Shown piece after piece: positions 1-50,497 of a stretch of DNA of 50,497 nucleotides (positions are counted from its first letter, which is position 1; every line of letters starts with the position of its first letter). The stretch is taken from assembly GCF_006483455.1 (NCBI RefSeq), contig NZ_PPPU01000058.1, positions 1 through 50,497 of the forward strand. The letters run 5' to 3'. The translations under genes were made by a program, and so were the position numbers. A model generated the notes under the pieces. The model ran no database searches. It worked only from the letters and a program-made list of their open reading frames with translations, and was not told the DNA's origin. Source of the DNA: Methylomonas koyamae. GTDB taxonomy: Bacteria > Pseudomonadota > Gammaproteobacteria > Methylococcales > Methylomonadaceae.

Positions 1-1
1 G

Positions 2-382
2 AATGGAGCCACTTCTGTACTGCCGGAACATTTACATTGCATTTGGCGCTTACCCGAAGGTGACGACGATTATCCGATGCGTTGGCGCTTGCTTAAATCA
101 CACTTTTCCAGACAGATTCAAAAGAACGAATTCGTTTCCGACAGTCGATTACGGAAAAACGAACGTGGGGTATGGCAACGGCGATATTGGGAGCACCAAA
201 TCCGGGATGAAACGGATTATCAGCGACATTTGGATTATATTCATTACAATCCGGTGAAACATGGTTATGTCGATAAAGCAGTGGATTGGCGTTATTCTTC
301 CATCCACCGCTGGATTAAATTAGGGGTTTACACCGAAAATTGGGCTGCTCTGCCGGACTTAATCGAACAAAACTGGGAATGA
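2..382 (+). CDS. REP-associated tyrosine transposase (RayT), 5' end cut by window edge
   Basis: Only the C-terminal 126 residues are visible; the frame is open from base 2, so the start lies outside the window. The visible part reads VLPEHLHCIW near the start, which fits the HxH metal-binding motif of the Y1/HUH transposase family, and HLDYIHYNPVKHGYV further on, the most conserved stretch of REP-associated transposases, carrying the tyrosine region. These single-domain enzymes cut and move single-stranded REP hairpins. The ending, with a WRYSS motif and a short tail, is normal for the family. Nothing looks broken in the visible part, but the N-terminus cannot be judged. The family assignment comes from motif recognition. 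Confidence 0.85.
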   Translation, partial: NGATSVLPEHLHCIWRLPEGDDDYPMRWRLLKSHFSRQIQKNEFVSDSRLRKNERGVWQRRYWEHQIRDETDYQRHLDYIHYNPVKHGYVDKAVDWRYSSIHRWIKLGVYTENWAALPDLIEQNWE

Positions 383-512
383 TCGCTGGGTTTCACGTTG
401 TTCAACCCAGCCTACGGCGCTAACCCTTCACTCCAGCAGATTGTCAAAAAGCTGAGCTTTATACTGCCCGCTGAATTACACATTGACCTTAAGAGCGAGT
501 GACATAGATAAC

Positions 513-1187
513 ATGGAATTCCTGCCTCAAACAATCTCTGCTGCTGCTCAAAGTCCGCTTGGCATTTTGGCTCTTCTGTCGGTCGCCCTATCTGTTCTGG
601 CCTACAGATTCTTTGGCTATGAATCTGTGCGAGTAAAAGTGTGCATTTTCGTTCTGTTGTTCTTTGGCGTTGTGGCATTCGGCTGCGCAATGTTTCTTAC
701 CTCTGTTCCCGACATCAGTCCTAAGCCAACACCGCAACCATCGCCTGCACCTGTGCCATTGCCTGGTCCCGCACCTACCCCTTCATCGCAAGTACAGGCC
801 TACTGTGGATCGCTTTTTCATAAATCCAGCGACCGCGAAACTAGTAATTGGAAAGATTCAGTAACTGTAAGCTGTGCTCCGAACACTCAACTCATCGCCT
901 GCGAGTATTGGAAAAACGCACAAGGCAACGGCCCAAATGACGTCGCAAGTGGCCCTACGCCATCCGGCAACGGTTGCAAATGCGAGTGCCGCCACGCAGC
1001 AAAGGAGGATAGTGATGCTCCGATTGTAGATGCGATCGTTTCGTTTATCACTGTCGATCGGGTTTCGCATTTAGGTAAAGGGCATATGTGCGGGTGCTAT
1101 CCCGTAGCAGTATGCGCCTCTGAACCCATTAATTTGTCAGGCCCAAAAGACGAGCTGATCAAAGCTGCTATATCAAGTTGTAAATAG
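513..1187 (+). CDS. Unrecognised membrane-anchored protein with Pro-rich linker and Cys-rich C-terminus
   Basis: I do not recognise the family. From ATG 513 the protein has 224 residues; a TTG at 483 would add ten. I prefer the ATG because nothing resembling a ribosome site precedes the TTG. Two hydrophobic segments near the N-terminus (about residues 12-32 and 42-62) look like a transmembrane hairpin. A Pro-rich linker of about 25 residues (PKPTPQPSPAPVPLPGPAP) follows. The rest is a soluble domain with about ten cysteines, including CKCEC and a CGCYPVAVC cluster, suggesting disulfides in the periplasm or outside the cell. It lies between a transposase and a toxin-antitoxin-like pair, so accessory DNA is likely. 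The gene is probably real, given its coherent architecture; its function is unknown. Confidence 0.6.
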   Translation: MEFLPQTISAAAQSPLGILALLSVALSVLAYRFFGYESVRVKVCIFVLLFFGVVAFGCAMFLTSVPDISPKPTPQPSPAPVPLPGPAPTPSSQVQAYCGSLFHKSSDRETSNWKDSVTVSCAPNTQLIACEYWKNAQGNGPNDVASGPTPSGNGCKCECRHAAKEDSDAPIVDAIVSFITVDRVSHLGKGHMCGCYPVAVCASEPINLSGPKDELIKAAISSCK

Positions 1188-1445
1188 AGTCCCGCTTGTC
1201 GCTCAACCGGAGCGCGGTTTTCATGTAATTTTGTTTTTTCGGCTTTCGTGGCCGAGCCCGCTTAGCTCCGCGTTTTACGAGCAATTTATGACACAAACCG
1301 GCCATTCAGAAATCAGTCGCGATTGGTGCGGTTCGTAAACTCACCACACCCTGCGCCTGCTATCGGTTGGACGGTTGCCATTGGCAAGTTTGTTTCGTCC
1401 GGCGGTTTTTGGCCGATAACGGGTATTGATAAAACAAACTTAACA
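1188..1445. other. Intergenic region between convergent genes
   Basis: This stretch separates the Cys-rich protein gene from the stop of the DUF5615 gene. I see only short GC-rich inverted repeats and no convincing ORF, promoter or T-tailed terminator. Confidence 0.4.
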
Positions 1446-1790
1446 TCACGACTTATCGGCCAATTCCACTACTGCATGACCTTCAGCCAATAATTGCAGG
1501 GCTTGTGGAAAAACTTCGTTGAACAATGCTTGTAACCGTTGGTTGGTCGTATTACCGCAGGTGACCCAAAGTAATTGCGGTGGTGGTTGCTGCTGACGCA
1601 GCAATAGTTCGACAAAATCACTGTCTTTACTGATTAAAACGATACCCTCTTGCTGAGAGCGTTCGAAAATCTCCAGATCGTTGGCATCACGCAATCCCAG
1701 ATCTCGGAGGGCATAGGCTTCAACTTTGAATGTCCAGCGCAGCCAATCGGCCAGATTTGGCGGTAGTTGGGCGTCAACCCAAAAAATCAT
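1446..1790 (-). CDS. DUF5615 PIN-like protein, probable toxin of a DUF433 pair
   Basis: A protein of 114 residues. It begins MIFWVDAQLPPNLADWL, the typical start of DUF5615 (Mut7-C-like, PIN-like fold), with the first conserved acidic residue in VDAQLP. The central DANDLEIF and SKDSDFVELL supply the other acidic residues expected of a PIN-type nuclease site. Its start overlaps the end of the DUF433 gene by four bases, so the two are translationally coupled. Families paired like this are usually considered type II toxin-antitoxin-like modules; toxicity has not been shown from sequence. The full length is normal and the acidic residues are intact. Confidence 0.82.
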   Translation of the reverse strand: MIFWVDAQLPPNLADWLRWTFKVEAYALRDLGLRDANDLEIFERSQQEGIVLISKDSDFVELLLRQQQPPPQLLWVTCGNTTNQRLQALFNEVFPQALQLLAEGHAVVELADKS

Positions 1791-2014
1791 GCGACCAGTC
1801 GTTCAAGGTTGGCTCGTCGGGCTGCGTACAGCAGGCAGGCTTGGATGTCAGCGAGTTCCAGGTCCGGGTAGTCGAGTAGAATGCTCTCGGTACTTACGCC
1901 TTCTGCCAGCATCTGCAAGATGTCACTGACCCGTATCCGCATGCCGCGAATACAAGGTTTGCCACCACATTGCAGCGGATTATGGGTGATTCGGCTTTCA
2001 ACTTGCTCGTTCAT
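1787..2014 (-). CDS. DUF433 family protein, probable antitoxin
   Basis: A protein of 75 residues matching DUF433 throughout: an N-terminal ITHNPLQCGGKPCIRGMRI block, then a predicted helix-turn-helix (VSDILQMLAEGVSTESILLDYPDL) and a C-terminal helix (LADIQACLLYAAR). DUF433 proteins are small winged-helix-like proteins found upstream of DUF5615 PIN-like partners, as here, and are regarded as antitoxins that probably also bind their own promoter. It is first in the two-gene minus-strand unit and overlaps the next start by four bases. Sure of the family, less sure of the role. Confidence 0.85.
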   Translation of the reverse strand: MNEQVESRITHNPLQCGGKPCIRGMRIRVSDILQMLAEGVSTESILLDYPDLELADIQACLLYAARRANLERLVA

Positions 2015-2290
2015 AATGTGACTGTTCCATTACTCATTTGACGTTATTTTAACTTCATAAGGCTAAAGGATACTCGCCGCGTAGTCTCTAACTTTTATTT
2101 CCTCAGTATTTACGTAAAGGTACGCTGTGCAAACCCTTTAACTGGATTTGGTGCCAAACCAATTCTTGACAGCACATAGCCAGTACTAACCTAGTAATGA
2201 TTTCATTTTGCTCGCCAACTACCTGACAGTCAAATGGATCACAGGTAGCTCAATCTGTTGAAATCGGATGGCGACGTTGCAGTTCAGCTT
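2015..2290. other. Intergenic region upstream of the DUF433/DUF5615 pair
   Basis: An AT-richer stretch that should hold the minus-strand promoter of the toxin-antitoxin pair. A TTGACA hexamer is present near 2167 on the plus strand, but no good -10 box follows at normal spacing and there is no gene for it to serve. No ORF is supported. Confidence 0.35.
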
Positions 2291-2302
2291 TTGGCCTTCG
2301 CT

Positions 2303-2606
2303 GAAAATCTTGGAAACGGAGCGTCAGCGAAGTGAAGATTTTTAGTCCCCGATAGCCGTAGCGTCGGGCGGGTTTTCGCAGCGAAGCGGAGAAAACCTGC
2401 AAGGCATCGCGACACGGCGTCAAGTCATGCGAGAGCCGATGTTTCGACCCCTTGCTGGGTCGGAACGAGGTGACGCGGACGAATCGGGGCGCCGAAGGCA
2501 TAAGCGGTCGCGTAATTTTTGCCGATTTTTTCCTGCTGGGAAGCTCGAAAAAATCTTTCGGCAAAAATAGCGACTCCCCGGAGCTGTTGAGAACAAAAGT
2601 CAACAG
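2303..2606. repeat. Chain of six hairpins downstream of the TonB receptor gene
   Basis: At least six consecutive inverted repeats fill this segment: 2304-2311 with 2335-2342 (AAAATCTT), 2348-2352 with 2364-2368, 2371-2377 with 2391-2397 (GGTTTTC), 2445-2450 with 2457-2462 (CGACCC), a very long imperfect stem from 2507 to 2574 with arms GTCGC, ATTTTTGCCGA and TTTTTTC, and 2584-2590 with 2600-2606 (CTGTTGA). The last begins 14 bases beyond the TonB receptor stop. It could be a transcribed 3' structure, a family of dispersed intergenic repeats, or a compound terminator. ORFs crossing it on both strands look like by-products of composition. Confidence 0.6.
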
Positions 2607-2619
2607 CCTGCTTTTGTCT

Positions 2620-4926
2620 TCAATAATTAAAACTGAGCTCCACCAGAAAGTTACGCCCCGGATTGGGGGCAAATTGGAAATATTGCTCGTTGCTTAAGTT
2701 GTTGGCCATGAAGCCGACGCTGACGTTTTTAGTGGGGCTATATTTGATTTTGGCATCCATTAACCAGAAGGCCTGAAAACCGCCGTACACGTCGTGCACC
2801 ACGTCAATGTTTTCAGCCGTATCAAATGATTCGGAAACATGTCGGCCAATCAAGCTGCCGGACCATTCATGCCAATTGGCTTCCAGGCCAACGGTCAATA
2901 AATGTTCCGGTGAATTGGGCAAGCGTTTGCCTTCTGAGGCGGGGGTGCCAGGACTGGACAGCGTGGTTGCGGTAGGGGTCCAGGTGTAATTGCTGAACAG
3001 CGACAGCCAATCGGTCAGGTTCTGGTCGAGCGATAATTCCACGCCTCGGGTAATAGCTTCAGCGGCATTGATGCGTTGCGAGCCGGTAAAGTTGGCGCGG
3101 CGTTCGATTAATTTGTTTGAAATTAAGTCCGATAAATGGTTTTCAAAAAACGTGGCTTTAATTTGGGTGTCGGTTGCCGCGATTTTCTGCTCAACACCCA
3201 CTTCCCACGATAAGTTGCTTTCGGGCGTCAGATTGGGATTGGACAAGACTGTCGCGACCACGCCGCGGCGTGAATCAACATACAGGTCCTGCAAGGTCGG
3301 TGGGCGGAACGATTTACCTGCTGATGCGCGTAAGGTGGCCCCTTCCCAGGCATCTTTGTAGATCAGTGACAGCTTGGGATTGACTTCGACACTTTCCTGC
3401 GTGGATTCGGGCTTGAAAGTATTAAATGCGTAATCTTTGCTGATCCCTGTGGCTTGCCACCAATCGACTCGCGTGCCCAAATAGGCGGTAAATTGATCCG
3501 TAAAACGGATTTCGTCTTGCGCAAAAAATGAAGTGGTGTCGGTTGAGGCGTCGGCCACCAGGCGAGTACCTGTCCGGCTGTAGCGGTCGTTCCATTGACT
3601 CAGATCGTAATCTTTACGATCCATTTCACCATGATCCACTTCAAACCCCGTGGTGATCATTTGACTTTTGGTCAATGGAAATACCAACTGCGCCCGACCG
3701 TTGACCATCGTGCTTCTGGTGTGGTTTGACGTACCCGGACCACCCCCTAAACCGGAGCTGGTGAGGACGTTAGTAAACCAGGTGTCCCGGGAGGTGTGGT
3801 TGAAGTTGACCGTTAATGCCGTATCGGCACTGAAATTGTGTTCAAACTTCCAAAAGCTGCGCAAATCGTCTTCATGCGATGGCGAGTTCAGAAAGACGTT
3901 TGGCGTTACCTGTCCCAATAAGGTGCCATTCTGCCGAATTCTGCCGCTGATTACCGGATTGCCGTTGGCGTCGCGTAGATAGCTGTTAAACGGGTCTTGG
4001 CTGTAACCAATGTCGGAGTAGAAGTAATGGAGACCCGCCGAAAGACGCGTGTAGTCATTAAAATCATAATAGGCTTTGATATGACTGTTGTGCGATTCCC
4101 ATGGTGCGCGGCCATGATCGCCCACTAAATAAGCGGTTTGTCCTTGCGCGGTGGTGGTCGGGATGGCGCCTGTGACATTGGTAATTGGGCCGCCTCCGCC
4201 CGGATTGGCAAAACCCCAGATGTCACGAATGCCGTCATTGAGCTCGTGGTGGTGGCCCAAGCTGATGGACAAGCCGTTGTCGAACACATCCCGGTAGATG
4301 CCGCTGGCAGTCATGCCCTCGGCGGCATCAAACTGATAGGTGCCTTTCACCAATACTTCGCGTTTGGTGGGTTTTTTGGTGACGATGCGCATGGTGCCTG
4401 CAAACGCATTTCCGCCATACAGTGCTGAGCCGGCTCCGGGCACCAATTCGACTTGTTCGACATCCTCTGAAAAGATCGCGCCGTAGTTAACGGTGCCAAA
4501 ACTCGGATCGTTCATTTTTTGGTCGTCGAGCAGGACAACGGTGCGCGCCGTGCCGCTAATGCCGCGGATGGACTGGCGTACCGCGCGGTTGGCGGCAGGC
4601 GGTAACGCACTGGTGGCGCCAATCGCCATGTATACGCCGGGCATTTCTCGCACAATGTCACCGATACGACGTACATCGCGGAGTGCGATTTGTTTATCGT
4701 CAATCAAGTGCAAGGTGCCTGGCACTTCGTCGATTGATTTTTCCGATAAGGTTGCTGAAACCACCATGGTACTCAGCTCGGTGGCTTGGTCTTTTTTGGG
4801 CGCTTCCGATGTTGCAACGGGCTGATCTTTGGAAGCGTTTGTTTCCGACTCGGCCAAACTGACCTGGCAGCATAATGCCAGACTAATGGCAGCCGCCAGT
4901 GGATGGTATTGCATAGGGTTGTTCAT
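2620..4926 (-). CDS. TonB-dependent outer-membrane receptor
   Basis: A protein of 768 residues with the architecture of outer-membrane ligand-gated channels. A signal peptide occupies about residues 1-25, ending near SLAESE; a TonB box-like TMVVSA lies near residue 55; the plug domain (about 60-180) shows RDVRRIGDIVREMPGV, RQSIRGISG and VELVPGAGSALYGGNAFAGTM; the 22-strand barrel fills the rest and ends in an aromatic (NY), as expected for BAM insertion. It imports a scarce ligand using TonB energy. The next gene upstream in the same orientation, 138 bases away, is a PepSY membrane protein, a pairing common for siderophore or metal uptake. The ligand cannot be read from sequence. A second ATG at 4914 is also possible. 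Confidence 0.93.
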   Translation of the reverse strand: MNNPMQYHPLAAAISLALCCQVSLAESETNASKDQPVATSEAPKKDQATELSTMVVSATLSEKSIDEVPGTLHLIDDKQIALRDVRRIGDIVREMPGVYMAIGATSALPPAANRAVRQSIRGISGTARTVVLLDDQKMNDPSFGTVNYGAIFSEDVEQVELVPGAGSALYGGNAFAGTMRIVTKKPTKREVLVKGTYQFDAAEGMTASGIYRDVFDNGLSISLGHHHELNDGIRDIWGFANPGGGGPITNVTGAIPTTTAQGQTAYLVGDHGRAPWESHNSHIKAYYDFNDYTRLSAGLHYFYSDIGYSQDPFNSYLRDANGNPVISGRIRQNGTLLGQVTPNVFLNSPSHEDDLRSFWKFEHNFSADTALTVNFNHTSRDTWFTNVLTSSGLGGGPGTSNHTRSTMVNGRAQLVFPLTKSQMITTGFEVDHGEMDRKDYDLSQWNDRYSRTGTRLVADASTDTTSFFAQDEIRFTDQFTAYLGTRVDWWQATGISKDYAFNTFKPESTQESVEVNPKLSLIYKDAWEGATLRASAGKSFRPPTLQDLYVDSRRGVVATVLSNPNLTPESNLSWEVGVEQKIAATDTQIKATFFENHLSDLISNKLIERRANFTGSQRINAAEAITRGVELSLDQNLTDWLSLFSNYTWTPTATTLSSPGTPASEGKRLPNSPEHLLTVGLEANWHEWSGSLIGRHVSESFDTAENIDVVHDVYGGFQAFWLMDAKIKYSPTKNVSVGFMANNLSNEQYFQFAPNPGRNFLVELSFNY

Positions 4927-5064
4927 AACAGTAAAGGGTGGGGTTTATTTGGAATTTGACCTAGGTGTTGATGGCTGACTTCGCGAATACCCGAGCGTGT
5001 GCCGCAGCGACAAACGTATGGTGATAAGCAACCAGTATTTGTTGGACATTTCAGTAAGCTGCTT

Positions 5065-6291
5065 TTACGGTGCTTTTGCGGTGAGTCGCTGGTTATGCAC
5101 GCGTCGGGATGCGCGTTTTTTCAGCCAATGGATGATGCCGGTAATCAATAAGGCCAGTGGCGCAAAGCCAACAATCAGCACAGCCACTTGGCCGGGCGTA
5201 CCGAGGATTTCGCCGTTATGAAGAGGTAACTGGATATTGATAAACGCATCGCCAGCGGCAAATTGATTGGGGTCGCGGACCATCAGTACTTCGCCGCTGT
5301 ATTGATCCAGCCAAAGCATGGTTGCGCCTTTACTGCGGGTTTCGTTGGCTTGTTTGCCGCTGACCATGAAACTGCCATTGGCGTCGGCAGGCAGGTACAA
5401 GCGCTGTAGTTGCAGATTGGGAAAGCGCAGTAGTGCATTGCTCAAAATGGTTTCGTAGGCCAGCACCTCGCTGCCGATGGTTTTGGATTTAACGGCACGC
5501 GGTACTTCGTGCACACTGGAAAACACATTGACCGCCGGCTTGAAGACGTCCGGGAAATTGAAGTAAAAGCCGGAAAGCGATACGGCAAATAAGACGACGG
5601 CGGTATAAAGCCCGACGGTTTTGTGCAGATCAAAATTGAAGCGGGTAAAGCTGGCATTGCGTTTAATGACCAGTGCTTGCAGCCATTTGCCGGTTTTGGG
5701 CCACCAAAGGTAAATGCCGGTAATGGTCAAAACCAAGGTCAGCAGGGCGGTGATGCCCATCAGCCATTTGCCGAACGGGTCCACCAATAACTTGTAGTGC
5801 AGGCGCAAAATAAAGTTAATCAGTGAGTCGTTGCGGTCGCGATGGCCCAGCGCTTGGCCGGTGTAGGGATTCACCATGACTTCGTGGAAGTGATGATTGT
5901 GTCCGGGGCCCGCGTGGGGCACTTGGTAACGCACAATCAGGGCTTCATCGGGATGTTTGGGAAGTTGAATATGGTGGGCTGGGTGCTTGATGGGGGAGAC
6001 TTGATCGGCGGTGGCCAGGATGTTTTGCAAGGGTTGTCGGGATGATCCGGCTGCTACGGCCAGGATGTCGCTGTTCAGCCAATGATCAATCTCTTCGCCG
6101 TAAACCAGTATGCTGCCGGTCAAGCCGGCAATGGCCAGAAACAAACCCAGCCATAGCGAGATGTATAAATGCAGTTTGAGCAAGACCTTGCGTAAGGTGA
6201 TTTTCTGCAGCCAGTCTAAACGTTTTACAGAGGCAACAGGACGACGAACGATTGGGATTTCCTTCGCGGTAAACGGATCGATGACAGACAT
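5065..6291 (-). CDS. PepSY-associated transmembrane protein
   Basis: A 408-residue inner-membrane protein of the PepSY_TM family. The first helix region, LHLYISLWLGLFLAIAGLTG, is the family hallmark and is followed by GEEIDHWLN. Further helices lie near WLMGITALLTLVLTITGIYLW, LHKTVGLYTAVVLFAVSLSG and VLIVGFAPLALLITGIIHWL, giving four membrane segments with two large periplasmic loops. The first loop has a His cluster (HAGPGHNHHFHE) that may bind metal. Relatives next to TonB receptors are thought to reduce or release iron from siderophores in the periplasm. It is probably transcribed ahead of the TonB receptor gene. No Fur box was convincing upstream. Confidence 0.88.
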   Translation of the reverse strand: MSVIDPFTAKEIPIVRRPVASVKRLDWLQKITLRKVLLKLHLYISLWLGLFLAIAGLTGSILVYGEEIDHWLNSDILAVAAGSSRQPLQNILATADQVSPIKHPAHHIQLPKHPDEALIVRYQVPHAGPGHNHHFHEVMVNPYTGQALGHRDRNDSLINFILRLHYKLLVDPFGKWLMGITALLTLVLTITGIYLWWPKTGKWLQALVIKRNASFTRFNFDLHKTVGLYTAVVLFAVSLSGFYFNFPDVFKPAVNVFSSVHEVPRAVKSKTIGSEVLAYETILSNALLRFPNLQLQRLYLPADANGSFMVSGKQANETRSKGATMLWLDQYSGEVLMVRDPNQFAAGDAFINIQLPLHNGEILGTPGQVAVLIVGFAPLALLITGIIHWLKKRASRRVHNQRLTAKAP

Positions 6292-6417
6292 AACAAGCTC
6301 CCTTAGGAATCAGCACAACTTGGGTGTGCCAATTGAGCGAGGTCTGTGCCATAACTAAAAAAACAAACAATCTCAGTGATTTGCTGTGCGCTAAATCGGC
6401 TAGGACTTAAGTAGAGT

Positions 6418-6461
6418 GGGTTATTTCACACACCATTCGGTTTGCGGTGTGTGAAATACCC
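6418..6461. repeat. Strong inverted repeat, 16-bp stem
   Basis: The arms GGGT(T)ATTTCACACACC and GGTGTGTGAAATACCC are perfectly complementary apart from one bulged T and enclose an 11-base loop. It lies 127 bases upstream of the PepSY gene start and about 330 bases beyond the POT transporter stop. It could terminate minus-strand readthrough from the transporter cluster or act as an operator; no T-tract settles this. Confidence 0.6.
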
Positions 6462-6791
6462 TATTTGTGGATTTAAACGGGGTGACGACCGTTACCCAGT
6501 GGTATTAAAAAAACCGCCGCCCGGCCAGTGAGGCGCCGAAGTGCGCTACCGCTATAAAATCCCTAGCCCCATCAAAGCGAAGCCTCAAGCCTTATTGGCT
6601 TGCAGAAAACCGTGCTGGAAAGTGACCTGATCGGCATCCCGCCGAGCATGCCTGTTACGACAGAGGCAAAACGCGGTACTTCAAAGTGCGTAGGGTAGAA
6701 ATATAACGGCACGTTGCCGCGACTGGAACCGGGATTGCGGTCGGGGCAGGCCAACCTGCGCCGGCTGTCCCCTGGCCGCAGTAGCGAAGCA
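6462..6791. other. Intergenic region without a supported gene
   Basis: About 330 bases between the inverted repeat and the stop of the POT transporter. Short ORFs exist but have no recognisable family, no ribosome site and no codon pattern I would trust. It may be eroded repeat or transposon DNA. Confidence 0.35.
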
Positions 6792-8135
6792 TCAGACCGA
6801 TCCCAAGCCTTTACGCAATAGCGGTTTCATTGCCAAAATCGCCAAGCCGGTGCCGATGCCCAGGCCGGCCAACAGCAGAAAAAATGCTTGTCTGGGCATG
6901 GTCTGATAAAAGCTGCCGATATAACCCGAAAGTAAATTGCCGAAGAAGGACGACAGGAACCAAATCCCCATCAACAAACCGACCAGTCCGGGCGGCGAGA
7001 TTTTGCTGACCAGCGATAAACCGACCGGCGACAGGTATAACTCGCCCAAGGTATAAATCAAGGTACATAACGCCAGCCACAAGAAACTGATTTTGACTGA
7101 CGGATCGCTAGCGTTGGTGGCATAAATCAGCACGAAAAACGATGCACCCAACAAGCCGGCGCCCAGTGCCATTTTGCCGATGCTGGACGGCTGGCGGCCG
7201 CGCGCGGTCTGCCAACGGGATAGCTTGTCGAGCAAAGGCGCCAGTATGAAAATGAAGGCCGGATTCAGGGACTGAAACCAGGTGGAAGGCATTTCCCAGC
7301 CGAACAAATGCCAATCGGTCTCGTGTTCGGCGAATAGTTGCAGGGTATTGCCTTGCTGTTCGTAGACCGCCCAGAACATCACGTTCAGTAGCGCGATGGC
7401 GCCGAGAGCTGCGATGGCCCGGTAATCTTTGCCGGATAACGTGCCGGTAGTCCTGGGCGTTGATGGCGGGCTCTGCTCTGTCGCCGGCAAATAGCGTCGG
7501 CCGAATCCGTAAACCAGCAAACCCAGCAACATGCCGACGCCGGCGGCGGCGAAGCCGTAATGCCAGCCGTAGCGTTGGCCCAGGGTGCCGCAGATCAGCG
7601 GCGAGAAAAACGCGCCCAGATTGACGCCCATGTAAAAAATCGTGAAGGCGCTGTCGCGGCGGGGATCGCCCGGCGGATACAAGTCGCCGACCTGAGCGGA
7701 AATATTGGGTTTGAAACAGCCGTTACCGGCAATCAAAAACAGTAAGGCCAACAGAAACCAGCTTTCCCCGGCCATCAGAAAATGGCCGACCGCCATCAGG
7801 CTGCCGCCCAACAGCACGGCGCGGCGCCGGCCCAGCACCCGGTCTGCAAGCATGCCGCCGAACAACGGTGTCAGGTAGACCAAGCCGGTGTAAAGACCGT
7901 AAATCTGCGACGCCAAAGCTTGGTCGCCGAGCGGACCGAAAGCGGCTTGCAAAACCCGTTTCAATTGCGGCAAGCCAAACACCGGCCGGCCGTTTTGCGC
8001 CGCCTTTAGCAGGTGTTCGGTCATGTACAGTACCAACAGCGCGCGCATGCCGTAGTAGGAAAAGCGCTCCCACATTTCAGTGAAAAACAGCACGAACAGG
8101 CCGGCCGGATGGCCGAAAAAGCGTTTTTGCGGCAT
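6792..8135 (-). CDS. POT-family proton-coupled oligopeptide transporter (MFS)
   Basis: A protein of 447 residues from the ATG at 8135. A longer reading from 8276 is possible, but its first 47 residues are arginine-rich, overlap the upstream gene and do not resemble the family. The protein starts MPQKRFFGHPAGLFVLF and shows the POT signature EMWERFSYYGMRALLVLYM in the first helix, with FYMGVNLGAFFSPLICG further on as the second signature. It should have 12-14 membrane helices and import di- and tripeptides with protons. The gene begins 35 bases after the stop of the DUF3999 gene, so it may be the last gene of that cluster. Full length is normal. Confidence 0.9.
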   Translation of the reverse strand: MPQKRFFGHPAGLFVLFFTEMWERFSYYGMRALLVLYMTEHLLKAAQNGRPVFGLPQLKRVLQAAFGPLGDQALASQIYGLYTGLVYLTPLFGGMLADRVLGRRRAVLLGGSLMAVGHFLMAGESWFLLALLFLIAGNGCFKPNISAQVGDLYPPGDPRRDSAFTIFYMGVNLGAFFSPLICGTLGQRYGWHYGFAAAGVGMLLGLLVYGFGRRYLPATEQSPPSTPRTTGTLSGKDYRAIAALGAIALLNVMFWAVYEQQGNTLQLFAEHETDWHLFGWEMPSTWFQSLNPAFIFILAPLLDKLSRWQTARGRQPSSIGKMALGAGLLGASFFVLIYATNASDPSVKISFLWLALCTLIYTLGELYLSPVGLSLVSKISPPGLVGLLMGIWFLSSFFGNLLSGYIGSFYQTMPRQAFFLLLAGLGIGTGLAILAMKPLLRKGLGSV

Positions 8136-8170
8136 CGGGCTAAGTGTTGCCGCCTGGTGGCCGGCTACCC

Positions 8171-9529
8171 TCACTCGAAATCGCCGATGCGTTTGCCGAT
8201 TTTGAACAAGCTCCAGGCCAGTACCAGCGCGACCGATGCGATTGCCAGACCCAGAAACCAGCGGCTGTTGACCCATCCCGCCCAGTCGAATTCCGGTTCG
8301 GGCTGAGCTAGCGCGATTGCTTCGCCCAATTCTGCGCTGCTGCTTTGGTAGCCGCGGCGCAACAGTTCCTGGATCGGTGCGATGTCGTAATTCGGCGCTT
8401 CGGCTTTGTCGACGCCGTAGCCGAGCTGGTAGTTGTGGCCGGCCTGGGCCAGAAACAACAAGCGGTAGCCGTGGCCGATGCCGGCCACCGAGTTGATGTG
8501 CAACGGCGGGTTATCCTCGTTGTAGACCAGGATCCGGTAATGCTCGCGGCGGGTTTCGGCGAATTCGATCGTGTTTTGGTCGCGATTGAAGCCTTGGAAG
8601 TGCAGGGCTTGCAAATACCCCAGACCTAGGGTTCGGGTCCGGGCTTCCAGGCCATGGCTTTCGTCGATCTGTACCTCGGTGCGGCGGTTGAAATTGGGGC
8701 TGAAGCTTTGCACGCTGAATCCGATCAGGGGTAGGCGTTTGCTGTCGATATCGATCACACTGGCCTTGAGCTCGACGTCCTGGCTGATTTTGAAGGCGAC
8801 GGGATAGTCGAAGCGTTGCGCTGCGTCGGCCAAGGTTTCCGTAAGTTTTTGCCAGAATTCGATGCGATCGATGTGTAAGGGCTCGTTGCGAAGTTCTATG
8901 CTTTCGCTACGTTCTTGCTCGGAGCCGTTTTGCATGGTTCGGGTCAGTTCGGTCAAACCGCTGCTGCGGGTTTGGCTGGCCTGGGCCACGACCAGCTTGA
9001 ATTGGCGGTAGTTGTTGGCCGGCAGCTCGATGTCGTTGTTGCCGATCTGGGCGTAGCGCGAGTAATCGAAAATCCGGCCGTTATCGACTAGCGGCTGCCA
9101 GGTTTTGCCGTCCGCGGAACCGAAGACGTGTAAGCCGTATTCGTAATCGCGTTGCGCGGTGACGATGCTCAGGCCGTCGGCACCGGCGGCGGTTTTGTCC
9201 AGCGCCACGATCAGTTCGATGCCGTTCTCGCCGGTCCGGTTCAGGCTGACAATTTTGCCGGTGCTGGGGAGGCGCCGGGCCACAGCCTTTTGTTCGGCAA
9301 TTTTTTGCAATAAATAGGGCGTTTCGACACCGTTTTGGTCGGTCAGGCGCAGGTCGCGGAAGTCGGCGGCGCTGGCGGCGTAAACCGCACTATCCAGCGT
9401 TACAGCCAACAAGGTCTGGTCTGCTTGCTCTGTATGGATCACTGCGCGGCTGAAACGTTGCGGTAGCGACCGCTCGGCCGCGGTGGCCGACAGGGTCAGA
9501 CAGAACAAGATAACGAGTTTGGCGATCAT
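8171..9529 (-). CDS. DUF3999 family membrane-anchored protein
   Basis: A protein of 452 residues beginning MIAKLVILFCLTLSATAAE, a clear signal peptide. The frame stays open upstream to 10186, but that extension is out-of-frame reading of the DUF2339 gene and should be ignored; the true ATG at 9529 overlaps the DUF2339 stop in an ATGA junction. The mature protein is a beta-rich periplasmic domain (discoidin-like stretch near FGSADGKTWQPLVDNGRIFDY) ending in one membrane helix (WFLGLAIASVALVLAWSLF) and a short basic tail. DUF3999 is repeatedly found beside DUF2339, and the two probably act together in the envelope. The biochemical role is unknown. Confidence 0.87.
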   Translation of the reverse strand: MIAKLVILFCLTLSATAAERSLPQRFSRAVIHTEQADQTLLAVTLDSAVYAASAADFRDLRLTDQNGVETPYLLQKIAEQKAVARRLPSTGKIVSLNRTGENGIELIVALDKTAAGADGLSIVTAQRDYEYGLHVFGSADGKTWQPLVDNGRIFDYSRYAQIGNNDIELPANNYRQFKLVVAQASQTRSSGLTELTRTMQNGSEQERSESIELRNEPLHIDRIEFWQKLTETLADAAQRFDYPVAFKISQDVELKASVIDIDSKRLPLIGFSVQSFSPNFNRRTEVQIDESHGLEARTRTLGLGYLQALHFQGFNRDQNTIEFAETRREHYRILVYNEDNPPLHINSVAGIGHGYRLLFLAQAGHNYQLGYGVDKAEAPNYDIAPIQELLRRGYQSSSAELGEAIALAQPEPEFDWAGWVNSRWFLGLAIASVALVLAWSLFKIGKRIGDFE

Positions 9530-12039
9530 GGCGATTTCTCTGCAGTATCGTTGCCGATAAAAGTTTGTTGGTAACGCATGTAAAAAAACGCGCCGCCCAG
9601 GGCCAGCATGCCCAGTACGATAAAGGCGACGATCCGGTAGATTTGCTCCAGCCGGGCCAAATCGACGAAAAACACCTTCCAGGCCACCAGCGCGAACAGG
9701 CCCAGGCCGACCAGACGCAGAGCCGGTATCCGCCGCTTGATGCCATTGAACACCAGCGCCAGCGCGAATATCGACCATAAGATGGTGACGCCGCCGGAGC
9801 GCAAACCCGGCACATATTGATACAAAATCGAGTTGATCTCCAGACTCAGGAAGGTAAACAGCAAGGCCAGCGCCGAGCCGCCCAGCCAGAGCCGGAAATT
9901 GCCGGCATCCCGCTCCGCGCCGGCCAAGCGGCTGAGCGCAAACAGCAAGAAGGCGATGATCGCGGCGAAGTCGAACAGGCGCATCAATGCCGATTCGAAG
10001 CGGTAGTCGCCGGCATAACGCAGCGTGAATAAATCGTCGCCGCCGCCGATGGCGCCCAAGGCCAGATCCCAGGACGGCAAATCGAACAACAACAACTTGA
10101 CGGCAACGCCAACCAAAAACCACTTTAACGCCGGTAGCAACCAGGCGCCGGAGCCGGCCAGAAAACGCTGCAGCAGCAACCAGCACATCGCCAGCCAGAC
10201 CAGGCTCAGCATCGGCAGTTGCAGCGGCGGGTACAGATAGGCGAAGCTGCGGTAAAGCTCCAGTTGCAAGGCCACGAACAGCAAACCGGCGCCGGCGATG
10301 GCAATGGCCTGCAGCAGCCAGTTATCCTTGATCCACAGCGGCGTGTCGGTTTCCGGGGTGCAGGCCAACGGCGAGGCGGCGGCCGGCTGCTCGATCAAGC
10401 GGTAGGCGGCCGCCAGGGACGCGATCGGAATGCCGAAACTGGCCAGGCGTTGCAACAAGCCGAACAAAAACCCGCCCAGGCTGGCGCCGTAGTCGCTGGC
10501 TGCGGCGTACTGGCCCGGCAAGTCGACCAAACAGAAGCGGCCGATCACTATTAGATACAGCAGATACGCGGCTTGGCGCAGAAAGGCGCTGTTGACCTTG
10601 CCGGCCATCCATACCATGGCCAGCGCTTGCAACGACCAACTCGCGGTCAGCCACGGCGCCGACAATAACAGCGGCAGCGTCACGCTCAGGAAAAACGCCG
10701 CCAGGCCGATGAAGCTGACCAGCAATTCGCGGTCGGCAATTTTTCGCGCCAGGCAGTAATAAGCGTGGCCGACATAAAACGCCGCCAACGCGACGGCGAG
10801 CAGCGCGGTCCAGATTTGGCCGTAAGCCTCGTCTATCAGTTGGTAGGCGGTGGCGAAGAAAATCGCGGCGTTGACTAGCAACGCAATCAAATCCAGCAAG
10901 GTCGATTTGCTGCGATTGACCAGGCAAAACAGGAACACCATGGTCGAATACAGCACGAAAAAACCGGTCAGAAACGGTAACACCTGCCAGAAATGCTCGA
11001 TTTGGTATTTCTGCATCGCGCCGAAAAACAGCAGGTAGTTGCAAGCGAAACTCAGGAAATTCAGGAGGTGCCATTGCTTGTACCAGTTGATCGCCAGCAT
11101 GCCGCCGCCAAGCAGCAGCATGTAACCGAACAGGCCGGGGAAATTGACCTGGCCGGTCGAGAGCAGCAGCGGCGTGCAATAGCCGCCGATGATGGCGAAG
11201 ATTGCCACCAGCATCGAATCCAAACGTACCGCCAGAAAGGCCGCGCTGGCGGTGACCAGGACCATCAACGCGAAAGTCGGATACACGCCCAGCAGGTGGT
11301 AGAAGGCGAAGGCGGCGAACACGCCGAAATACAGTACGGCGATACCGCCGCCCAGCAAGCCCTGGCCGAACAAATGGTATTGGCCGCCGACCAGTCTGAC
11401 GCCGCCGGCCACCATGCCGACCCCGGCCAACAGGGTCAAAGCGACCCGCGCCTGTTCGCCGATCAGGCCGTTGTCTATCGAATATTTCAAGAAGAAACCG
11501 ATACCGGTGACCAGGATCAACACGCCGATCCGCAGCAGCCAGTTGCTGGCCACGGCGTATTCCATCGCTGCGCCTTGCGGGCGGTGGCCTTCGCCAACGA
11601 TGATCCAGTTCCAGATTTGTTTCAGGATTTTCTGTGCGGCCAGTTCGAACCGGCTGGGTTCGGCCGCTTGCCAGTCTGCGGTTTGCCAGGGATCGGCCGC
11701 GGCTGGCTCAGGTTGGACTGTGGGTGTGGCGGCGGGAATCGGTTCCGGCATATCGGCCATTGCAATCAGCGGCGGCGCAATGGTCTCGGCCGATTCGGAC
11801 GCGGTTTCGGCTACTGCAGCGGGCGCTTGCACGGCTGCTAACACCGGTTGCGGCTGATGCGCGCTCAGCCGTTCCAGCAAGTGTTGCTGCTCGCGCAAAC
11901 GTCGTTCGATGCTGTCCAGCGCGACACTCAATTCCTCCCGCGCCTGCCGCTGCTGCGACAGCAGCATGCCCAGTAGCACAAACAGGGCAATAGGCAGTGC
12001 CAGCAGTAAGACGGCGATAAACCCCCAAAAATCGTCCAC
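9526..12039 (-). CDS. DUF2339 family polytopic membrane protein
   Basis: A protein of 837 residues using a GTG start at 12039, chosen because a perfect AGGAG lies seven bases upstream; a longer frame to 12192 gives an unlikely cysteine- and arginine-rich leader. It opens with a membrane helix (FWGFIAVLLLALPIALFVLLG), then a coiled coil (LSVALDSIERRLREQQHLLERL), an Ala/Pro-rich stretch and some twenty hydrophobic helices to the end. This is the standard DUF2339 layout. The function is unknown; relatives are large inner-membrane proteins of the cell envelope. It is translationally coupled to the DUF3999 gene downstream. Confidence 0.88.
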   Translation of the reverse strand: MDDFWGFIAVLLLALPIALFVLLGMLLSQQRQAREELSVALDSIERRLREQQHLLERLSAHQPQPVLAAVQAPAAVAETASESAETIAPPLIAMADMPEPIPAATPTVQPEPAAADPWQTADWQAAEPSRFELAAQKILKQIWNWIIVGEGHRPQGAAMEYAVASNWLLRIGVLILVTGIGFFLKYSIDNGLIGEQARVALTLLAGVGMVAGGVRLVGGQYHLFGQGLLGGGIAVLYFGVFAAFAFYHLLGVYPTFALMVLVTASAAFLAVRLDSMLVAIFAIIGGYCTPLLLSTGQVNFPGLFGYMLLLGGGMLAINWYKQWHLLNFLSFACNYLLFFGAMQKYQIEHFWQVLPFLTGFFVLYSTMVFLFCLVNRSKSTLLDLIALLVNAAIFFATAYQLIDEAYGQIWTALLAVALAAFYVGHAYYCLARKIADRELLVSFIGLAAFFLSVTLPLLLSAPWLTASWSLQALAMVWMAGKVNSAFLRQAAYLLYLIVIGRFCLVDLPGQYAAASDYGASLGGFLFGLLQRLASFGIPIASLAAAYRLIEQPAAASPLACTPETDTPLWIKDNWLLQAIAIAGAGLLFVALQLELYRSFAYLYPPLQLPMLSLVWLAMCWLLLQRFLAGSGAWLLPALKWFLVGVAVKLLLFDLPSWDLALGAIGGGDDLFTLRYAGDYRFESALMRLFDFAAIIAFLLFALSRLAGAERDAGNFRLWLGGSALALLFTFLSLEINSILYQYVPGLRSGGVTILWSIFALALVFNGIKRRIPALRLVGLGLFALVAWKVFFVDLARLEQIYRIVAFIVLGMLALGGAFFYMRYQQTFIGNDTAEKSP

Positions 12040-12269
12040 GGTAACGCTCCTGGAAATCCAAAATCTCGACAGCCGGCAGCATAGCCGCTTGCCGAACGGA
12101 ATGCGAATAAAGATGTCATGCGCGACACGCTTTTTGGCGGCGGCTTGGGCTATGCTTGTCAGTGCAAGATTACAGGCTGCCGGTTCGGACAATGTATTGA
12201 GTTTTGCCAGCCGCCGCCGATAATGGAATTGGATGTCCCCTTCAATTCAGAACAGCCGGCCGATATTTC

Positions 12270-13877
12270 ATGACTAACCATTCCACGATCCAATCCAAAA
12301 TCCTGCTCAGCATCGCCAGCGTGTTTCTGTTGCTGATGTTCGTCAGTACCTTGTTTATGGCCGACCGGCAGAAAGACATGGTGGCCAGTCTGGCGACCGG
12401 CAGAGCGCAGGATACCGCCAACAGTTATTTCGACGGCCTGAATACCTTGATGTTGACCGGTGCCATGGCACAGAGCGATGTATTGCGCGACAAGGCCCGT
12501 GCCCGTGCCGACATCGCCGAAGTCCGCCTGCTGCGAGGCAAGGCCATCACCGATGCTTACGGGCCCGGCAAAGCCGAGCAACGCCCGAACGATAGCCTGG
12601 ACCAGCGCGCATTGGCCGGAGAAGCCATTACCGATTACGGCAATAACGATGCCGGTCGGCTGATCACGGTGCTGGAACCGATCAAGGCTAGCGCGGATTT
12701 TCGCGGTACCAATTGTCTGAACTGCCATGCGGTGCCGGAAGGTACCGTGTTGGGTGCGGTCCGGGTGTCGTATTCGCTCGCCAATCTGGATGCGCAAATC
12801 AACAGCCATCTGGTTACTGCGTCGGCGATTTCGCTGGCGATGTTTGCCGCCGGCCTGTTGCTGGTGAACGTGTTGATGCGCAAGATCGTCGTCAATCCGT
12901 TGGTGGCGATGCGCAACGCCGTGAATGCCATTGCCGGTCAGTCCGATTTGCGTAAACGCCTGGTCGTCGAATCGGGCGACGAGATCGGTCAGGTCAGCGA
13001 ATCGTTCAATTCCATGTTGGCGCATTTTGCCGACAGCTTGGAACAAGTCTCGACCGTCAGCCAGCAATTGGCCACGGCCAGCGATCGCATTGCCGACGTC
13101 GCCCGTCAAACCGCGCAGGCCGCCAGCCAGCAGCGGAGCGAGACCGAATCGGTGGTGCGCGCGATCCACGAGTTGGAATCTTCGGTGCGCGAAGTCCGCA
13201 GCGGCGCCAATGGTGCGGCGCAAGCTTCAGTCGAAGCCGACCAGCACGCAGCGCAGGGGGCGGCAACCACCAAAAACGCGATCGACGGCATCTACGGTTT
13301 GGTCAACGAAATCGAACGGGCCAGCGAGGTCATCAAGCGGCTGGATCAACGCAGCAACGGCGTCGGCGCGGTGCTGGATGTGATCAAAGGCTTGGCCGAG
13401 CAGACCAATCTGCTGGCCTTGAATGCGGCGATCGAAGCGGCGCGCGCCGGCGAGCAGGGCAGGGGCTTTGCCGTGGTCGCCGACGAAGTGCGGACCCTCG
13501 CCACCCGTTCGCATCAGGCTACCGAGGAAATCCATAAAATCATCGAGCAACTGCAGCACGAGGCCAAAGATGCGGTGAACGTGATGAGCAAGGCCAAAAT
13601 CAGTGCCGAGCAGCGTCGCGAGCAGGTACAAAGCGCCGATCAGGGTTTGAGTACCATCGCCGAGCGCGTCACCCAAATCCGCCACCTGAACTCGAAAATG
13701 TCGGAAGCGGCCGACATTCAAAGCCGGATGGCGCAGCATGTCGGCCAGAGCGTCGGCAACATCGGCCAACTGACCGAGCGCACCTCGCGCGATGCCGAGC
13801 AAACCAACGCCGCCATCGGCGAACTGGTGAAACTGGCCGGACAATTGAACCAGTTGGTCGGGCAATTTAAACGCTAG
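12270..13877 (+). CDS. Methyl-accepting chemotaxis protein with periplasmic c-type heme motif
   Basis: A protein of 535 residues from ATG 12270 (the frame is open 66 bases further up, but that stretch is not chemoreceptor-like). Helix 1 covers about residues 11-30. The periplasmic domain (about 31-180) contains CLNCH at 149-153 in [19 protein letters not shown], the motif for covalent heme c attachment, so it probably senses redox state, oxygen or NO. Helix 2 (about 185-210) precedes a HAMP domain and a signalling domain whose hairpin tip [19 protein letters not shown] is canonical. It would steer CheA and the flagellar or twitching machinery. It stands alone, without che genes nearby, and no pentapeptide for CheR is seen at the C-terminus. 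Confidence 0.93.
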
Positions 13878-14013
13878 CGCTCCGCTTGCGGATATGGCTT
13901 CGGATTCGGTTGCAGGCTTGGGAATCGGCGGTTGGGGCTCTCGCTGAGTTGCGGGAGTCTCCTCCGGGCCGCCGCTGAAGCTCAAACGGTGTTGGATGTT
14001 GCTCAGTGAGAGT

Positions 14014-14039
14014 GTCGGCTGTCGCCAGGAACAGCCGAC
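14014..14039. terminator. Hairpin between convergent genes, possible bidirectional terminator
   Basis: The arms GTCGGCTGT and ACAGCCGAC form a perfect 9-bp stem with an 8-base loop, placed between the stop of the chemoreceptor and the stop of the HlyD-like adaptor, which converge. No T-run follows on either strand, so factor-independent termination is not assured. Confidence 0.5.
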
Positions 14040-14073
14040 TCGCGCGGTGTCAGCATCTGGCGGAGAGCGACAA

Positions 14074-14955
14074 TCAGCGCTTGGTCGGCAAATGCCCTGC
14101 CATGCCGGTGGTTGCCGGCGGCGGGTTGGCTGCGACCTTAGGGGCTTCGAACCCGAAACTGGCGATGCAGTTGACGCCGCCAACCAGTTCGTCGTCGGGA
14201 TTGGGTAGCGTCATGCGCACGGTGAAACTGCCGCTGGCCGGATCGATTAATGGGTCGACTTTGGTAACGGTTGCTTTGACGACTTTCTTGGCCGGCAATT
14301 CAGGCCGCACTTCCACTTCCAGGCCAGGCTGAATCAAACCGAAGTATTCGGTAGGGGCAATCAATTCGACGCGCAACGGATTCACTTGGGCTAGTTTCAT
14401 GATGGCGCGATCGCTTACCGATTCGCCCGGCATGGCATAGCGTTCGATAACCACGCCGTCGATTGGGCTTTTGATGGTTTTCACTTCAAGCTGAGCTTTG
14501 GCCAGTTCCAAGGCCAGCGCCGCCGAATTTTTACGCTCGGTGGCTTTTTTCAGTTCGATTTCCGCCAACGCGACTTCGGTTTCGACCTTATCTTTTTCGA
14601 TTTGTGAAATAACATTGGTGGTGAACAGGCTGCGATAACGGGTGCGATTCCGCGTGGCGTAATCCAATTTCACTTTCTGGTTGCGCAAATCGCTGTTGGT
14701 TTCGGCATCGGCCTTGGCCTGATTGAATTTTGCTCGTTCCACCGAGGCCTCCAATTGCACGACCGCCTGACCTCGGCTGACGCGGTCGCCTTTATCGACT
14801 AGCAAGGTCTCTACGATTCCGGCTACCGGGCTGCTCAACTCTACATACATTTCCGGTTTGACCATGCAATCCAGGTTGGCGGCGGAGACGTCAGCACGAT
14901 TGAGAAGGAGCCCTGGTACTGCGCAGATTAAGAATAGCCGGTTGATTCTACTCAT
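14074..14955 (-). CDS. HlyD/RND-type periplasmic adaptor protein
   Basis: A protein of 293 residues with a signal peptide (about 1-25, ending DVSAAN). The lipoyl halves are visible around VELSSPVAGIVETLLVDKGDRVSRGQAV and IKSPIDGVVIERYAMPGESV, flanking an alpha-helical hairpin (about 85-155) and followed by a beta-barrel domain. Such adaptors bridge an inner-membrane engine and an outer-membrane channel. Here no RND pump or ABC transporter lies next to it; the neighbours are the SecA-like ATPase and two other proteins with HlyD segments. It is the last gene of a six-gene minus-strand cluster and sits 83 bases after the SecA-like gene. The Pro-rich tail after the barrel is unusual but short. 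Confidence 0.88.
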   Translation of the reverse strand: MSRINRLFLICAVPGLLLNRADVSAANLDCMVKPEMYVELSSPVAGIVETLLVDKGDRVSRGQAVVQLEASVERAKFNQAKADAETNSDLRNQKVKLDYATRNRTRYRSLFTTNVISQIEKDKVETEVALAEIELKKATERKNSAALALELAKAQLEVKTIKSPIDGVVIERYAMPGESVSDRAIMKLAQVNPLRVELIAPTEYFGLIQPGLEVEVRPELPAKKVVKATVTKVDPLIDPASGSFTVRMTLPNPDDELVGGVNCIASFGFEAPKVAANPPPATTGMAGHLPTKR

Positions 14956-15038
14956 GTCGTTTAAAAAGTGTGGCGATTGGCCTGATTGGGTTGCAGATGC
15001 CGTTTTTTAGCAAAAACGCCGGCAGCAGGCTACGGCCG

Positions 15039-17036
15039 TTATTCGAATTTGCCGGAGAATGCCAGGATGCGCGCCAAATGTTTGTCCTGATGCATTAATC
15101 GTTTTCGGACCAGGCGCTGTTGCCGTTCCTTGACCAATTGGGGTATGCGTAACACCATTTTTCCCAAAAAAGGCGGCAAAGGTTCGGCTGTAGCGGTCCA
15201 GCCCGCTAAGACCCTGAGCATAGCAGAGGAATAAAACTCCTGCAGGGTGGGGTCCTCAAGGGACAGAATGGCTTCGCAGCTGCCTGGATCGCCCTGGCGC
15301 GCGCAACGGCCGTAAAGTTGGCGGTCGATCCGGCGGGATTCGTTGCAGTGAAGCGAGATCACGTGCAACCCGCCCAGTTCCGCCACGCCCAGGCCCAGCC
15401 CAATGTCGGTGCCGCGCCCCGCCATATTGGTTGCCACGGTGATGGCATTTAGCTGGCCGGCATGGGCGACGATCTCCGCTTCGTGTTTATCTTGCTCGGC
15501 ATTCAGTACCCGGTGCGGCAGATCTAGCCGGTTCAGCCAGGCGCTGACTTCCAACGATTCGGCCACCGAGCCGGTTCCAACCAAGATCGGCCGGCCCTGC
15601 TGGTGCAAGCTGCTGACCCGTTGCAAGAATGCCTGTTGTTTGGCCGTCGTTGTGGCATAAACCCGTTCGGCGAGGAGCAATCTGGTCGATGGGCGGTGGG
15701 TTGGCACTTTCACGGTATGGATACCGTAAACGCGGTGCATTTCCGCAGCGACTTCCCGCACCGTACCCGACGTCCCCGCCAGTTTCAGATAACGGCTGAA
15801 AAAGCGTTGATAACTGATCCGTGCCAATGGCTCGCGTTGTTCGGAGATCAGATAGCCCTCCTTGGCTTCTATCATTTGTTGCAAGCCCTGTTCCCAGGCT
15901 CGGTCGGGCATGACTCGGCCGGTAAACTCATCGATGATTTGGATCTTGTTGTCTTTCACAATGTAGTGTTTGTTGCGTTTGAAGCAATATTCGGCAAGCA
16001 AGGCCTGCTTGATCATCGCTTCCCGCCAGCGTTTGTTTTTCCAGACGGGGCCTAAGCCGACCACTAAGTCTGCGATGGTGTTTTCGCCGTGCGGTGTCAG
16101 TTCGATGTCCCGGGTTTTGGGAATCATGACAAAGTCTTCGTTGATGAACAGCGATGAGGCGACATACAAGGCGTCGCCGTAAGTCTCGGGCGATTCTGCG
16201 TTCGGCTTGGTTTGGGTGATGATCAGCGGAGTTTTGGCTTCGTCGATCAATACGCTGTCCGCTTCATCGATGATGGCAAAGCATAAACCGCGCAAGATGA
16301 GCGGGCCGGATTGCGCTTGCTTTAATTCCCGCTGGATTTGCCGAAACTGAAATTTCAACGGTCCGGTGTCTTCCCCCATTTCGATCCGATCGCGCAGGTA
16401 GTCGAAGGCAATCTGCTTGTTAGTGGTGTGTACGATCGGCAAGCCATAAGTTTTTCGGCGCTGTTCCAGCTCCATGCCGTCGACCACCGCGCCGGATTTC
16501 AGTCCAAGACGCAGGTAGAGCGGCTGCAAAATCTCGGCGTCGCGAGCGGCCAAATAATCGTTTGCCGTGATCACATGTACCGGGATGCCCGCTAATGCAG
16601 CGGTGCAGGCCGGTAGGGTCGCGGTCAGGGTTTTACCCTCGCCGGTTTCCATTTCCGCCAACATGCCGTTGATCATCAACCAGCCGCCAAATAGCTGCAC
16701 ATCGAAGTGTCTTTTATTCAAGGTACGTGCAGCGGTCTCCCGAATCACGGCAAACGCTCGCACGATCAGCCGTTCGGTCAGGCCGTGCTTATGCAATTCC
16801 TCGCGTAACTCCAGAATCGCCAGCGTGAGTTGTTGCTCGTTGAAGTGGCTCAAGTGGGTTTCGTGCTGCTTTACCCGGCTGACAATGTACGCTTGGCTGT
16901 AACGCTCGCGCCCCAGCCGTTTACGTATTTTGTCGATCAGAACCGCCGCGCCCTGCTCGAAGTCTGTCAAGCGGCTTTCCGGCTTTTGCGGGTAACTGCC
17001 GTAGCGCACTCCGGGGCGCATGACTGACTCAGACAC
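15039..17036 (-). CDS. Short SecA-like preprotein translocase ATPase
   Basis: A protein of 665 residues related to SecA. Visible motifs are METGEGKT (Walker A, about 129-136), IIDEADSVLIDEAKTPLIIT (Walker B and the SecA-specific continuation, about 255-275), TNMAGRGTDIG (about 535) and GRCARQGDPGS (about 578). It ends soon after that last motif, so much of the helical scaffold and the whole C-terminal linker and zinc tail of housekeeping SecA (usually 830-900 residues) are missing. The gene lies in a cluster of adaptors and a membrane protease, not near secretion housekeeping genes, so a specialised motor for one substrate is likely. The start is GTG 17036, overlapping the upstream gene by 8 bases, or ATG 17021. 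Confidence 0.9.
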   Translation of the reverse strand: MSESVMRPGVRYGSYPQKPESRLTDFEQGAAVLIDKIRKRLGRERYSQAYIVSRVKQHETHLSHFNEQQLTLAILELREELHKHGLTERLIVRAFAVIRETAARTLNKRHFDVQLFGGWLMINGMLAEMETGEGKTLTATLPACTAALAGIPVHVITANDYLAARDAEILQPLYLRLGLKSGAVVDGMELEQRRKTYGLPIVHTTNKQIAFDYLRDRIEMGEDTGPLKFQFRQIQRELKQAQSGPLILRGLCFAIIDEADSVLIDEAKTPLIITQTKPNAESPETYGDALYVASSLFINEDFVMIPKTRDIELTPHGENTIADLVVGLGPVWKNKRWREAMIKQALLAEYCFKRNKHYIVKDNKIQIIDEFTGRVMPDRAWEQGLQQMIEAKEGYLISEQREPLARISYQRFFSRYLKLAGTSGTVREVAAEMHRVYGIHTVKVPTHRPSTRLLLAERVYATTTAKQQAFLQRVSSLHQQGRPILVGTGSVAESLEVSAWLNRLDLPHRVLNAEQDKHEAEIVAHAGQLNAITVATNMAGRGTDIGLGLGVAELGGLHVISLHCNESRRIDRQLYGRCARQGDPGSCEAILSLEDPTLQEFYSSAMLRVLAGWTATAEPLPPFLGKMVLRIPQLVKERQQRLVRKRLMHQDKHLARILAFSGKFE

Positions 17037-19173
17037 TGAATTGTCTCAAAAAGACTTGGCGGATGCGCCGGTAAATCTGGGCCGCAATCGCTTCGCCACC
17101 ATGATTGATCCGCACGTAGGCGCGAGTGCCTATCGGCAGATTCGTCGGCGCCGAAAAATCCAAGTCGACCAAAAAGATTTTCTGCAGGGTTTGCATTGCT
17201 TGCTCGTCTTGCGAGTTGACCCGAATTCTGCCGCCGCCGGTGGTTGCCAATGCCGGGCTGGGCAGGGTATTCGTCGCCTCCGGCGCCAAACGGATGATGG
17301 TGGCAGGGTATTCCCGAAACGGTTCGCTGGCCAAGCGGACGCTGATTTGCGGGACGCGTTGGCGAATCAGGCCGATATCGTCCTGGGGGACCGCCATCCG
17401 GATCGTCGGGGCCTGCGAATCCAGAATGTAGCCGATCGGTTCGCCGTGTTTTAAAAAACTGCCCGGCAGATCATCGCCATCCGGCAACAGGATGTATCCG
17501 GATTTTGCGGCAGTGACGATCATGGCATTGGACTTTGCGTTCAAATGATCCAGTTCCGATTCGGCAACCCGCAGCGATTCTTTCAGAATTTCGGCTTTGA
17601 CTAAATCCGCTTCTCTCTCGGCCCGATATTGACTTTGCAATTCGGCGACCCTGGCACGGGCGATTTTGGTCTTTGCTTCTAACGCATCGTCATGCAGGTA
17701 GAGCAGCGCGTCGCCTTGATTGACCAATTGATTGGGTTTGACCAGTAGTTCGCCGACAAAACCATCTTGTTCGACTTTGATTTGGGCTTCATCCGGCAGC
17801 CATACGACGCCTTCCGCCAGCGTGTAATGCGGAATCGGCACAACGCCGATAAGTAATATCAAGCCCGTGGCCAAGCCGGCGGCGGTCAGCAGTGTTTTTT
17901 GTTTCTTTCGGCCGAGGGATGGGCTGGTCAAAACGAATTTTACCGCCCTGAACAAAGGCCAGCCGATTTGGAATAGTGCCATAGCGGAGGCGACGACTAT
18001 TCCCAGGGCAAAGAATTTTTCGGTCAAATAAATGCCGACAAACCATAGCATCGAAAGCCGGTAACTCAACGAAGCCAAGCTATAGACGACGAACCAGGCG
18101 GTTTCTCCCGGTGCCGAAGCCGGCGAAGCCACCTGGCGCAAATCGAATAGATAGCGCTGGAAAAAATACGGCCAAATTCGGCTCGAACGCTGGTAGAGAT
18201 TCGGAATGCCGAGCGCGTCTGCCAGGACGTAATAGCCATCGTACTTTAGGAGCGGATTGCCATTAAAGAATAACGATGAAACACCCCCGGTCAGCATCAC
18301 GTTGAAGCCGATATCCTGGACTACCCCGATTTCGCTGCCCAGAAATAAAAACAAACCCAGTGCCGCCAGAAACGATTCCACCAAAATACCGGCAGCACTG
18401 ATCAGAATCCGATCGAATTTGTTTCGCAAATGGTTCGCCGCGGAGACGTTGACATAGGGTACCGGCATGAACAGTAAGAAATTGATGCCCATCTCATGGA
18501 CTTCGCCACCCTTCAGTTTCAGCGCAAAACCGTGGCCGAATTCATGCGCAATTTTGATCAGTGGGTAAAGCAAGAACAGAATCAAAACGTTATACGGAGC
18601 TAACGCATTCAGTTCCAGGTGGTGAGCGATTGCCGCCGAATTGGCGGCGGCTTGCAACAGCGCGGCGAACACAACCAGCAACCAGACCAGACCGAATTTT
18701 GCATTGAACAAAATGGCGGCCTTGGCTGCGTGTCTGGCGAGAAACTCGTCGGGATCCCACAGCGCCAATTTCAATGACAGCGGGTTCAGCAGCCGTTGAT
18801 TGAGCTTGGTTTGATTCAGCCGGGCTTGGCGCTCGAACAGTTCTTCGGTGTTAACCAGGGCTTCGGTTTGCATCAAATCGGCCTGATGCAACTGGCCGAG
18901 CAACTGCACGATGTCCTGCTGGCTCGGAGCATAGTCGCCTAATTGGTGGTTCAGCGCATCAGCAATTTCCTGCACGCTGAGTTTGCCGTCCAACAGGCCG
19001 ATGAATTGATAGGCCAGGCTATTGAAGCGTTGATGGCGGCCGGTGTTGGTGTCTTCCAGGATGTACCAGATCAGTCCCCGATACTCATGGCGATGAATCT
19101 CGATATGGCTGTGCAGCCTGGGCCTGAGCTTGGCGACGCGGTACCAATGCGGGCTGAACATATTATCTGACAC
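17029..19173 (-). CDS. PqqD-like + M50 site-2 protease + HlyD-like adaptor fusion
   Basis: A protein of 714 residues with three parts. Residues about 10-105 resemble PqqD-type winged-helix domains (RFNSLAYQFIGLLDGKLSVQEIADAL), the fold that binds leader peptides in RiPP systems. The middle is a polytopic M50 metalloprotease with HEFGH near residue 210 and NPLLKYDGYYVLAD near 305, so the zinc ligands look intact. The last 260 residues after the final helix (LLTAAGLATGLILLIGVVP) are a HlyD/lipoyl-like periplasmic arm with a coiled-coil hairpin. It may recognise, cut and pass on an exported substrate. It starts 21 bases after the GAF-HlyD gene and overlaps the SecA-like gene by 8 bases. Family known; the combined role is inferred. 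Confidence 0.88.
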   Translation of the reverse strand: MSDNMFSPHWYRVAKLRPRLHSHIEIHRHEYRGLIWYILEDTNTGRHQRFNSLAYQFIGLLDGKLSVQEIADALNHQLGDYAPSQQDIVQLLGQLHQADLMQTEALVNTEELFERQARLNQTKLNQRLLNPLSLKLALWDPDEFLARHAAKAAILFNAKFGLVWLLVVFAALLQAAANSAAIAHHLELNALAPYNVLILFLLYPLIKIAHEFGHGFALKLKGGEVHEMGINFLLFMPVPYVNVSAANHLRNKFDRILISAAGILVESFLAALGLFLFLGSEIGVVQDIGFNVMLTGGVSSLFFNGNPLLKYDGYYVLADALGIPNLYQRSSRIWPYFFQRYLFDLRQVASPASAPGETAWFVVYSLASLSYRLSMLWFVGIYLTEKFFALGIVVASAMALFQIGWPLFRAVKFVLTSPSLGRKKQKTLLTAAGLATGLILLIGVVPIPHYTLAEGVVWLPDEAQIKVEQDGFVGELLVKPNQLVNQGDALLYLHDDALEAKTKIARARVAELQSQYRAEREADLVKAEILKESLRVAESELDHLNAKSNAMIVTAAKSGYILLPDGDDLPGSFLKHGEPIGYILDSQAPTIRMAVPQDDIGLIRQRVPQISVRLASEPFREYPATIIRLAPEATNTLPSPALATTGGGRIRVNSQDEQAMQTLQKIFLVDLDFSAPTNLPIGTRAYVRINHGGEAIAAQIYRRIRQVFLRQFSV

Positions 19174-19194
19174 GGCTGAACCTCTTCGGCGCTA

Positions 19195-20943
19195 TCACCA
19201 GGACCAAATCCACAGACGTAACCAAGCCAGCATTTCGTGACTCCAAATCCACAACCAGCTGGCGCGGCCGGTCTCGATTTTGCCGACGCCTTCCATGCCG
19301 GGCCTTAACAGCTCGGGGGCGTTTTCCAGACTGGCTTCGACGCGGAATATGTTTCTCCCGCTATCGGTCTTCGCCACGGCGGTGATTTTTTGGACCACCA
19401 GGCTGAACGTTTGACTCGGCATGCTTGCCAGCACCAACGAACCCTTTTGACCTTCGCGCACATACGAAATTGCGCTTTCATCGACTTTGAGGATGATGCG
19501 GTAACCTTCCAGCGGCGCGATTTTGAACAAGGTGCTGCCGCGATCCACCGGCGATCCCAGTTTTTGGCTCAAATCGCCCTCGATCACCACCCCATCGAAA
19601 GGGGCGGTCAAGACGATCTTTTGCAATTGCTGACGGGTAAGTTCCATTTCCGCGTCGGCCTGATCGATTTGAGCGCTAATCACCCGTACCTTGACCAGAT
19701 CGCCGCTGGACAATGCTTCGCGATATTCGCGGCGGAACTTCTGTAATTGGCCGTCCAGCTTATTCAATTCCAACTGCAGTTCGGCATCGTCCAGGCTTGC
19801 CATCACTTCGCCCTGGCGTACCGTATCGCCGGCGCGTACCGCGGCCGATTGCAAAAATCCGGAAATTGGCGCCGCGACCACACGTTGAATTTTGCCCTCC
19901 AGCACGGCGTCGGCCGTCACCCGAAAATCGCCGCGCAGTATCGAGGCAAGCAGCAGAAACACCAGCAGACCAACGCCGGTGAGCTTGAGCGCCAATCCTT
20001 TTAATCCGAAAAATTCTTTCAGGCCTTGCTTCAGACTAGCGCCCATCTTGGTCGTCAAGGCCTGCTCGTCGATTTTTTTGAGTGCCATGTAGGGCGCGAT
20101 CAAAGCCAGTGCCTGTTCGCACAGGCGGACGCTGCGGCTGTCGAAGGGGCGCTGTTCGCTACGCAAGAGTGTGACCGCGCCGATGAATTCGCCGCAATGC
20201 AGCATAGGTAGGGTCAATAACGAACCGTAACCGTACTTTCTCGCCACTTCCAGGTGAGCCCGTTGAATGATGGCCGAAACGGTGTTGGGCACTACCACGA
20301 TGCTATCCTGCTCGATCGCTTCATCCATCGCATCAGCGATCTTTTGCAGCAGATTCGTCTGCGGGTCGAGCTGTGCGTTGTGCGAAATAGCGACGACCTT
20401 GGTGTAATTGTCGTGAAATTCGCCAATGGCCACCCGCTCGCAATCCAAGGTCTGCGCCAGTTCCGTCGCCAGCCGAATCAGAACTTCAGGGTAGCTGTTC
20501 TGCTCCATGCAGCCGGCCAGCAGGTTGACGACCGCGGCGTAAAAATCGTCGCTCAACTGTGATTGGCCCTGAGCCAATTGCCACCATTGCACGCTTTGCT
20601 GCAACGTGTCGAAAACAGCTTGCTGACGCTCAACGGCTGAGTGTTGCAACTTGAGGGCGATTACGCCCAATAACGCAGAACCTACCACGACCGGCATGGC
20701 GAAAAAGTCGCAACGCGTTTCGTCCGGCTGCAACGCATCAATCATGCTAGCGGGTTGATTCGTCGCGAGTGCGCGCTGGCAAATCGGCGACAGATCGCCC
20801 GGCGTCGCGCCATCCGCAAGCCATTTCGCCACGGGTCGCATTTTTTTGGTGCCGGGCTCCAGCGCCATCAGGGCGGCGGCCTGCGTGTCCGGTACCTGTT
20901 GGCACAGGATGTTCAACCATTGCTGAGCGAAGCGGTTACTCAT
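19195..20943 (-). CDS. GAF sensor domains fused to HlyD-like periplasmic adaptor
   Basis: A protein of 582 residues. The N-terminal half is cytoplasmic with a degenerate GAF-like region (about 20-130) and a better GAF domain (about 150-290: LIRLATELAQTLDCERVAIGEF and GYGSLLTLPMLHCGEFIGAVTLL). One membrane helix follows (about 318-337), then a periplasmic HlyD arm with the lipoyl halves PISGFLQSAAVRAGDTVRQG and LTAPFDGVVIEGDLSQKLGS around a helical hairpin. It ends in an odd Trp-rich tail (ASWLWIWSHEMLAWLRLWIWSW) that could be a second membrane anchor. Joining a ligand-binding GAF to an export adaptor suggests that secretion is gated by an internal signal. It overlaps the HDOD gene upstream by 4 bases. 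Confidence 0.87.
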   Translation of the reverse strand: MSNRFAQQWLNILCQQVPDTQAAALMALEPGTKKMRPVAKWLADGATPGDLSPICQRALATNQPASMIDALQPDETRCDFFAMPVVVGSALLGVIALKLQHSAVERQQAVFDTLQQSVQWWQLAQGQSQLSDDFYAAVVNLLAGCMEQNSYPEVLIRLATELAQTLDCERVAIGEFHDNYTKVVAISHNAQLDPQTNLLQKIADAMDEAIEQDSIVVVPNTVSAIIQRAHLEVARKYGYGSLLTLPMLHCGEFIGAVTLLRSEQRPFDSRSVRLCEQALALIAPYMALKKIDEQALTTKMGASLKQGLKEFFGLKGLALKLTGVGLLVFLLLASILRGDFRVTADAVLEGKIQRVVAAPISGFLQSAAVRAGDTVRQGEVMASLDDAELQLELNKLDGQLQKFRREYREALSSGDLVKVRVISAQIDQADAEMELTRQQLQKIVLTAPFDGVVIEGDLSQKLGSPVDRGSTLFKIAPLEGYRIILKVDESAISYVREGQKGSLVLASMPSQTFSLVVQKITAVAKTDSGRNIFRVEASLENAPELLRPGMEGVGKIETGRASWLWIWSHEMLAWLRLWIWSW

Positions 20944-21812
20944 GGCGCTGAAGCTCCCTGATTCGCAATGAAATTCAGTGGGCAGAGCATTTGATAAACC
21001 TCATCGAGGTGCTGGGCTATTTCTTGCGCCACCACGTCTTTGGCGTTTTCCGGAATCGGGCCAAATTGGTCATCTTTGAATGGCTCGGCTGCAAGGGGTT
21101 TCGAAAAATGCTCCGGTGCGTTGAAAAGTTGTTGGGCGAAGTAGATCAGATAAGTCTCGTTCCGGTAGGGCGGTGCGCTGAGTTCAGGGTGCAGGTAGTG
21201 GCCGATAATGTGCGAATAGACTTCCGGCAAATGCCAAAGCCGCGTCAGCTCCGCTCCGAGCTGGCAATAATCAAAACCGAATATTTTGCGCTCTTGGGCG
21301 TCAATCGGCAGTCCCTGGTCGCGGCTGGTTAGCAATGCTTCGAGAGCTTGCTCCGGTGCTTTGACGAACATGGCGGCATGACCGATTTCAAGTAACAGGC
21401 CCAGCGTAAAAAAACGGTTTCCAGCCGGGACGTGACTGAGTCTGGCGATAGTTTGGCAGGCAATCCCCGATTCGATGGCCTGTCGCCAGAACTGGCGTAA
21501 ATCCAGTACCGGGCTGGGCATATTGCAAAAGGTGCGCATGCATAAGCTGCTCAACAACAAATCATGGAGTTGAATGGTACCGATCAGGCTGATCGCCTCG
21601 TCAAGATCTGCGGCCTGGCGCTTGAAGCCGAAGAACTCGCTGTTGGCGATGCGGATCATCCGGATGGCTAACATCGGGTCGGTTTGCAAGGCTTTAACGT
21701 AATCGTCGATTCTTGCGCCGGGTTTTTCCAGTAAAACCCGGATTTTCAGATAGACCTCGGGCATGGAAATCCTTTCGGCCAGATCGCATAGAAAACGCTG
21801 CTCGGCTCTCAT
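20940..21812 (-). CDS. HDOD domain signalling protein (second of a pair)
   Basis: A protein of 290 residues made almost wholly of an HDOD domain: LAERISMPEVYLKIRVLLEKP, a helical core with IRIANSEFFGF, ISLIGTIQLHDLLLSS, and the remnant catalytic segment LLLEIGHAAMF. The HD dyad is replaced, which is normal for this non-catalytic family. HDOD proteins act as regulatory partners in two-component, chemotaxis and cyclic-dinucleotide circuits. It lies 7 bases after its paralogue and overlaps the GAF-HlyD gene, so it is in the same operon. The two HDOD proteins are similar in length and order, and are probably an old tandem duplication. Confidence 0.87.
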   Translation of the reverse strand: MRAEQRFLCDLAERISMPEVYLKIRVLLEKPGARIDDYVKALQTDPMLAIRMIRIANSEFFGFKRQAADLDEAISLIGTIQLHDLLLSSLCMRTFCNMPSPVLDLRQFWRQAIESGIACQTIARLSHVPAGNRFFTLGLLLEIGHAAMFVKAPEQALEALLTSRDQGLPIDAQERKIFGFDYCQLGAELTRLWHLPEVYSHIIGHYLHPELSAPPYRNETYLIYFAQQLFNAPEHFSKPLAAEPFKDDQFGPIPENAKDVVAQEIAQHLDEVYQMLCPLNFIANQGASAP

Positions 21813-21819
21813 GTCGGAT

Positions 21820-22692
21820 TTAGTTCAACATAACCTTTTCCATCTCCCTGCAGACCTCCCGAGTCCGTTCGATGGCTTCTTCCAGTTGTTCCGCAGTGAG
21901 CCCTAAATCCTGCAGGGCGGTGGCGGTTTCATCGCCCGTTTGCGTTAGCCCGGCGCGAGCGAAAACAGCTCTTTCGGCACAGCGGTGTACCAGATGCAGC
22001 AACGCGGTTTCCTTATGGTAGGTTTCCGCGTGATCCGGAGTGGGTTGGTAATGAACGATATCCTGAAAATGTCCCGGCAATTGCCATTGAGCCATTAGCT
22101 TGGCGCCAATTTCGCCGTAATGCATTCCTAACAACTGTTCCTCGACCAAGTGCAGTTGCCGTTGGCCGGACCGGGCGCTTTCCAACGCGCGTTTGGCCAG
22201 TTCCGGTAACTTGGCATAGATCACCAAATGACCGATTTCGTGAAGCAAACCGATCACAAACAAACGCTCGCCTTGGGGGATTTTTAAATGACGTGCCAAT
22301 AATCGGGTCAATACCGCCGAGAACAAGCTGAAACGCCAGAATGCTTTCAATGGCACGATTTCGTTAGGCAGTTGCAAGGAGCCGATCGCGGAGGTTGCCA
22401 AGACCAAATCGTGCAATTGGCCGATACCCAGCATACTGACGGCTTGATTGAGGCTGCCGATTTTTCCGGGAAAGCCAAAAAAAGCGCTGTTGGCGACTTT
22501 AAGTACGGCGACCGTCAAATTGGGGTCGGAACTTACCACCTCGACAAATTGGTCGATATCGGACTTCGGATCGTCGATCAAGGTTCTGAGTCTTTGGTAA
22601 ATCTCCGGCAGGGAAATCAAGCCTTTGATTTCCTCTAATATTTTCTCAATCGCGCTGGCTTCAGAGGCGGGGGCGACGGGTTTAAGCAACAT
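21820..22692 (-). CDS. HDOD domain signalling protein (first gene of the six-gene cluster)
   Basis: A protein of 290 residues, an HDOD domain from about residue 15 to 215 (ISLPEIYQRLRTLIDDPKSD, LKVANSAFFGFPGKIGSLNQAV, GLLHEIGHLVIYAKLPE). The segment HEIGH replaces HD-type catalytic residues, so a regulatory rather than enzymatic role is expected. A C-terminal helix rich in Glu and Arg (LEEAIERTREVCREMEKV) may mediate contacts. It starts the minus-strand cluster, and the 269 bases upstream are shared with the divergent giant LEPR-XLL gene. A tandem paralogue follows after 7 bases. Confidence 0.88.
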   Translation of the reverse strand: MLLKPVAPASEASAIEKILEEIKGLISLPEIYQRLRTLIDDPKSDIDQFVEVVSSDPNLTVAVLKVANSAFFGFPGKIGSLNQAVSMLGIGQLHDLVLATSAIGSLQLPNEIVPLKAFWRFSLFSAVLTRLLARHLKIPQGERLFVIGLLHEIGHLVIYAKLPELAKRALESARSGQRQLHLVEEQLLGMHYGEIGAKLMAQWQLPGHFQDIVHYQPTPDHAETYHKETALLHLVHRCAERAVFARAGLTQTGDETATALQDLGLTAEQLEEAIERTREVCREMEKVMLN

Positions 22693-22961
22693 AATTCTCC
22701 AACACGGGCATTAAACAGTCGATCCAGAGTATAGAGGGTAAACGGGAAACTGTGCCGATGCGGTTGCCAAGACGGGGAGGGCCATTGCCGGGCAAGAGTC
22801 AAGGCCGGGTCGGCAAAGTGGCGGGCGATGCGGTTACGTTACCGATTACTCGTCTCAATCACAGACTGAATCTGCCGGAACGGCTAAACTCTGCCTATAT
22901 CTCGACAGCCGGACATTGATGGTGCCGGCTATTTTCAGTCTACCGGCGTGAGTTTGGGACT
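22693..22961. promoter_or_regulatory. Divergent promoter region between the HDOD operon and the giant surface protein gene
   Basis: These 269 bases must hold promoters for both directions because the genes diverge. The region is GC-rich, with several short repeats (CGGGCAAGAG, GCCGGGTCGGC), but I could not identify a convincing sigma-70 or sigma-54 promoter, riboswitch or palindromic operator. The shared location fits co-regulation of the substrate and its putative export genes. Confidence 0.5.
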
Positions 22962-25900
22962 ATGCATTCGAAATTGCGTCAAACACATTATCACTCCAAA
23001 CCGATTCTGGAGGAGTTGGAATCCCGGCAATTGTTTTCTGCCGGCGTCGAAGGTCTGCTCACCGAGCCGATGCTGGACCCGAACGCGGTCTATGCCAATG
23101 CCAATCCGGCGCCGGTCGCGGAAACCCAACAGCCGCCGGCACAGAATTCCGGCAATCAAGCTCCCCGCAATGAAATCGTATTTGTCGACACTCGCGTGGA
23201 CGGCTACCAGACGCTGCTCAACGATATCAAAAGCAGCGACGTCTCCGACCGCAACCTGGAAATCATTGCGCTGGATAGCAACAGTGACGGGATCCAACAA
23301 ATCAGCCAAGTTCTGGCCGAGCGGGACAACCTGGATGCGGTGCATATCATCTCCCACGGCAGCGACGGCAGCCTGGATTTGGGTAACAGCCAACTCAATT
23401 TCGACACCTTAATTCGGAACCAAACCGACATCAGCGCCTGGGGCGATTCGTTCAATCAAAACGGCGACATCCTGCTGTACGGCTGTAACGTCGCCGAAAC
23501 CCAGTTCGGGCAGAGCTTTGTCGACTATTTGGCCGGGATTACCAATACCGAAATCGCCGCATCGGCGGATGCTACCGGCAGCGCGGATTTGGGTGGCGAT
23601 TGGCAGCTGGAATATCAAACCGGAGAAATCGACACGCAAATTGCGCTTAGCGAAGCAGAGCAGAGCAACTGGGAAGGTTTGATGGCGGTTACCGCCAATG
23701 GCTCTATTTCATCGACCAATTCGACCAGTGCATCTAGTCTCACTTGGTCACATGGTGTCGCGACCGGGACCAATAGCGCATTGTTTGTGGAGATCGCTTT
23801 AGACGATCCAACTGTCAATGTTAACAGCGTGACGTACGGTGGAGTCGCGTTAACTCAAGTCGGCAGAAGCGCGAACAACCATGCTGTGGAAATTTGGACT
23901 TTGGTAAATCCCACTGTAGGTTCGGCTAATATAGTGGTTAGCTTGTCAGGCACGACCGGCGTAGCGGCAGGTGCAACAAACTACAACGGTGTAGCTCAAT
24001 CTACAGCCTATTACGGGTTTGTCGGTGCTAGCGGCACGGGCACCACGGCTTCCGTAACGGTAGCCAGCGCCAGTGGCGATCTGGTTATCGACTCTCAATA
24101 TTGGCAAGGCATACCTAGCGGCGGCGCCGTGGGAAGCGGTCAAACACTTCTGTGGCAGAGGCAAAATGCCGTGTTGACTGGCGGCTCAACCTCCGAAGCC
24201 GGAGCGGCCTCTGTGGTTATGAGCGGCAGCTTTTCGTCTTCCGCCCAATGGGAAATCGCGGCGGTGTCGATCAAGGCTGCATCAACTTGGGCGCCAACTA
24301 TCACCACCAGCGGCGGTTCGTTGGCCTATACCGAGAATGCTGCAGCGACCATTATCGATAGTGCTTTAACTGTCTCCGATGCTGACGGTTCTTATCTAGC
24401 CAATGCCACCGTCAGTATTTCCTCCGGTTTTGTCAGTGGCCAAGATACGTTGGCGTTTACCAACCAAAACGGCATCACCGGCAGTTGGAACGCCAGTACC
24501 GGCGTCCTGACCCTGACCGGCAACGCCAGCGCTGCCACTTACCAAACGGCATTGCGCAGTATTACTTACGTGAATTCATCGGATGCGCCGAGTACCGCGA
24601 CACGCACAGTCTCGTTCACGGTTAACGACGGCTCCTCCTCCAGTGCCACCGCAACCCGTAATATCACAATCACGGCAGTCAATGACGCACCGGTCAATAC
24701 CGTGCCCAGTGCCCAAACCACCAATGAAGACACGAACAAGGTGTTCTCATCGGCTAATGGCAATGCGATTACCATTGCCGATGTCGATGCCGGCGGTGCC
24801 AACAACGAAATTACCTTGACGGTAACCAACGGCACGCTGACTTTAGCCGGCACCACCGGCCTGACCTTTGTAGCCGGCGACGGCACGGCCGATGCCACCG
24901 TGACTTTCCGGGGCACGGCCAACGCTATCAACACCGCTTTAAACGGCCTAACCTATACGCCGACCGCGAACTACAACGGCAGCGCCACCTTGACCGTGTC
25001 GACCAAGGATTCAGTGTTATTGAGTCTGGATATCGACACCAGCCTGAAGGGCCGCTATACCTTCGATAACACCGGTGCGTTGGGCACCGACACTAGTCCG
25101 GCCGCCGCCTATAACGGTACTGTGGTCAACGGCACATCGGTTAACGACGCTACACGCGGCAATGTACTCAGTTTGGCTGGCGACGGTTATATCCAAACCA
25201 CCGGCCGTTACGGTGACTCGGCGAATGTTACGTTGGCCGCTTGGGTGAATGCCAGTAGCGTCGATACCAACGGAGGCGAAGTCATTTCGCTCGGCGATAG
25301 TGTCGCGGTTGGTTTAAACGGTAGCGGTCAGGTACGCGGCTTTTTCTACAGCGGCGGCACCTGGACAGAAACCGTTTATTCAACATCTATAGTAGGAACC
25401 GGCTGGCACCATTTGGCTTACTCGTTCAATGATGCCGGCAATGCGGCCACACTCTATGTTGACGGAGTACAGGTAGGCACATTAGGCACGACTGCCTCTA
25501 TCTCTTACACCTTGGGCGCAAATAGCTTTATAGGCAAACATGGCAACAACCTGACTACAGTTGATTTTTCCGGCAAGATTGACGATGCTCGGATCTACAG
25601 CCGTGCTCTCACGGCAGATGAAATCGCCACGCTGGCTTCCGATTTGACCAAAACCGACACCGATACGGTCGCGGTTACCGTGGCGGCAGTCAACGACGCC
25701 CCCAACGATCTTTACGCCATAAATGGCATGGCCGAATCCAGCCTAGTTGGTGTCTATGGCTTCAATAACCCATCCAGCCTGGGCCGCGACGATGCCGGCA
25801 ACAATGCGCCGATAACCTTCTACGGCAATCCGGGCCAGACCATAGGTCCCAGCGGCTCCGGCGCACTTGATCTAGCGGGCGGATCATCCGGGCAATATGG

Positions 25901-28900
25901 CGATATTGTCGGCATCACCACCGGTGGTGCCATGACCTTTGCCGCTTCAGTAAGGTTCGATAGCACCGGCGATTGGCAGCGGGTGTTCGATTTCGGCCAA
26001 ACCACTAGCGGCGGAATCGGCAACGTCTACGTCGGTCGGGAATGGAACACCAACAATCTGACCTTTACCATTGAAAAAAACGGCGTATATACCTATCGCG
26101 CCACCGCTAGCAATGCCATCAGCAATGGCTCATGGCTGCATTTCGCCGCGACGGTAGATGCGACAGGCAATATGAACCTCTACGTCAATGGCAACTTGGC
26201 GGCGTCCACCGCCGGCGTGGCATTGGAGACAGGCGTTCGCAGCAATAATTTCATCGGCAAATCGCATTGGGGCGGCGACGCGGCGTTTGATGGCGCCATC
26301 GACAATTTCGTCGTCGCCAATGGCGTGATGAGCGCGTCGCAAGTGGCGGCACTGTATCAACAAACCAGCGGCTTTACCGTCGCCGAAAACGCCGCCAACG
26401 GCACTGTGATCGGTACGGTGGTGGGCTTCGATGTCGACGCCAGTGCCAATCCCACTTACAGCTTAACCGACAGCGCCGGTGGGCGCTTTGCTATCAACGC
26501 AACCAATGGCACCCTGACGGTAGCGGATGGTTCCTTGTTGAATTACGAGGCGGCTACCAGTCATTCCATCACCGTGCAGGTCACCGACTCCCTGGGTGCA
26601 AGCTATTCTGAAACTTATACGGTCAACCTGTCGAACGTGGTCGAGGCACCTTCAGCAACCAACCTTAGCGCGTCCGAAACCTATACCGAAGATACTCCGC
26701 TTAATCTGACCGATATCGTCATAACGCGCGGCGACAGCGCCACCGTTACCGCCACCTTGACCTTATCCAATGCCGCAGCCGGCAGTTTGAACACCGGCAC
26801 TTCAGGCGCGGTGACCTCAACGTACAATGCCGCTACCGGCGTTTGGACCGCCAGTGGCGCAGTGGCCGACGTCAACACCTTATTGGCCGGCCTGACCTTT
26901 ACGCCAGCAACCAACTTCAATAGCAATTTCACCATTGCTACCAGCATCAGCGACGGCGTGCTGGCGGCTGTGACCGGTACTAAAGCGATGACGGGTATAG
27001 CGGTGAACGATGCGCCGGTTATCAATGTCGTTAGCGCGAGAACCACAAATGAAGACGTAGTTAAGCGTTTTTCGGCTTGGATTGGTAATGCCATTACGAT
27101 CTCTGATGCTGATGCCGGTTCCTCTAATCTGGAGATGACGATTTCCGCTACTAACGGCACAGTTACTTTAGGCGGGTTGGTCGGATTGACATTTTCTGTT
27201 GGCGATGGCACGGCAGATACCACAATGACGTTCCGTGGCACTCTAGCAGCCATCAACACGGCTTTGGATAACATCGATTACATGCCAGACCCCAATTACA
27301 GTGGGCCGGGCGGTATGCAATTTACACTCAATGATTTAGGCAATACCGGAACCGGTGGCGGGCTGGTAGTAACTGCGACTCAGGTCATCACCGTCAATCC
27401 AGTCAACGACGCTCCGACGGCAACGATCACCCCGGCCAGCTATAGCGCCACCGAACAAACCAGCCTAACTCTACACGGTACCGGGCTGAGTATCGCCGAT
27501 GTCGATGCCGGTAGTTCCAGCGTGCAGGCAACCCTATCGGTGGTATCCGGCACCTTGACAGCCAGCGCCGGCACGACGGGGGTGACCGTATCCGGCTCCG
27601 GCACCAGTTCAATCACTTTGACCGGTAGCCTCAGCCAAATCAACGCTCTGCTGGCCGGTAATGCCAGCGGATCGTTGAGCTATATCATCAATTCCGATAC
27701 CCCGCCGGCCACCGATACCTTGACCCTGAGCGTCAACGACCAGGGCAATACCGGCTCGGGTGGCGCACTGACCGGTTTTGATGTGGCGACGATCAACATC
27801 ACGGCGGTCAACGATGCACCGGTCAATACCATTTACGGTGATGGCACCATTGTGCCGGAAGACTCGGTAATTCAATTGCTGGGCTCGGTGGTGATCGCCG
27901 ATGCCGACAGCGGTTCGGGTACGCTGACCACCACACTATCGGTCAGCGCCGGCGCCGGGGTGCTTTCCGCAACCTCCGCCGCCGGTGTGACGATCAGCGG
28001 TAGCGGCACCAATACTTTAGTACTGTCCGGCGATGTGGCGTCGATCAACGCCTATTTTGGCTCGGCGGCCACCGCACCGGTGTTTACCGCCACCGCTGAC
28101 TATAACGGCGCGGTTTCTTTTACCGTGGTGACCACGGACAACGGCAATTCCGGCAGCGGCGGCGCCTTGTCGGATAGCGATACCATCAGCGGTTCAATCT
28201 CGGCCGTTGCCGATATCGTTAACGACAGCGTTACCACCAATGAAGATACCCCGGTCACCTTCGACCCACTGGCTAACGATACCTTTGAAAATTCCGGCCG
28301 CTATATTTCGGCTATCGACGGCACCAGCGTCAGTAGCGGCCAAACGGTCGCCATCACCGGCGGCAGCGTCACACTTAATGCCAACGGCAGCTTGACCTTC
28401 ACGCCCACCGCCAACAGCAACGGCGCGACCAGCTTCAGCTATACCGTGACATCCGGAGTAACCACCGAGACCGCAACCGTTGCGCTGACGGTCAATCCGG
28501 TCAACGACACCCCGGTACTGACCAGCGCCAGCCTCACCTTGAACGAGGGCCAAACAGTCACCCTGACGGCGGCCAACTTCGGCGTGACCGATCCGGATAG
28601 CAGCAGTCTTACCTACACGCTCGGCAGCATCTCGGGTGGTTATTTCCAGCTGACGACCAACCCCGGCGTCGCCGTCACCAGTTTCTCCACTGCCCAACTC
28701 GGCGCTGGTCAGGTGCAGTTTGTCGATGACGGCAACGAGGTTGCGCCGAGTTTCAGCGTGACCGTGAGTGATGGTGTTTTGAATTCCAATACCCTGGCAG
28801 CCACGGTGAACTACACCTCTGTCAACGACGCGCCTCATGTCACCTGGGCAGGTAATTATCCGTTCGGCACCGATGAAGACACCGCTTCCGCAGGGATTAG

Positions 28901-31900
28901 CGTCAATACCTTAATCATGAACGGACCTGTCGGTTCAGTCGGATATAGTGATGCGGATGGCAGTTCTTTGAAGGGTATGGCGGTCATTGCGAAGACGGGT
29001 AGTGGCAGCTGGGAGTATTCGACTGACGGCGTAAGCTGGAACGACTTTGGTACGGTATCCAACACCCATGCCTTGCTCTTGGAGAGTAATACGCAAGTTC
29101 GTTATGTCCCGAACGGTTCCGGTGCAGAGGTAGCCCAACTGCAAATTCGCGGCTGGGATCAAACGACGGATACGGCATCCTCAAATCTTGCCGCATCCTA
29201 TGGCAATGCATCGATCAACGATTACGATCATGCCTATTCTTATGAAATTGCAACGGTGACATGCACGGTTTCAAGCATCAACGACGCACCGACCCTGGCG
29301 AACGCCATCGCCGATCAGAACGCCACCGAAGACAGCGCCTTCTCGTTCCAGATTCCGGCCAATAGCTTTGCCGATATCGATGCGGGAGATAGCTTGAGCT
29401 ACAGCGCCACGCTGGCGGATGGCTCCGCGCTGCCGAGTTGGCTGGCCTTCAACCCGGTTAACCGAACCTTCAGCGGCACACCGTTGAACGCTGACGTCGG
29501 CAGCATCAGCGTCCGCGTCACCGTCACCGACAGCAGCAACGCCAGCGTGTTCGATGACTTCACGATTACCGTCGCCAACACCAACGACACACCAACCGTG
29601 GCGAACCCCATCGCCGATCAGAACGCCACCGAAGACAGTGCCTTCTCGTTCCAGGTTCCGGCCAACACCTTCGCCGATGTCGATGTGGGCGATGCACTGA
29701 GCTATACCGCGACCTTGGCCGATGGCTCGGCACTGCCGAACTGGCTGACGTTCAATGCCGCCACGCAGACTTTCTCCGGTACGCCCGCCAATGCCGACGT
29801 GGGCTCGATCAGCGTCCGCGTCACTGGTGCCGACAACAACGGTGCCACGGTTTACGACGATTTCGCCCTGACCGTGACCAATGTCAACGATGCGCCGGTT
29901 TTGAACTTGACTGACAATGCCTTTACTTTTGTGGAGAACGCCTCCCATGTCAGGATTGGCAGCAGCGCCACGCTGGTTGATGTTGACTCACCCAATTTCG
30001 CCGGCGGGACCTTGACCGCAATAATAACCGGCAATGGCACAGCGGAAGATCGACTCTACTTGGTCACTCAAGGAAGCGGCCCCGGCCAGGTTCAAGTCGT
30101 GAACGCCAATGTCTTCATTGATGGAAATTTGGTTGCTACCACGGTGGGCGGAGCAGGGGCAGGAAGCCCGTTGGTTGTATCTTTTACCGCGAATGCCGAT
30201 GCGTCCGCTGTGCAAGCGGTCGCCAATCGTGTGAGTTTCCGTAATGTCAGCGAGAACCCCAGCGGCTTACAACGCACGGTGGAGATGGTGGTGACCGATG
30301 GTGATGGCGGCACCAGTAACACCGATTCGGTGCTGATCAACGTCACCCCAGTCAACGACGCACCCGTTATGACCGCTGCATCGCTCACGCTGAACGAAGG
30401 CCAGACCGTCACGCTGACAGGTGCCAACTTCAGCATCAGCGACCCTGACAACACCAGTTTCACCTACACGGTGAGTAATGTTACAGGCGGTTACTTCCAG
30501 TTGAGCGGCAATGCCGGTGTCGGTGTCACCAGCTTCAGCAGCGCGGATCTGACCGGCGGTCTGGTGCAGTTCGTCGACGACGGCAACGAGGTCGCGCCGA
30601 GTTTCAGTGTCACGGTCAATGATGGCGCCCTCGACTCCAATACTCTGGCCGCTACGATCAATTATACGGCCGTCAACGACAATGCCCCGGTGATCAGCTC
30701 CGGCAGCAGCGCCAGCGTGAATGAGAACAGCGCCGCCAGCACGGTGGTCTACACCGCCAGCGGCAGCGATACCGACGGGGATAGCCTGAGCTGGAGTCTG
30801 AGTGGAACTGACGCGGCCTTGCTGAGCATCGACGCCACCACCGGCGAAGTGACCCTCAACGCCGCGGCGGATTACGAAAGCAAAACCAGCTACAGTTTCA
30901 ACGTCGTGGCCAGCGACGGCACGTTCAGCAGCAGTCAGGCCGTGACTTTGACGGTCATCAACCTAAACGACAACACTGTCAGCACCATCACCGATAGCAA
31001 CTCTGGCTCGAACACCGTCAATGAGAATGCTGTTAACGGCACCGTGGTCGGTATCACCGCCCTGGCGACCGATGCCGATGCCGGTGCCACAATCAGCTAT
31101 AGCCTGACCGACGATGCCGGCGGCCGCTTCGCCATCGACAGCAATACCGGCGTGGTCACCCTTGCCGACGGCAGTCTGCTGGACTACGAGACCGCCACCA
31201 GCCACAGCATCACGGTGCGGGCGACCAGTTCGGATGGTTCAACGAACAGCCAAAGCTTTACGATCGCTGTCAGCAACCTGAATGACAATCCTGTCTCGGC
31301 GATAAGCGACAGCAACGCTTCCGCCAACAGTGTGGCCGAGAATGCCGCCAATGGCACCGTGGTAGGCATCACGGCTCTAGCCACCGACGCCGACACCGGT
31401 GCCACGATCAGCTACAGCCTCAGCGACGATGCCGGCGGCCGTTTCGCCATTGACAGCAATACCGGAGTGGTTACCGTCGCCGACGGCAGCTTGCTGGACT
31501 ACGAGACCGCCACCAGCCACAGCATTACGATACTGGCAACCAGTTCGGACGGTTCCACCAACAGTCAGACCTTCAGCATTGCCGTGACCAATGTCAACGA
31601 CAATCCGGTCAGCACCCTTACGGACAGCAACGCCACGGCGAACAGTGTCGCCGAGAACGCCGCCAACGGCACAGTGGTCGGCATCACGGCTCTAGCCACC
31701 GACGCCGACAGTGGCGCGACCATCAGTTACAGCCTCAGCGACAATGCCGGCGGCCGCTTCGCCATCGACAGCAGCACCGGTGTCGTCACCGTCGCCGACG
31801 GCAGTCTGCTGGACTACGAGAGCGCCACCAGCCATAGCATCACGGTGCTGGCGACCAGTTCGGATGGCTCGACCAACAGTCAGACCTTCAGCATTGCCGT

Positions 31901-33257
31901 GACCAATGTCAACGACAATGCCCCGGTTCTAAGCAGTGCCGATATGACGTTAAGCGAAGGTCAGACTGTGACTCTTGCTGTATCCAACTTTGGCGTCAGT
32001 GATCCGGATAACACCAGTTTTAGCTATATTGTGAGCAATGTTAGCGGCGGTTATTTCCAAATAGCCAGTAATCCAGGTGTCGCCATCACCAGCTTCACAA
32101 CCGCCCAGCTAGTCGCCGATCAAATTCAGTTTGTCGACGACGGCGATGAAGCGGCGCCGAGCTTCAGTGTTACGGTCAATGATGGCGCGTTGGAATCCAA
32201 TACCGTGGCCGCGACGATCAACTATACCGGCGTCAACGATGCGCCAGTCATCGGTAGCGCGACACTGAGCTTGAGCCAAGGCCAGACCGTTACGCTGAGT
32301 GCCGCCAATTTCGGCGTCAGCGACCCTGATAGCGCCAGCTTCACTTACACAGTCTCCAGCGTCAGCGGCGGTTACTTCCAATTGACCGGTAACCCCGGTG
32401 CCAGCGTCACCAGCTTCAGTAGCGTCCAGTTGGCTGCCGGCCAAGTGCAATTTGTCGACGACGGCAATGAGGTGGTTCCGAATTTCAGCGTCACCGTCAA
32501 CGATGGCTGCGCGAGTTCTAACCTGGTGAATGCCGAAATTACCTACTCAAGTAGTGACGATAACACAAACGGTTTTCGTGAAATAATTAGATACAATCAG
32601 ACAAATGTTTCGGATCGTAAAGAGCAAACCGAGCAGTCTGTAGGCGATAAAGTACTAAGTTCCGCCGCTATTTTCGATCAAGTTAATAATGTTTTTGGCG
32701 AAAGTGTTGCTGTTAGTCAAATAGTCAATAACGAGATTGATGGCATAAATAACGTTGATATTTTAGTTTCGGTGGATCAAGGTTTATCGGAAGTTGACAA
32801 AAGTAATGTCAAGTTATCAGCTTATGTGCCGGATAATCTATTGCAGGAACAGCGTCGTGATAGCGTCAGAAAACAGAACTTTCAATTAAAAAACGCCGCT
32901 TTGGAGCAATACAGCATCGATACCGAATCTGTCCTGTCCGAACAAGAGGAAATAGAGTTTTGGAATAGATTGGATCACATTCGCCAGCAGATGAGCGATC
33001 CTGACGCCGTTGCGGATGCTAACCCGGTAAACGTTAAAATCATACTGGGTACTAGCGCGAGCCTGACTGCCGGTTTTGTGAGCTGGATACTACGCGCAGG
33101 ATCGCTGATGGCGAGCTTTATGTCTACCGTGCCGTTGTTGAAACGGTTTGATCCTTTGCCGGTTCTAAGATCCGCCAGGAAAGATGCGGATTCTGTAGCC
33201 GGAAGCAAAAAAGATCGATCATCAAACCCGGCCGACTCGGAAGATAGCGATAAATAA
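22962..33257 (+). CDS. Giant LEPR-XLL / DUF4347 / LamG / cadherin-like surface protein
   Basis: A protein of 3431 residues. An N-terminal LESRQLFSA at 19-27 fits the LEPR-XLL sorting motif, there being no ordinary signal peptide. DUF4347 follows at about 70-240, with HIISHG (His132) and ILLYGCNVA (Cys175). Then come a beta-sandwich (about 245-440), Ig/cadherin-like repeats, two LamG-like domains (about 690-870 and 920-1130), further cadherin-like, dystroglycan-type (NDAPTLANAIADQNATEDSA) and VDDGNEVAPSFSVTV repeats to about 3190. The last 240 residues are non-repetitive and end with a hydrophobic segment (LTAGFVSWILRAGSLMASFM) and a charged tail. It is likely a calcium-stiffened adhesin or matrix protein, divergent from putative export genes and followed after 48 bases by a cyclic-di-GMP enzyme gene. 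Confidence 0.92.
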   Translation: MHSKLRQTHYHSKPILEELESRQLFSAGVEGLLTEPMLDPNAVYANANPAPVAETQQPPAQNSGNQAPRNEIVFVDTRVDGYQTLLNDIKSSDVSDRNLEIIALDSNSDGIQQISQVLAERDNLDAVHIISHGSDGSLDLGNSQLNFDTLIRNQTDISAWGDSFNQNGDILLYGCNVAETQFGQSFVDYLAGITNTEIAASADATGSADLGGDWQLEYQTGEIDTQIALSEAEQSNWEGLMAVTANGSISSTNSTSASSLTWSHGVATGTNSALFVEIALDDPTVNVNSVTYGGVALTQVGRSANNHAVEIWTLVNPTVGSANIVVSLSGTTGVAAGATNYNGVAQSTAYYGFVGASGTGTTASVTVASASGDLVIDSQYWQGIPSGGAVGSGQTLLWQRQNAVLTGGSTSEAGAASVVMSGSFSSSAQWEIAAVSIKAASTWAPTITTSGGSLAYTENAAATIIDSALTVSDADGSYLANATVSISSGFVSGQDTLAFTNQNGITGSWNASTGVLTLTGNASAATYQTALRSITYVNSSDAPSTATRTVSFTVNDGSSSSATATRNITITAVNDAPVNTVPSAQTTNEDTNKVFSSANGNAITIADVDAGGANNEITLTVTNGTLTLAGTTGLTFVAGDGTADATVTFRGTANAINTALNGLTYTPTANYNGSATLTVSTKDSVLLSLDIDTSLKGRYTFDNTGALGTDTSPAAAYNGTVVNGTSVNDATRGNVLSLAGDGYIQTTGRYGDSANVTLAAWVNASSVDTNGGEVISLGDSVAVGLNGSGQVRGFFYSGGTWTETVYSTSIVGTGWHHLAYSFNDAGNAATLYVDGVQVGTLGTTASISYTLGANSFIGKHGNNLTTVDFSGKIDDARIYSRALTADEIATLASDLTKTDTDTVAVTVAAVNDAPNDLYAINGMAESSLVGVYGFNNPSSLGRDDAGNNAPITFYGNPGQTIGPSGSGALDLAGGSSGQYGDIVGITTGGAMTFAASVRFDSTGDWQRVFDFGQTTSGGIGNVYVGREWNTNNLTFTIEKNGVYTYRATASNAISNGSWLHFAATVDATGNMNLYVNGNLAASTAGVALETGVRSNNFIGKSHWGGDAAFDGAIDNFVVANGVMSASQVAALYQQTSGFTVAENAANGTVIGTVVGFDVDASANPTYSLTDSAGGRFAINATNGTLTVADGSLLNYEAATSHSITVQVTDSLGASYSETYTVNLSNVVEAPSATNLSASETYTEDTPLNLTDIVITRGDSATVTATLTLSNAAAGSLNTGTSGAVTSTYNAATGVWTASGAVADVNTLLAGLTFTPATNFNSNFTIATSISDGVLAAVTGTKAMTGIAVNDAPVINVVSARTTNEDVVKRFSAWIGNAITISDADAGSSNLEMTISATNGTVTLGGLVGLTFSVGDGTADTTMTFRGTLAAINTALDNIDYMPDPNYSGPGGMQFTLNDLGNTGTGGGLVVTATQVITVNPVNDAPTATITPASYSATEQTSLTLHGTGLSIADVDAGSSSVQATLSVVSGTLTASAGTTGVTVSGSGTSSITLTGSLSQINALLAGNASGSLSYIINSDTPPATDTLTLSVNDQGNTGSGGALTGFDVATINITAVNDAPVNTIYGDGTIVPEDSVIQLLGSVVIADADSGSGTLTTTLSVSAGAGVLSATSAAGVTISGSGTNTLVLSGDVASINAYFGSAATAPVFTATADYNGAVSFTVVTTDNGNSGSGGALSDSDTISGSISAVADIVNDSVTTNEDTPVTFDPLANDTFENSGRYISAIDGTSVSSGQTVAITGGSVTLNANGSLTFTPTANSNGATSFSYTVTSGVTTETATVALTVNPVNDTPVLTSASLTLNEGQTVTLTAANFGVTDPDSSSLTYTLGSISGGYFQLTTNPGVAVTSFSTAQLGAGQVQFVDDGNEVAPSFSVTVSDGVLNSNTLAATVNYTSVNDAPHVTWAGNYPFGTDEDTASAGISVNTLIMNGPVGSVGYSDADGSSLKGMAVIAKTGSGSWEYSTDGVSWNDFGTVSNTHALLLESNTQVRYVPNGSGAEVAQLQIRGWDQTTDTASSNLAASYGNASINDYDHAYSYEIATVTCTVSSINDAPTLANAIADQNATEDSAFSFQIPANSFADIDAGDSLSYSATLADGSALPSWLAFNPVNRTFSGTPLNADVGSISVRVTVTDSSNASVFDDFTITVANTNDTPTVANPIADQNATEDSAFSFQVPANTFADVDVGDALSYTATLADGSALPNWLTFNAATQTFSGTPANADVGSISVRVTGADNNGATVYDDFALTVTNVNDAPVLNLTDNAFTFVENASHVRIGSSATLVDVDSPNFAGGTLTAIITGNGTAEDRLYLVTQGSGPGQVQVVNANVFIDGNLVATTVGGAGAGSPLVVSFTANADASAVQAVANRVSFRNVSENPSGLQRTVEMVVTDGDGGTSNTDSVLINVTPVNDAPVMTAASLTLNEGQTVTLTGANFSISDPDNTSFTYTVSNVTGGYFQLSGNAGVGVTSFSSADLTGGLVQFVDDGNEVAPSFSVTVNDGALDSNTLAATINYTAVNDNAPVISSGSSASVNENSAASTVVYTASGSDTDGDSLSWSLSGTDAALLSIDATTGEVTLNAAADYESKTSYSFNVVASDGTFSSSQAVTLTVINLNDNTVSTITDSNSGSNTVNENAVNGTVVGITALATDADAGATISYSLTDDAGGRFAIDSNTGVVTLADGSLLDYETATSHSITVRATSSDGSTNSQSFTIAVSNLNDNPVSAISDSNASANSVAENAANGTVVGITALATDADTGATISYSLSDDAGGRFAIDSNTGVVTVADGSLLDYETATSHSITILATSSDGSTNSQTFSIAVTNVNDNPVSTLTDSNATANSVAENAANGTVVGITALATDADSGATISYSLSDNAGGRFAIDSSTGVVTVADGSLLDYESATSHSITVLATSSDGSTNSQTFSIAVTNVNDNAPVLSSADMTLSEGQTVTLAVSNFGVSDPDNTSFSYIVSNVSGGYFQIASNPGVAITSFTTAQLVADQIQFVDDGDEAAPSFSVTVNDGALESNTVAATINYTGVNDAPVIGSATLSLSQGQTVTLSAANFGVSDPDSASFTYTVSSVSGGYFQLTGNPGASVTSFSSVQLAAGQVQFVDDGNEVVPNFSVTVNDGCASSNLVNAEITYSSSDDNTNGFREIIRYNQTNVSDRKEQTEQSVGDKVLSSAAIFDQVNNVFGESVAVSQIVNNEIDGINNVDILVSVDQGLSEVDKSNVKLSAYVPDNLLQEQRRDSVRKQNFQLKNAALEQYSIDTESVLSEQEEIEFWNRLDHIRQQMSDPDAVADANPVNVKIILGTSASLTAGFVSWILRAGSLMASFMSTVPLLKRFDPLPVLRSARKDADSVAGSKKDRSSNPADSEDSDK
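29280..29885 (+). repeat. Two 303-bp tandem coding repeats (dystroglycan-type cadherin domains)
   Basis: Two adjacent near-identical 101-residue units starting AACGACGCACCGACCCTGGC at 29280 and AACGACACACCAACCGTGGC at 29583. Both encode the ATEDSAFSFQ and ALPxWLxFNxxxxTFSGTP pattern. The close similarity of the DNA suggests recent duplication. Confidence 0.8.
30978..31922 (+). repeat. Three 315-bp tandem coding repeats (cadherin-like domains)
   Basis: Three consecutive units of exactly 315 bases (105 residues) begin at 30978, 31293 and 31608. Each encodes a stretch like NGTVVGITALATDAD, GGRFAIDS and VADGSLLDYE. Long runs of identical DNA between units indicate recent expansion or gene conversion and make this a site where copy number may vary between strains and where assemblies may collapse. 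Confidence 0.88.
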
Positions 33258-33305
33258 GTATCGATTTATTTTGGTTTAGTATTTTGCCGTAGTTTTTTTA
33301 ATATC

Positions 33306-36290
33306 ATGGATTCAGTAAAAAATACCATTGGCGTTTTGTTGCCGGCAATGCGAATAAGTTTTGCATTGGTAATGCTGGCAATCTGCTTGTTATTTGCGGC
33401 GGAAATGCTGGGGTTTATGCCTGATAAGTCTAAATTTCTATTAGAATCGCGCAAGCATGTTAGCGAGTCTCTGGCGATTCAGTTTTCCACTTTGGCTGCT
33501 GATCAAGATCCTCAAAAAATAGAGAGGATGCTCAATTTATTGATTAAGCGTAATTCCGATATTTTATCTTCCGGTATTCGGCTCCAGAATGGAGAATTGA
33601 TTTTTCAAACTGGGGACCATAGTCAGGAGTGGCGCGATTACGATAGTCAAAAATCGACCTCGACTTATTTGGTGGTTCCAATTTATCGAAATTCTGAAAA
33701 ATGGGGCGAAATCGAATTTAAATTTGTACCGATATCCGGTGAGTCGTTATCGGATTTTCTTGAACATCCCAGCTTTAAAATAGCGATATTTTTTCTGGTC
33801 GTCGGCTTCTTTATTTATCTGGCGTTCATGCTCAGAACTTTAAAAATGCTTGATCCGAGTGCCGTGATTCCGGATCGGGTCAACGCGGCTTTCGATACGC
33901 TGGCAGAGGGGGTCATTATCATCGACGAGCGGCAGCAAATTGTTCTGGCGAATCGCTCGCTACTGCAGAAGATCGGCAGTCCTATCGGTGCCTTACTCGG
34001 CAAAAATGCTTCCAAACTGAATTGGAAAAGTGCGGATGAAACCGACTCCGAGGTTTATTTGCCTTGGCAAACCGTGCTGAAATCAGGGAAAAGTTCCAAA
34101 GGCGCTCATTTGATGTTGGTTAATCCCAGCGGCGAAAGCTTTAAATTCGCGATCAACGCCTCGCCGATTTGGGGTGGGAACGATACCGCGCAAGGCGTGT
34201 TGATAACACTCGACGATATTACGGAGCTGGAGGAGCGTAACAGTCGACTACAGACCATGGTCAACAGGCTTGAAGAGAGTCAGGCGCAAGTCCAACAGCA
34301 GAATAAGGAATTGCATTTTCTCGCGACCCGCGATTCGCTGACTGGCTGCTTGAACCGTCGGGCTTTTTTCGAACTTTTCGATAAAGCCTTTAATGAAGCC
34401 TTACAAAACGACCTTGAGCTGTCCTGCGTCATGGTGGACATCGATCACTTCAAGGCGGTAAACGACAACTACGGCCATGCGACCGGAGATGTGGTCATCA
34501 AACTGCTGGCCGAGGTGCTGACCACCAATACCCGCAAGGTCGACTTGGTGGGGCGCTATGGCGGCGAGGAATTTTGCCTGGTGTTGCCCGGTTTGAGTGT
34601 GCAGGAGGCCGTTACGGTTGCAGAGCGGATTCGTCTGCGGATTAAGGCTGAATCGGCCGCCCGCTTCGAAAATGGACCCTGGGTTACCGCCAGCCTGGGG
34701 GTGGCCGGCATTGTCGACAAACCGGCCGATCCAGCGGAATTGAACAAGTTTGCCGACGAGGCGCTCTATGTTGCCAAGGAATCCGGTAGAAATAGGGTCG
34801 TCCGCTGGCAGTTAAAAAATCAGTTTTCCGAAAACGCCAAACCGGAAACGCCTCTCCCAGAGAGCCAGCCGGCTACCGGCAACGATACCGCTTTAACAAG
34901 CGGCACCGTTTCCGAGTTGCAATCCCGTGTCGACGAACTGGAACTGATCGCGTCGCAGATTTCCAGCGAACTCGATTATTCCAAGCACTATGACCAACTG
35001 ACCGGTTTGCCCAATCAGGTTTTGTTCTACGACCGGGTGCGCCAAGTCATCGAGCGGGGGCAACGCTATAGTCATTTGGCGGCGATATTCGTGGTCGATA
35101 TCGGTATGTTCGGCATGATTAACGCATCCTTGGGGAATGTTGCCGGCGACCATATTTTGCAAGAAGTTGCCAATCGGCTGAATTCTACCTTCAGAAAAAG
35201 CGATGACATCTCGCGGCTAACGCTCTCTCGGATCGGTGGGGACGTGTTTGCGGTCTTGATCCCCGAGTTGCCCAATAAAGAGGTCATCACTTGGATGGTC
35301 GAGCGCTTGATGGCGGCCTTGGCGACGGCGATCGAAGTCGATCAAACCAGTATTTACCTTACCAGTCACGTCGGCATCAGCGTATATCCCGCCGATGCCA
35401 GTACGGTAGACAGCTTAATCAACAACGCGATTGTCGCGAAAACCTTTTGCAAAAAGACAACATCCGAAACCGGTTTCCAGTTTTTCGACAACCACATGCA
35501 GGATTTGTCGATCCGGCATTTGCGTCTGGATAAGGAGATACGCAACGCGATTCAAAACCAGGAATGGGAGTTGTTCTATCAACCGAAAATGGACATCGCC
35601 AACAAAACCATTGTCGGGGTGGAAGCTTTGATTCGTTGGCGGCACCCTAGCCGTGGGCTATTGGCGCCGTTCGAGTTTATTGATTTTGCCGAGCAGAGGG
35701 GTTTGATTGTCGCGATTGGAGAATGGGTGATCCGAGCCGCGTGCGAAAAGTTGAAGTATTGGAGCGAACTGGGATATTCGGACCTTTGTATTGCGGTGAA
35801 TTTATCCCCGGTGCAACTAAAGCAAGACGATTTTGTTGACAGGGTTTTTGCCATCATTGCGGAGTATCAGATTTCGCCGCGGCAACTGGAATTAGAAGTG
35901 ACCGAAACCACCCTGATGAGTAACTTTCAGGCGGCATTGACCTCGCTAAAGCGGCTCAGCAGTAGAGGAATTGCAATATCGATTGATGATTTTGGCACGG
36001 GTTATTCCTCTCTCAGCTATCTGAAAAATTTGCCGGTCGATAACCTCAAAATCGATCGCTCTTTTATCAAAGATCTATGCCACGACGAGAATGATCAAAA
36101 AATCGTCAAGATGTTGATCAACATTGCCCACTCAATGAGTATGATCGTGATTGCCGAAGGCGTGGAAACACAGGGCCAGTTCGATATTCTGGCCGACTAC
36201 GGTTGCGACGAAATTCAGGGATATTTGCTCAGCCAACCAGTACCTGCCGGGGAAGTGATACACATGTTGGCTAAAGGACGGCCCAATTAG
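33306..36290 (+). CDS. Membrane PAS-GGDEF-GGDEF-EAL cyclic-di-GMP protein
   Basis: A protein of 994 residues. Helices at about 12-36 and 158-177 bracket a periplasmic sensor region. A PAS domain (about 193-310) and a coiled coil lead into a first GGDEF domain (from about 341) with an intact GGEEF active site near 420. A second GGDEF-like domain (from about 561) has GGDVF, so it is probably inactive as a cyclase. The EAL domain (about 745-990) retains EALIRW, EVTETTL, DDFGTGYSSLSYL and IAEGVET, so phosphodiesterase activity is likely. It both can make and break cyclic-di-GMP. The 48-base gap after the giant adhesin gene implies cotranscription and control of adhesion. Two GGDEF domains in one chain are uncommon. 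Confidence 0.93.
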   Translation: MDSVKNTIGVLLPAMRISFALVMLAICLLFAAEMLGFMPDKSKFLLESRKHVSESLAIQFSTLAADQDPQKIERMLNLLIKRNSDILSSGIRLQNGELIFQTGDHSQEWRDYDSQKSTSTYLVVPIYRNSEKWGEIEFKFVPISGESLSDFLEHPSFKIAIFFLVVGFFIYLAFMLRTLKMLDPSAVIPDRVNAAFDTLAEGVIIIDERQQIVLANRSLLQKIGSPIGALLGKNASKLNWKSADETDSEVYLPWQTVLKSGKSSKGAHLMLVNPSGESFKFAINASPIWGGNDTAQGVLITLDDITELEERNSRLQTMVNRLEESQAQVQQQNKELHFLATRDSLTGCLNRRAFFELFDKAFNEALQNDLELSCVMVDIDHFKAVNDNYGHATGDVVIKLLAEVLTTNTRKVDLVGRYGGEEFCLVLPGLSVQEAVTVAERIRLRIKAESAARFENGPWVTASLGVAGIVDKPADPAELNKFADEALYVAKESGRNRVVRWQLKNQFSENAKPETPLPESQPATGNDTALTSGTVSELQSRVDELELIASQISSELDYSKHYDQLTGLPNQVLFYDRVRQVIERGQRYSHLAAIFVVDIGMFGMINASLGNVAGDHILQEVANRLNSTFRKSDDISRLTLSRIGGDVFAVLIPELPNKEVITWMVERLMAALATAIEVDQTSIYLTSHVGISVYPADASTVDSLINNAIVAKTFCKKTTSETGFQFFDNHMQDLSIRHLRLDKEIRNAIQNQEWELFYQPKMDIANKTIVGVEALIRWRHPSRGLLAPFEFIDFAEQRGLIVAIGEWVIRAACEKLKYWSELGYSDLCIAVNLSPVQLKQDDFVDRVFAIIAEYQISPRQLELEVTETTLMSNFQAALTSLKRLSSRGIAISIDDFGTGYSSLSYLKNLPVDNLKIDRSFIKDLCHDENDQKIVKMLINIAHSMSMIVIAEGVETQGQFDILADYGCDEIQGYLLSQPVPAGEVIHMLAKGRPN

Positions 36291-36445
36291 GCACCTGATT
36301 TCACCGGCTAACATCGCTCGGCCGCTCTGGACAACAGACGAGGTTCAAAATAGGCGATTGACCCGGATTGAACGAGCGCTTATCTCGGTGCCCATGAGTT
36401 CCTTACCCGACCCTGTTTCAACACTGGAATCCGCTGGGCAGCATG
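36291..36445. other. Intergenic region before the palindromic repeat
   Basis: No ORF or clear terminator is supported here. Together with the repeat and the following stretch it makes a 458-base gap between the GGDEF/EAL gene and the phytase-like gene. Confidence 0.4.
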
Positions 36446-36566
36446 GGGCCAATGTCGTTAAGTTAAGCCGTTCGTGGTGAGATTGTCGAACCATGAATGG
36501 CTTAACCATTCGCCCTTCGACGGGCTCAGGCCGAACGGTTAATCCTAAAGTTTACGACATTGGCCC
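36446..36566. repeat. MITE-like palindromic repeat element, 121 bp
   Basis: The ends are a perfect 13-bp inverted repeat, GGGCCAATGTCGT at 36446-36458 and its complement at 36554-36566. Inside is a second inverted pair, CCGTTCG at 36468-36474 with CGAACGG at 36532-36538, and sub-hairpins with TTCGTGGT and CCCTTCGACGGGCTCAGG. The end sequence AATGTCGTTAAGTTAAG recurs at the right edge of the window. No coding capacity is present, so it would have to be mobilised in trans or spread as a REP-type hairpin. Confidence 0.75.
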
Positions 36567-36748
36567 TGAGGGGGCGTCTTTCGTCAGTTTTAGCATCCGC
36601 AAAAGCGCAAAGGCAATCAGTATTCCGGGCCGGGTGAATAGTGAGCCAAGCGCAGTCGCGGGTGGGGGAACCCGTCACGTCGATGTAACAAACGCCGGAT
36701 AAAGTTGAGAATCCGATCACAAGATTTTCAACCATTCAGGAATCCGTT
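36567..36748. promoter_or_regulatory. Leader region of the phytase-like gene
   Basis: About 180 bases between the palindromic repeat and the phytase-like start should hold its promoter. A weak ribosome site (CAGGAAT) lies about ten bases before the ATG. I do not recognise a defined operator. Confidence 0.35.
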
Positions 36749-38167
36749 ATGCGTGTTACACCCAGTTTACTGATGGCCGGTTTGCTGCTGGCCGATACCG
36801 TTTCCGCCGCGCCGACCTTCGTCAACGGTTTGGCAATTTCCGGCGCTACCGCCGACCAGTTCGGCAGCAGCGTCAACGACGGCCGGGTCGGCTTCTTTTC
36901 CGACATTTATTACGACACTCACCGTAACGAGTGGTGGGGCCTGTCCGATCGCGGTCCGGGCGGCGGCAGCTTGAACTACGAAACTCGGGTGCAGCGCTTC
37001 ACGCTGGACATCAATCCGGTATCCGGTGCGATTTCGAACTTCCAGATTGCGCAGACTTTGAAATTCAGCAAAAACGGTGCTGCCCTGAACGGCTTGGCGC
37101 CCAATCCGACCAACGCACTGGGTAATGCTTTCGATCCGGAAGGCATTGTGGTCAATCCCAAAAACGGCAATTTACTGGTGTCCGACGAGTACGGCCCGTC
37201 GCTGTACGAAATCGACCGCAATAGCGGCGCCGTCGTCAAAACCTACGCCACGCCGACCAATCTGATGCCGCGCAATGCCGCCAGCGGCGTCGCCAATTAC
37301 GCCGCCGATACCGGCAACAACGCCGGCAAACGCACCAATCGCGGCTTCGAAGGCTTGGCCGTCAGCCCGGACGGCAAATATGCGTTTGCAATGTTGCAAA
37401 GTGCGATGTTGGACGAAGGCGCCAGCAGCGGTTCCGTTAACCGTATCGTCAAATTCGATACCGCGACCGGCGAGGCCGTAGCGCAATACGCCTACCAAAT
37501 GAAACGCTCCGGCCAAGGCCAGGGCGTGTCGGCGCTGGTGGCCCTGAACGACCACGAGTTTTTGGTGTTGGAACGTAACAACCGCGGCATCGGCGTCGGC
37601 GCCGATCTGGCGACCGCCGACAAGGAAGTTTATAAAATCGATCTGGCCGGAGCCACCGATGTCTCCGGTATCGATCTGGATGCGGTCGGCGCGGTTTACA
37701 CCAAGGTCACCAAATCCAGCCAATTCCTGGACCTGGACGCCAATACCCTGGCCGAACTGGGCAATAAATCGCCGGAAAAATGGGAAGGCCTGGCGATCGG
37801 GCCGAAACTGGCCGACGGCAGCTATCTGTTGCTGGCAGGCACCGACAACGATTACAGCGTCACCCAAAATGCCGGCGGCACCCAGTTCGACGTCTATTTC
37901 CGTTTCAGCGATGCCGACCCTTACGCCGGCTCGATTCAATGCCCGTTGGGCCAGACCGAGGCCTGCGTCTGGACCGCAAACGGCAGCGCGGCGACGCTGA
38001 GCGCCGAGTACCAACTGCTGCCCGGCGTCCTGCATGCCTATAAAGTATCCGCGGCCGACTTGGGCAATTACGCGGCGCCGGTGCCGGTCCCGGCCGCGGT
38101 GTGGTTGTTCGGCAGCGGCGCTCTGGGCATGTTGCGTCTGACCGCCAAGCGCAAAGTCGCCGCGTAA
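36749..38167 (+). CDS. Secreted phytase-like esterase with PEP-CTERM sorting tail
   Basis: A protein of 472 residues. A signal peptide (VTPSLLMAGLLLADTVSAAP) leads into a beta-propeller of the esterase-like phytase family, with DIYYDTHRNEWWGLSDRG, AFDPEGIVV and RGFEGLAVSPDG marking repeated blades. The C-terminus is VPVPAAVWLFGSGALGM followed by a helix and RLTAKRK, the PEP-CTERM type signal that an exosortase cuts, so the protein probably goes to the surface or the extracellular polymer. The enzyme group may hydrolyse phosphoesters or act on other esters; the substrate is not known. No exosortase gene is in the window. The gene is GC-rich like its surroundings. Confidence 0.88.
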   Translation: MRVTPSLLMAGLLLADTVSAAPTFVNGLAISGATADQFGSSVNDGRVGFFSDIYYDTHRNEWWGLSDRGPGGGSLNYETRVQRFTLDINPVSGAISNFQIAQTLKFSKNGAALNGLAPNPTNALGNAFDPEGIVVNPKNGNLLVSDEYGPSLYEIDRNSGAVVKTYATPTNLMPRNAASGVANYAADTGNNAGKRTNRGFEGLAVSPDGKYAFAMLQSAMLDEGASSGSVNRIVKFDTATGEAVAQYAYQMKRSGQGQGVSALVALNDHEFLVLERNNRGIGVGADLATADKEVYKIDLAGATDVSGIDLDAVGAVYTKVTKSSQFLDLDANTLAELGNKSPEKWEGLAIGPKLADGSYLLLAGTDNDYSVTQNAGGTQFDVYFRFSDADPYAGSIQCPLGQTEACVWTANGSAATLSAEYQLLPGVLHAYKVSAADLGNYAAPVPVPAAVWLFGSGALGMLRLTAKRKVAA

Positions 38168-38290
38168 CGGCTGCACCCCGAGCCTTGCGCGCCGCCGGTC
38201 AAACCCGCGGCCGCAAGGCATCAACGGTTTGGTTAGGATAGGGCCATCGAAAACGTCCCGGAATTCGAACTGTTCCCCAGCATTAATGCA

Positions 38291-39163
38291 TTAACCGAAT
38301 TCGGTATAAGGCTCCAGTTCGGCCCGGTTCAACAGGACGATTTGTTGCGCCATGGCCTCGCGCTGCAAATCGTCGGCGCCGATTCTCGCCGCCAACAAAA
38401 AGTACGGCAATAATGCCGCTCTGACCTGAACCGCATGCCGGCCGTCAACCATCCCGTAATCGCGTTCCACCGCCCGCTTTTGCGAATCGCTCAAGCCGGG
38501 GTGGGGGCCGATCTCCACTGTCAGCAGTTGTTCCCAGCGGCTATCCGGCGGAATCGGCGCATCCGGTTTGCCGGCCGCCGCCGCGGAGTGAATCCGCGCC
38601 AACACAAAATCGCGGTATTCGCCGTGGCTCAAACTATAGGCCCGCATGTGCCAGCGCAAACCGTCGAATACCAGCGTTTTCGGCTGTACCAGGCGCCGGG
38701 CCGGTTCCGGGGTGGACATGGATTGGTAACCGATCTCCAGCAAAGAACCGAAACGCGCGGCCTGCAATACCGGTTTCAAAACGGCGATATCGACCAGCCG
38801 CGCCGGCGGATTGACCGTCTCGACCGCCGGTAAATTGCCGACCAGAGCCAGCAGCGGCGGTGGCGAGTCTCGGCTGGCCTGCAATACCTGCAAACATTCC
38901 TGCGGCTGGCCGCTAATCAACAACGGCACGAATTGCTCGGTAATCAGATAGCGCTTCAAAGATAGGTCGTAGCGCAAATTGCCGGGGCGTAACGACGAAT
39001 ACAGGCCAATGTCCTTGGTGGCCTGTACCCGGCTGATGGCAAAAGTATTGGTCAAAAAACCGGTCGCCAGCTCCCCGGTCCAGAACACGGTCGCCTCCAA
39101 AAAGGTCAAGCGTTGGCGGACGTCCCACTTTAACGAGGTTATAACGGATTCGGCGTCGCTCAT
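38291..39163 (-). CDS. WYL-domain transcriptional regulator (BrxR/CapW-like), divergent from cas3
   Basis: A protein of 290 residues with the three-part layout of BrxR/CapW regulators: an N-terminal winged helix-turn-helix (about 10-85: VRQRLTFLEATVFWTGELATGFLTNTFAISRVQATKDI), a WYL domain (about 115-200, FGSLLEIGYQSMS and LVFDGLRWHMRAYS), and a C-terminal extension (about 215-290, WEQLLTVEIGPHPGLSDSQ). Such proteins repress BREX, CBASS and other defence loci until a signal binds the WYL pocket. The gene reads away from cas3 with 138 bases between them, so it likely controls the cas operon and itself. The family and layout are visible; the target and signal are inferred. Confidence 0.85.
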   Translation of the reverse strand: MSDAESVITSLKWDVRQRLTFLEATVFWTGELATGFLTNTFAISRVQATKDIGLYSSLRPGNLRYDLSLKRYLITEQFVPLLISGQPQECLQVLQASRDSPPPLLALVGNLPAVETVNPPARLVDIAVLKPVLQAARFGSLLEIGYQSMSTPEPARRLVQPKTLVFDGLRWHMRAYSLSHGEYRDFVLARIHSAAAAGKPDAPIPPDSRWEQLLTVEIGPHPGLSDSQKRAVERDYGMVDGRHAVQVRAALLPYFLLAARIGADDLQREAMAQQIVLLNRAELEPYTEFG

Positions 39164-39301
39164 AAAATGTGCTAAAAATTATTGCATGTAAACTTTGTTT
39201 CAGGTTAAAGTCTACTCCGAACCGGTCAAACCCGCAGCGTTAATTCGAAAACCCTGTCGGCTGATCCTGGGCGAAAGACTAACGTTTCAACGAGGCGAAA
39301 A
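39164..39301. promoter_or_regulatory. Shared promoter region of the WYL regulator and the cas operon
   Basis: The only intergenic space upstream of both genes. The AT-rich part near 39165-39215 has a short spaced inverted repeat, ACTTT at 39192-39196 and AAAGT at 39207-39211, a weak candidate operator for the WYL protein. A GAGGCG ribosome site lies just before the cas3 ATG. Confidence 0.5.
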
Positions 39302-41866
39302 ATGACAGAACCAGCGGCGTACTTCCGCTATTGGGGCAAAGCCAAACCCGAGGCCGGCGACGCCCCGGCGTATCACTTGCTGCCTTACCATTGTTTGGAT
39401 GTGGCGGCGGTGGCCAGTTGCTGGTGGGAGCAAAGTAAAAGTTTGCGCCAACAATTTACCCAATCCATGCAGATGGAAAGCGAAGAGCAAGCAAAAGCCT
39501 TGATTCTGTTTTTTGTCGCCTTGCACGATTTAGGCAAGCTCGACATCCGCTTTCAAGCCAAAGCGCCACATGCGCTATTACACTTGCAAGCCGATGCCAG
39601 TTTTAAAAATTTAGATGAAGATTATTCTCACGGCCCGGCGGGCTATTGGTGTTTTATCCAGGAATATCAGCACTACGGCATTCAATTTGGCAATAAAGAT
39701 GCAGCGTTTGATTGGTTGCAACAAGTCGCGGGGCATCACGGCGCAATTCCTGGATATGCTGAATTTATCTATCCAGCGTTTGCTGAGTCCTTCATCCAAC
39801 GCGATCAACAAGCGCGAATCGATTGGATAAACGACTTAGCTGAACTGTTTCAAATCGATTTAAACGCGATTCCCGAATCCGTGCCGCCCATGCTGGCCGG
39901 TTTTTGTAGTGTTTGCGATTGGATAGGCTCCAGCGACTATTTTCCTTACGAAAGCACGCCCAATATCCCTTTAAATAGTTATCTGGAGTCGCGACGTGCA
40001 CAGGCAGAGGAAGCCTTAACGGCATTTGGTATTTTTGCTCAGCTTAAAACCAATAAGACTTTGGAAGCACTGTTTCCCGGCTATGCCCCGCAAGGCTTGC
40101 AAACCCTCGTCGAGCAGTTGCCGCTTCAACAAAATTTGACACTCATTGAGGCTCCTACCGGCTCCGGTAAAACCGAAACCGCCTTGGTTTATGCCGCCAA
40201 AATGCTACATGCCGGTTTGGCGGAAAGTATTATTTTTGCCTTGCCTACCCAAGCGACAGCCAATGCCATGCTGGATAGGCTGGAAAAGATGGCCGATTAT
40301 TTATTCAAAGACGGCGCAAACGTGGTTTTAGCGCATGGTAAAAGCAGCTTGCAGCAATCATTGCAAACCATTAATCGCACAACCGTCCAAGGTCAGGAGG
40401 AAGCCAGCCAGCAAGCGGTAAGTTGGTTAACCGCCAGTAAAAAACGCGCATTTCTCGGGCAAATTGGGGTTTCTACTATCGATCAGGTATTGCTCTCGGT
40501 GCTGCCGGTTAAACACAAGTTTGTCCGCGGCTTTGGCATCCAAAAAAGCCTGTTAATTGTCGATGAAGTTCATGCCTACGATAGCTATATGTATGGATTG
40601 TTGGGCAAGGTACTACAGCAACAATATCAAGCCGGTGGCAGTGTTTTGCTGTTATCCGCCACCTTGCCACAAAAGCAACGGGAGGATTTGGCCGCCAATT
40701 GGAATAAAAGCACCGTCCCGAAAACGGATGTTTATCCGTTGATCACGCAGATTTACCGCGAAAAACCGTTAGAAACGTTTGCGATTAGCGATAGCCAACA
40801 ACTGCCAACCTCGCGCGAAGTGTTGCTGGAGACATGGCAATTGCCCGAACTGAAATTCGATGAATCCAGCTTGCAGCGGATCGTTGATGCGGCAATGCAA
40901 GGTGCCAAAGTTGCCGTGATCTGCAATCTGGTGGCGGATGCGCAATTGCTTGTAAAGCGCCTGGCCGATGTCGCAATCGACACGCAGATTCCCGTCGATT
41001 TATTTCATTCCCGCTACCGTTTTGTAGACCGGCAACATTTGGAAAAAACCGTCAAAACGCTTTACGGCAAAGACAATAGCAAACGTGCACAAGGTGGGCG
41101 CATCTTGGTTGCTACCCAAGTCATCGAACAGAGTTTGGACTTGGATTTCGATTGGCTCATCACGCAATTATGTCCGGTCGATTTGTTGTTTCAACGCATG
41201 GGGCGCTTACATCGTCATGCACGACCCGGCCACGAAAGGCCGCGAAACTTTAGATCGTTGCCAAGCTGTGTTGTCGTCGTGCCGGAACAGCCGCTGGATT
41301 ATGGCTATACCGGCCAATATGTTTATCAAAATACCCGCGTGTTGTGGCGTACCGAACAGCTTATTAGCAGCCCAAGCGTCGTATTTCCTCAAGCCTATCG
41401 CGATTGGATAGGCAAGGTTTATCAAGAACAGCCATGGGAAAACGAACCTGCCGCCATTACCGAAGCCGCCGACAAATACCAACGCGAAGTGGATGATAAC
41501 AAGCGGCGCATCGCCAAATTAGTTACTGAATCTAAAGTCAATCCCTTGCCCGATGATAGCGATAAAGCCACCACGTTGACGCGCGACGGCGAAATGGGGC
41601 TAACCGTTTTGCCGGTAATTGTGGAAGGCAGTCAACGCCTGACTCTTGAAGGTGAGTTGCTGGATAAGGACAGCAAAAACTACTGGGAATTACTGAGTCT
41701 GCATGGTGTTCCAGTACCCAGTTCATGGAGCGGTTTATTGGCCGGTTGCCTGGAAGATGGCGTGTATTTTTTGGCCATGCGGCAAGAAAAGGAACAATGG
41801 CAAACCGCTATCAACGGGCAGGCCATTTTTTACAGCAAGGTATTAGGTTTATGGGTGGAAAAATGA
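39302..41866 (+). CDS. cas3: CRISPR-associated helicase/nuclease Cas3 (type I-E)
   Basis: A protein of 854 residues combining the HD nuclease (about 15-230; VALHDLGKLDIRFQAK with HD near residue 75, and AGHHGAIPG) and the superfamily 2 helicase (about 265-640; EAPTGSGKTETAL near 283, VDEVHAYDSYM near 420, LLSATLP, and QRMGRLHRHAR). The C-terminal domain follows. Cas3 is recruited to Cascade bound to foreign DNA and degrades one strand. A GAGGCG ribosome site sits upstream of ATG 39302. It starts the plus-strand cas operon, divergent from the WYL regulator. All catalytic motifs look intact and length is near the normal 850-890 residues. Confidence 0.95.
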   Translation: MTEPAAYFRYWGKAKPEAGDAPAYHLLPYHCLDVAAVASCWWEQSKSLRQQFTQSMQMESEEQAKALILFFVALHDLGKLDIRFQAKAPHALLHLQADASFKNLDEDYSHGPAGYWCFIQEYQHYGIQFGNKDAAFDWLQQVAGHHGAIPGYAEFIYPAFAESFIQRDQQARIDWINDLAELFQIDLNAIPESVPPMLAGFCSVCDWIGSSDYFPYESTPNIPLNSYLESRRAQAEEALTAFGIFAQLKTNKTLEALFPGYAPQGLQTLVEQLPLQQNLTLIEAPTGSGKTETALVYAAKMLHAGLAESIIFALPTQATANAMLDRLEKMADYLFKDGANVVLAHGKSSLQQSLQTINRTTVQGQEEASQQAVSWLTASKKRAFLGQIGVSTIDQVLLSVLPVKHKFVRGFGIQKSLLIVDEVHAYDSYMYGLLGKVLQQQYQAGGSVLLLSATLPQKQREDLAANWNKSTVPKTDVYPLITQIYREKPLETFAISDSQQLPTSREVLLETWQLPELKFDESSLQRIVDAAMQGAKVAVICNLVADAQLLVKRLADVAIDTQIPVDLFHSRYRFVDRQHLEKTVKTLYGKDNSKRAQGGRILVATQVIEQSLDLDFDWLITQLCPVDLLFQRMGRLHRHARPGHERPRNFRSLPSCVVVVPEQPLDYGYTGQYVYQNTRVLWRTEQLISSPSVVFPQAYRDWIGKVYQEQPWENEPAAITEAADKYQREVDDNKRRIAKLVTESKVNPLPDDSDKATTLTRDGEMGLTVLPVIVEGSQRLTLEGELLDKDSKNYWELLSLHGVPVPSSWSGLLAGCLEDGVYFLAMRQEKEQWQTAINGQAIFYSKVLGLWVEK

Positions 41867-41907
41867 TTAAAATGGACAAAACATCCATTTCTAATGAGGG
41901 GGACTTT

Positions 41908-42147
41908 ATGAAAATTATCAACGCGACCCAAGCCAAACAAACCTTTGGCGAATTGCTGAATAACGCCCAACAGGAACCGGTGGCGATTCAAAAACACCAA
42001 AAAGACTTTGCCATTCTGTTGTCGTCGGCGCGTTACCAAGAGCTGTTGGCGTTTGAAGACCAATGTTTACATGGCTTGGCCGTGTTGGCAGAGCAAGAAG
42101 GCTTTATTGGTGTAGAGGCTAGCAAGAAATTATTGGATAGCATCTGA
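41908..42147 (+). CDS. Phd/YefM-type antitoxin inserted after cas3
   Basis: A protein of 79 residues: MKIINATQAKQTFGELLNNA, VAIQKHQKDFAILLS and YQELL form the Phd/YefM N-terminal dimer and DNA-binding fold, and the rest (LHGLAVLAEQEGFIGVEASKKLL) is the toxin-wrapping tail. The ATG at 41908 follows GAGGGGG at good spacing, so it is preferred to the longer frame that begins inside cas3. Stop and next start overlap as TGATG, coupling it to the RelE-like toxin. The module sits between cas3 and cse1 in the same direction. Confidence 0.87.
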   Translation: MKIINATQAKQTFGELLNNAQQEPVAIQKHQKDFAILLSSARYQELLAFEDQCLHGLAVLAEQEGFIGVEASKKLLDSI

Positions 42148-42428
42148 TGCGCCAACTGGACTTCACTAAATCCGCAGAACGCAGTTTGCGGAAACTGGCC
42201 GAATCGGATCAGCGTGTTGCCAAGCAGGTCAAAATCAAGTTGCTGGCCTTGCTGCAAGAGCCGCAGCCGCAGGAGTCCCTGAAAATGGTGGGTAATCCGG
42301 AGTATTTGCGGGTTCGCGTCGGCAAGTACCGCATCATTTACCGCTTCGACGAAACCATGCTCTACATCGTGCTAATCGCCAAACGCGAAATTGTTTACGA
42401 AGAATTTGCCCGACTCATGAACCGATAA
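42147..42428 (+). CDS. RelE/ParE-type toxin inserted before cse1
   Basis: A protein of 93 residues of the RelE/ParE superfamily: FTKSAERSLRKLAESDQRVAKQVKIKLLALL (helical hairpin), MVGNPEYLRVRVGKYRIIYRF (core strands with the GxYRIIYR pattern) and LYIVLIAKREIVYEEF at the end. Relatives are ribosome-dependent mRNA interferases or gyrase poisons; the sequence does not decide which. It is intact, overlaps the antitoxin stop, and ends ten bases before cse1, so it is transcribed within the cas operon. Confidence 0.88.
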   Translation: MRQLDFTKSAERSLRKLAESDQRVAKQVKIKLLALLQEPQPQESLKMVGNPEYLRVRVGKYRIIYRFDETMLYIVLIAKREIVYEEFARLMNR

Positions 42429-42438
42429 GGCTATACCC

Positions 42439-43989
42439 ATGAACCTACTGACCGACGACTGGATACCCGTTGAAATTGCCGGCATGCAGCAACGCATCTC
42501 GCTGCAAACCCTGCTTTGCGACGATCCGGATTGCACCATCAAAACCTTCCGTGACGATATGGACTTGGCCACCCTGCAATTGCTGGTTTGTCTGGTACAA
42601 GTCGTTTTCATGCCGGACGATAAAAAAGTCCTCAAACAACGCTGGCAGAAGCCATTGACCGTTAGCGAATATCAAGACGGCATCGCAAGCTTTCTGGATT
42701 GGTTTGATCTGCTGCATCCCAAAACGCCGTTTATGCAAACGGCTAACGTTACGCCGGAGAAAGGCGATAAAAATTGGGCTTCTTTACAGAAACTGTTTAT
42801 GGGTTTGCCGGAAAAAACCAGTTCCAGCCCAACATCTAGCGCTTTTTTCGACACAACTGATGAAATAACCAATATCCCAATTGGTGATGCTGCTATTGCC
42901 TTATTTCAACAGGCCACTAATGGTTTTAGTTTGGGTGGCGTTGGTTATTCAGTGGGTTTGAAGGGGTCTATGCCGCTAACTACCTTGGTCGTTAGCGAAT
43001 CGCTGAGAAAATCGATTTGGTGCAACGTGCTTAGTCGAGAATTCCTAGAGCCGTTTGGGATTTTGGATGTCCTGATACCAGAACCTACCTGGATTACTCC
43101 GCCGCATAGCCGGTTTACCGAGGAACAAGCCCATCACATCGGCTTAGCCAGAGGCCTATTTTGGCAGCCCGCCAAGGTCAAATTAGCGCTCTGCAATGGC
43201 TTGGTAACCGGCTTTTATAAAGAAGCCGGAACCTGCACTGTAAAAGGCTACTGGCAACATCCACATACACCGATCGACATTCTGCGGCTTCAAGCCAACG
43301 ACCCCAAAGAAAAGCCCTATTTGTCGGGGCAAGGCAATCAGCCCTTATGGGGACAAATGCTCAGTTATTTTTACAGTGCTGAGAACATTAAAACCCTCGA
43401 CATCAATCGCGGCGGCTACAGCCGGGCCTTAGTCGTGCAGCAGTATCAGGCAGTCTGGCGTGGTGCCGGTATCAAATTAGCAGTAGGCGGTTATATCAAA
43501 GGTGGTTCCACCGAGAGTCTGGCCGGGCGCAAACATGAGCTTTACAGCTTGTCGACGGATTGGGACGCAAAAATTTCCGAAATCGATTGCTTGATCAAAA
43601 TCGGCCTGAATACCCAGCAAAAACTCGATTCCGCCATTCGTAATTTTGCCGACTTAGCCGAAACCACGTTTAAGGATCGCAGGGATGGCAAGCCCAGGCA
43701 GCAAACAGGCAAAGAAGGCCATTTTCGCAAAAACCTTCGTAACAAAGCCAAACAGCAATATTTCGACAACTCGGAAACCATCATGCACAGCATTTTGCGC
43801 AACCTCGTGTTTGATGATCTTGCGGGATATCAAAAGCGATTTTCACAACTGGCCGAACAGGTTTTCGAGCAAGTGATAAGTCCGTATGAGCACGAGGACA
43901 AAATGCTTCAACCTGTGTTGGTGGCACGCCGAAAGCTTGACTATGAGCTAAAAAATTTAAACAAACCCAGTGATGGAGCGACCCCATGA
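42439..43989 (+). CDS. cse1: Cascade large subunit Cse1 (CasA, Cas8e)
   Basis: A protein of 516 residues. It starts MNLLTDDWIPV, the near-invariant opening of Cse1, and includes the loop KTPFMQ, FFDTTDEI, IPIGDAAIALFQQATNGFSLGG and GYSRALVVQQYQ. The protein recognises the PAM, opens the target and recruits Cas3 as part of the type I-E Cascade complex. Its length is typical (about 500). It is preceded by the RelE-like toxin gene at ten bases and overlaps cse2 by four bases (ATGA), so translation is coupled. No break is visible. Confidence 0.95.
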   Translation: MNLLTDDWIPVEIAGMQQRISLQTLLCDDPDCTIKTFRDDMDLATLQLLVCLVQVVFMPDDKKVLKQRWQKPLTVSEYQDGIASFLDWFDLLHPKTPFMQTANVTPEKGDKNWASLQKLFMGLPEKTSSSPTSSAFFDTTDEITNIPIGDAAIALFQQATNGFSLGGVGYSVGLKGSMPLTTLVVSESLRKSIWCNVLSREFLEPFGILDVLIPEPTWITPPHSRFTEEQAHHIGLARGLFWQPAKVKLALCNGLVTGFYKEAGTCTVKGYWQHPHTPIDILRLQANDPKEKPYLSGQGNQPLWGQMLSYFYSAENIKTLDINRGGYSRALVVQQYQAVWRGAGIKLAVGGYIKGGSTESLAGRKHELYSLSTDWDAKISEIDCLIKIGLNTQQKLDSAIRNFADLAETTFKDRRDGKPRQQTGKEGHFRKNLRNKAKQQYFDNSETIMHSILRNLVFDDLAGYQKRFSQLAEQVFEQVISPYEHEDKMLQPVLVARRKLDYELKNLNKPSDGATP

Positions 43990-44528
43990 GCCTAGCGCCA
44001 ACCCCAGAGGACAAACAACGCTACTTGCAAGCCCTGTATGACGAGTATCAGGCTCTAAGCAACGGCGACAAAGCCAGCATTCGCCGCTGTGTGGAACCGG
44101 ATGACTTGTTGATTACGCCGGCCTTTTTGCGCTTGATCGGTGAAACGCTGGGGCAATTTAACGGCACGGAACGCGCCAACGCCGCTGCATTTTTTGACTA
44201 TTTACCCAAAATAGCGCGAATTGTGTATTTGTTGCCGTTTGCCAAACTCAACGGTCAATCATTGGGAGAAGTATTCAACGAACGGAAAATCAGCGAACGC
44301 CGTTTATTTTTAGTCATGCGTTCCGAATATCCGCAAGACTTGGTACAGCTCCGGCGCTTGTGCCAACAATGCAAGGACGCCGATATTGATGGTCTTAACT
44401 TAGCCAATCTATTGCTGTATTGGGGCAAGGATAAAGCCGCCAGTGAAGGCAGCAAACGCCAGTTGATGCGGGATTTTTATTTATCCAACAAACAACCTGC
44501 CGAGGAGGCTGTCGATGCCGATTATTAG
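43986..44528 (+). CDS. cse2: Cascade small subunit Cse2 (CasB)
   Basis: A protein of 180 residues, all helical, with the Cse2-type segments AALYDEYQAL-like near the start, ASIRRCVEPDDLLITPAFLRLIG, FFDYLPKIARIVYLLPFAKLNG and SEYPQDLVQLRRLCQQCK. Two copies stack along Cascade and hold the R-loop. It overlaps cse1 by four bases and the following DUF4160 gene by fourteen. Length is normal. The identification rests on position and family pattern together. Confidence 0.93.
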   Translation: MSLAPTPEDKQRYLQALYDEYQALSNGDKASIRRCVEPDDLLITPAFLRLIGETLGQFNGTERANAAAFFDYLPKIARIVYLLPFAKLNGQSLGEVFNERKISERRLFLVMRSEYPQDLVQLRRLCQQCKDADIDGLNLANLLLYWGKDKAASEGSKRQLMRDFYLSNKQPAEEAVDADY

Positions 44529-44772
44529 CCGCTTTCTCGGCATTATTATCACCATGTACTGGTCGGACCATGCACCGCCGCACTTTCACGCCAAATATGG
44601 CGAGTACGAAATTATCGTCACTATCGAAGGCGGAGTTATCGAAGGCAAATTTCCCAAACGCGCCTTACAACATGTCTTGGAATGGCTGGAATTACACCAG
44701 CATGAGCTATTGGAAAACTGGCAACGCTGCCAAAACCGCCAACCCTTATTACCCGTGCAACCTTTGGAGTAA
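44515..44772 (+). CDS. DUF4160 protein inserted in the cas operon
   Basis: A protein of 85 residues matching DUF4160: MPIISRFLGIIITMYWSDHAPPHFHAKYGEYE is the family hallmark with the conserved His of PPHFHAKY, and LEWLELHQHELLENWQR ends the domain. The start lies inside the last codons of cse2, giving a 14-base overlap. DUF4160 normally pairs with DUF2442, which follows here after three bases, and the two are considered toxin-antitoxin-like. It is not a known Cascade component. Confidence 0.88.
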   Translation: MPIISRFLGIIITMYWSDHAPPHFHAKYGEYEIIVTIEGGVIEGKFPKRALQHVLEWLELHQHELLENWQRCQNRQPLLPVQPLE

Positions 44773-44775
44773 GCC

Positions 44776-45018
44776 ATGATTTTGCATGTTACCGATGTTC
44801 AATACCTACAAAACTACCAACTTAAACTGACCTTTAACGATGGTGTTGCCGGTGTCGTCGATTTAAGTAACGAGCTTTGGGGGGAAATGTTCGAGCCCTT
44901 GAAAGACACCCAATTATTCAGCCAAGTGAAGTTGGATAAAGAGCTGGATACCATCGTTTGGGCTAACGGCGCCGATTTAGCCCCGGAATTTTTACGCAAC
45001 TTGATTCAACCTGCATAG
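44776..45018 (+). CDS. DUF2442 protein, partner of DUF4160
   Basis: A protein of 80 residues of DUF2442: LHVTDVQYLQNYQLKLTFNDGVAGVVDLS and the end WANGADLAPEFL are the family signatures. The start is three bases after the DUF4160 stop. It is a small beta-rich protein seen with DUF4160 throughout bacteria, possibly as antitoxin. It stands eleven bases before cas7 and must be co-transcribed with the Cascade genes. Confidence 0.88.
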   Translation: MILHVTDVQYLQNYQLKLTFNDGVAGVVDLSNELWGEMFEPLKDTQLFSQVKLDKELDTIVWANGADLAPEFLRNLIQPA

Positions 45019-45029
45019 GAACCGCAACC

Positions 45030-46292
45030 ATGTCTAAAAACTTTGTCAATTTTCATATTTTGATGTCCCACAGCCCTTCCTGCTTGAACCGCGATGACAT
45101 GGGGATGCAAAAAACGGCGGTATTTGGCGGTACGCGGCGAGTAAGGATTTCTAGCCAAAGCCTGAAGCAAGCGATGCGATCATCTAGCTATTACAAAGCA
45201 AACTTTCCAGAAAAATCGATCAGAACTAGAGATTTAGGATTACTGTCGGAAAAAATGTATGAGGAATTAAACAACCAAGGCCATGGCATTGAAAAAAAGT
45301 GGGTAGAAAAAGCTATTCAAGTATTTAGCAGCAAATCGGTGAGCAGTGAGGAGGAAAACGAAGATGAAATTGTTGCTGATGACACTCAGGAAGAAATGCC
45401 TAAATCTGACACCAAAAAAGTGGCTGTTGCGCCTTGGTCAGTTTCAGAATTTAAATTTATCTGTGACAAGATCATTCAAATCTATCAAACCGATTTAACC
45501 GAAAAGGAAAGTGAAGCCTTACAGAAAGCTTTGGATAAGGAAAACGCTCGTAAACCAAGTAAGAAAAAACCAAGAAAATCGGCTGATGAAGTTAAAGACG
45601 AGTTTATGCTGAAAAAAATCAAGAATGAACTTGAAGCAAGCAAAACTGCGTTAATGACAGCCTGTAGCAGAGCTACGGACATTGCTTTGTCAGGTCGCAT
45701 GGCTACGTCTGGGCTAATGACTTCCATTGATGCCGCTCTTGCTGTCGCCCACGTCATCACTACCCACACCGTAGACGGCGATTTGGATTGGTTTACCGCC
45801 GTGGACGATTTAACCCAGGAAGCCGGAGAAACCGGTTCTGCGCATTTAGACACGCAGGAATTCAGCGCCGGGGTGTTTTACCGCTATGCCTCATTAAACT
45901 TGGTGCAACTTCAAGAAAACCTAGGCGAAACCAGCCGGGAAAAAGCCTTGGAAATTGCCGCCCATACCTTGCACATGCTGGCAACCGTGATTCCCGAAGC
46001 CAAACGCAACAGTACCGCCGCGGACAATCCGGCGGATTTTGTCTGTGTCGCATTAAGCGATCAACCCATCTCGTTAGCCAACGCCTTTGAAGAGCCGGTT
46101 AAAGGCAAATCGGGTTTTCTTAAACCCTCGATTGAGCAATTCATCAACTACAAGGAGCGCGTTTATCAAGGCTATGAGCTAGACGACAAAGTGGCTTTTT
46201 TCAGCTTGCACGATACCGGCGCATTGAATGGAAAGGCTTGCCCGTCGTTAAGCAAGCTTGAGAACTGGTTAAAACAAGACGGCGAGGCTTGA
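45030..46292 (+). CDS. cas7: Cascade backbone Cas7e (CasC, Cse4)
   Basis: A protein of 420 residues. It opens FVNFHILMSHSPSCLNRDDMGMQKTAVFGGTRRVRISSQSLKQA, unmistakable Cas7e. The core continues ALSGRMATSG, AHVITTHTVDGDLDWFTAVDDL, SAHLDTQEFSAGVFYRYASL and NSTAADNPADFVCVAL. Six copies coat the crRNA. Length is above the usual 345-380 residues because a low-complexity acidic and lysine-rich segment (about 105-185, with EEENEDEIVADDTQEEM and KPSKKKPRKS) is inserted in the thumb region. It follows the DUF2442 gene by eleven bases and precedes cas5. Confidence 0.94.
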   Translation: MSKNFVNFHILMSHSPSCLNRDDMGMQKTAVFGGTRRVRISSQSLKQAMRSSSYYKANFPEKSIRTRDLGLLSEKMYEELNNQGHGIEKKWVEKAIQVFSSKSVSSEEENEDEIVADDTQEEMPKSDTKKVAVAPWSVSEFKFICDKIIQIYQTDLTEKESEALQKALDKENARKPSKKKPRKSADEVKDEFMLKKIKNELEASKTALMTACSRATDIALSGRMATSGLMTSIDAALAVAHVITTHTVDGDLDWFTAVDDLTQEAGETGSAHLDTQEFSAGVFYRYASLNLVQLQENLGETSREKALEIAAHTLHMLATVIPEAKRNSTAADNPADFVCVALSDQPISLANAFEEPVKGKSGFLKPSIEQFINYKERVYQGYELDDKVAFFSLHDTGALNGKACPSLSKLENWLKQDGEA

Positions 46293-46294
46293 TC

Positions 46295-46969
46295 ATGCCG
46301 GAATTTTTAATTCTCAAATGCCAAGGAGCCATGCAGGCTTGGGGCGGGCATACCTATGAAGATTATCGGCCCAGCCTGATTTTTCCAACCCGTAGCGCGG
46401 TGGTTGGTTTGTTGGGGGCATGTTTAGGCATCAATCGTCAACAGCCGGAGCAGCTTAAAAAGCTGAACGACAGTTTTGATTTAACCGTGTTGGCTAATCC
46501 GCGACACGTTGAACAACGCCAGTTCAATGACGACCGTAAACCCAAGACAGTCGCTTTGCACAAAATCACCGACTACCACACGGTACTAAACGCCCGTCGT
46601 GCCGACGGCGGCAAGCGTGACGATGCGATTGTTTCTCGGCGTGAATATTTATGCGACGCGGAATTTACCTTAGCCTTGGCATTTAAAGATTCGGCGGAAT
46701 ACGATTTGGCAAAAGTCTTGGTAGCAATAAAAGCGCCCAAGTACACCCCCTATTTGGGACGCCGATCTTGTCCTTTACAGCGACCTTTATTCGAGGCGAT
46801 TGTCGGTGCCGACAATGCCCAGCAAGCATTACAGCAAATCGAAAGCAGTGGCACGCTCTACAGCGAAACCCCGCTAAATAATGCCCATGCCTTGCAAGTG
46901 CGCGACCTGCCGTTATTCGCTGAAACGCGGCGCTTCGTCACCCGCCCTGTTTATGTGTTGGGAGGCTAA
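46295..46969 (+). CDS. cas5: Cascade subunit Cas5e (CasD)
   Basis: A protein of 224 residues. It starts MPEFLILKCQGAMQAWGGHTYEDYRPS, with GAMQAWG typical of Cas5e, then FPTRSAVVGLLGACLGI and the end with KAPKYTPYLGRRSCPLQRPLF. It binds the 5' handle of the crRNA at the base of Cascade. A TTG at 46289 is possible, but the ATG at 46295, two bases after the cas7 stop, matches relatives. Its stop lies just before the cas6e start. Length is normal. Confidence 0.94.
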   Translation: MPEFLILKCQGAMQAWGGHTYEDYRPSLIFPTRSAVVGLLGACLGINRQQPEQLKKLNDSFDLTVLANPRHVEQRQFNDDRKPKTVALHKITDYHTVLNARRADGGKRDDAIVSRREYLCDAEFTLALAFKDSAEYDLAKVLVAIKAPKYTPYLGRRSCPLQRPLFEAIVGADNAQQALQQIESSGTLYSETPLNNAHALQVRDLPLFAETRRFVTRPVYVLGG

Positions 46970-46970
46970 G

Positions 46971-47699
46971 ATGTATTTCAGTCGTCTGCGTGTGGCCCCC
47001 AACCAGCTACCGCAATTTACCAAGCTGTCCCAATATAACCATTACCTGTTACATCAAGTATTGTGGCAGCTGTTTCGTGACAAGCCCGAGCAAGGGCGGG
47101 ACTTTTTGTTTCGGCAAGATTCTGACAGCCATGGTTTGCCGATTTTTTATTTGTTGTCCAAATATCAGCCGCAACATGATGGAAACATGTGGCTGATCGA
47201 AACCAAACCTTTCCAGCCCAAACTAAAAGCGGGCGATCTGCTGTCCTTTAGTCTGCGCGCCAACCCGGTAGAGCAGGTCAAACAGGACCGTAGCGAATCC
47301 GAACAGTTGGAACATGCCGAGCAACGCAAAGCTAAAGGATTGCCGGAAAAGCAAACCAAAAAGCGGATTCATCACGATGTGGTTATGCAGCTAAAAAAAT
47401 CGCTGAGCTATGAAGAGCGGCAATGTTACTCGCAAGCGGAACTGGAACAGCAAGCGGGACAAAAATGGCTGAACGAACGTGGCGAAGCGAATGGTTTTCG
47501 AATCCTTTCCGTCACGGCTCAAGGCTATCAGCAACATCATTTCAAAAAGCGGCAAATCAAAATCAGCACTTTGGATTTCACGGGCGAATTGCAAATCACC
47601 GACGCCGACAAATTCCGTCACACCCTATTCACCGGCCTGGGCCGGGCTAAGGCATTCGGTTGCGGTTTGCTGATGGTGCGCCGGAGTTATGTGCAATAG
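46971..47699 (+). CDS. cas6e: CRISPR RNA endonuclease Cas6e (CasE)
   Basis: A protein of 242 residues from ATG 46971, which follows a GGAGG site; the longer frame from 46881 overlaps cas5 and is not used. It starts MYFSRLRVAPNQLPQF, and YNHYLLHQVLWQLF carries the catalytic His of the family. The end GLGRAKAFGCGLLMVRR is the glycine-rich loop. Cas6e cuts the repeats of the precursor RNA and stays bound to the 3' hairpin. Internal KGLPEKQTKKRIHHD and lengths fit. It is the last Cascade gene before the repeat array at 47.8 kb. Confidence 0.94.
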   Translation: MYFSRLRVAPNQLPQFTKLSQYNHYLLHQVLWQLFRDKPEQGRDFLFRQDSDSHGLPIFYLLSKYQPQHDGNMWLIETKPFQPKLKAGDLLSFSLRANPVEQVKQDRSESEQLEHAEQRKAKGLPEKQTKKRIHHDVVMQLKKSLSYEERQCYSQAELEQQAGQKWLNERGEANGFRILSVTAQGYQQHHFKKRQIKISTLDFTGELQITDADKFRHTLFTGLGRAKAFGCGLLMVRRSYVQ

Positions 47700-47780
47700 C
47701 GGCAAAGGGAATCCCTCGAGCATTGTGCAATCACGTTCACGAGGCTTGCCGGACTCTCTTGAATTGTTGCCTTGGCGGCA

Positions 47781-48116
47781 AGCCTTTGGGGATGTCGTTT
47801 GAGTCGGATAACTTGGCGTGCAAGGCTTTTTGCCTCGCGCGCAAGGCTTATATTCTGGCGAGCTAGCCTTTGGGGTTTGCGTTCAAACCTAAAAGCCTTG
47901 CGGCCAAGGCGGTTTGCATTGCACGCAAACCGCCGAAGCTTGCGAGTCTGCCTTTTTGGCTTGTGTTTAAACCTAAAGTCCATGTGCGCAAGCCTTTTTA
48001 GTTCGCGCGTAAGCCGGAGAACCTTGCGGGCCAGCCTTTTTGGCTTGGGTTTAACCCTAGAAGCCTTGCGAGTAAGTGGCAAAGGCTGGCGAATAAGCCT
48101 TGTTGGTCTGACTTAT
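47781..48116. repeat. Array of seven to eight degenerate 42-bp repeats
   Basis: The units start at 47781, 47823, 47865, 47907, 47949, 47991 and 48033, each exactly 42 bases, with a weaker eighth at 48075. Six of the seven open with AGCCTTT or AGGCTTT or TGCCTTT, and most hold CTAAAAGCCTTGCG-like ends. They diverge by substitutions but not by indels, so length is kept at 14 codons. Both strands are open: the minus frame (48082 to 47687) reads repeating 14-residue basic units such as KPQRLARQNISLAR; the plus frame (from 47772) reads units such as RASLFGLGLTLEAL. Neither is proven to be a gene. The repeats are too short-spaced and variable to be a CRISPR array. Confidence 0.8.
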
Positions 48117-48167
48117 TGGGTTGCCTATTAATTCAGTCTGAATTTATTCTATTGCGAGTAAGGCTAC

Positions 48168-48443
48168 ATGAAACCATCGGAAAACATAAAACCCATCAGC
48201 TACTTAAAAGCCAACGCGACCGAGGTGATCGAAAAGTTAAAAACCGACCACCAGCCGCTGGTCATCACTAAAAATGGGGAGGCGGCGATGGTGGTTCAGT
48301 CGGTTGCCGATTACGAGCAGACCCAGGAAACCCTGGCATTGCTGAAAATGCTGGCACAAAACCAGCAGGGTTTGGCGGAAGGTAAAACGGTTTCCAGCAA
48401 AGAGGCTTTTGCCCGTTTGCGGCAACGGCGCGGCCTGGCATGA
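48168..48443 (+). CDS. Phd/YefM-type antitoxin whose toxin is decayed
   Basis: A protein of 91 residues. ISYLKANATEVIEKLKTDHQPLVITKNGEAAMVVQSVADYE is the Phd/YefM fold, and the acidic and basic tail (EALARLRQRR-like ending KEAFARLRQRRGLA) is the toxin-binding region. Its stop overlaps an ATG (48440) in an ATGA junction, exactly as in an intact pair, but that reading ends after six codons because of a frameshift. It is in cas orientation between the 42-bp repeats and an intact antitoxin/toxin pair. Confidence 0.86.
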   Translation: MKPSENIKPISYLKANATEVIEKLKTDHQPLVITKNGEAAMVVQSVADYEQTQETLALLKMLAQNQQGLAEGKTVSSKEAFARLRQRRGLA

Positions 48444-48605
48444 AATACCGGTACTGCTGACCGAAAACCTGCCGAATCCGGTTTATTGATGATCAATAAG
48501 AACAAAATGGTTGTTCACGCGCTATTGGATGGCCGCAGAGATATACAAGACTTGGGACAATCTAAGTCCATTGGCGATGGATTTTTGGCAATATACAGAA
48601 TCTAA
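48440..48605 (+). pseudogene. Remnant of a ParE/RelE-type toxin gene
   Basis: The ATG at 48440 begins MKYR, then a one-base shift leads to VLLTENLPNPVY and a stop at 48489. The expected N-terminus of this toxin group is MKYRVLLTEN. From the ATG at 48489 a second frame reads VVHALLDGRRDIQDL before a stop at 48605; the LDGRRD pattern is typical of the C-terminus of ParE-type toxins. The middle of the gene (about 50 codons) is missing. So the toxin has lost its core and cannot act, leaving the antitoxin as an orphan. Confidence 0.78.
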
Positions 48606-48606
48606 C

Positions 48607-48626
48607 AGCACCTGTTAACAGGTGCT
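48607..48626. promoter_or_regulatory. Perfect 20-bp palindrome, likely operator of the downstream toxin-antitoxin pair
   Basis: AGCACCTGTTAACAGGTGCT is perfectly palindromic. It lies 37 bases upstream of the antitoxin start at 48663, where Phd/YefM proteins bind for autoregulation. A promoter within the palindrome would also drive cas1 and cas2 downstream. Confidence 0.72.
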
Positions 48627-48662
48627 AAAATCAGTTCATAAAAATCACTCCGAGTAAACACC

Positions 48663-48932
48663 ATGAACATCAAATTTTCCGAAGATGTCATTCCCCTTAG
48701 CGATCTGAAAGTCAATCCGGGCAAAGTCGTTAATCAGGTAAAAGAAACGCACCGGCCCGTGTTGTTGACTAGCAGAGGCCGGGGCGTAGCAGTGGTTCAG
48801 GATCTGGATGACTATGAAAAGAATCAGGAAGAACTCGCCTTCATGAAAGCGGTTGCTCAAGGCTTGATGGATGTCAAAAACGGTCGCGTCATGGAGCTGG
48901 CGGAGGTCAAAGCCAAGCTGGGTATCGGCTAA
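48663..48932 (+). CDS. Phd/YefM-type antitoxin upstream of cas1
   Basis: A protein of 89 residues. MNIKFSEDVIPLSDLKVNPGKVVNQVKETHRPVLLTSRGRGVAVVQDLDDYEK is a full Phd/YefM domain. The tail (ELAFMKAVAQGLMDVKNGRVMELAEVKAKL) is the helical part that wraps a ParE-type toxin. The stop TAA is followed at once by the toxin ATG. A perfect palindrome lies upstream. It is intact, of normal length and in cas orientation. Confidence 0.9.
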   Translation: MNIKFSEDVIPLSDLKVNPGKVVNQVKETHRPVLLTSRGRGVAVVQDLDDYEKNQEELAFMKAVAQGLMDVKNGRVMELAEVKAKLGIG

Positions 48933-49229
48933 ATGAAGCTACTGATTGCTGATTCGGCTTTCAATGACCTCGCGGATATTAAAACCTATTATTTGGAGCA
49001 AGGCGTCGGACACATCGGCGATAAGTTTGTCACCGAGATCATTTCCCATCTCGAAATCCTGACGGAGTATCCTGAGATTGGCCGCACAGTTCCTGAATTT
49101 TCCGAATCTCATATTCGCGAGTTGATTCATCCACCTTTTCGTGTTGTCTATTGGTTGGACAATCAGATTATCCATGTCATCAGGGTCTGGCGTAGCGAGC
49201 GCTTGTTGCAACTGCCTGACTTAAACTAA
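48933..49229 (+). CDS. ParE/RelE-type toxin upstream of cas1
   Basis: A protein of 98 residues. It starts MKLLIADSAFNDLADIKTYYLEQGV, the typical ParE helix with FNDLADI, then LEILTEYPEIGRTVPEF, IRELIHPPFRVVYWLDNQIIHVIRVWRSERLL, in which the RVVYWL and VIRVWRSE strands are strongly conserved. Relatives poison gyrase or cut mRNA; which applies here is not decided by sequence. It is adjacent to its antitoxin with no gap and ends ten bases before the cas1 start, so it is transcribed with the adaptation genes. Confidence 0.9.
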   Translation: MKLLIADSAFNDLADIKTYYLEQGVGHIGDKFVTEIISHLEILTEYPEIGRTVPEFSESHIRELIHPPFRVVYWLDNQIIHVIRVWRSERLLQLPDLN

Positions 49230-49239
49230 AAATTGCGGC

Positions 49240-50431
<1,192 letters not shown>

Positions 50432-50437
50432 CCCTCA

Positions 50438-50497
50438 GGGCAATGTCGTTAAGTTAAGGAAGAGACCGGCTGTTTCAAATCCTGTAGGAGCAGGCCA
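50438..50497. repeat. Partial palindromic repeat or element end at the window edge
   Basis: AATGTCGTTAAGTTAAG follows six bases after the cas2 stop, the same end as in the element at 36446. The last 18 bases (CCTGTAGGAGCAGGCCA) resemble a second widespread REP-type sequence. The element continues beyond the window, so its length and whether it carries a transposase cannot be told. Confidence 0.65.

Follow-up and report, generated by a model that had tools for sequence, protein, structure and literature searches.

How a protein of 3,431 residues that carries no ordinary signal peptide might reach the cell surface, and whether the genes facing it are devoted to that task, are the questions raised by a locus of Methylomonas koyamae (GCF_006483455.1, contig NZ_PPPU01000058.1). 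The cluster occupies positions 14074..36290 of the window, as the whole analysed stretch of 50,497 nt is called here. Judged from sequence comparison, it is probably a dedicated system for the export and display of giants that bear an N-terminal LEPR-XLL-type tag. Its features are the following:

14074..14955, minus strand: HlyD-type periplasmic adaptor (293 aa; PF16576, 69.8 bits; TIGR01730, 131.5 bits)
15039..17036, minus strand: short SecA (665 aa; Pfam SecA_DEAD, SecA_PP_bind and SecA P-loop)
17029..19173, minus strand: fusion of a PqqD-like (RRE) domain, an intramembrane M50 protease and HlyD (714 aa), core and defining gene
19195..20943, minus strand: GAF-GAF-HlyD adaptor (582 aa; Pfam GAF and HlyD_D23/HlyD_3), core gene
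20940..21812, minus strand: HDOD-domain protein 2 (290 aa; PF08668, 141 bits), local regulator
21820..22692, minus strand: HDOD-domain protein 1 (290 aa; PF08668, 176 bits), local regulator
22962..33257, plus strand: giant, substrate candidate (3,431 aa), with LEPR-type tag, DUF4347, LamG, cadherin/Ig repeats and a C-terminal hydrophobic segment
23001..23087, plus strand: LEPR-XLL-type N-terminal tag of the giant (PILEELESRQLFSAG...)
33306..36290, plus strand: PAS-GGDEF-EAL protein (994 aa), 48 bases 3' of the giant, possible local c-di-GMP control

The six packed minus-strand genes that the first-pass annotation had seen facing the giant and the GGDEF/EAL protein are all present at these coordinates, and their domains are mostly confirmed by Pfam. 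Neighbouring genes on this strand either share 4 or 8 bases or leave gaps of 7-83 bases. A chance arrangement is excluded by the order GAF-HlyD, M50, SecA on one strand, which recurs in 69/69 related loci that show all three genes. The reported lack of an ABC transporter and of TolC also holds, as neither family is found among the 24 window ORFs scanned.

The combination of GAF-HlyD and PqqD-M50-HlyD, usually joined by the short SecA and in many cases by another, separate HlyD, is a recurrent operon in Pseudomonadota and several other phyla, where it usually adjoins giants; in several alphaproteobacteria, giants and cluster are plasmid-borne. The defining protein (M50-I) occurs in 32 of 299 sampled Pseudomonadota genomes, that of the window included, and Methylomonas is among the genera named, with the cluster of Methylomonas sp. 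LW13 at L056; the system is thus widespread. For the window protein alone, the M50 and PqqD matches stay under the Pfam cut-offs (22.4 against 27.2 bits and 21.4 against 23.4 bits, respectively), while its PqqD-M50 region aligns with 372/379 positions of the NCBIfam daptide protease NF041824 at 135 bits (cut-off 300). The PqqD-like domain spans residues ~34-100 of the window protein. The zinc ligands of the protease, HExxH and N..P....D, are invariant in 51/51 aligned relatives, the HlyD half is similar to MexA/MacA/AcrA, and the AlphaFold model of the whole fusion has a pLDDT of 86.9 and a pTM of 0.68. GAF-HlyD accompanies M50 in 77/80 loci, the remaining three being cut by the contig start. 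The separate HlyD, which had been counted as a part of the system, is so in 59/80 loci (downstream of M50 in 51 of these 59); it was not found in the other 21, although 11 of those have >6 kb after M50. An outer-membrane factor belongs to the clusters of some relatives (OEP family in L024 and L046) and is detected in 10/80 loci by a narrow profile; in the genome of the window, 36 OEP matches lie elsewhere, outside the window. The HDOD and GGDEF/EAL genes had likewise been proposed as components, which is not borne out, since they are not conserved with the system. Among the loci read, HDOD genes occur only in six Methylomonas-type loci (L036-L041) and are missing from the plasmid clusters, and a GGDEF/EAL gene also lies 3' of the giant in L045. 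The HDOD and c-di-GMP genes are local additions and not part of the conserved core.

The giant indeed lacks an ordinary signal peptide, given that the most hydrophobic 19-residue stretch of its first 90 residues averages 0.45 on the Kyte-Doolittle scale. Its N-terminus had been read as LEPR-XLL, and this stands in part. The motif of the window is a divergent one, LESRQLFSAG, to be compared with the consensus E-x-LEPRxLLSAD of this tag class (tag I); the E and the R of LEPR are invariant. The full tag profile scores it at 40.3 bits, with the window row itself in the profile, whereas a reduced profile of 17 rows, from which the 10 rows of the window and its nearer relatives were dropped, finds it weakly at residues 15-33 (12.2 bits, i-Evalue 1.2e-5 in a two-sequence search). 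The NCBIfam model NF012209 ('LEPR-XLL domain', cut-off 17 bits) does not match the window giant but exceeds its cut-off in three of five proteins scanned (L029, L031 and L096, 23.9-34.0 bits). As the relative-free profile finds the site weakly and NF012209 does not, the window tag is taken to hold the same position with a divergent sequence. LEPR-like N-termini are common in Planctomycetes. Most tagged frames run to thousands of residues, and open frames reach 19,427 aa. At the other end of these proteins, 5/46 large frames carry a C-terminal hydrophobic hairpin and 6/46 an IDW-like motif, the latter found in 2.1% of internal windows. Neither is general, and a universal C-terminal export signal was rejected.

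The central evidence is the co-occurrence of tag and operon. In 61 related genomes, M50-I and tag-I giants are found in the same 13 and the giants in 0/48 others, with G029 (594-aa frame, M50 match over residues 381-714 only) included and the giants of G002 and G012 found by the A5 motif search only at E ~0.09. Among the 299 Pseudomonadota, a tag-I match in a frame of at least 1,000 aa is present in 25/32 M50-I genomes versus 2/267 others (Fisher 6e-28), a search in which the tag class (I or II) was checked by eye only within the loci read, and which leaves G108 (944 aa) and G062 (997 aa) outside the count. These p-values overstate the association, because giants adjoining M50 genes supplied the rows of the tag profile and because related genomes do not count as independent samples. 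Read from the side of the tag, PqqD-M50-HlyD is encoded in 25 of the 27 genomes in which a tagged frame reaches 1,000 aa, and the two exceptions carry the other tag, on a giant beside an M50-HlyD of the system II type described below. The first-pass annotation had proposed asking whether LEPR-XLL proteins occur at similar rates without these genes, and the opposite was found. No tagged frame of 1,000 aa was found in 7/32 M50-I genomes. For 14/34 tagged giants, M50-I is either on a different contig or missing from the genome. In G445, which encodes tagged giants, no M50 relative reached the limit used, and G468 presents the reverse case, an M50 relative (427 bits) with no tagged giant.

Adjacency points the same way. 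A large acidic frame is present in 31/39 loci with full flanks and in 1/20 comparison regions, which are 19.8 kb long against ~22 kb for the loci and come from seven genomes, where their round coordinates were chosen manually and not at random. In the remaining 8/39 no large frame lies within ~10 kb. L084 entered the 39-locus count through a 1,149-aa frame that is unrelated; the tagged giant of this locus is a separate frame of 907 residues from stop to stop. The tag is found on 16/19 large frames with a visible start.

A sister system provides a further comparison. System II consists of M50-HlyD, two HlyD proteins and usually an outer-membrane factor, with no SecA in the loci read, and it accompanies the tag ALEPRILFDGAA instead of E-x-LEPRxLLSAD; this tag II is present in 11/12 system II genomes versus 0/49 others. 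Three untagged giants with the same DUF4347 domain as the window giant adjoin type I secretion components. This control comprises those three giants: in G016, also untagged, the contig stops within the frame, and G001, G014 and the 81-residue matches in G034 and G005 were left out. DUF4347 itself was considered as the export signal and rejected, since those untagged DUF4347 giants go with type I and the genomes G002, G012 and G057 encode tagged giants without any DUF4347 match. Taken together, the near-perfect co-occurrence, the adjacency and the DUF4347 control uphold the proposal of genes dedicated to giant LEPR-XLL proteins.

The short SecA contains NBD1, PBD, NBD2 and the first scaffold helix, and lacks the wing domain, the two-helix finger and the C-tail; it ends at the equivalent of residue ~668 of 916 in the housekeeping SecA of the same genome (model pLDDT 85.9). 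It scores below cut-off against the housekeeping models TIGR00963 and NF009538 (542 of 800 and 548 of 814 bits, respectively) and against all four SecA2 models (TIGR03714, TIGR04397, TIGR04221 and NF012136). In a tree made by a quick method with SH-aLRT support only, its rows told apart by the lengths given in their names, the short SecA forms its own clade, within which lineages are mixed, and a fully supported branch splits it from Lactobacillus copies that have a SecY, SecE and SecG of their own encoded alongside (the Gram-positive rows being two Lactobacillus and one Paenibacillus). No SecY or SecY2 is found in the annotated clusters read, and a SecA2 system was rejected on the tree and the missing SecY2. 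That SecA is a part of the system is true of most loci: it adjoins M50 in 72/78 judgeable loci, with the Walker lysine retained in 68/72. The claim does not extend to a minority of otherwise similar systems, as no SecA adjoining M50 was found in 6/78, the ATPase motifs are lost in 3 loci among the 78 and SecA is absent from 3/18 M50-I genomes. It cannot be the sole motor for this reason; it is an accessory component, which some lineages lost or made likely inactive.

According to the preferred reading, the tag would be bound in the cytoplasm by the PqqD-like domain of the M50 protein, much like a leader peptide by a RiPP recognition element. The protease part would anchor the complex and might trim the tag, while the short SecA, with ATPase motifs intact in most systems, would feed the unfolded chain, probably through SecYEG, a partner suggested by its keeping the first scaffold helix without the finger. 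The HlyD proteins and a TolC-type channel would then carry the chain across the periplasm and the outer membrane. Export, tag recognition and tag cleavage are putative functions of the cluster.

The main alternative is that the giants cross the inner membrane otherwise, by the housekeeping SecA-SecYEG or co-translationally, and that the cluster acts afterwards, with HlyD and M50 proteins holding them, trimming them or delivering them to the outer membrane, and with a chaperone role for the short SecA. It would account for the systems in which SecA is missing or without ATPase motifs and for the system II loci read, which have none. It also agrees with a study of E. coli SecA (PMC5456053), in which fragments N649-N668 retain ATPase activity and the opening of SecYEG channels yet fail to translocate pOmpA, the fragment of the length of the short SecA giving 0% translocation; the short SecA ends where such fragments stop translocating. 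We nevertheless consider this alternative unlikely, as no Sec signal peptide is recognisable on the giant, the PqqD-like domain stands at the N-terminus of the M50 protein, where by its predicted topology it is suited to reading a tag in the cytoplasm, and the Walker lysine persists in nearly all SecA copies.

Two other explanations detach the operon from the export of the giants. The GAF, HDOD and c-di-GMP genes of the window, the plasmid location in several alphaproteobacteria and the mixed lineages of the SecA tree would suit a signalling or stress module (GAF, HDOD and M50 intramembrane proteolysis) linked to the giants by a common genomic-island history. This is very unlikely, because a tag of a few residues on a protein of thousands tracks both the presence and the type of the system, which joint inheritance alone would not require, and because the three DUF4347 giants that lack the tag are all found with type I components. 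A RiPP-like locus, in which M50-PqqD cuts a tagged precursor, the HlyD proteins export a small product and the body of the giant is a carrier or by-product, is most unlikely. The below-cut-off similarity of the PqqD-M50 half to the daptide protease speaks for it, as does the removal of RiPP leaders or tails by M50 proteases (PMC10885120); against it are the length of most tagged frames, the adhesin-type repeats of the window giant and the annotated clusters read, where no RiPP-modifying enzyme is named.

That the cluster nearly always travels with tagged giants suggests an export route, so far undescribed, for some of the largest bacterial proteins. A broader view, to which an even chance is given, holds that two parallel undescribed secretion systems, each reading its own LEPR tag (I, with PqqD-M50-HlyD and the finger-less SecA; II, with ALEPRILFDGAA, M50-HlyD and an outer-membrane-factor lipoprotein), account for the export of many of these proteins, with neither an ABC transporter nor a classical signal peptide involved. 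If so, LEPR-XLL would be a real export signal, recognised as RiPP enzymes recognise leader peptides. No description of such a system and no stated role for the named LEPR-XLL motif were found in the open-licence PMC literature. Tying the tag class to a gene cluster makes the idea of an N-terminal export signal testable and names a likely reader, the PqqD-type domain on an intramembrane protease; a natural SecA without the finger also offers a useful case in which to examine protein movement by SecA.

Among known systems, NF012209 matches the tags of relatives and leaves the window variant unmatched; NCBI, to the extent examined, gives its motif only a name, and the passages retrieved tie no transport machinery to LEPR-XLL. 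The daptide and epipeptide M50 proteases (NF041824 and NF058609) resemble the window protein in that a PqqD/RRE-type domain is fused to an intramembrane M50 in the daptide model; the window protein, however, falls below both cut-offs, is fused to a HlyD adaptor and is encoded with giants, and no daptide biosynthetic neighbours are found among the window ORFs scanned. As for the LapA/LapD/LapG system, whose LapG and LapD were rightly noted as absent, the GGDEF-EAL protein falls far short of LapD, scoring 188 bits where the cut-off is 1020, and no LapG-type peptidase occurs among the window ORFs scanned. The accessory Sec system of Gram-positive bacteria (SecA2/SecY2, serine-rich repeat adhesins) resembles the cluster in having an additional SecA that apparently serves large surface proteins in particular, but the clusters read have no SecY2, and the short SecA lacks the C-terminal third and is separated from the Lactobacillus copies in the tree. 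Tripartite efflux pumps (RND, MFS or ABC with HlyD and TolC) share the types of adaptor and channel, whereas the core operon has no RND, MFS or ABC pump. A canonical type I system or tripartite pump was rejected, as the operons read contain no such partner. In the window, the type I adaptor, HlyD, is found in three proteins and an outer-membrane factor in none; no HlyB/PrtD-type ABC transporter occurs among the ORFs scanned or within the operon in annotated clusters read (6 kb from one of these there is an ABC operon for peptide uptake, which is unrelated). With type I secretion of giant adhesins (LapA, SiiE), the cluster nevertheless has in common HlyD-type adaptors, a TolC-type channel in some clusters, very large repeat cargo and DUF4347 cargo. 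It differs in that the operons read have no ABC transporter, the shared signal is N-terminal, and a SecA-like ATPase and an M50 protease occupy the place at the inner membrane.

The first-pass annotation had guessed from the sequence alone at a dedicated export system for the 3,431-residue LEPR-XLL-type protein (the giant). The locus layout that it gave was confirmed when the genes of the window were re-read:

Window, minus strand: six tightly packed genes, divergent from the giant

A spacer of 269 bases separates this set from the giant, and a PAS-GGDEF-EAL gene lies 48 bases from the giant; within the set, neighbouring frames share 8 bases (SecA and M50) or 4 (GAF-HlyD and the second HDOD). 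The genome containing the window measures 4.5 Mb, and its M50 protein has 80% identity with that of Methylomonas sp. LW13. HDOD genes were seen in the window's lineage only, and c-di-GMP genes in a few loci only. A tryptophan-rich tail (window 19195-19260) ends the GAF-HlyD protein, and relatives' loci encode a similar one. The giant itself comprises DUF4347, LamG, cadherin and Ig-like repeats; a hydrophobic stretch lies close to its C-terminus, and no hydrophobic core was found in the N-terminal region. A C-terminal hydrophobic segment of the LRxGSLMASxLSTVPLWxxxDPLPVL-like type (window 33030-33167) is common to the giants of distant organisms (loci L036, L084, L096 and L102) and represents a possible anchor. 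An IDW-like motif occurs near the C-terminus of 6 of 46 large frames, versus 2.1% of internal windows, the bearers being the giants of L070, L093, L103, L107, L111 and L117. Elsewhere in the window lie two further features:

39302-50151 (+): Type I-E-like cas genes Cas3, Cse1, Cse2, CT1975/Cas7, Cas5, CRISPR_assoc (Cas6-like) and Cas1
47820-48070: between cas genes, an 83-nt repeat in four imperfect copies, 60-75% alike and spaced 84 and 42; not a plain CRISPR array

That the cluster genes serve giants bearing the N-terminal E-x-LEPRxLLSAD-type motif (tag I) is well supported by their conservation and co-occurrence. With the short SecA as tblastn query against plasmids, the top matches were alphaproteobacterial records, and in each of the five annotated records that show the giant, its gene spans 24-39 kb and is followed by genes for GAF-HlyD, PqqD-M50-HlyD and short SecA, sometimes with a DUF3467 or SapC gene interposed; a separate HlyD is present in four of the five. 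Two of these five giants are annotated as 'LEPR-XLL domain-containing', and each of the four giant starts examined bears the motif. The tag of the Alisedimentitalea giant (L030:1196-1282, minus strand) lies in frame just upstream of the annotated start, which excludes it. On Rhizobium johnstonii plasmid pRlX3, the short SecA occupies two overlapping frames and is apparently broken (L033:3429-5413).

An M50 profile scan of genome contigs returned at least 548 relatives, the best 80 of which formed the locus set and, by record title, belong to Gamma-, Beta- and Alphaproteobacteria, Desulfobacterota, Nitrospirota, Myxococcota, Omnitrophota and Rokubacteria. GAF-HlyD is found in 77 of these 80 loci (the contigs of the other three start at M50), a separate HlyD in 59 and, with a narrow profile, an outer-membrane factor in 10, while the same-strand order GAF-HlyD, M50, SecA holds in all 69 loci with all three. 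Where a locus had 8.5 kb or more on either side, a large acidic open frame (at least 900 aa) was present in 31 of 39 cases, versus 1 of 20 comparison regions. The tag is present in 16 of the 19 large frames with a visible start; the untagged ones are that of L097, whose start falls within a repeat, and those of L084 (1,149 aa) and L086 (986 aa), which look unrelated.

The suggested link between tagged giants and M50-I, the PqqD-M50-HlyD protein of the window-type system I, was borne out in 61 related genomes: with a tag profile of 29 columns and 27 rows, and M50-I taken above 200 bits, a tagged giant was found in all 13 genomes with M50-I and in none of the 48 without. The tag match reached only E ~0.09 in G002 and G012 (frames of 10,762 and 6,975 aa), the tagged frame of G029, one of the 13, is a fragment (594 aa, broken assembly), and 15 other genomes gave matches with E values as high as 1, none in a frame longer than 890 aa. 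In the set of 299 Pseudomonadota, 32 genomes encode M50-I at 500 bits or more and 27 have tagged frames that reach 1,000 aa; 25 genomes have both. In the other seven with M50-I, the tagged frames fall short of this length in G108 (944 aa) and G062 (997 aa) and are absent or short in G281, G137, G177, G297 and G153. Half of the 34 tagged giants (17) have an M50-I gene within 10 kb and 3 have one farther along their contig; for the remaining 14, M50-I is on a different contig or missing from the genome. Of 148 genomes from the phylum to which the Desulfomicrobium locus L068 belongs, two have M50-I above 800 bits, G451 and the query's own G359, and each has tagged giants. G468 has a 427-bit M50 relative and no tagged giant, and G465 a variant tag, LEDR, adjoining a divergent M50-HlyD with an outer-membrane factor. 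So far, G445 is a true exception: its two tagged frames lie on small contigs, and no M50 relative was found above the limit used. Two tagged open frames are very large for bacterial proteins (19,427 aa, G121:C115:112880, and 14,920 aa, G066:C1:2731711, both minus strand), and G074 holds three M50-I genes (contigs C1, C25 and C29), each adjoining a short SecA, with tagged giants on C17, C25 and C29.

DUF4347 alone, with matches in 21 of the 61 related genomes, was rejected as a predictor of the system. Three large DUF4347 proteins without the LEPR tag form the control set (further fragments ended at contig ends or lay outside it), and all three lie beside or near type I components: a PrtD-type type I secretion ATPase in G058 (600 bits, cut-off 510), a PrtD-type ATPase (736 bits), HlyD (379) and TolC (227) in G008, and a nearby TolC (273 bits) for the one in G013. 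The same kind of giant thus goes with type I secretion when untagged. A sister arrangement, system II, has an M50-HlyD less close to that of the window (about 110-130 bits) in the order giant, outer-membrane-factor lipoprotein (OEP family in L049, the one locus scanned), HlyD, second HlyD protein and M50-HlyD; no SecA was seen in the system II loci read. Its giants start with ALEPRILFDGAA or close variants (tag II), found at E <1e-3 in 11 of the 61 genomes, all within the 12 with a II-type M50. Eight genomes have type II only, nine type I only and four both, and tags match M50 type throughout, apart from G030 (78% complete), which alone has a II-type M50 without tag II. The apparent exceptions among the 299 genomes, G097 and G114, likewise carry tag II (ALEPRILFDATV and ALEPRVMFDGAA) adjoining a system-II-type M50-HlyD. 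A stop codon lies near the N-terminus of the G013 system II giant (G013:C1:1946044-1946496).

The service to tagged giants is likely to be export, with the short SecA as a possible motor or helper and proteolysis as a possible step. In the 80-locus set, a short SecA gene is present in 72, absent from 6 and not judgeable in 2, and it is missing from 3 of 18 M50-I genomes (G052, G225 and G338). Its alignment stops at B. subtilis residues 605-608 in profile comparison with solved SecA, and pairwise at about residue 668 of the same genome's 916-aa housekeeping SecA; by the domain limits of SecA, it has no wing domain, two-helix finger or C-tail. The predicted model (pLDDT 85.9, pTM 0.82) gave its best TM-score against SecY-bound SecA (0.78-0.80) and its best E-value against free B. 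subtilis SecA. In a 73-row tree, a branch with 100% SH-aLRT sets apart the 17 full-length rows (housekeeping, two Lactobacillus and one Paenibacillus; two of the rows are identical). The Walker A lysine is kept in 68 of the 72 copies, three have lost ATPase motifs and one is cut off. The three SecA-like proteins without Walker A and DEAD motifs (L079:12330-13865, L123:11802-13268 and L094:7315-8943), where the rest of the system is kept, are likely inactive as ATPases, judging by these motifs. The natural short SecA ends about where E. coli fragments N649-N668 end, for which high lipid-stimulated ATPase and SecYEG channel activity and absence of pOmpA translocation are reported (PMC5456053).

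The HExxH and N..P....D motifs are invariant across 51 aligned M50 relatives. Residues 1-400 of the M50 protein, PqqD part included, match the daptide protease model below cut-off, and the top Foldseek matches fall on its C-terminal half, with MexA, MacA and AcrA among them. PMC10036551 reports that an RRE-peptidase fusion led to the daptide clusters, and that MpaB, a second RRE protein of these clusters, depends on leader residues, L(-7) and M(-4) among them. Because of this RRE likeness and leader requirement, the PqqD-like domain may, by analogy, read the LEPR tag, and it is plausible that the tag would be a recognition signal with the M50 protein as its reader.

In the literature searched, mentions of LEPR-XLL concern a single Vibrio giant, about 8,000 aa long, and its use as a protein name. 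No description of this system was found in open-licence papers. To our knowledge, the combination of a tag, an RRE-M50-HlyD protein and a truncated SecA, without an ABC transporter, is like no known system, a novelty of composition that hinges on the candidate export function.
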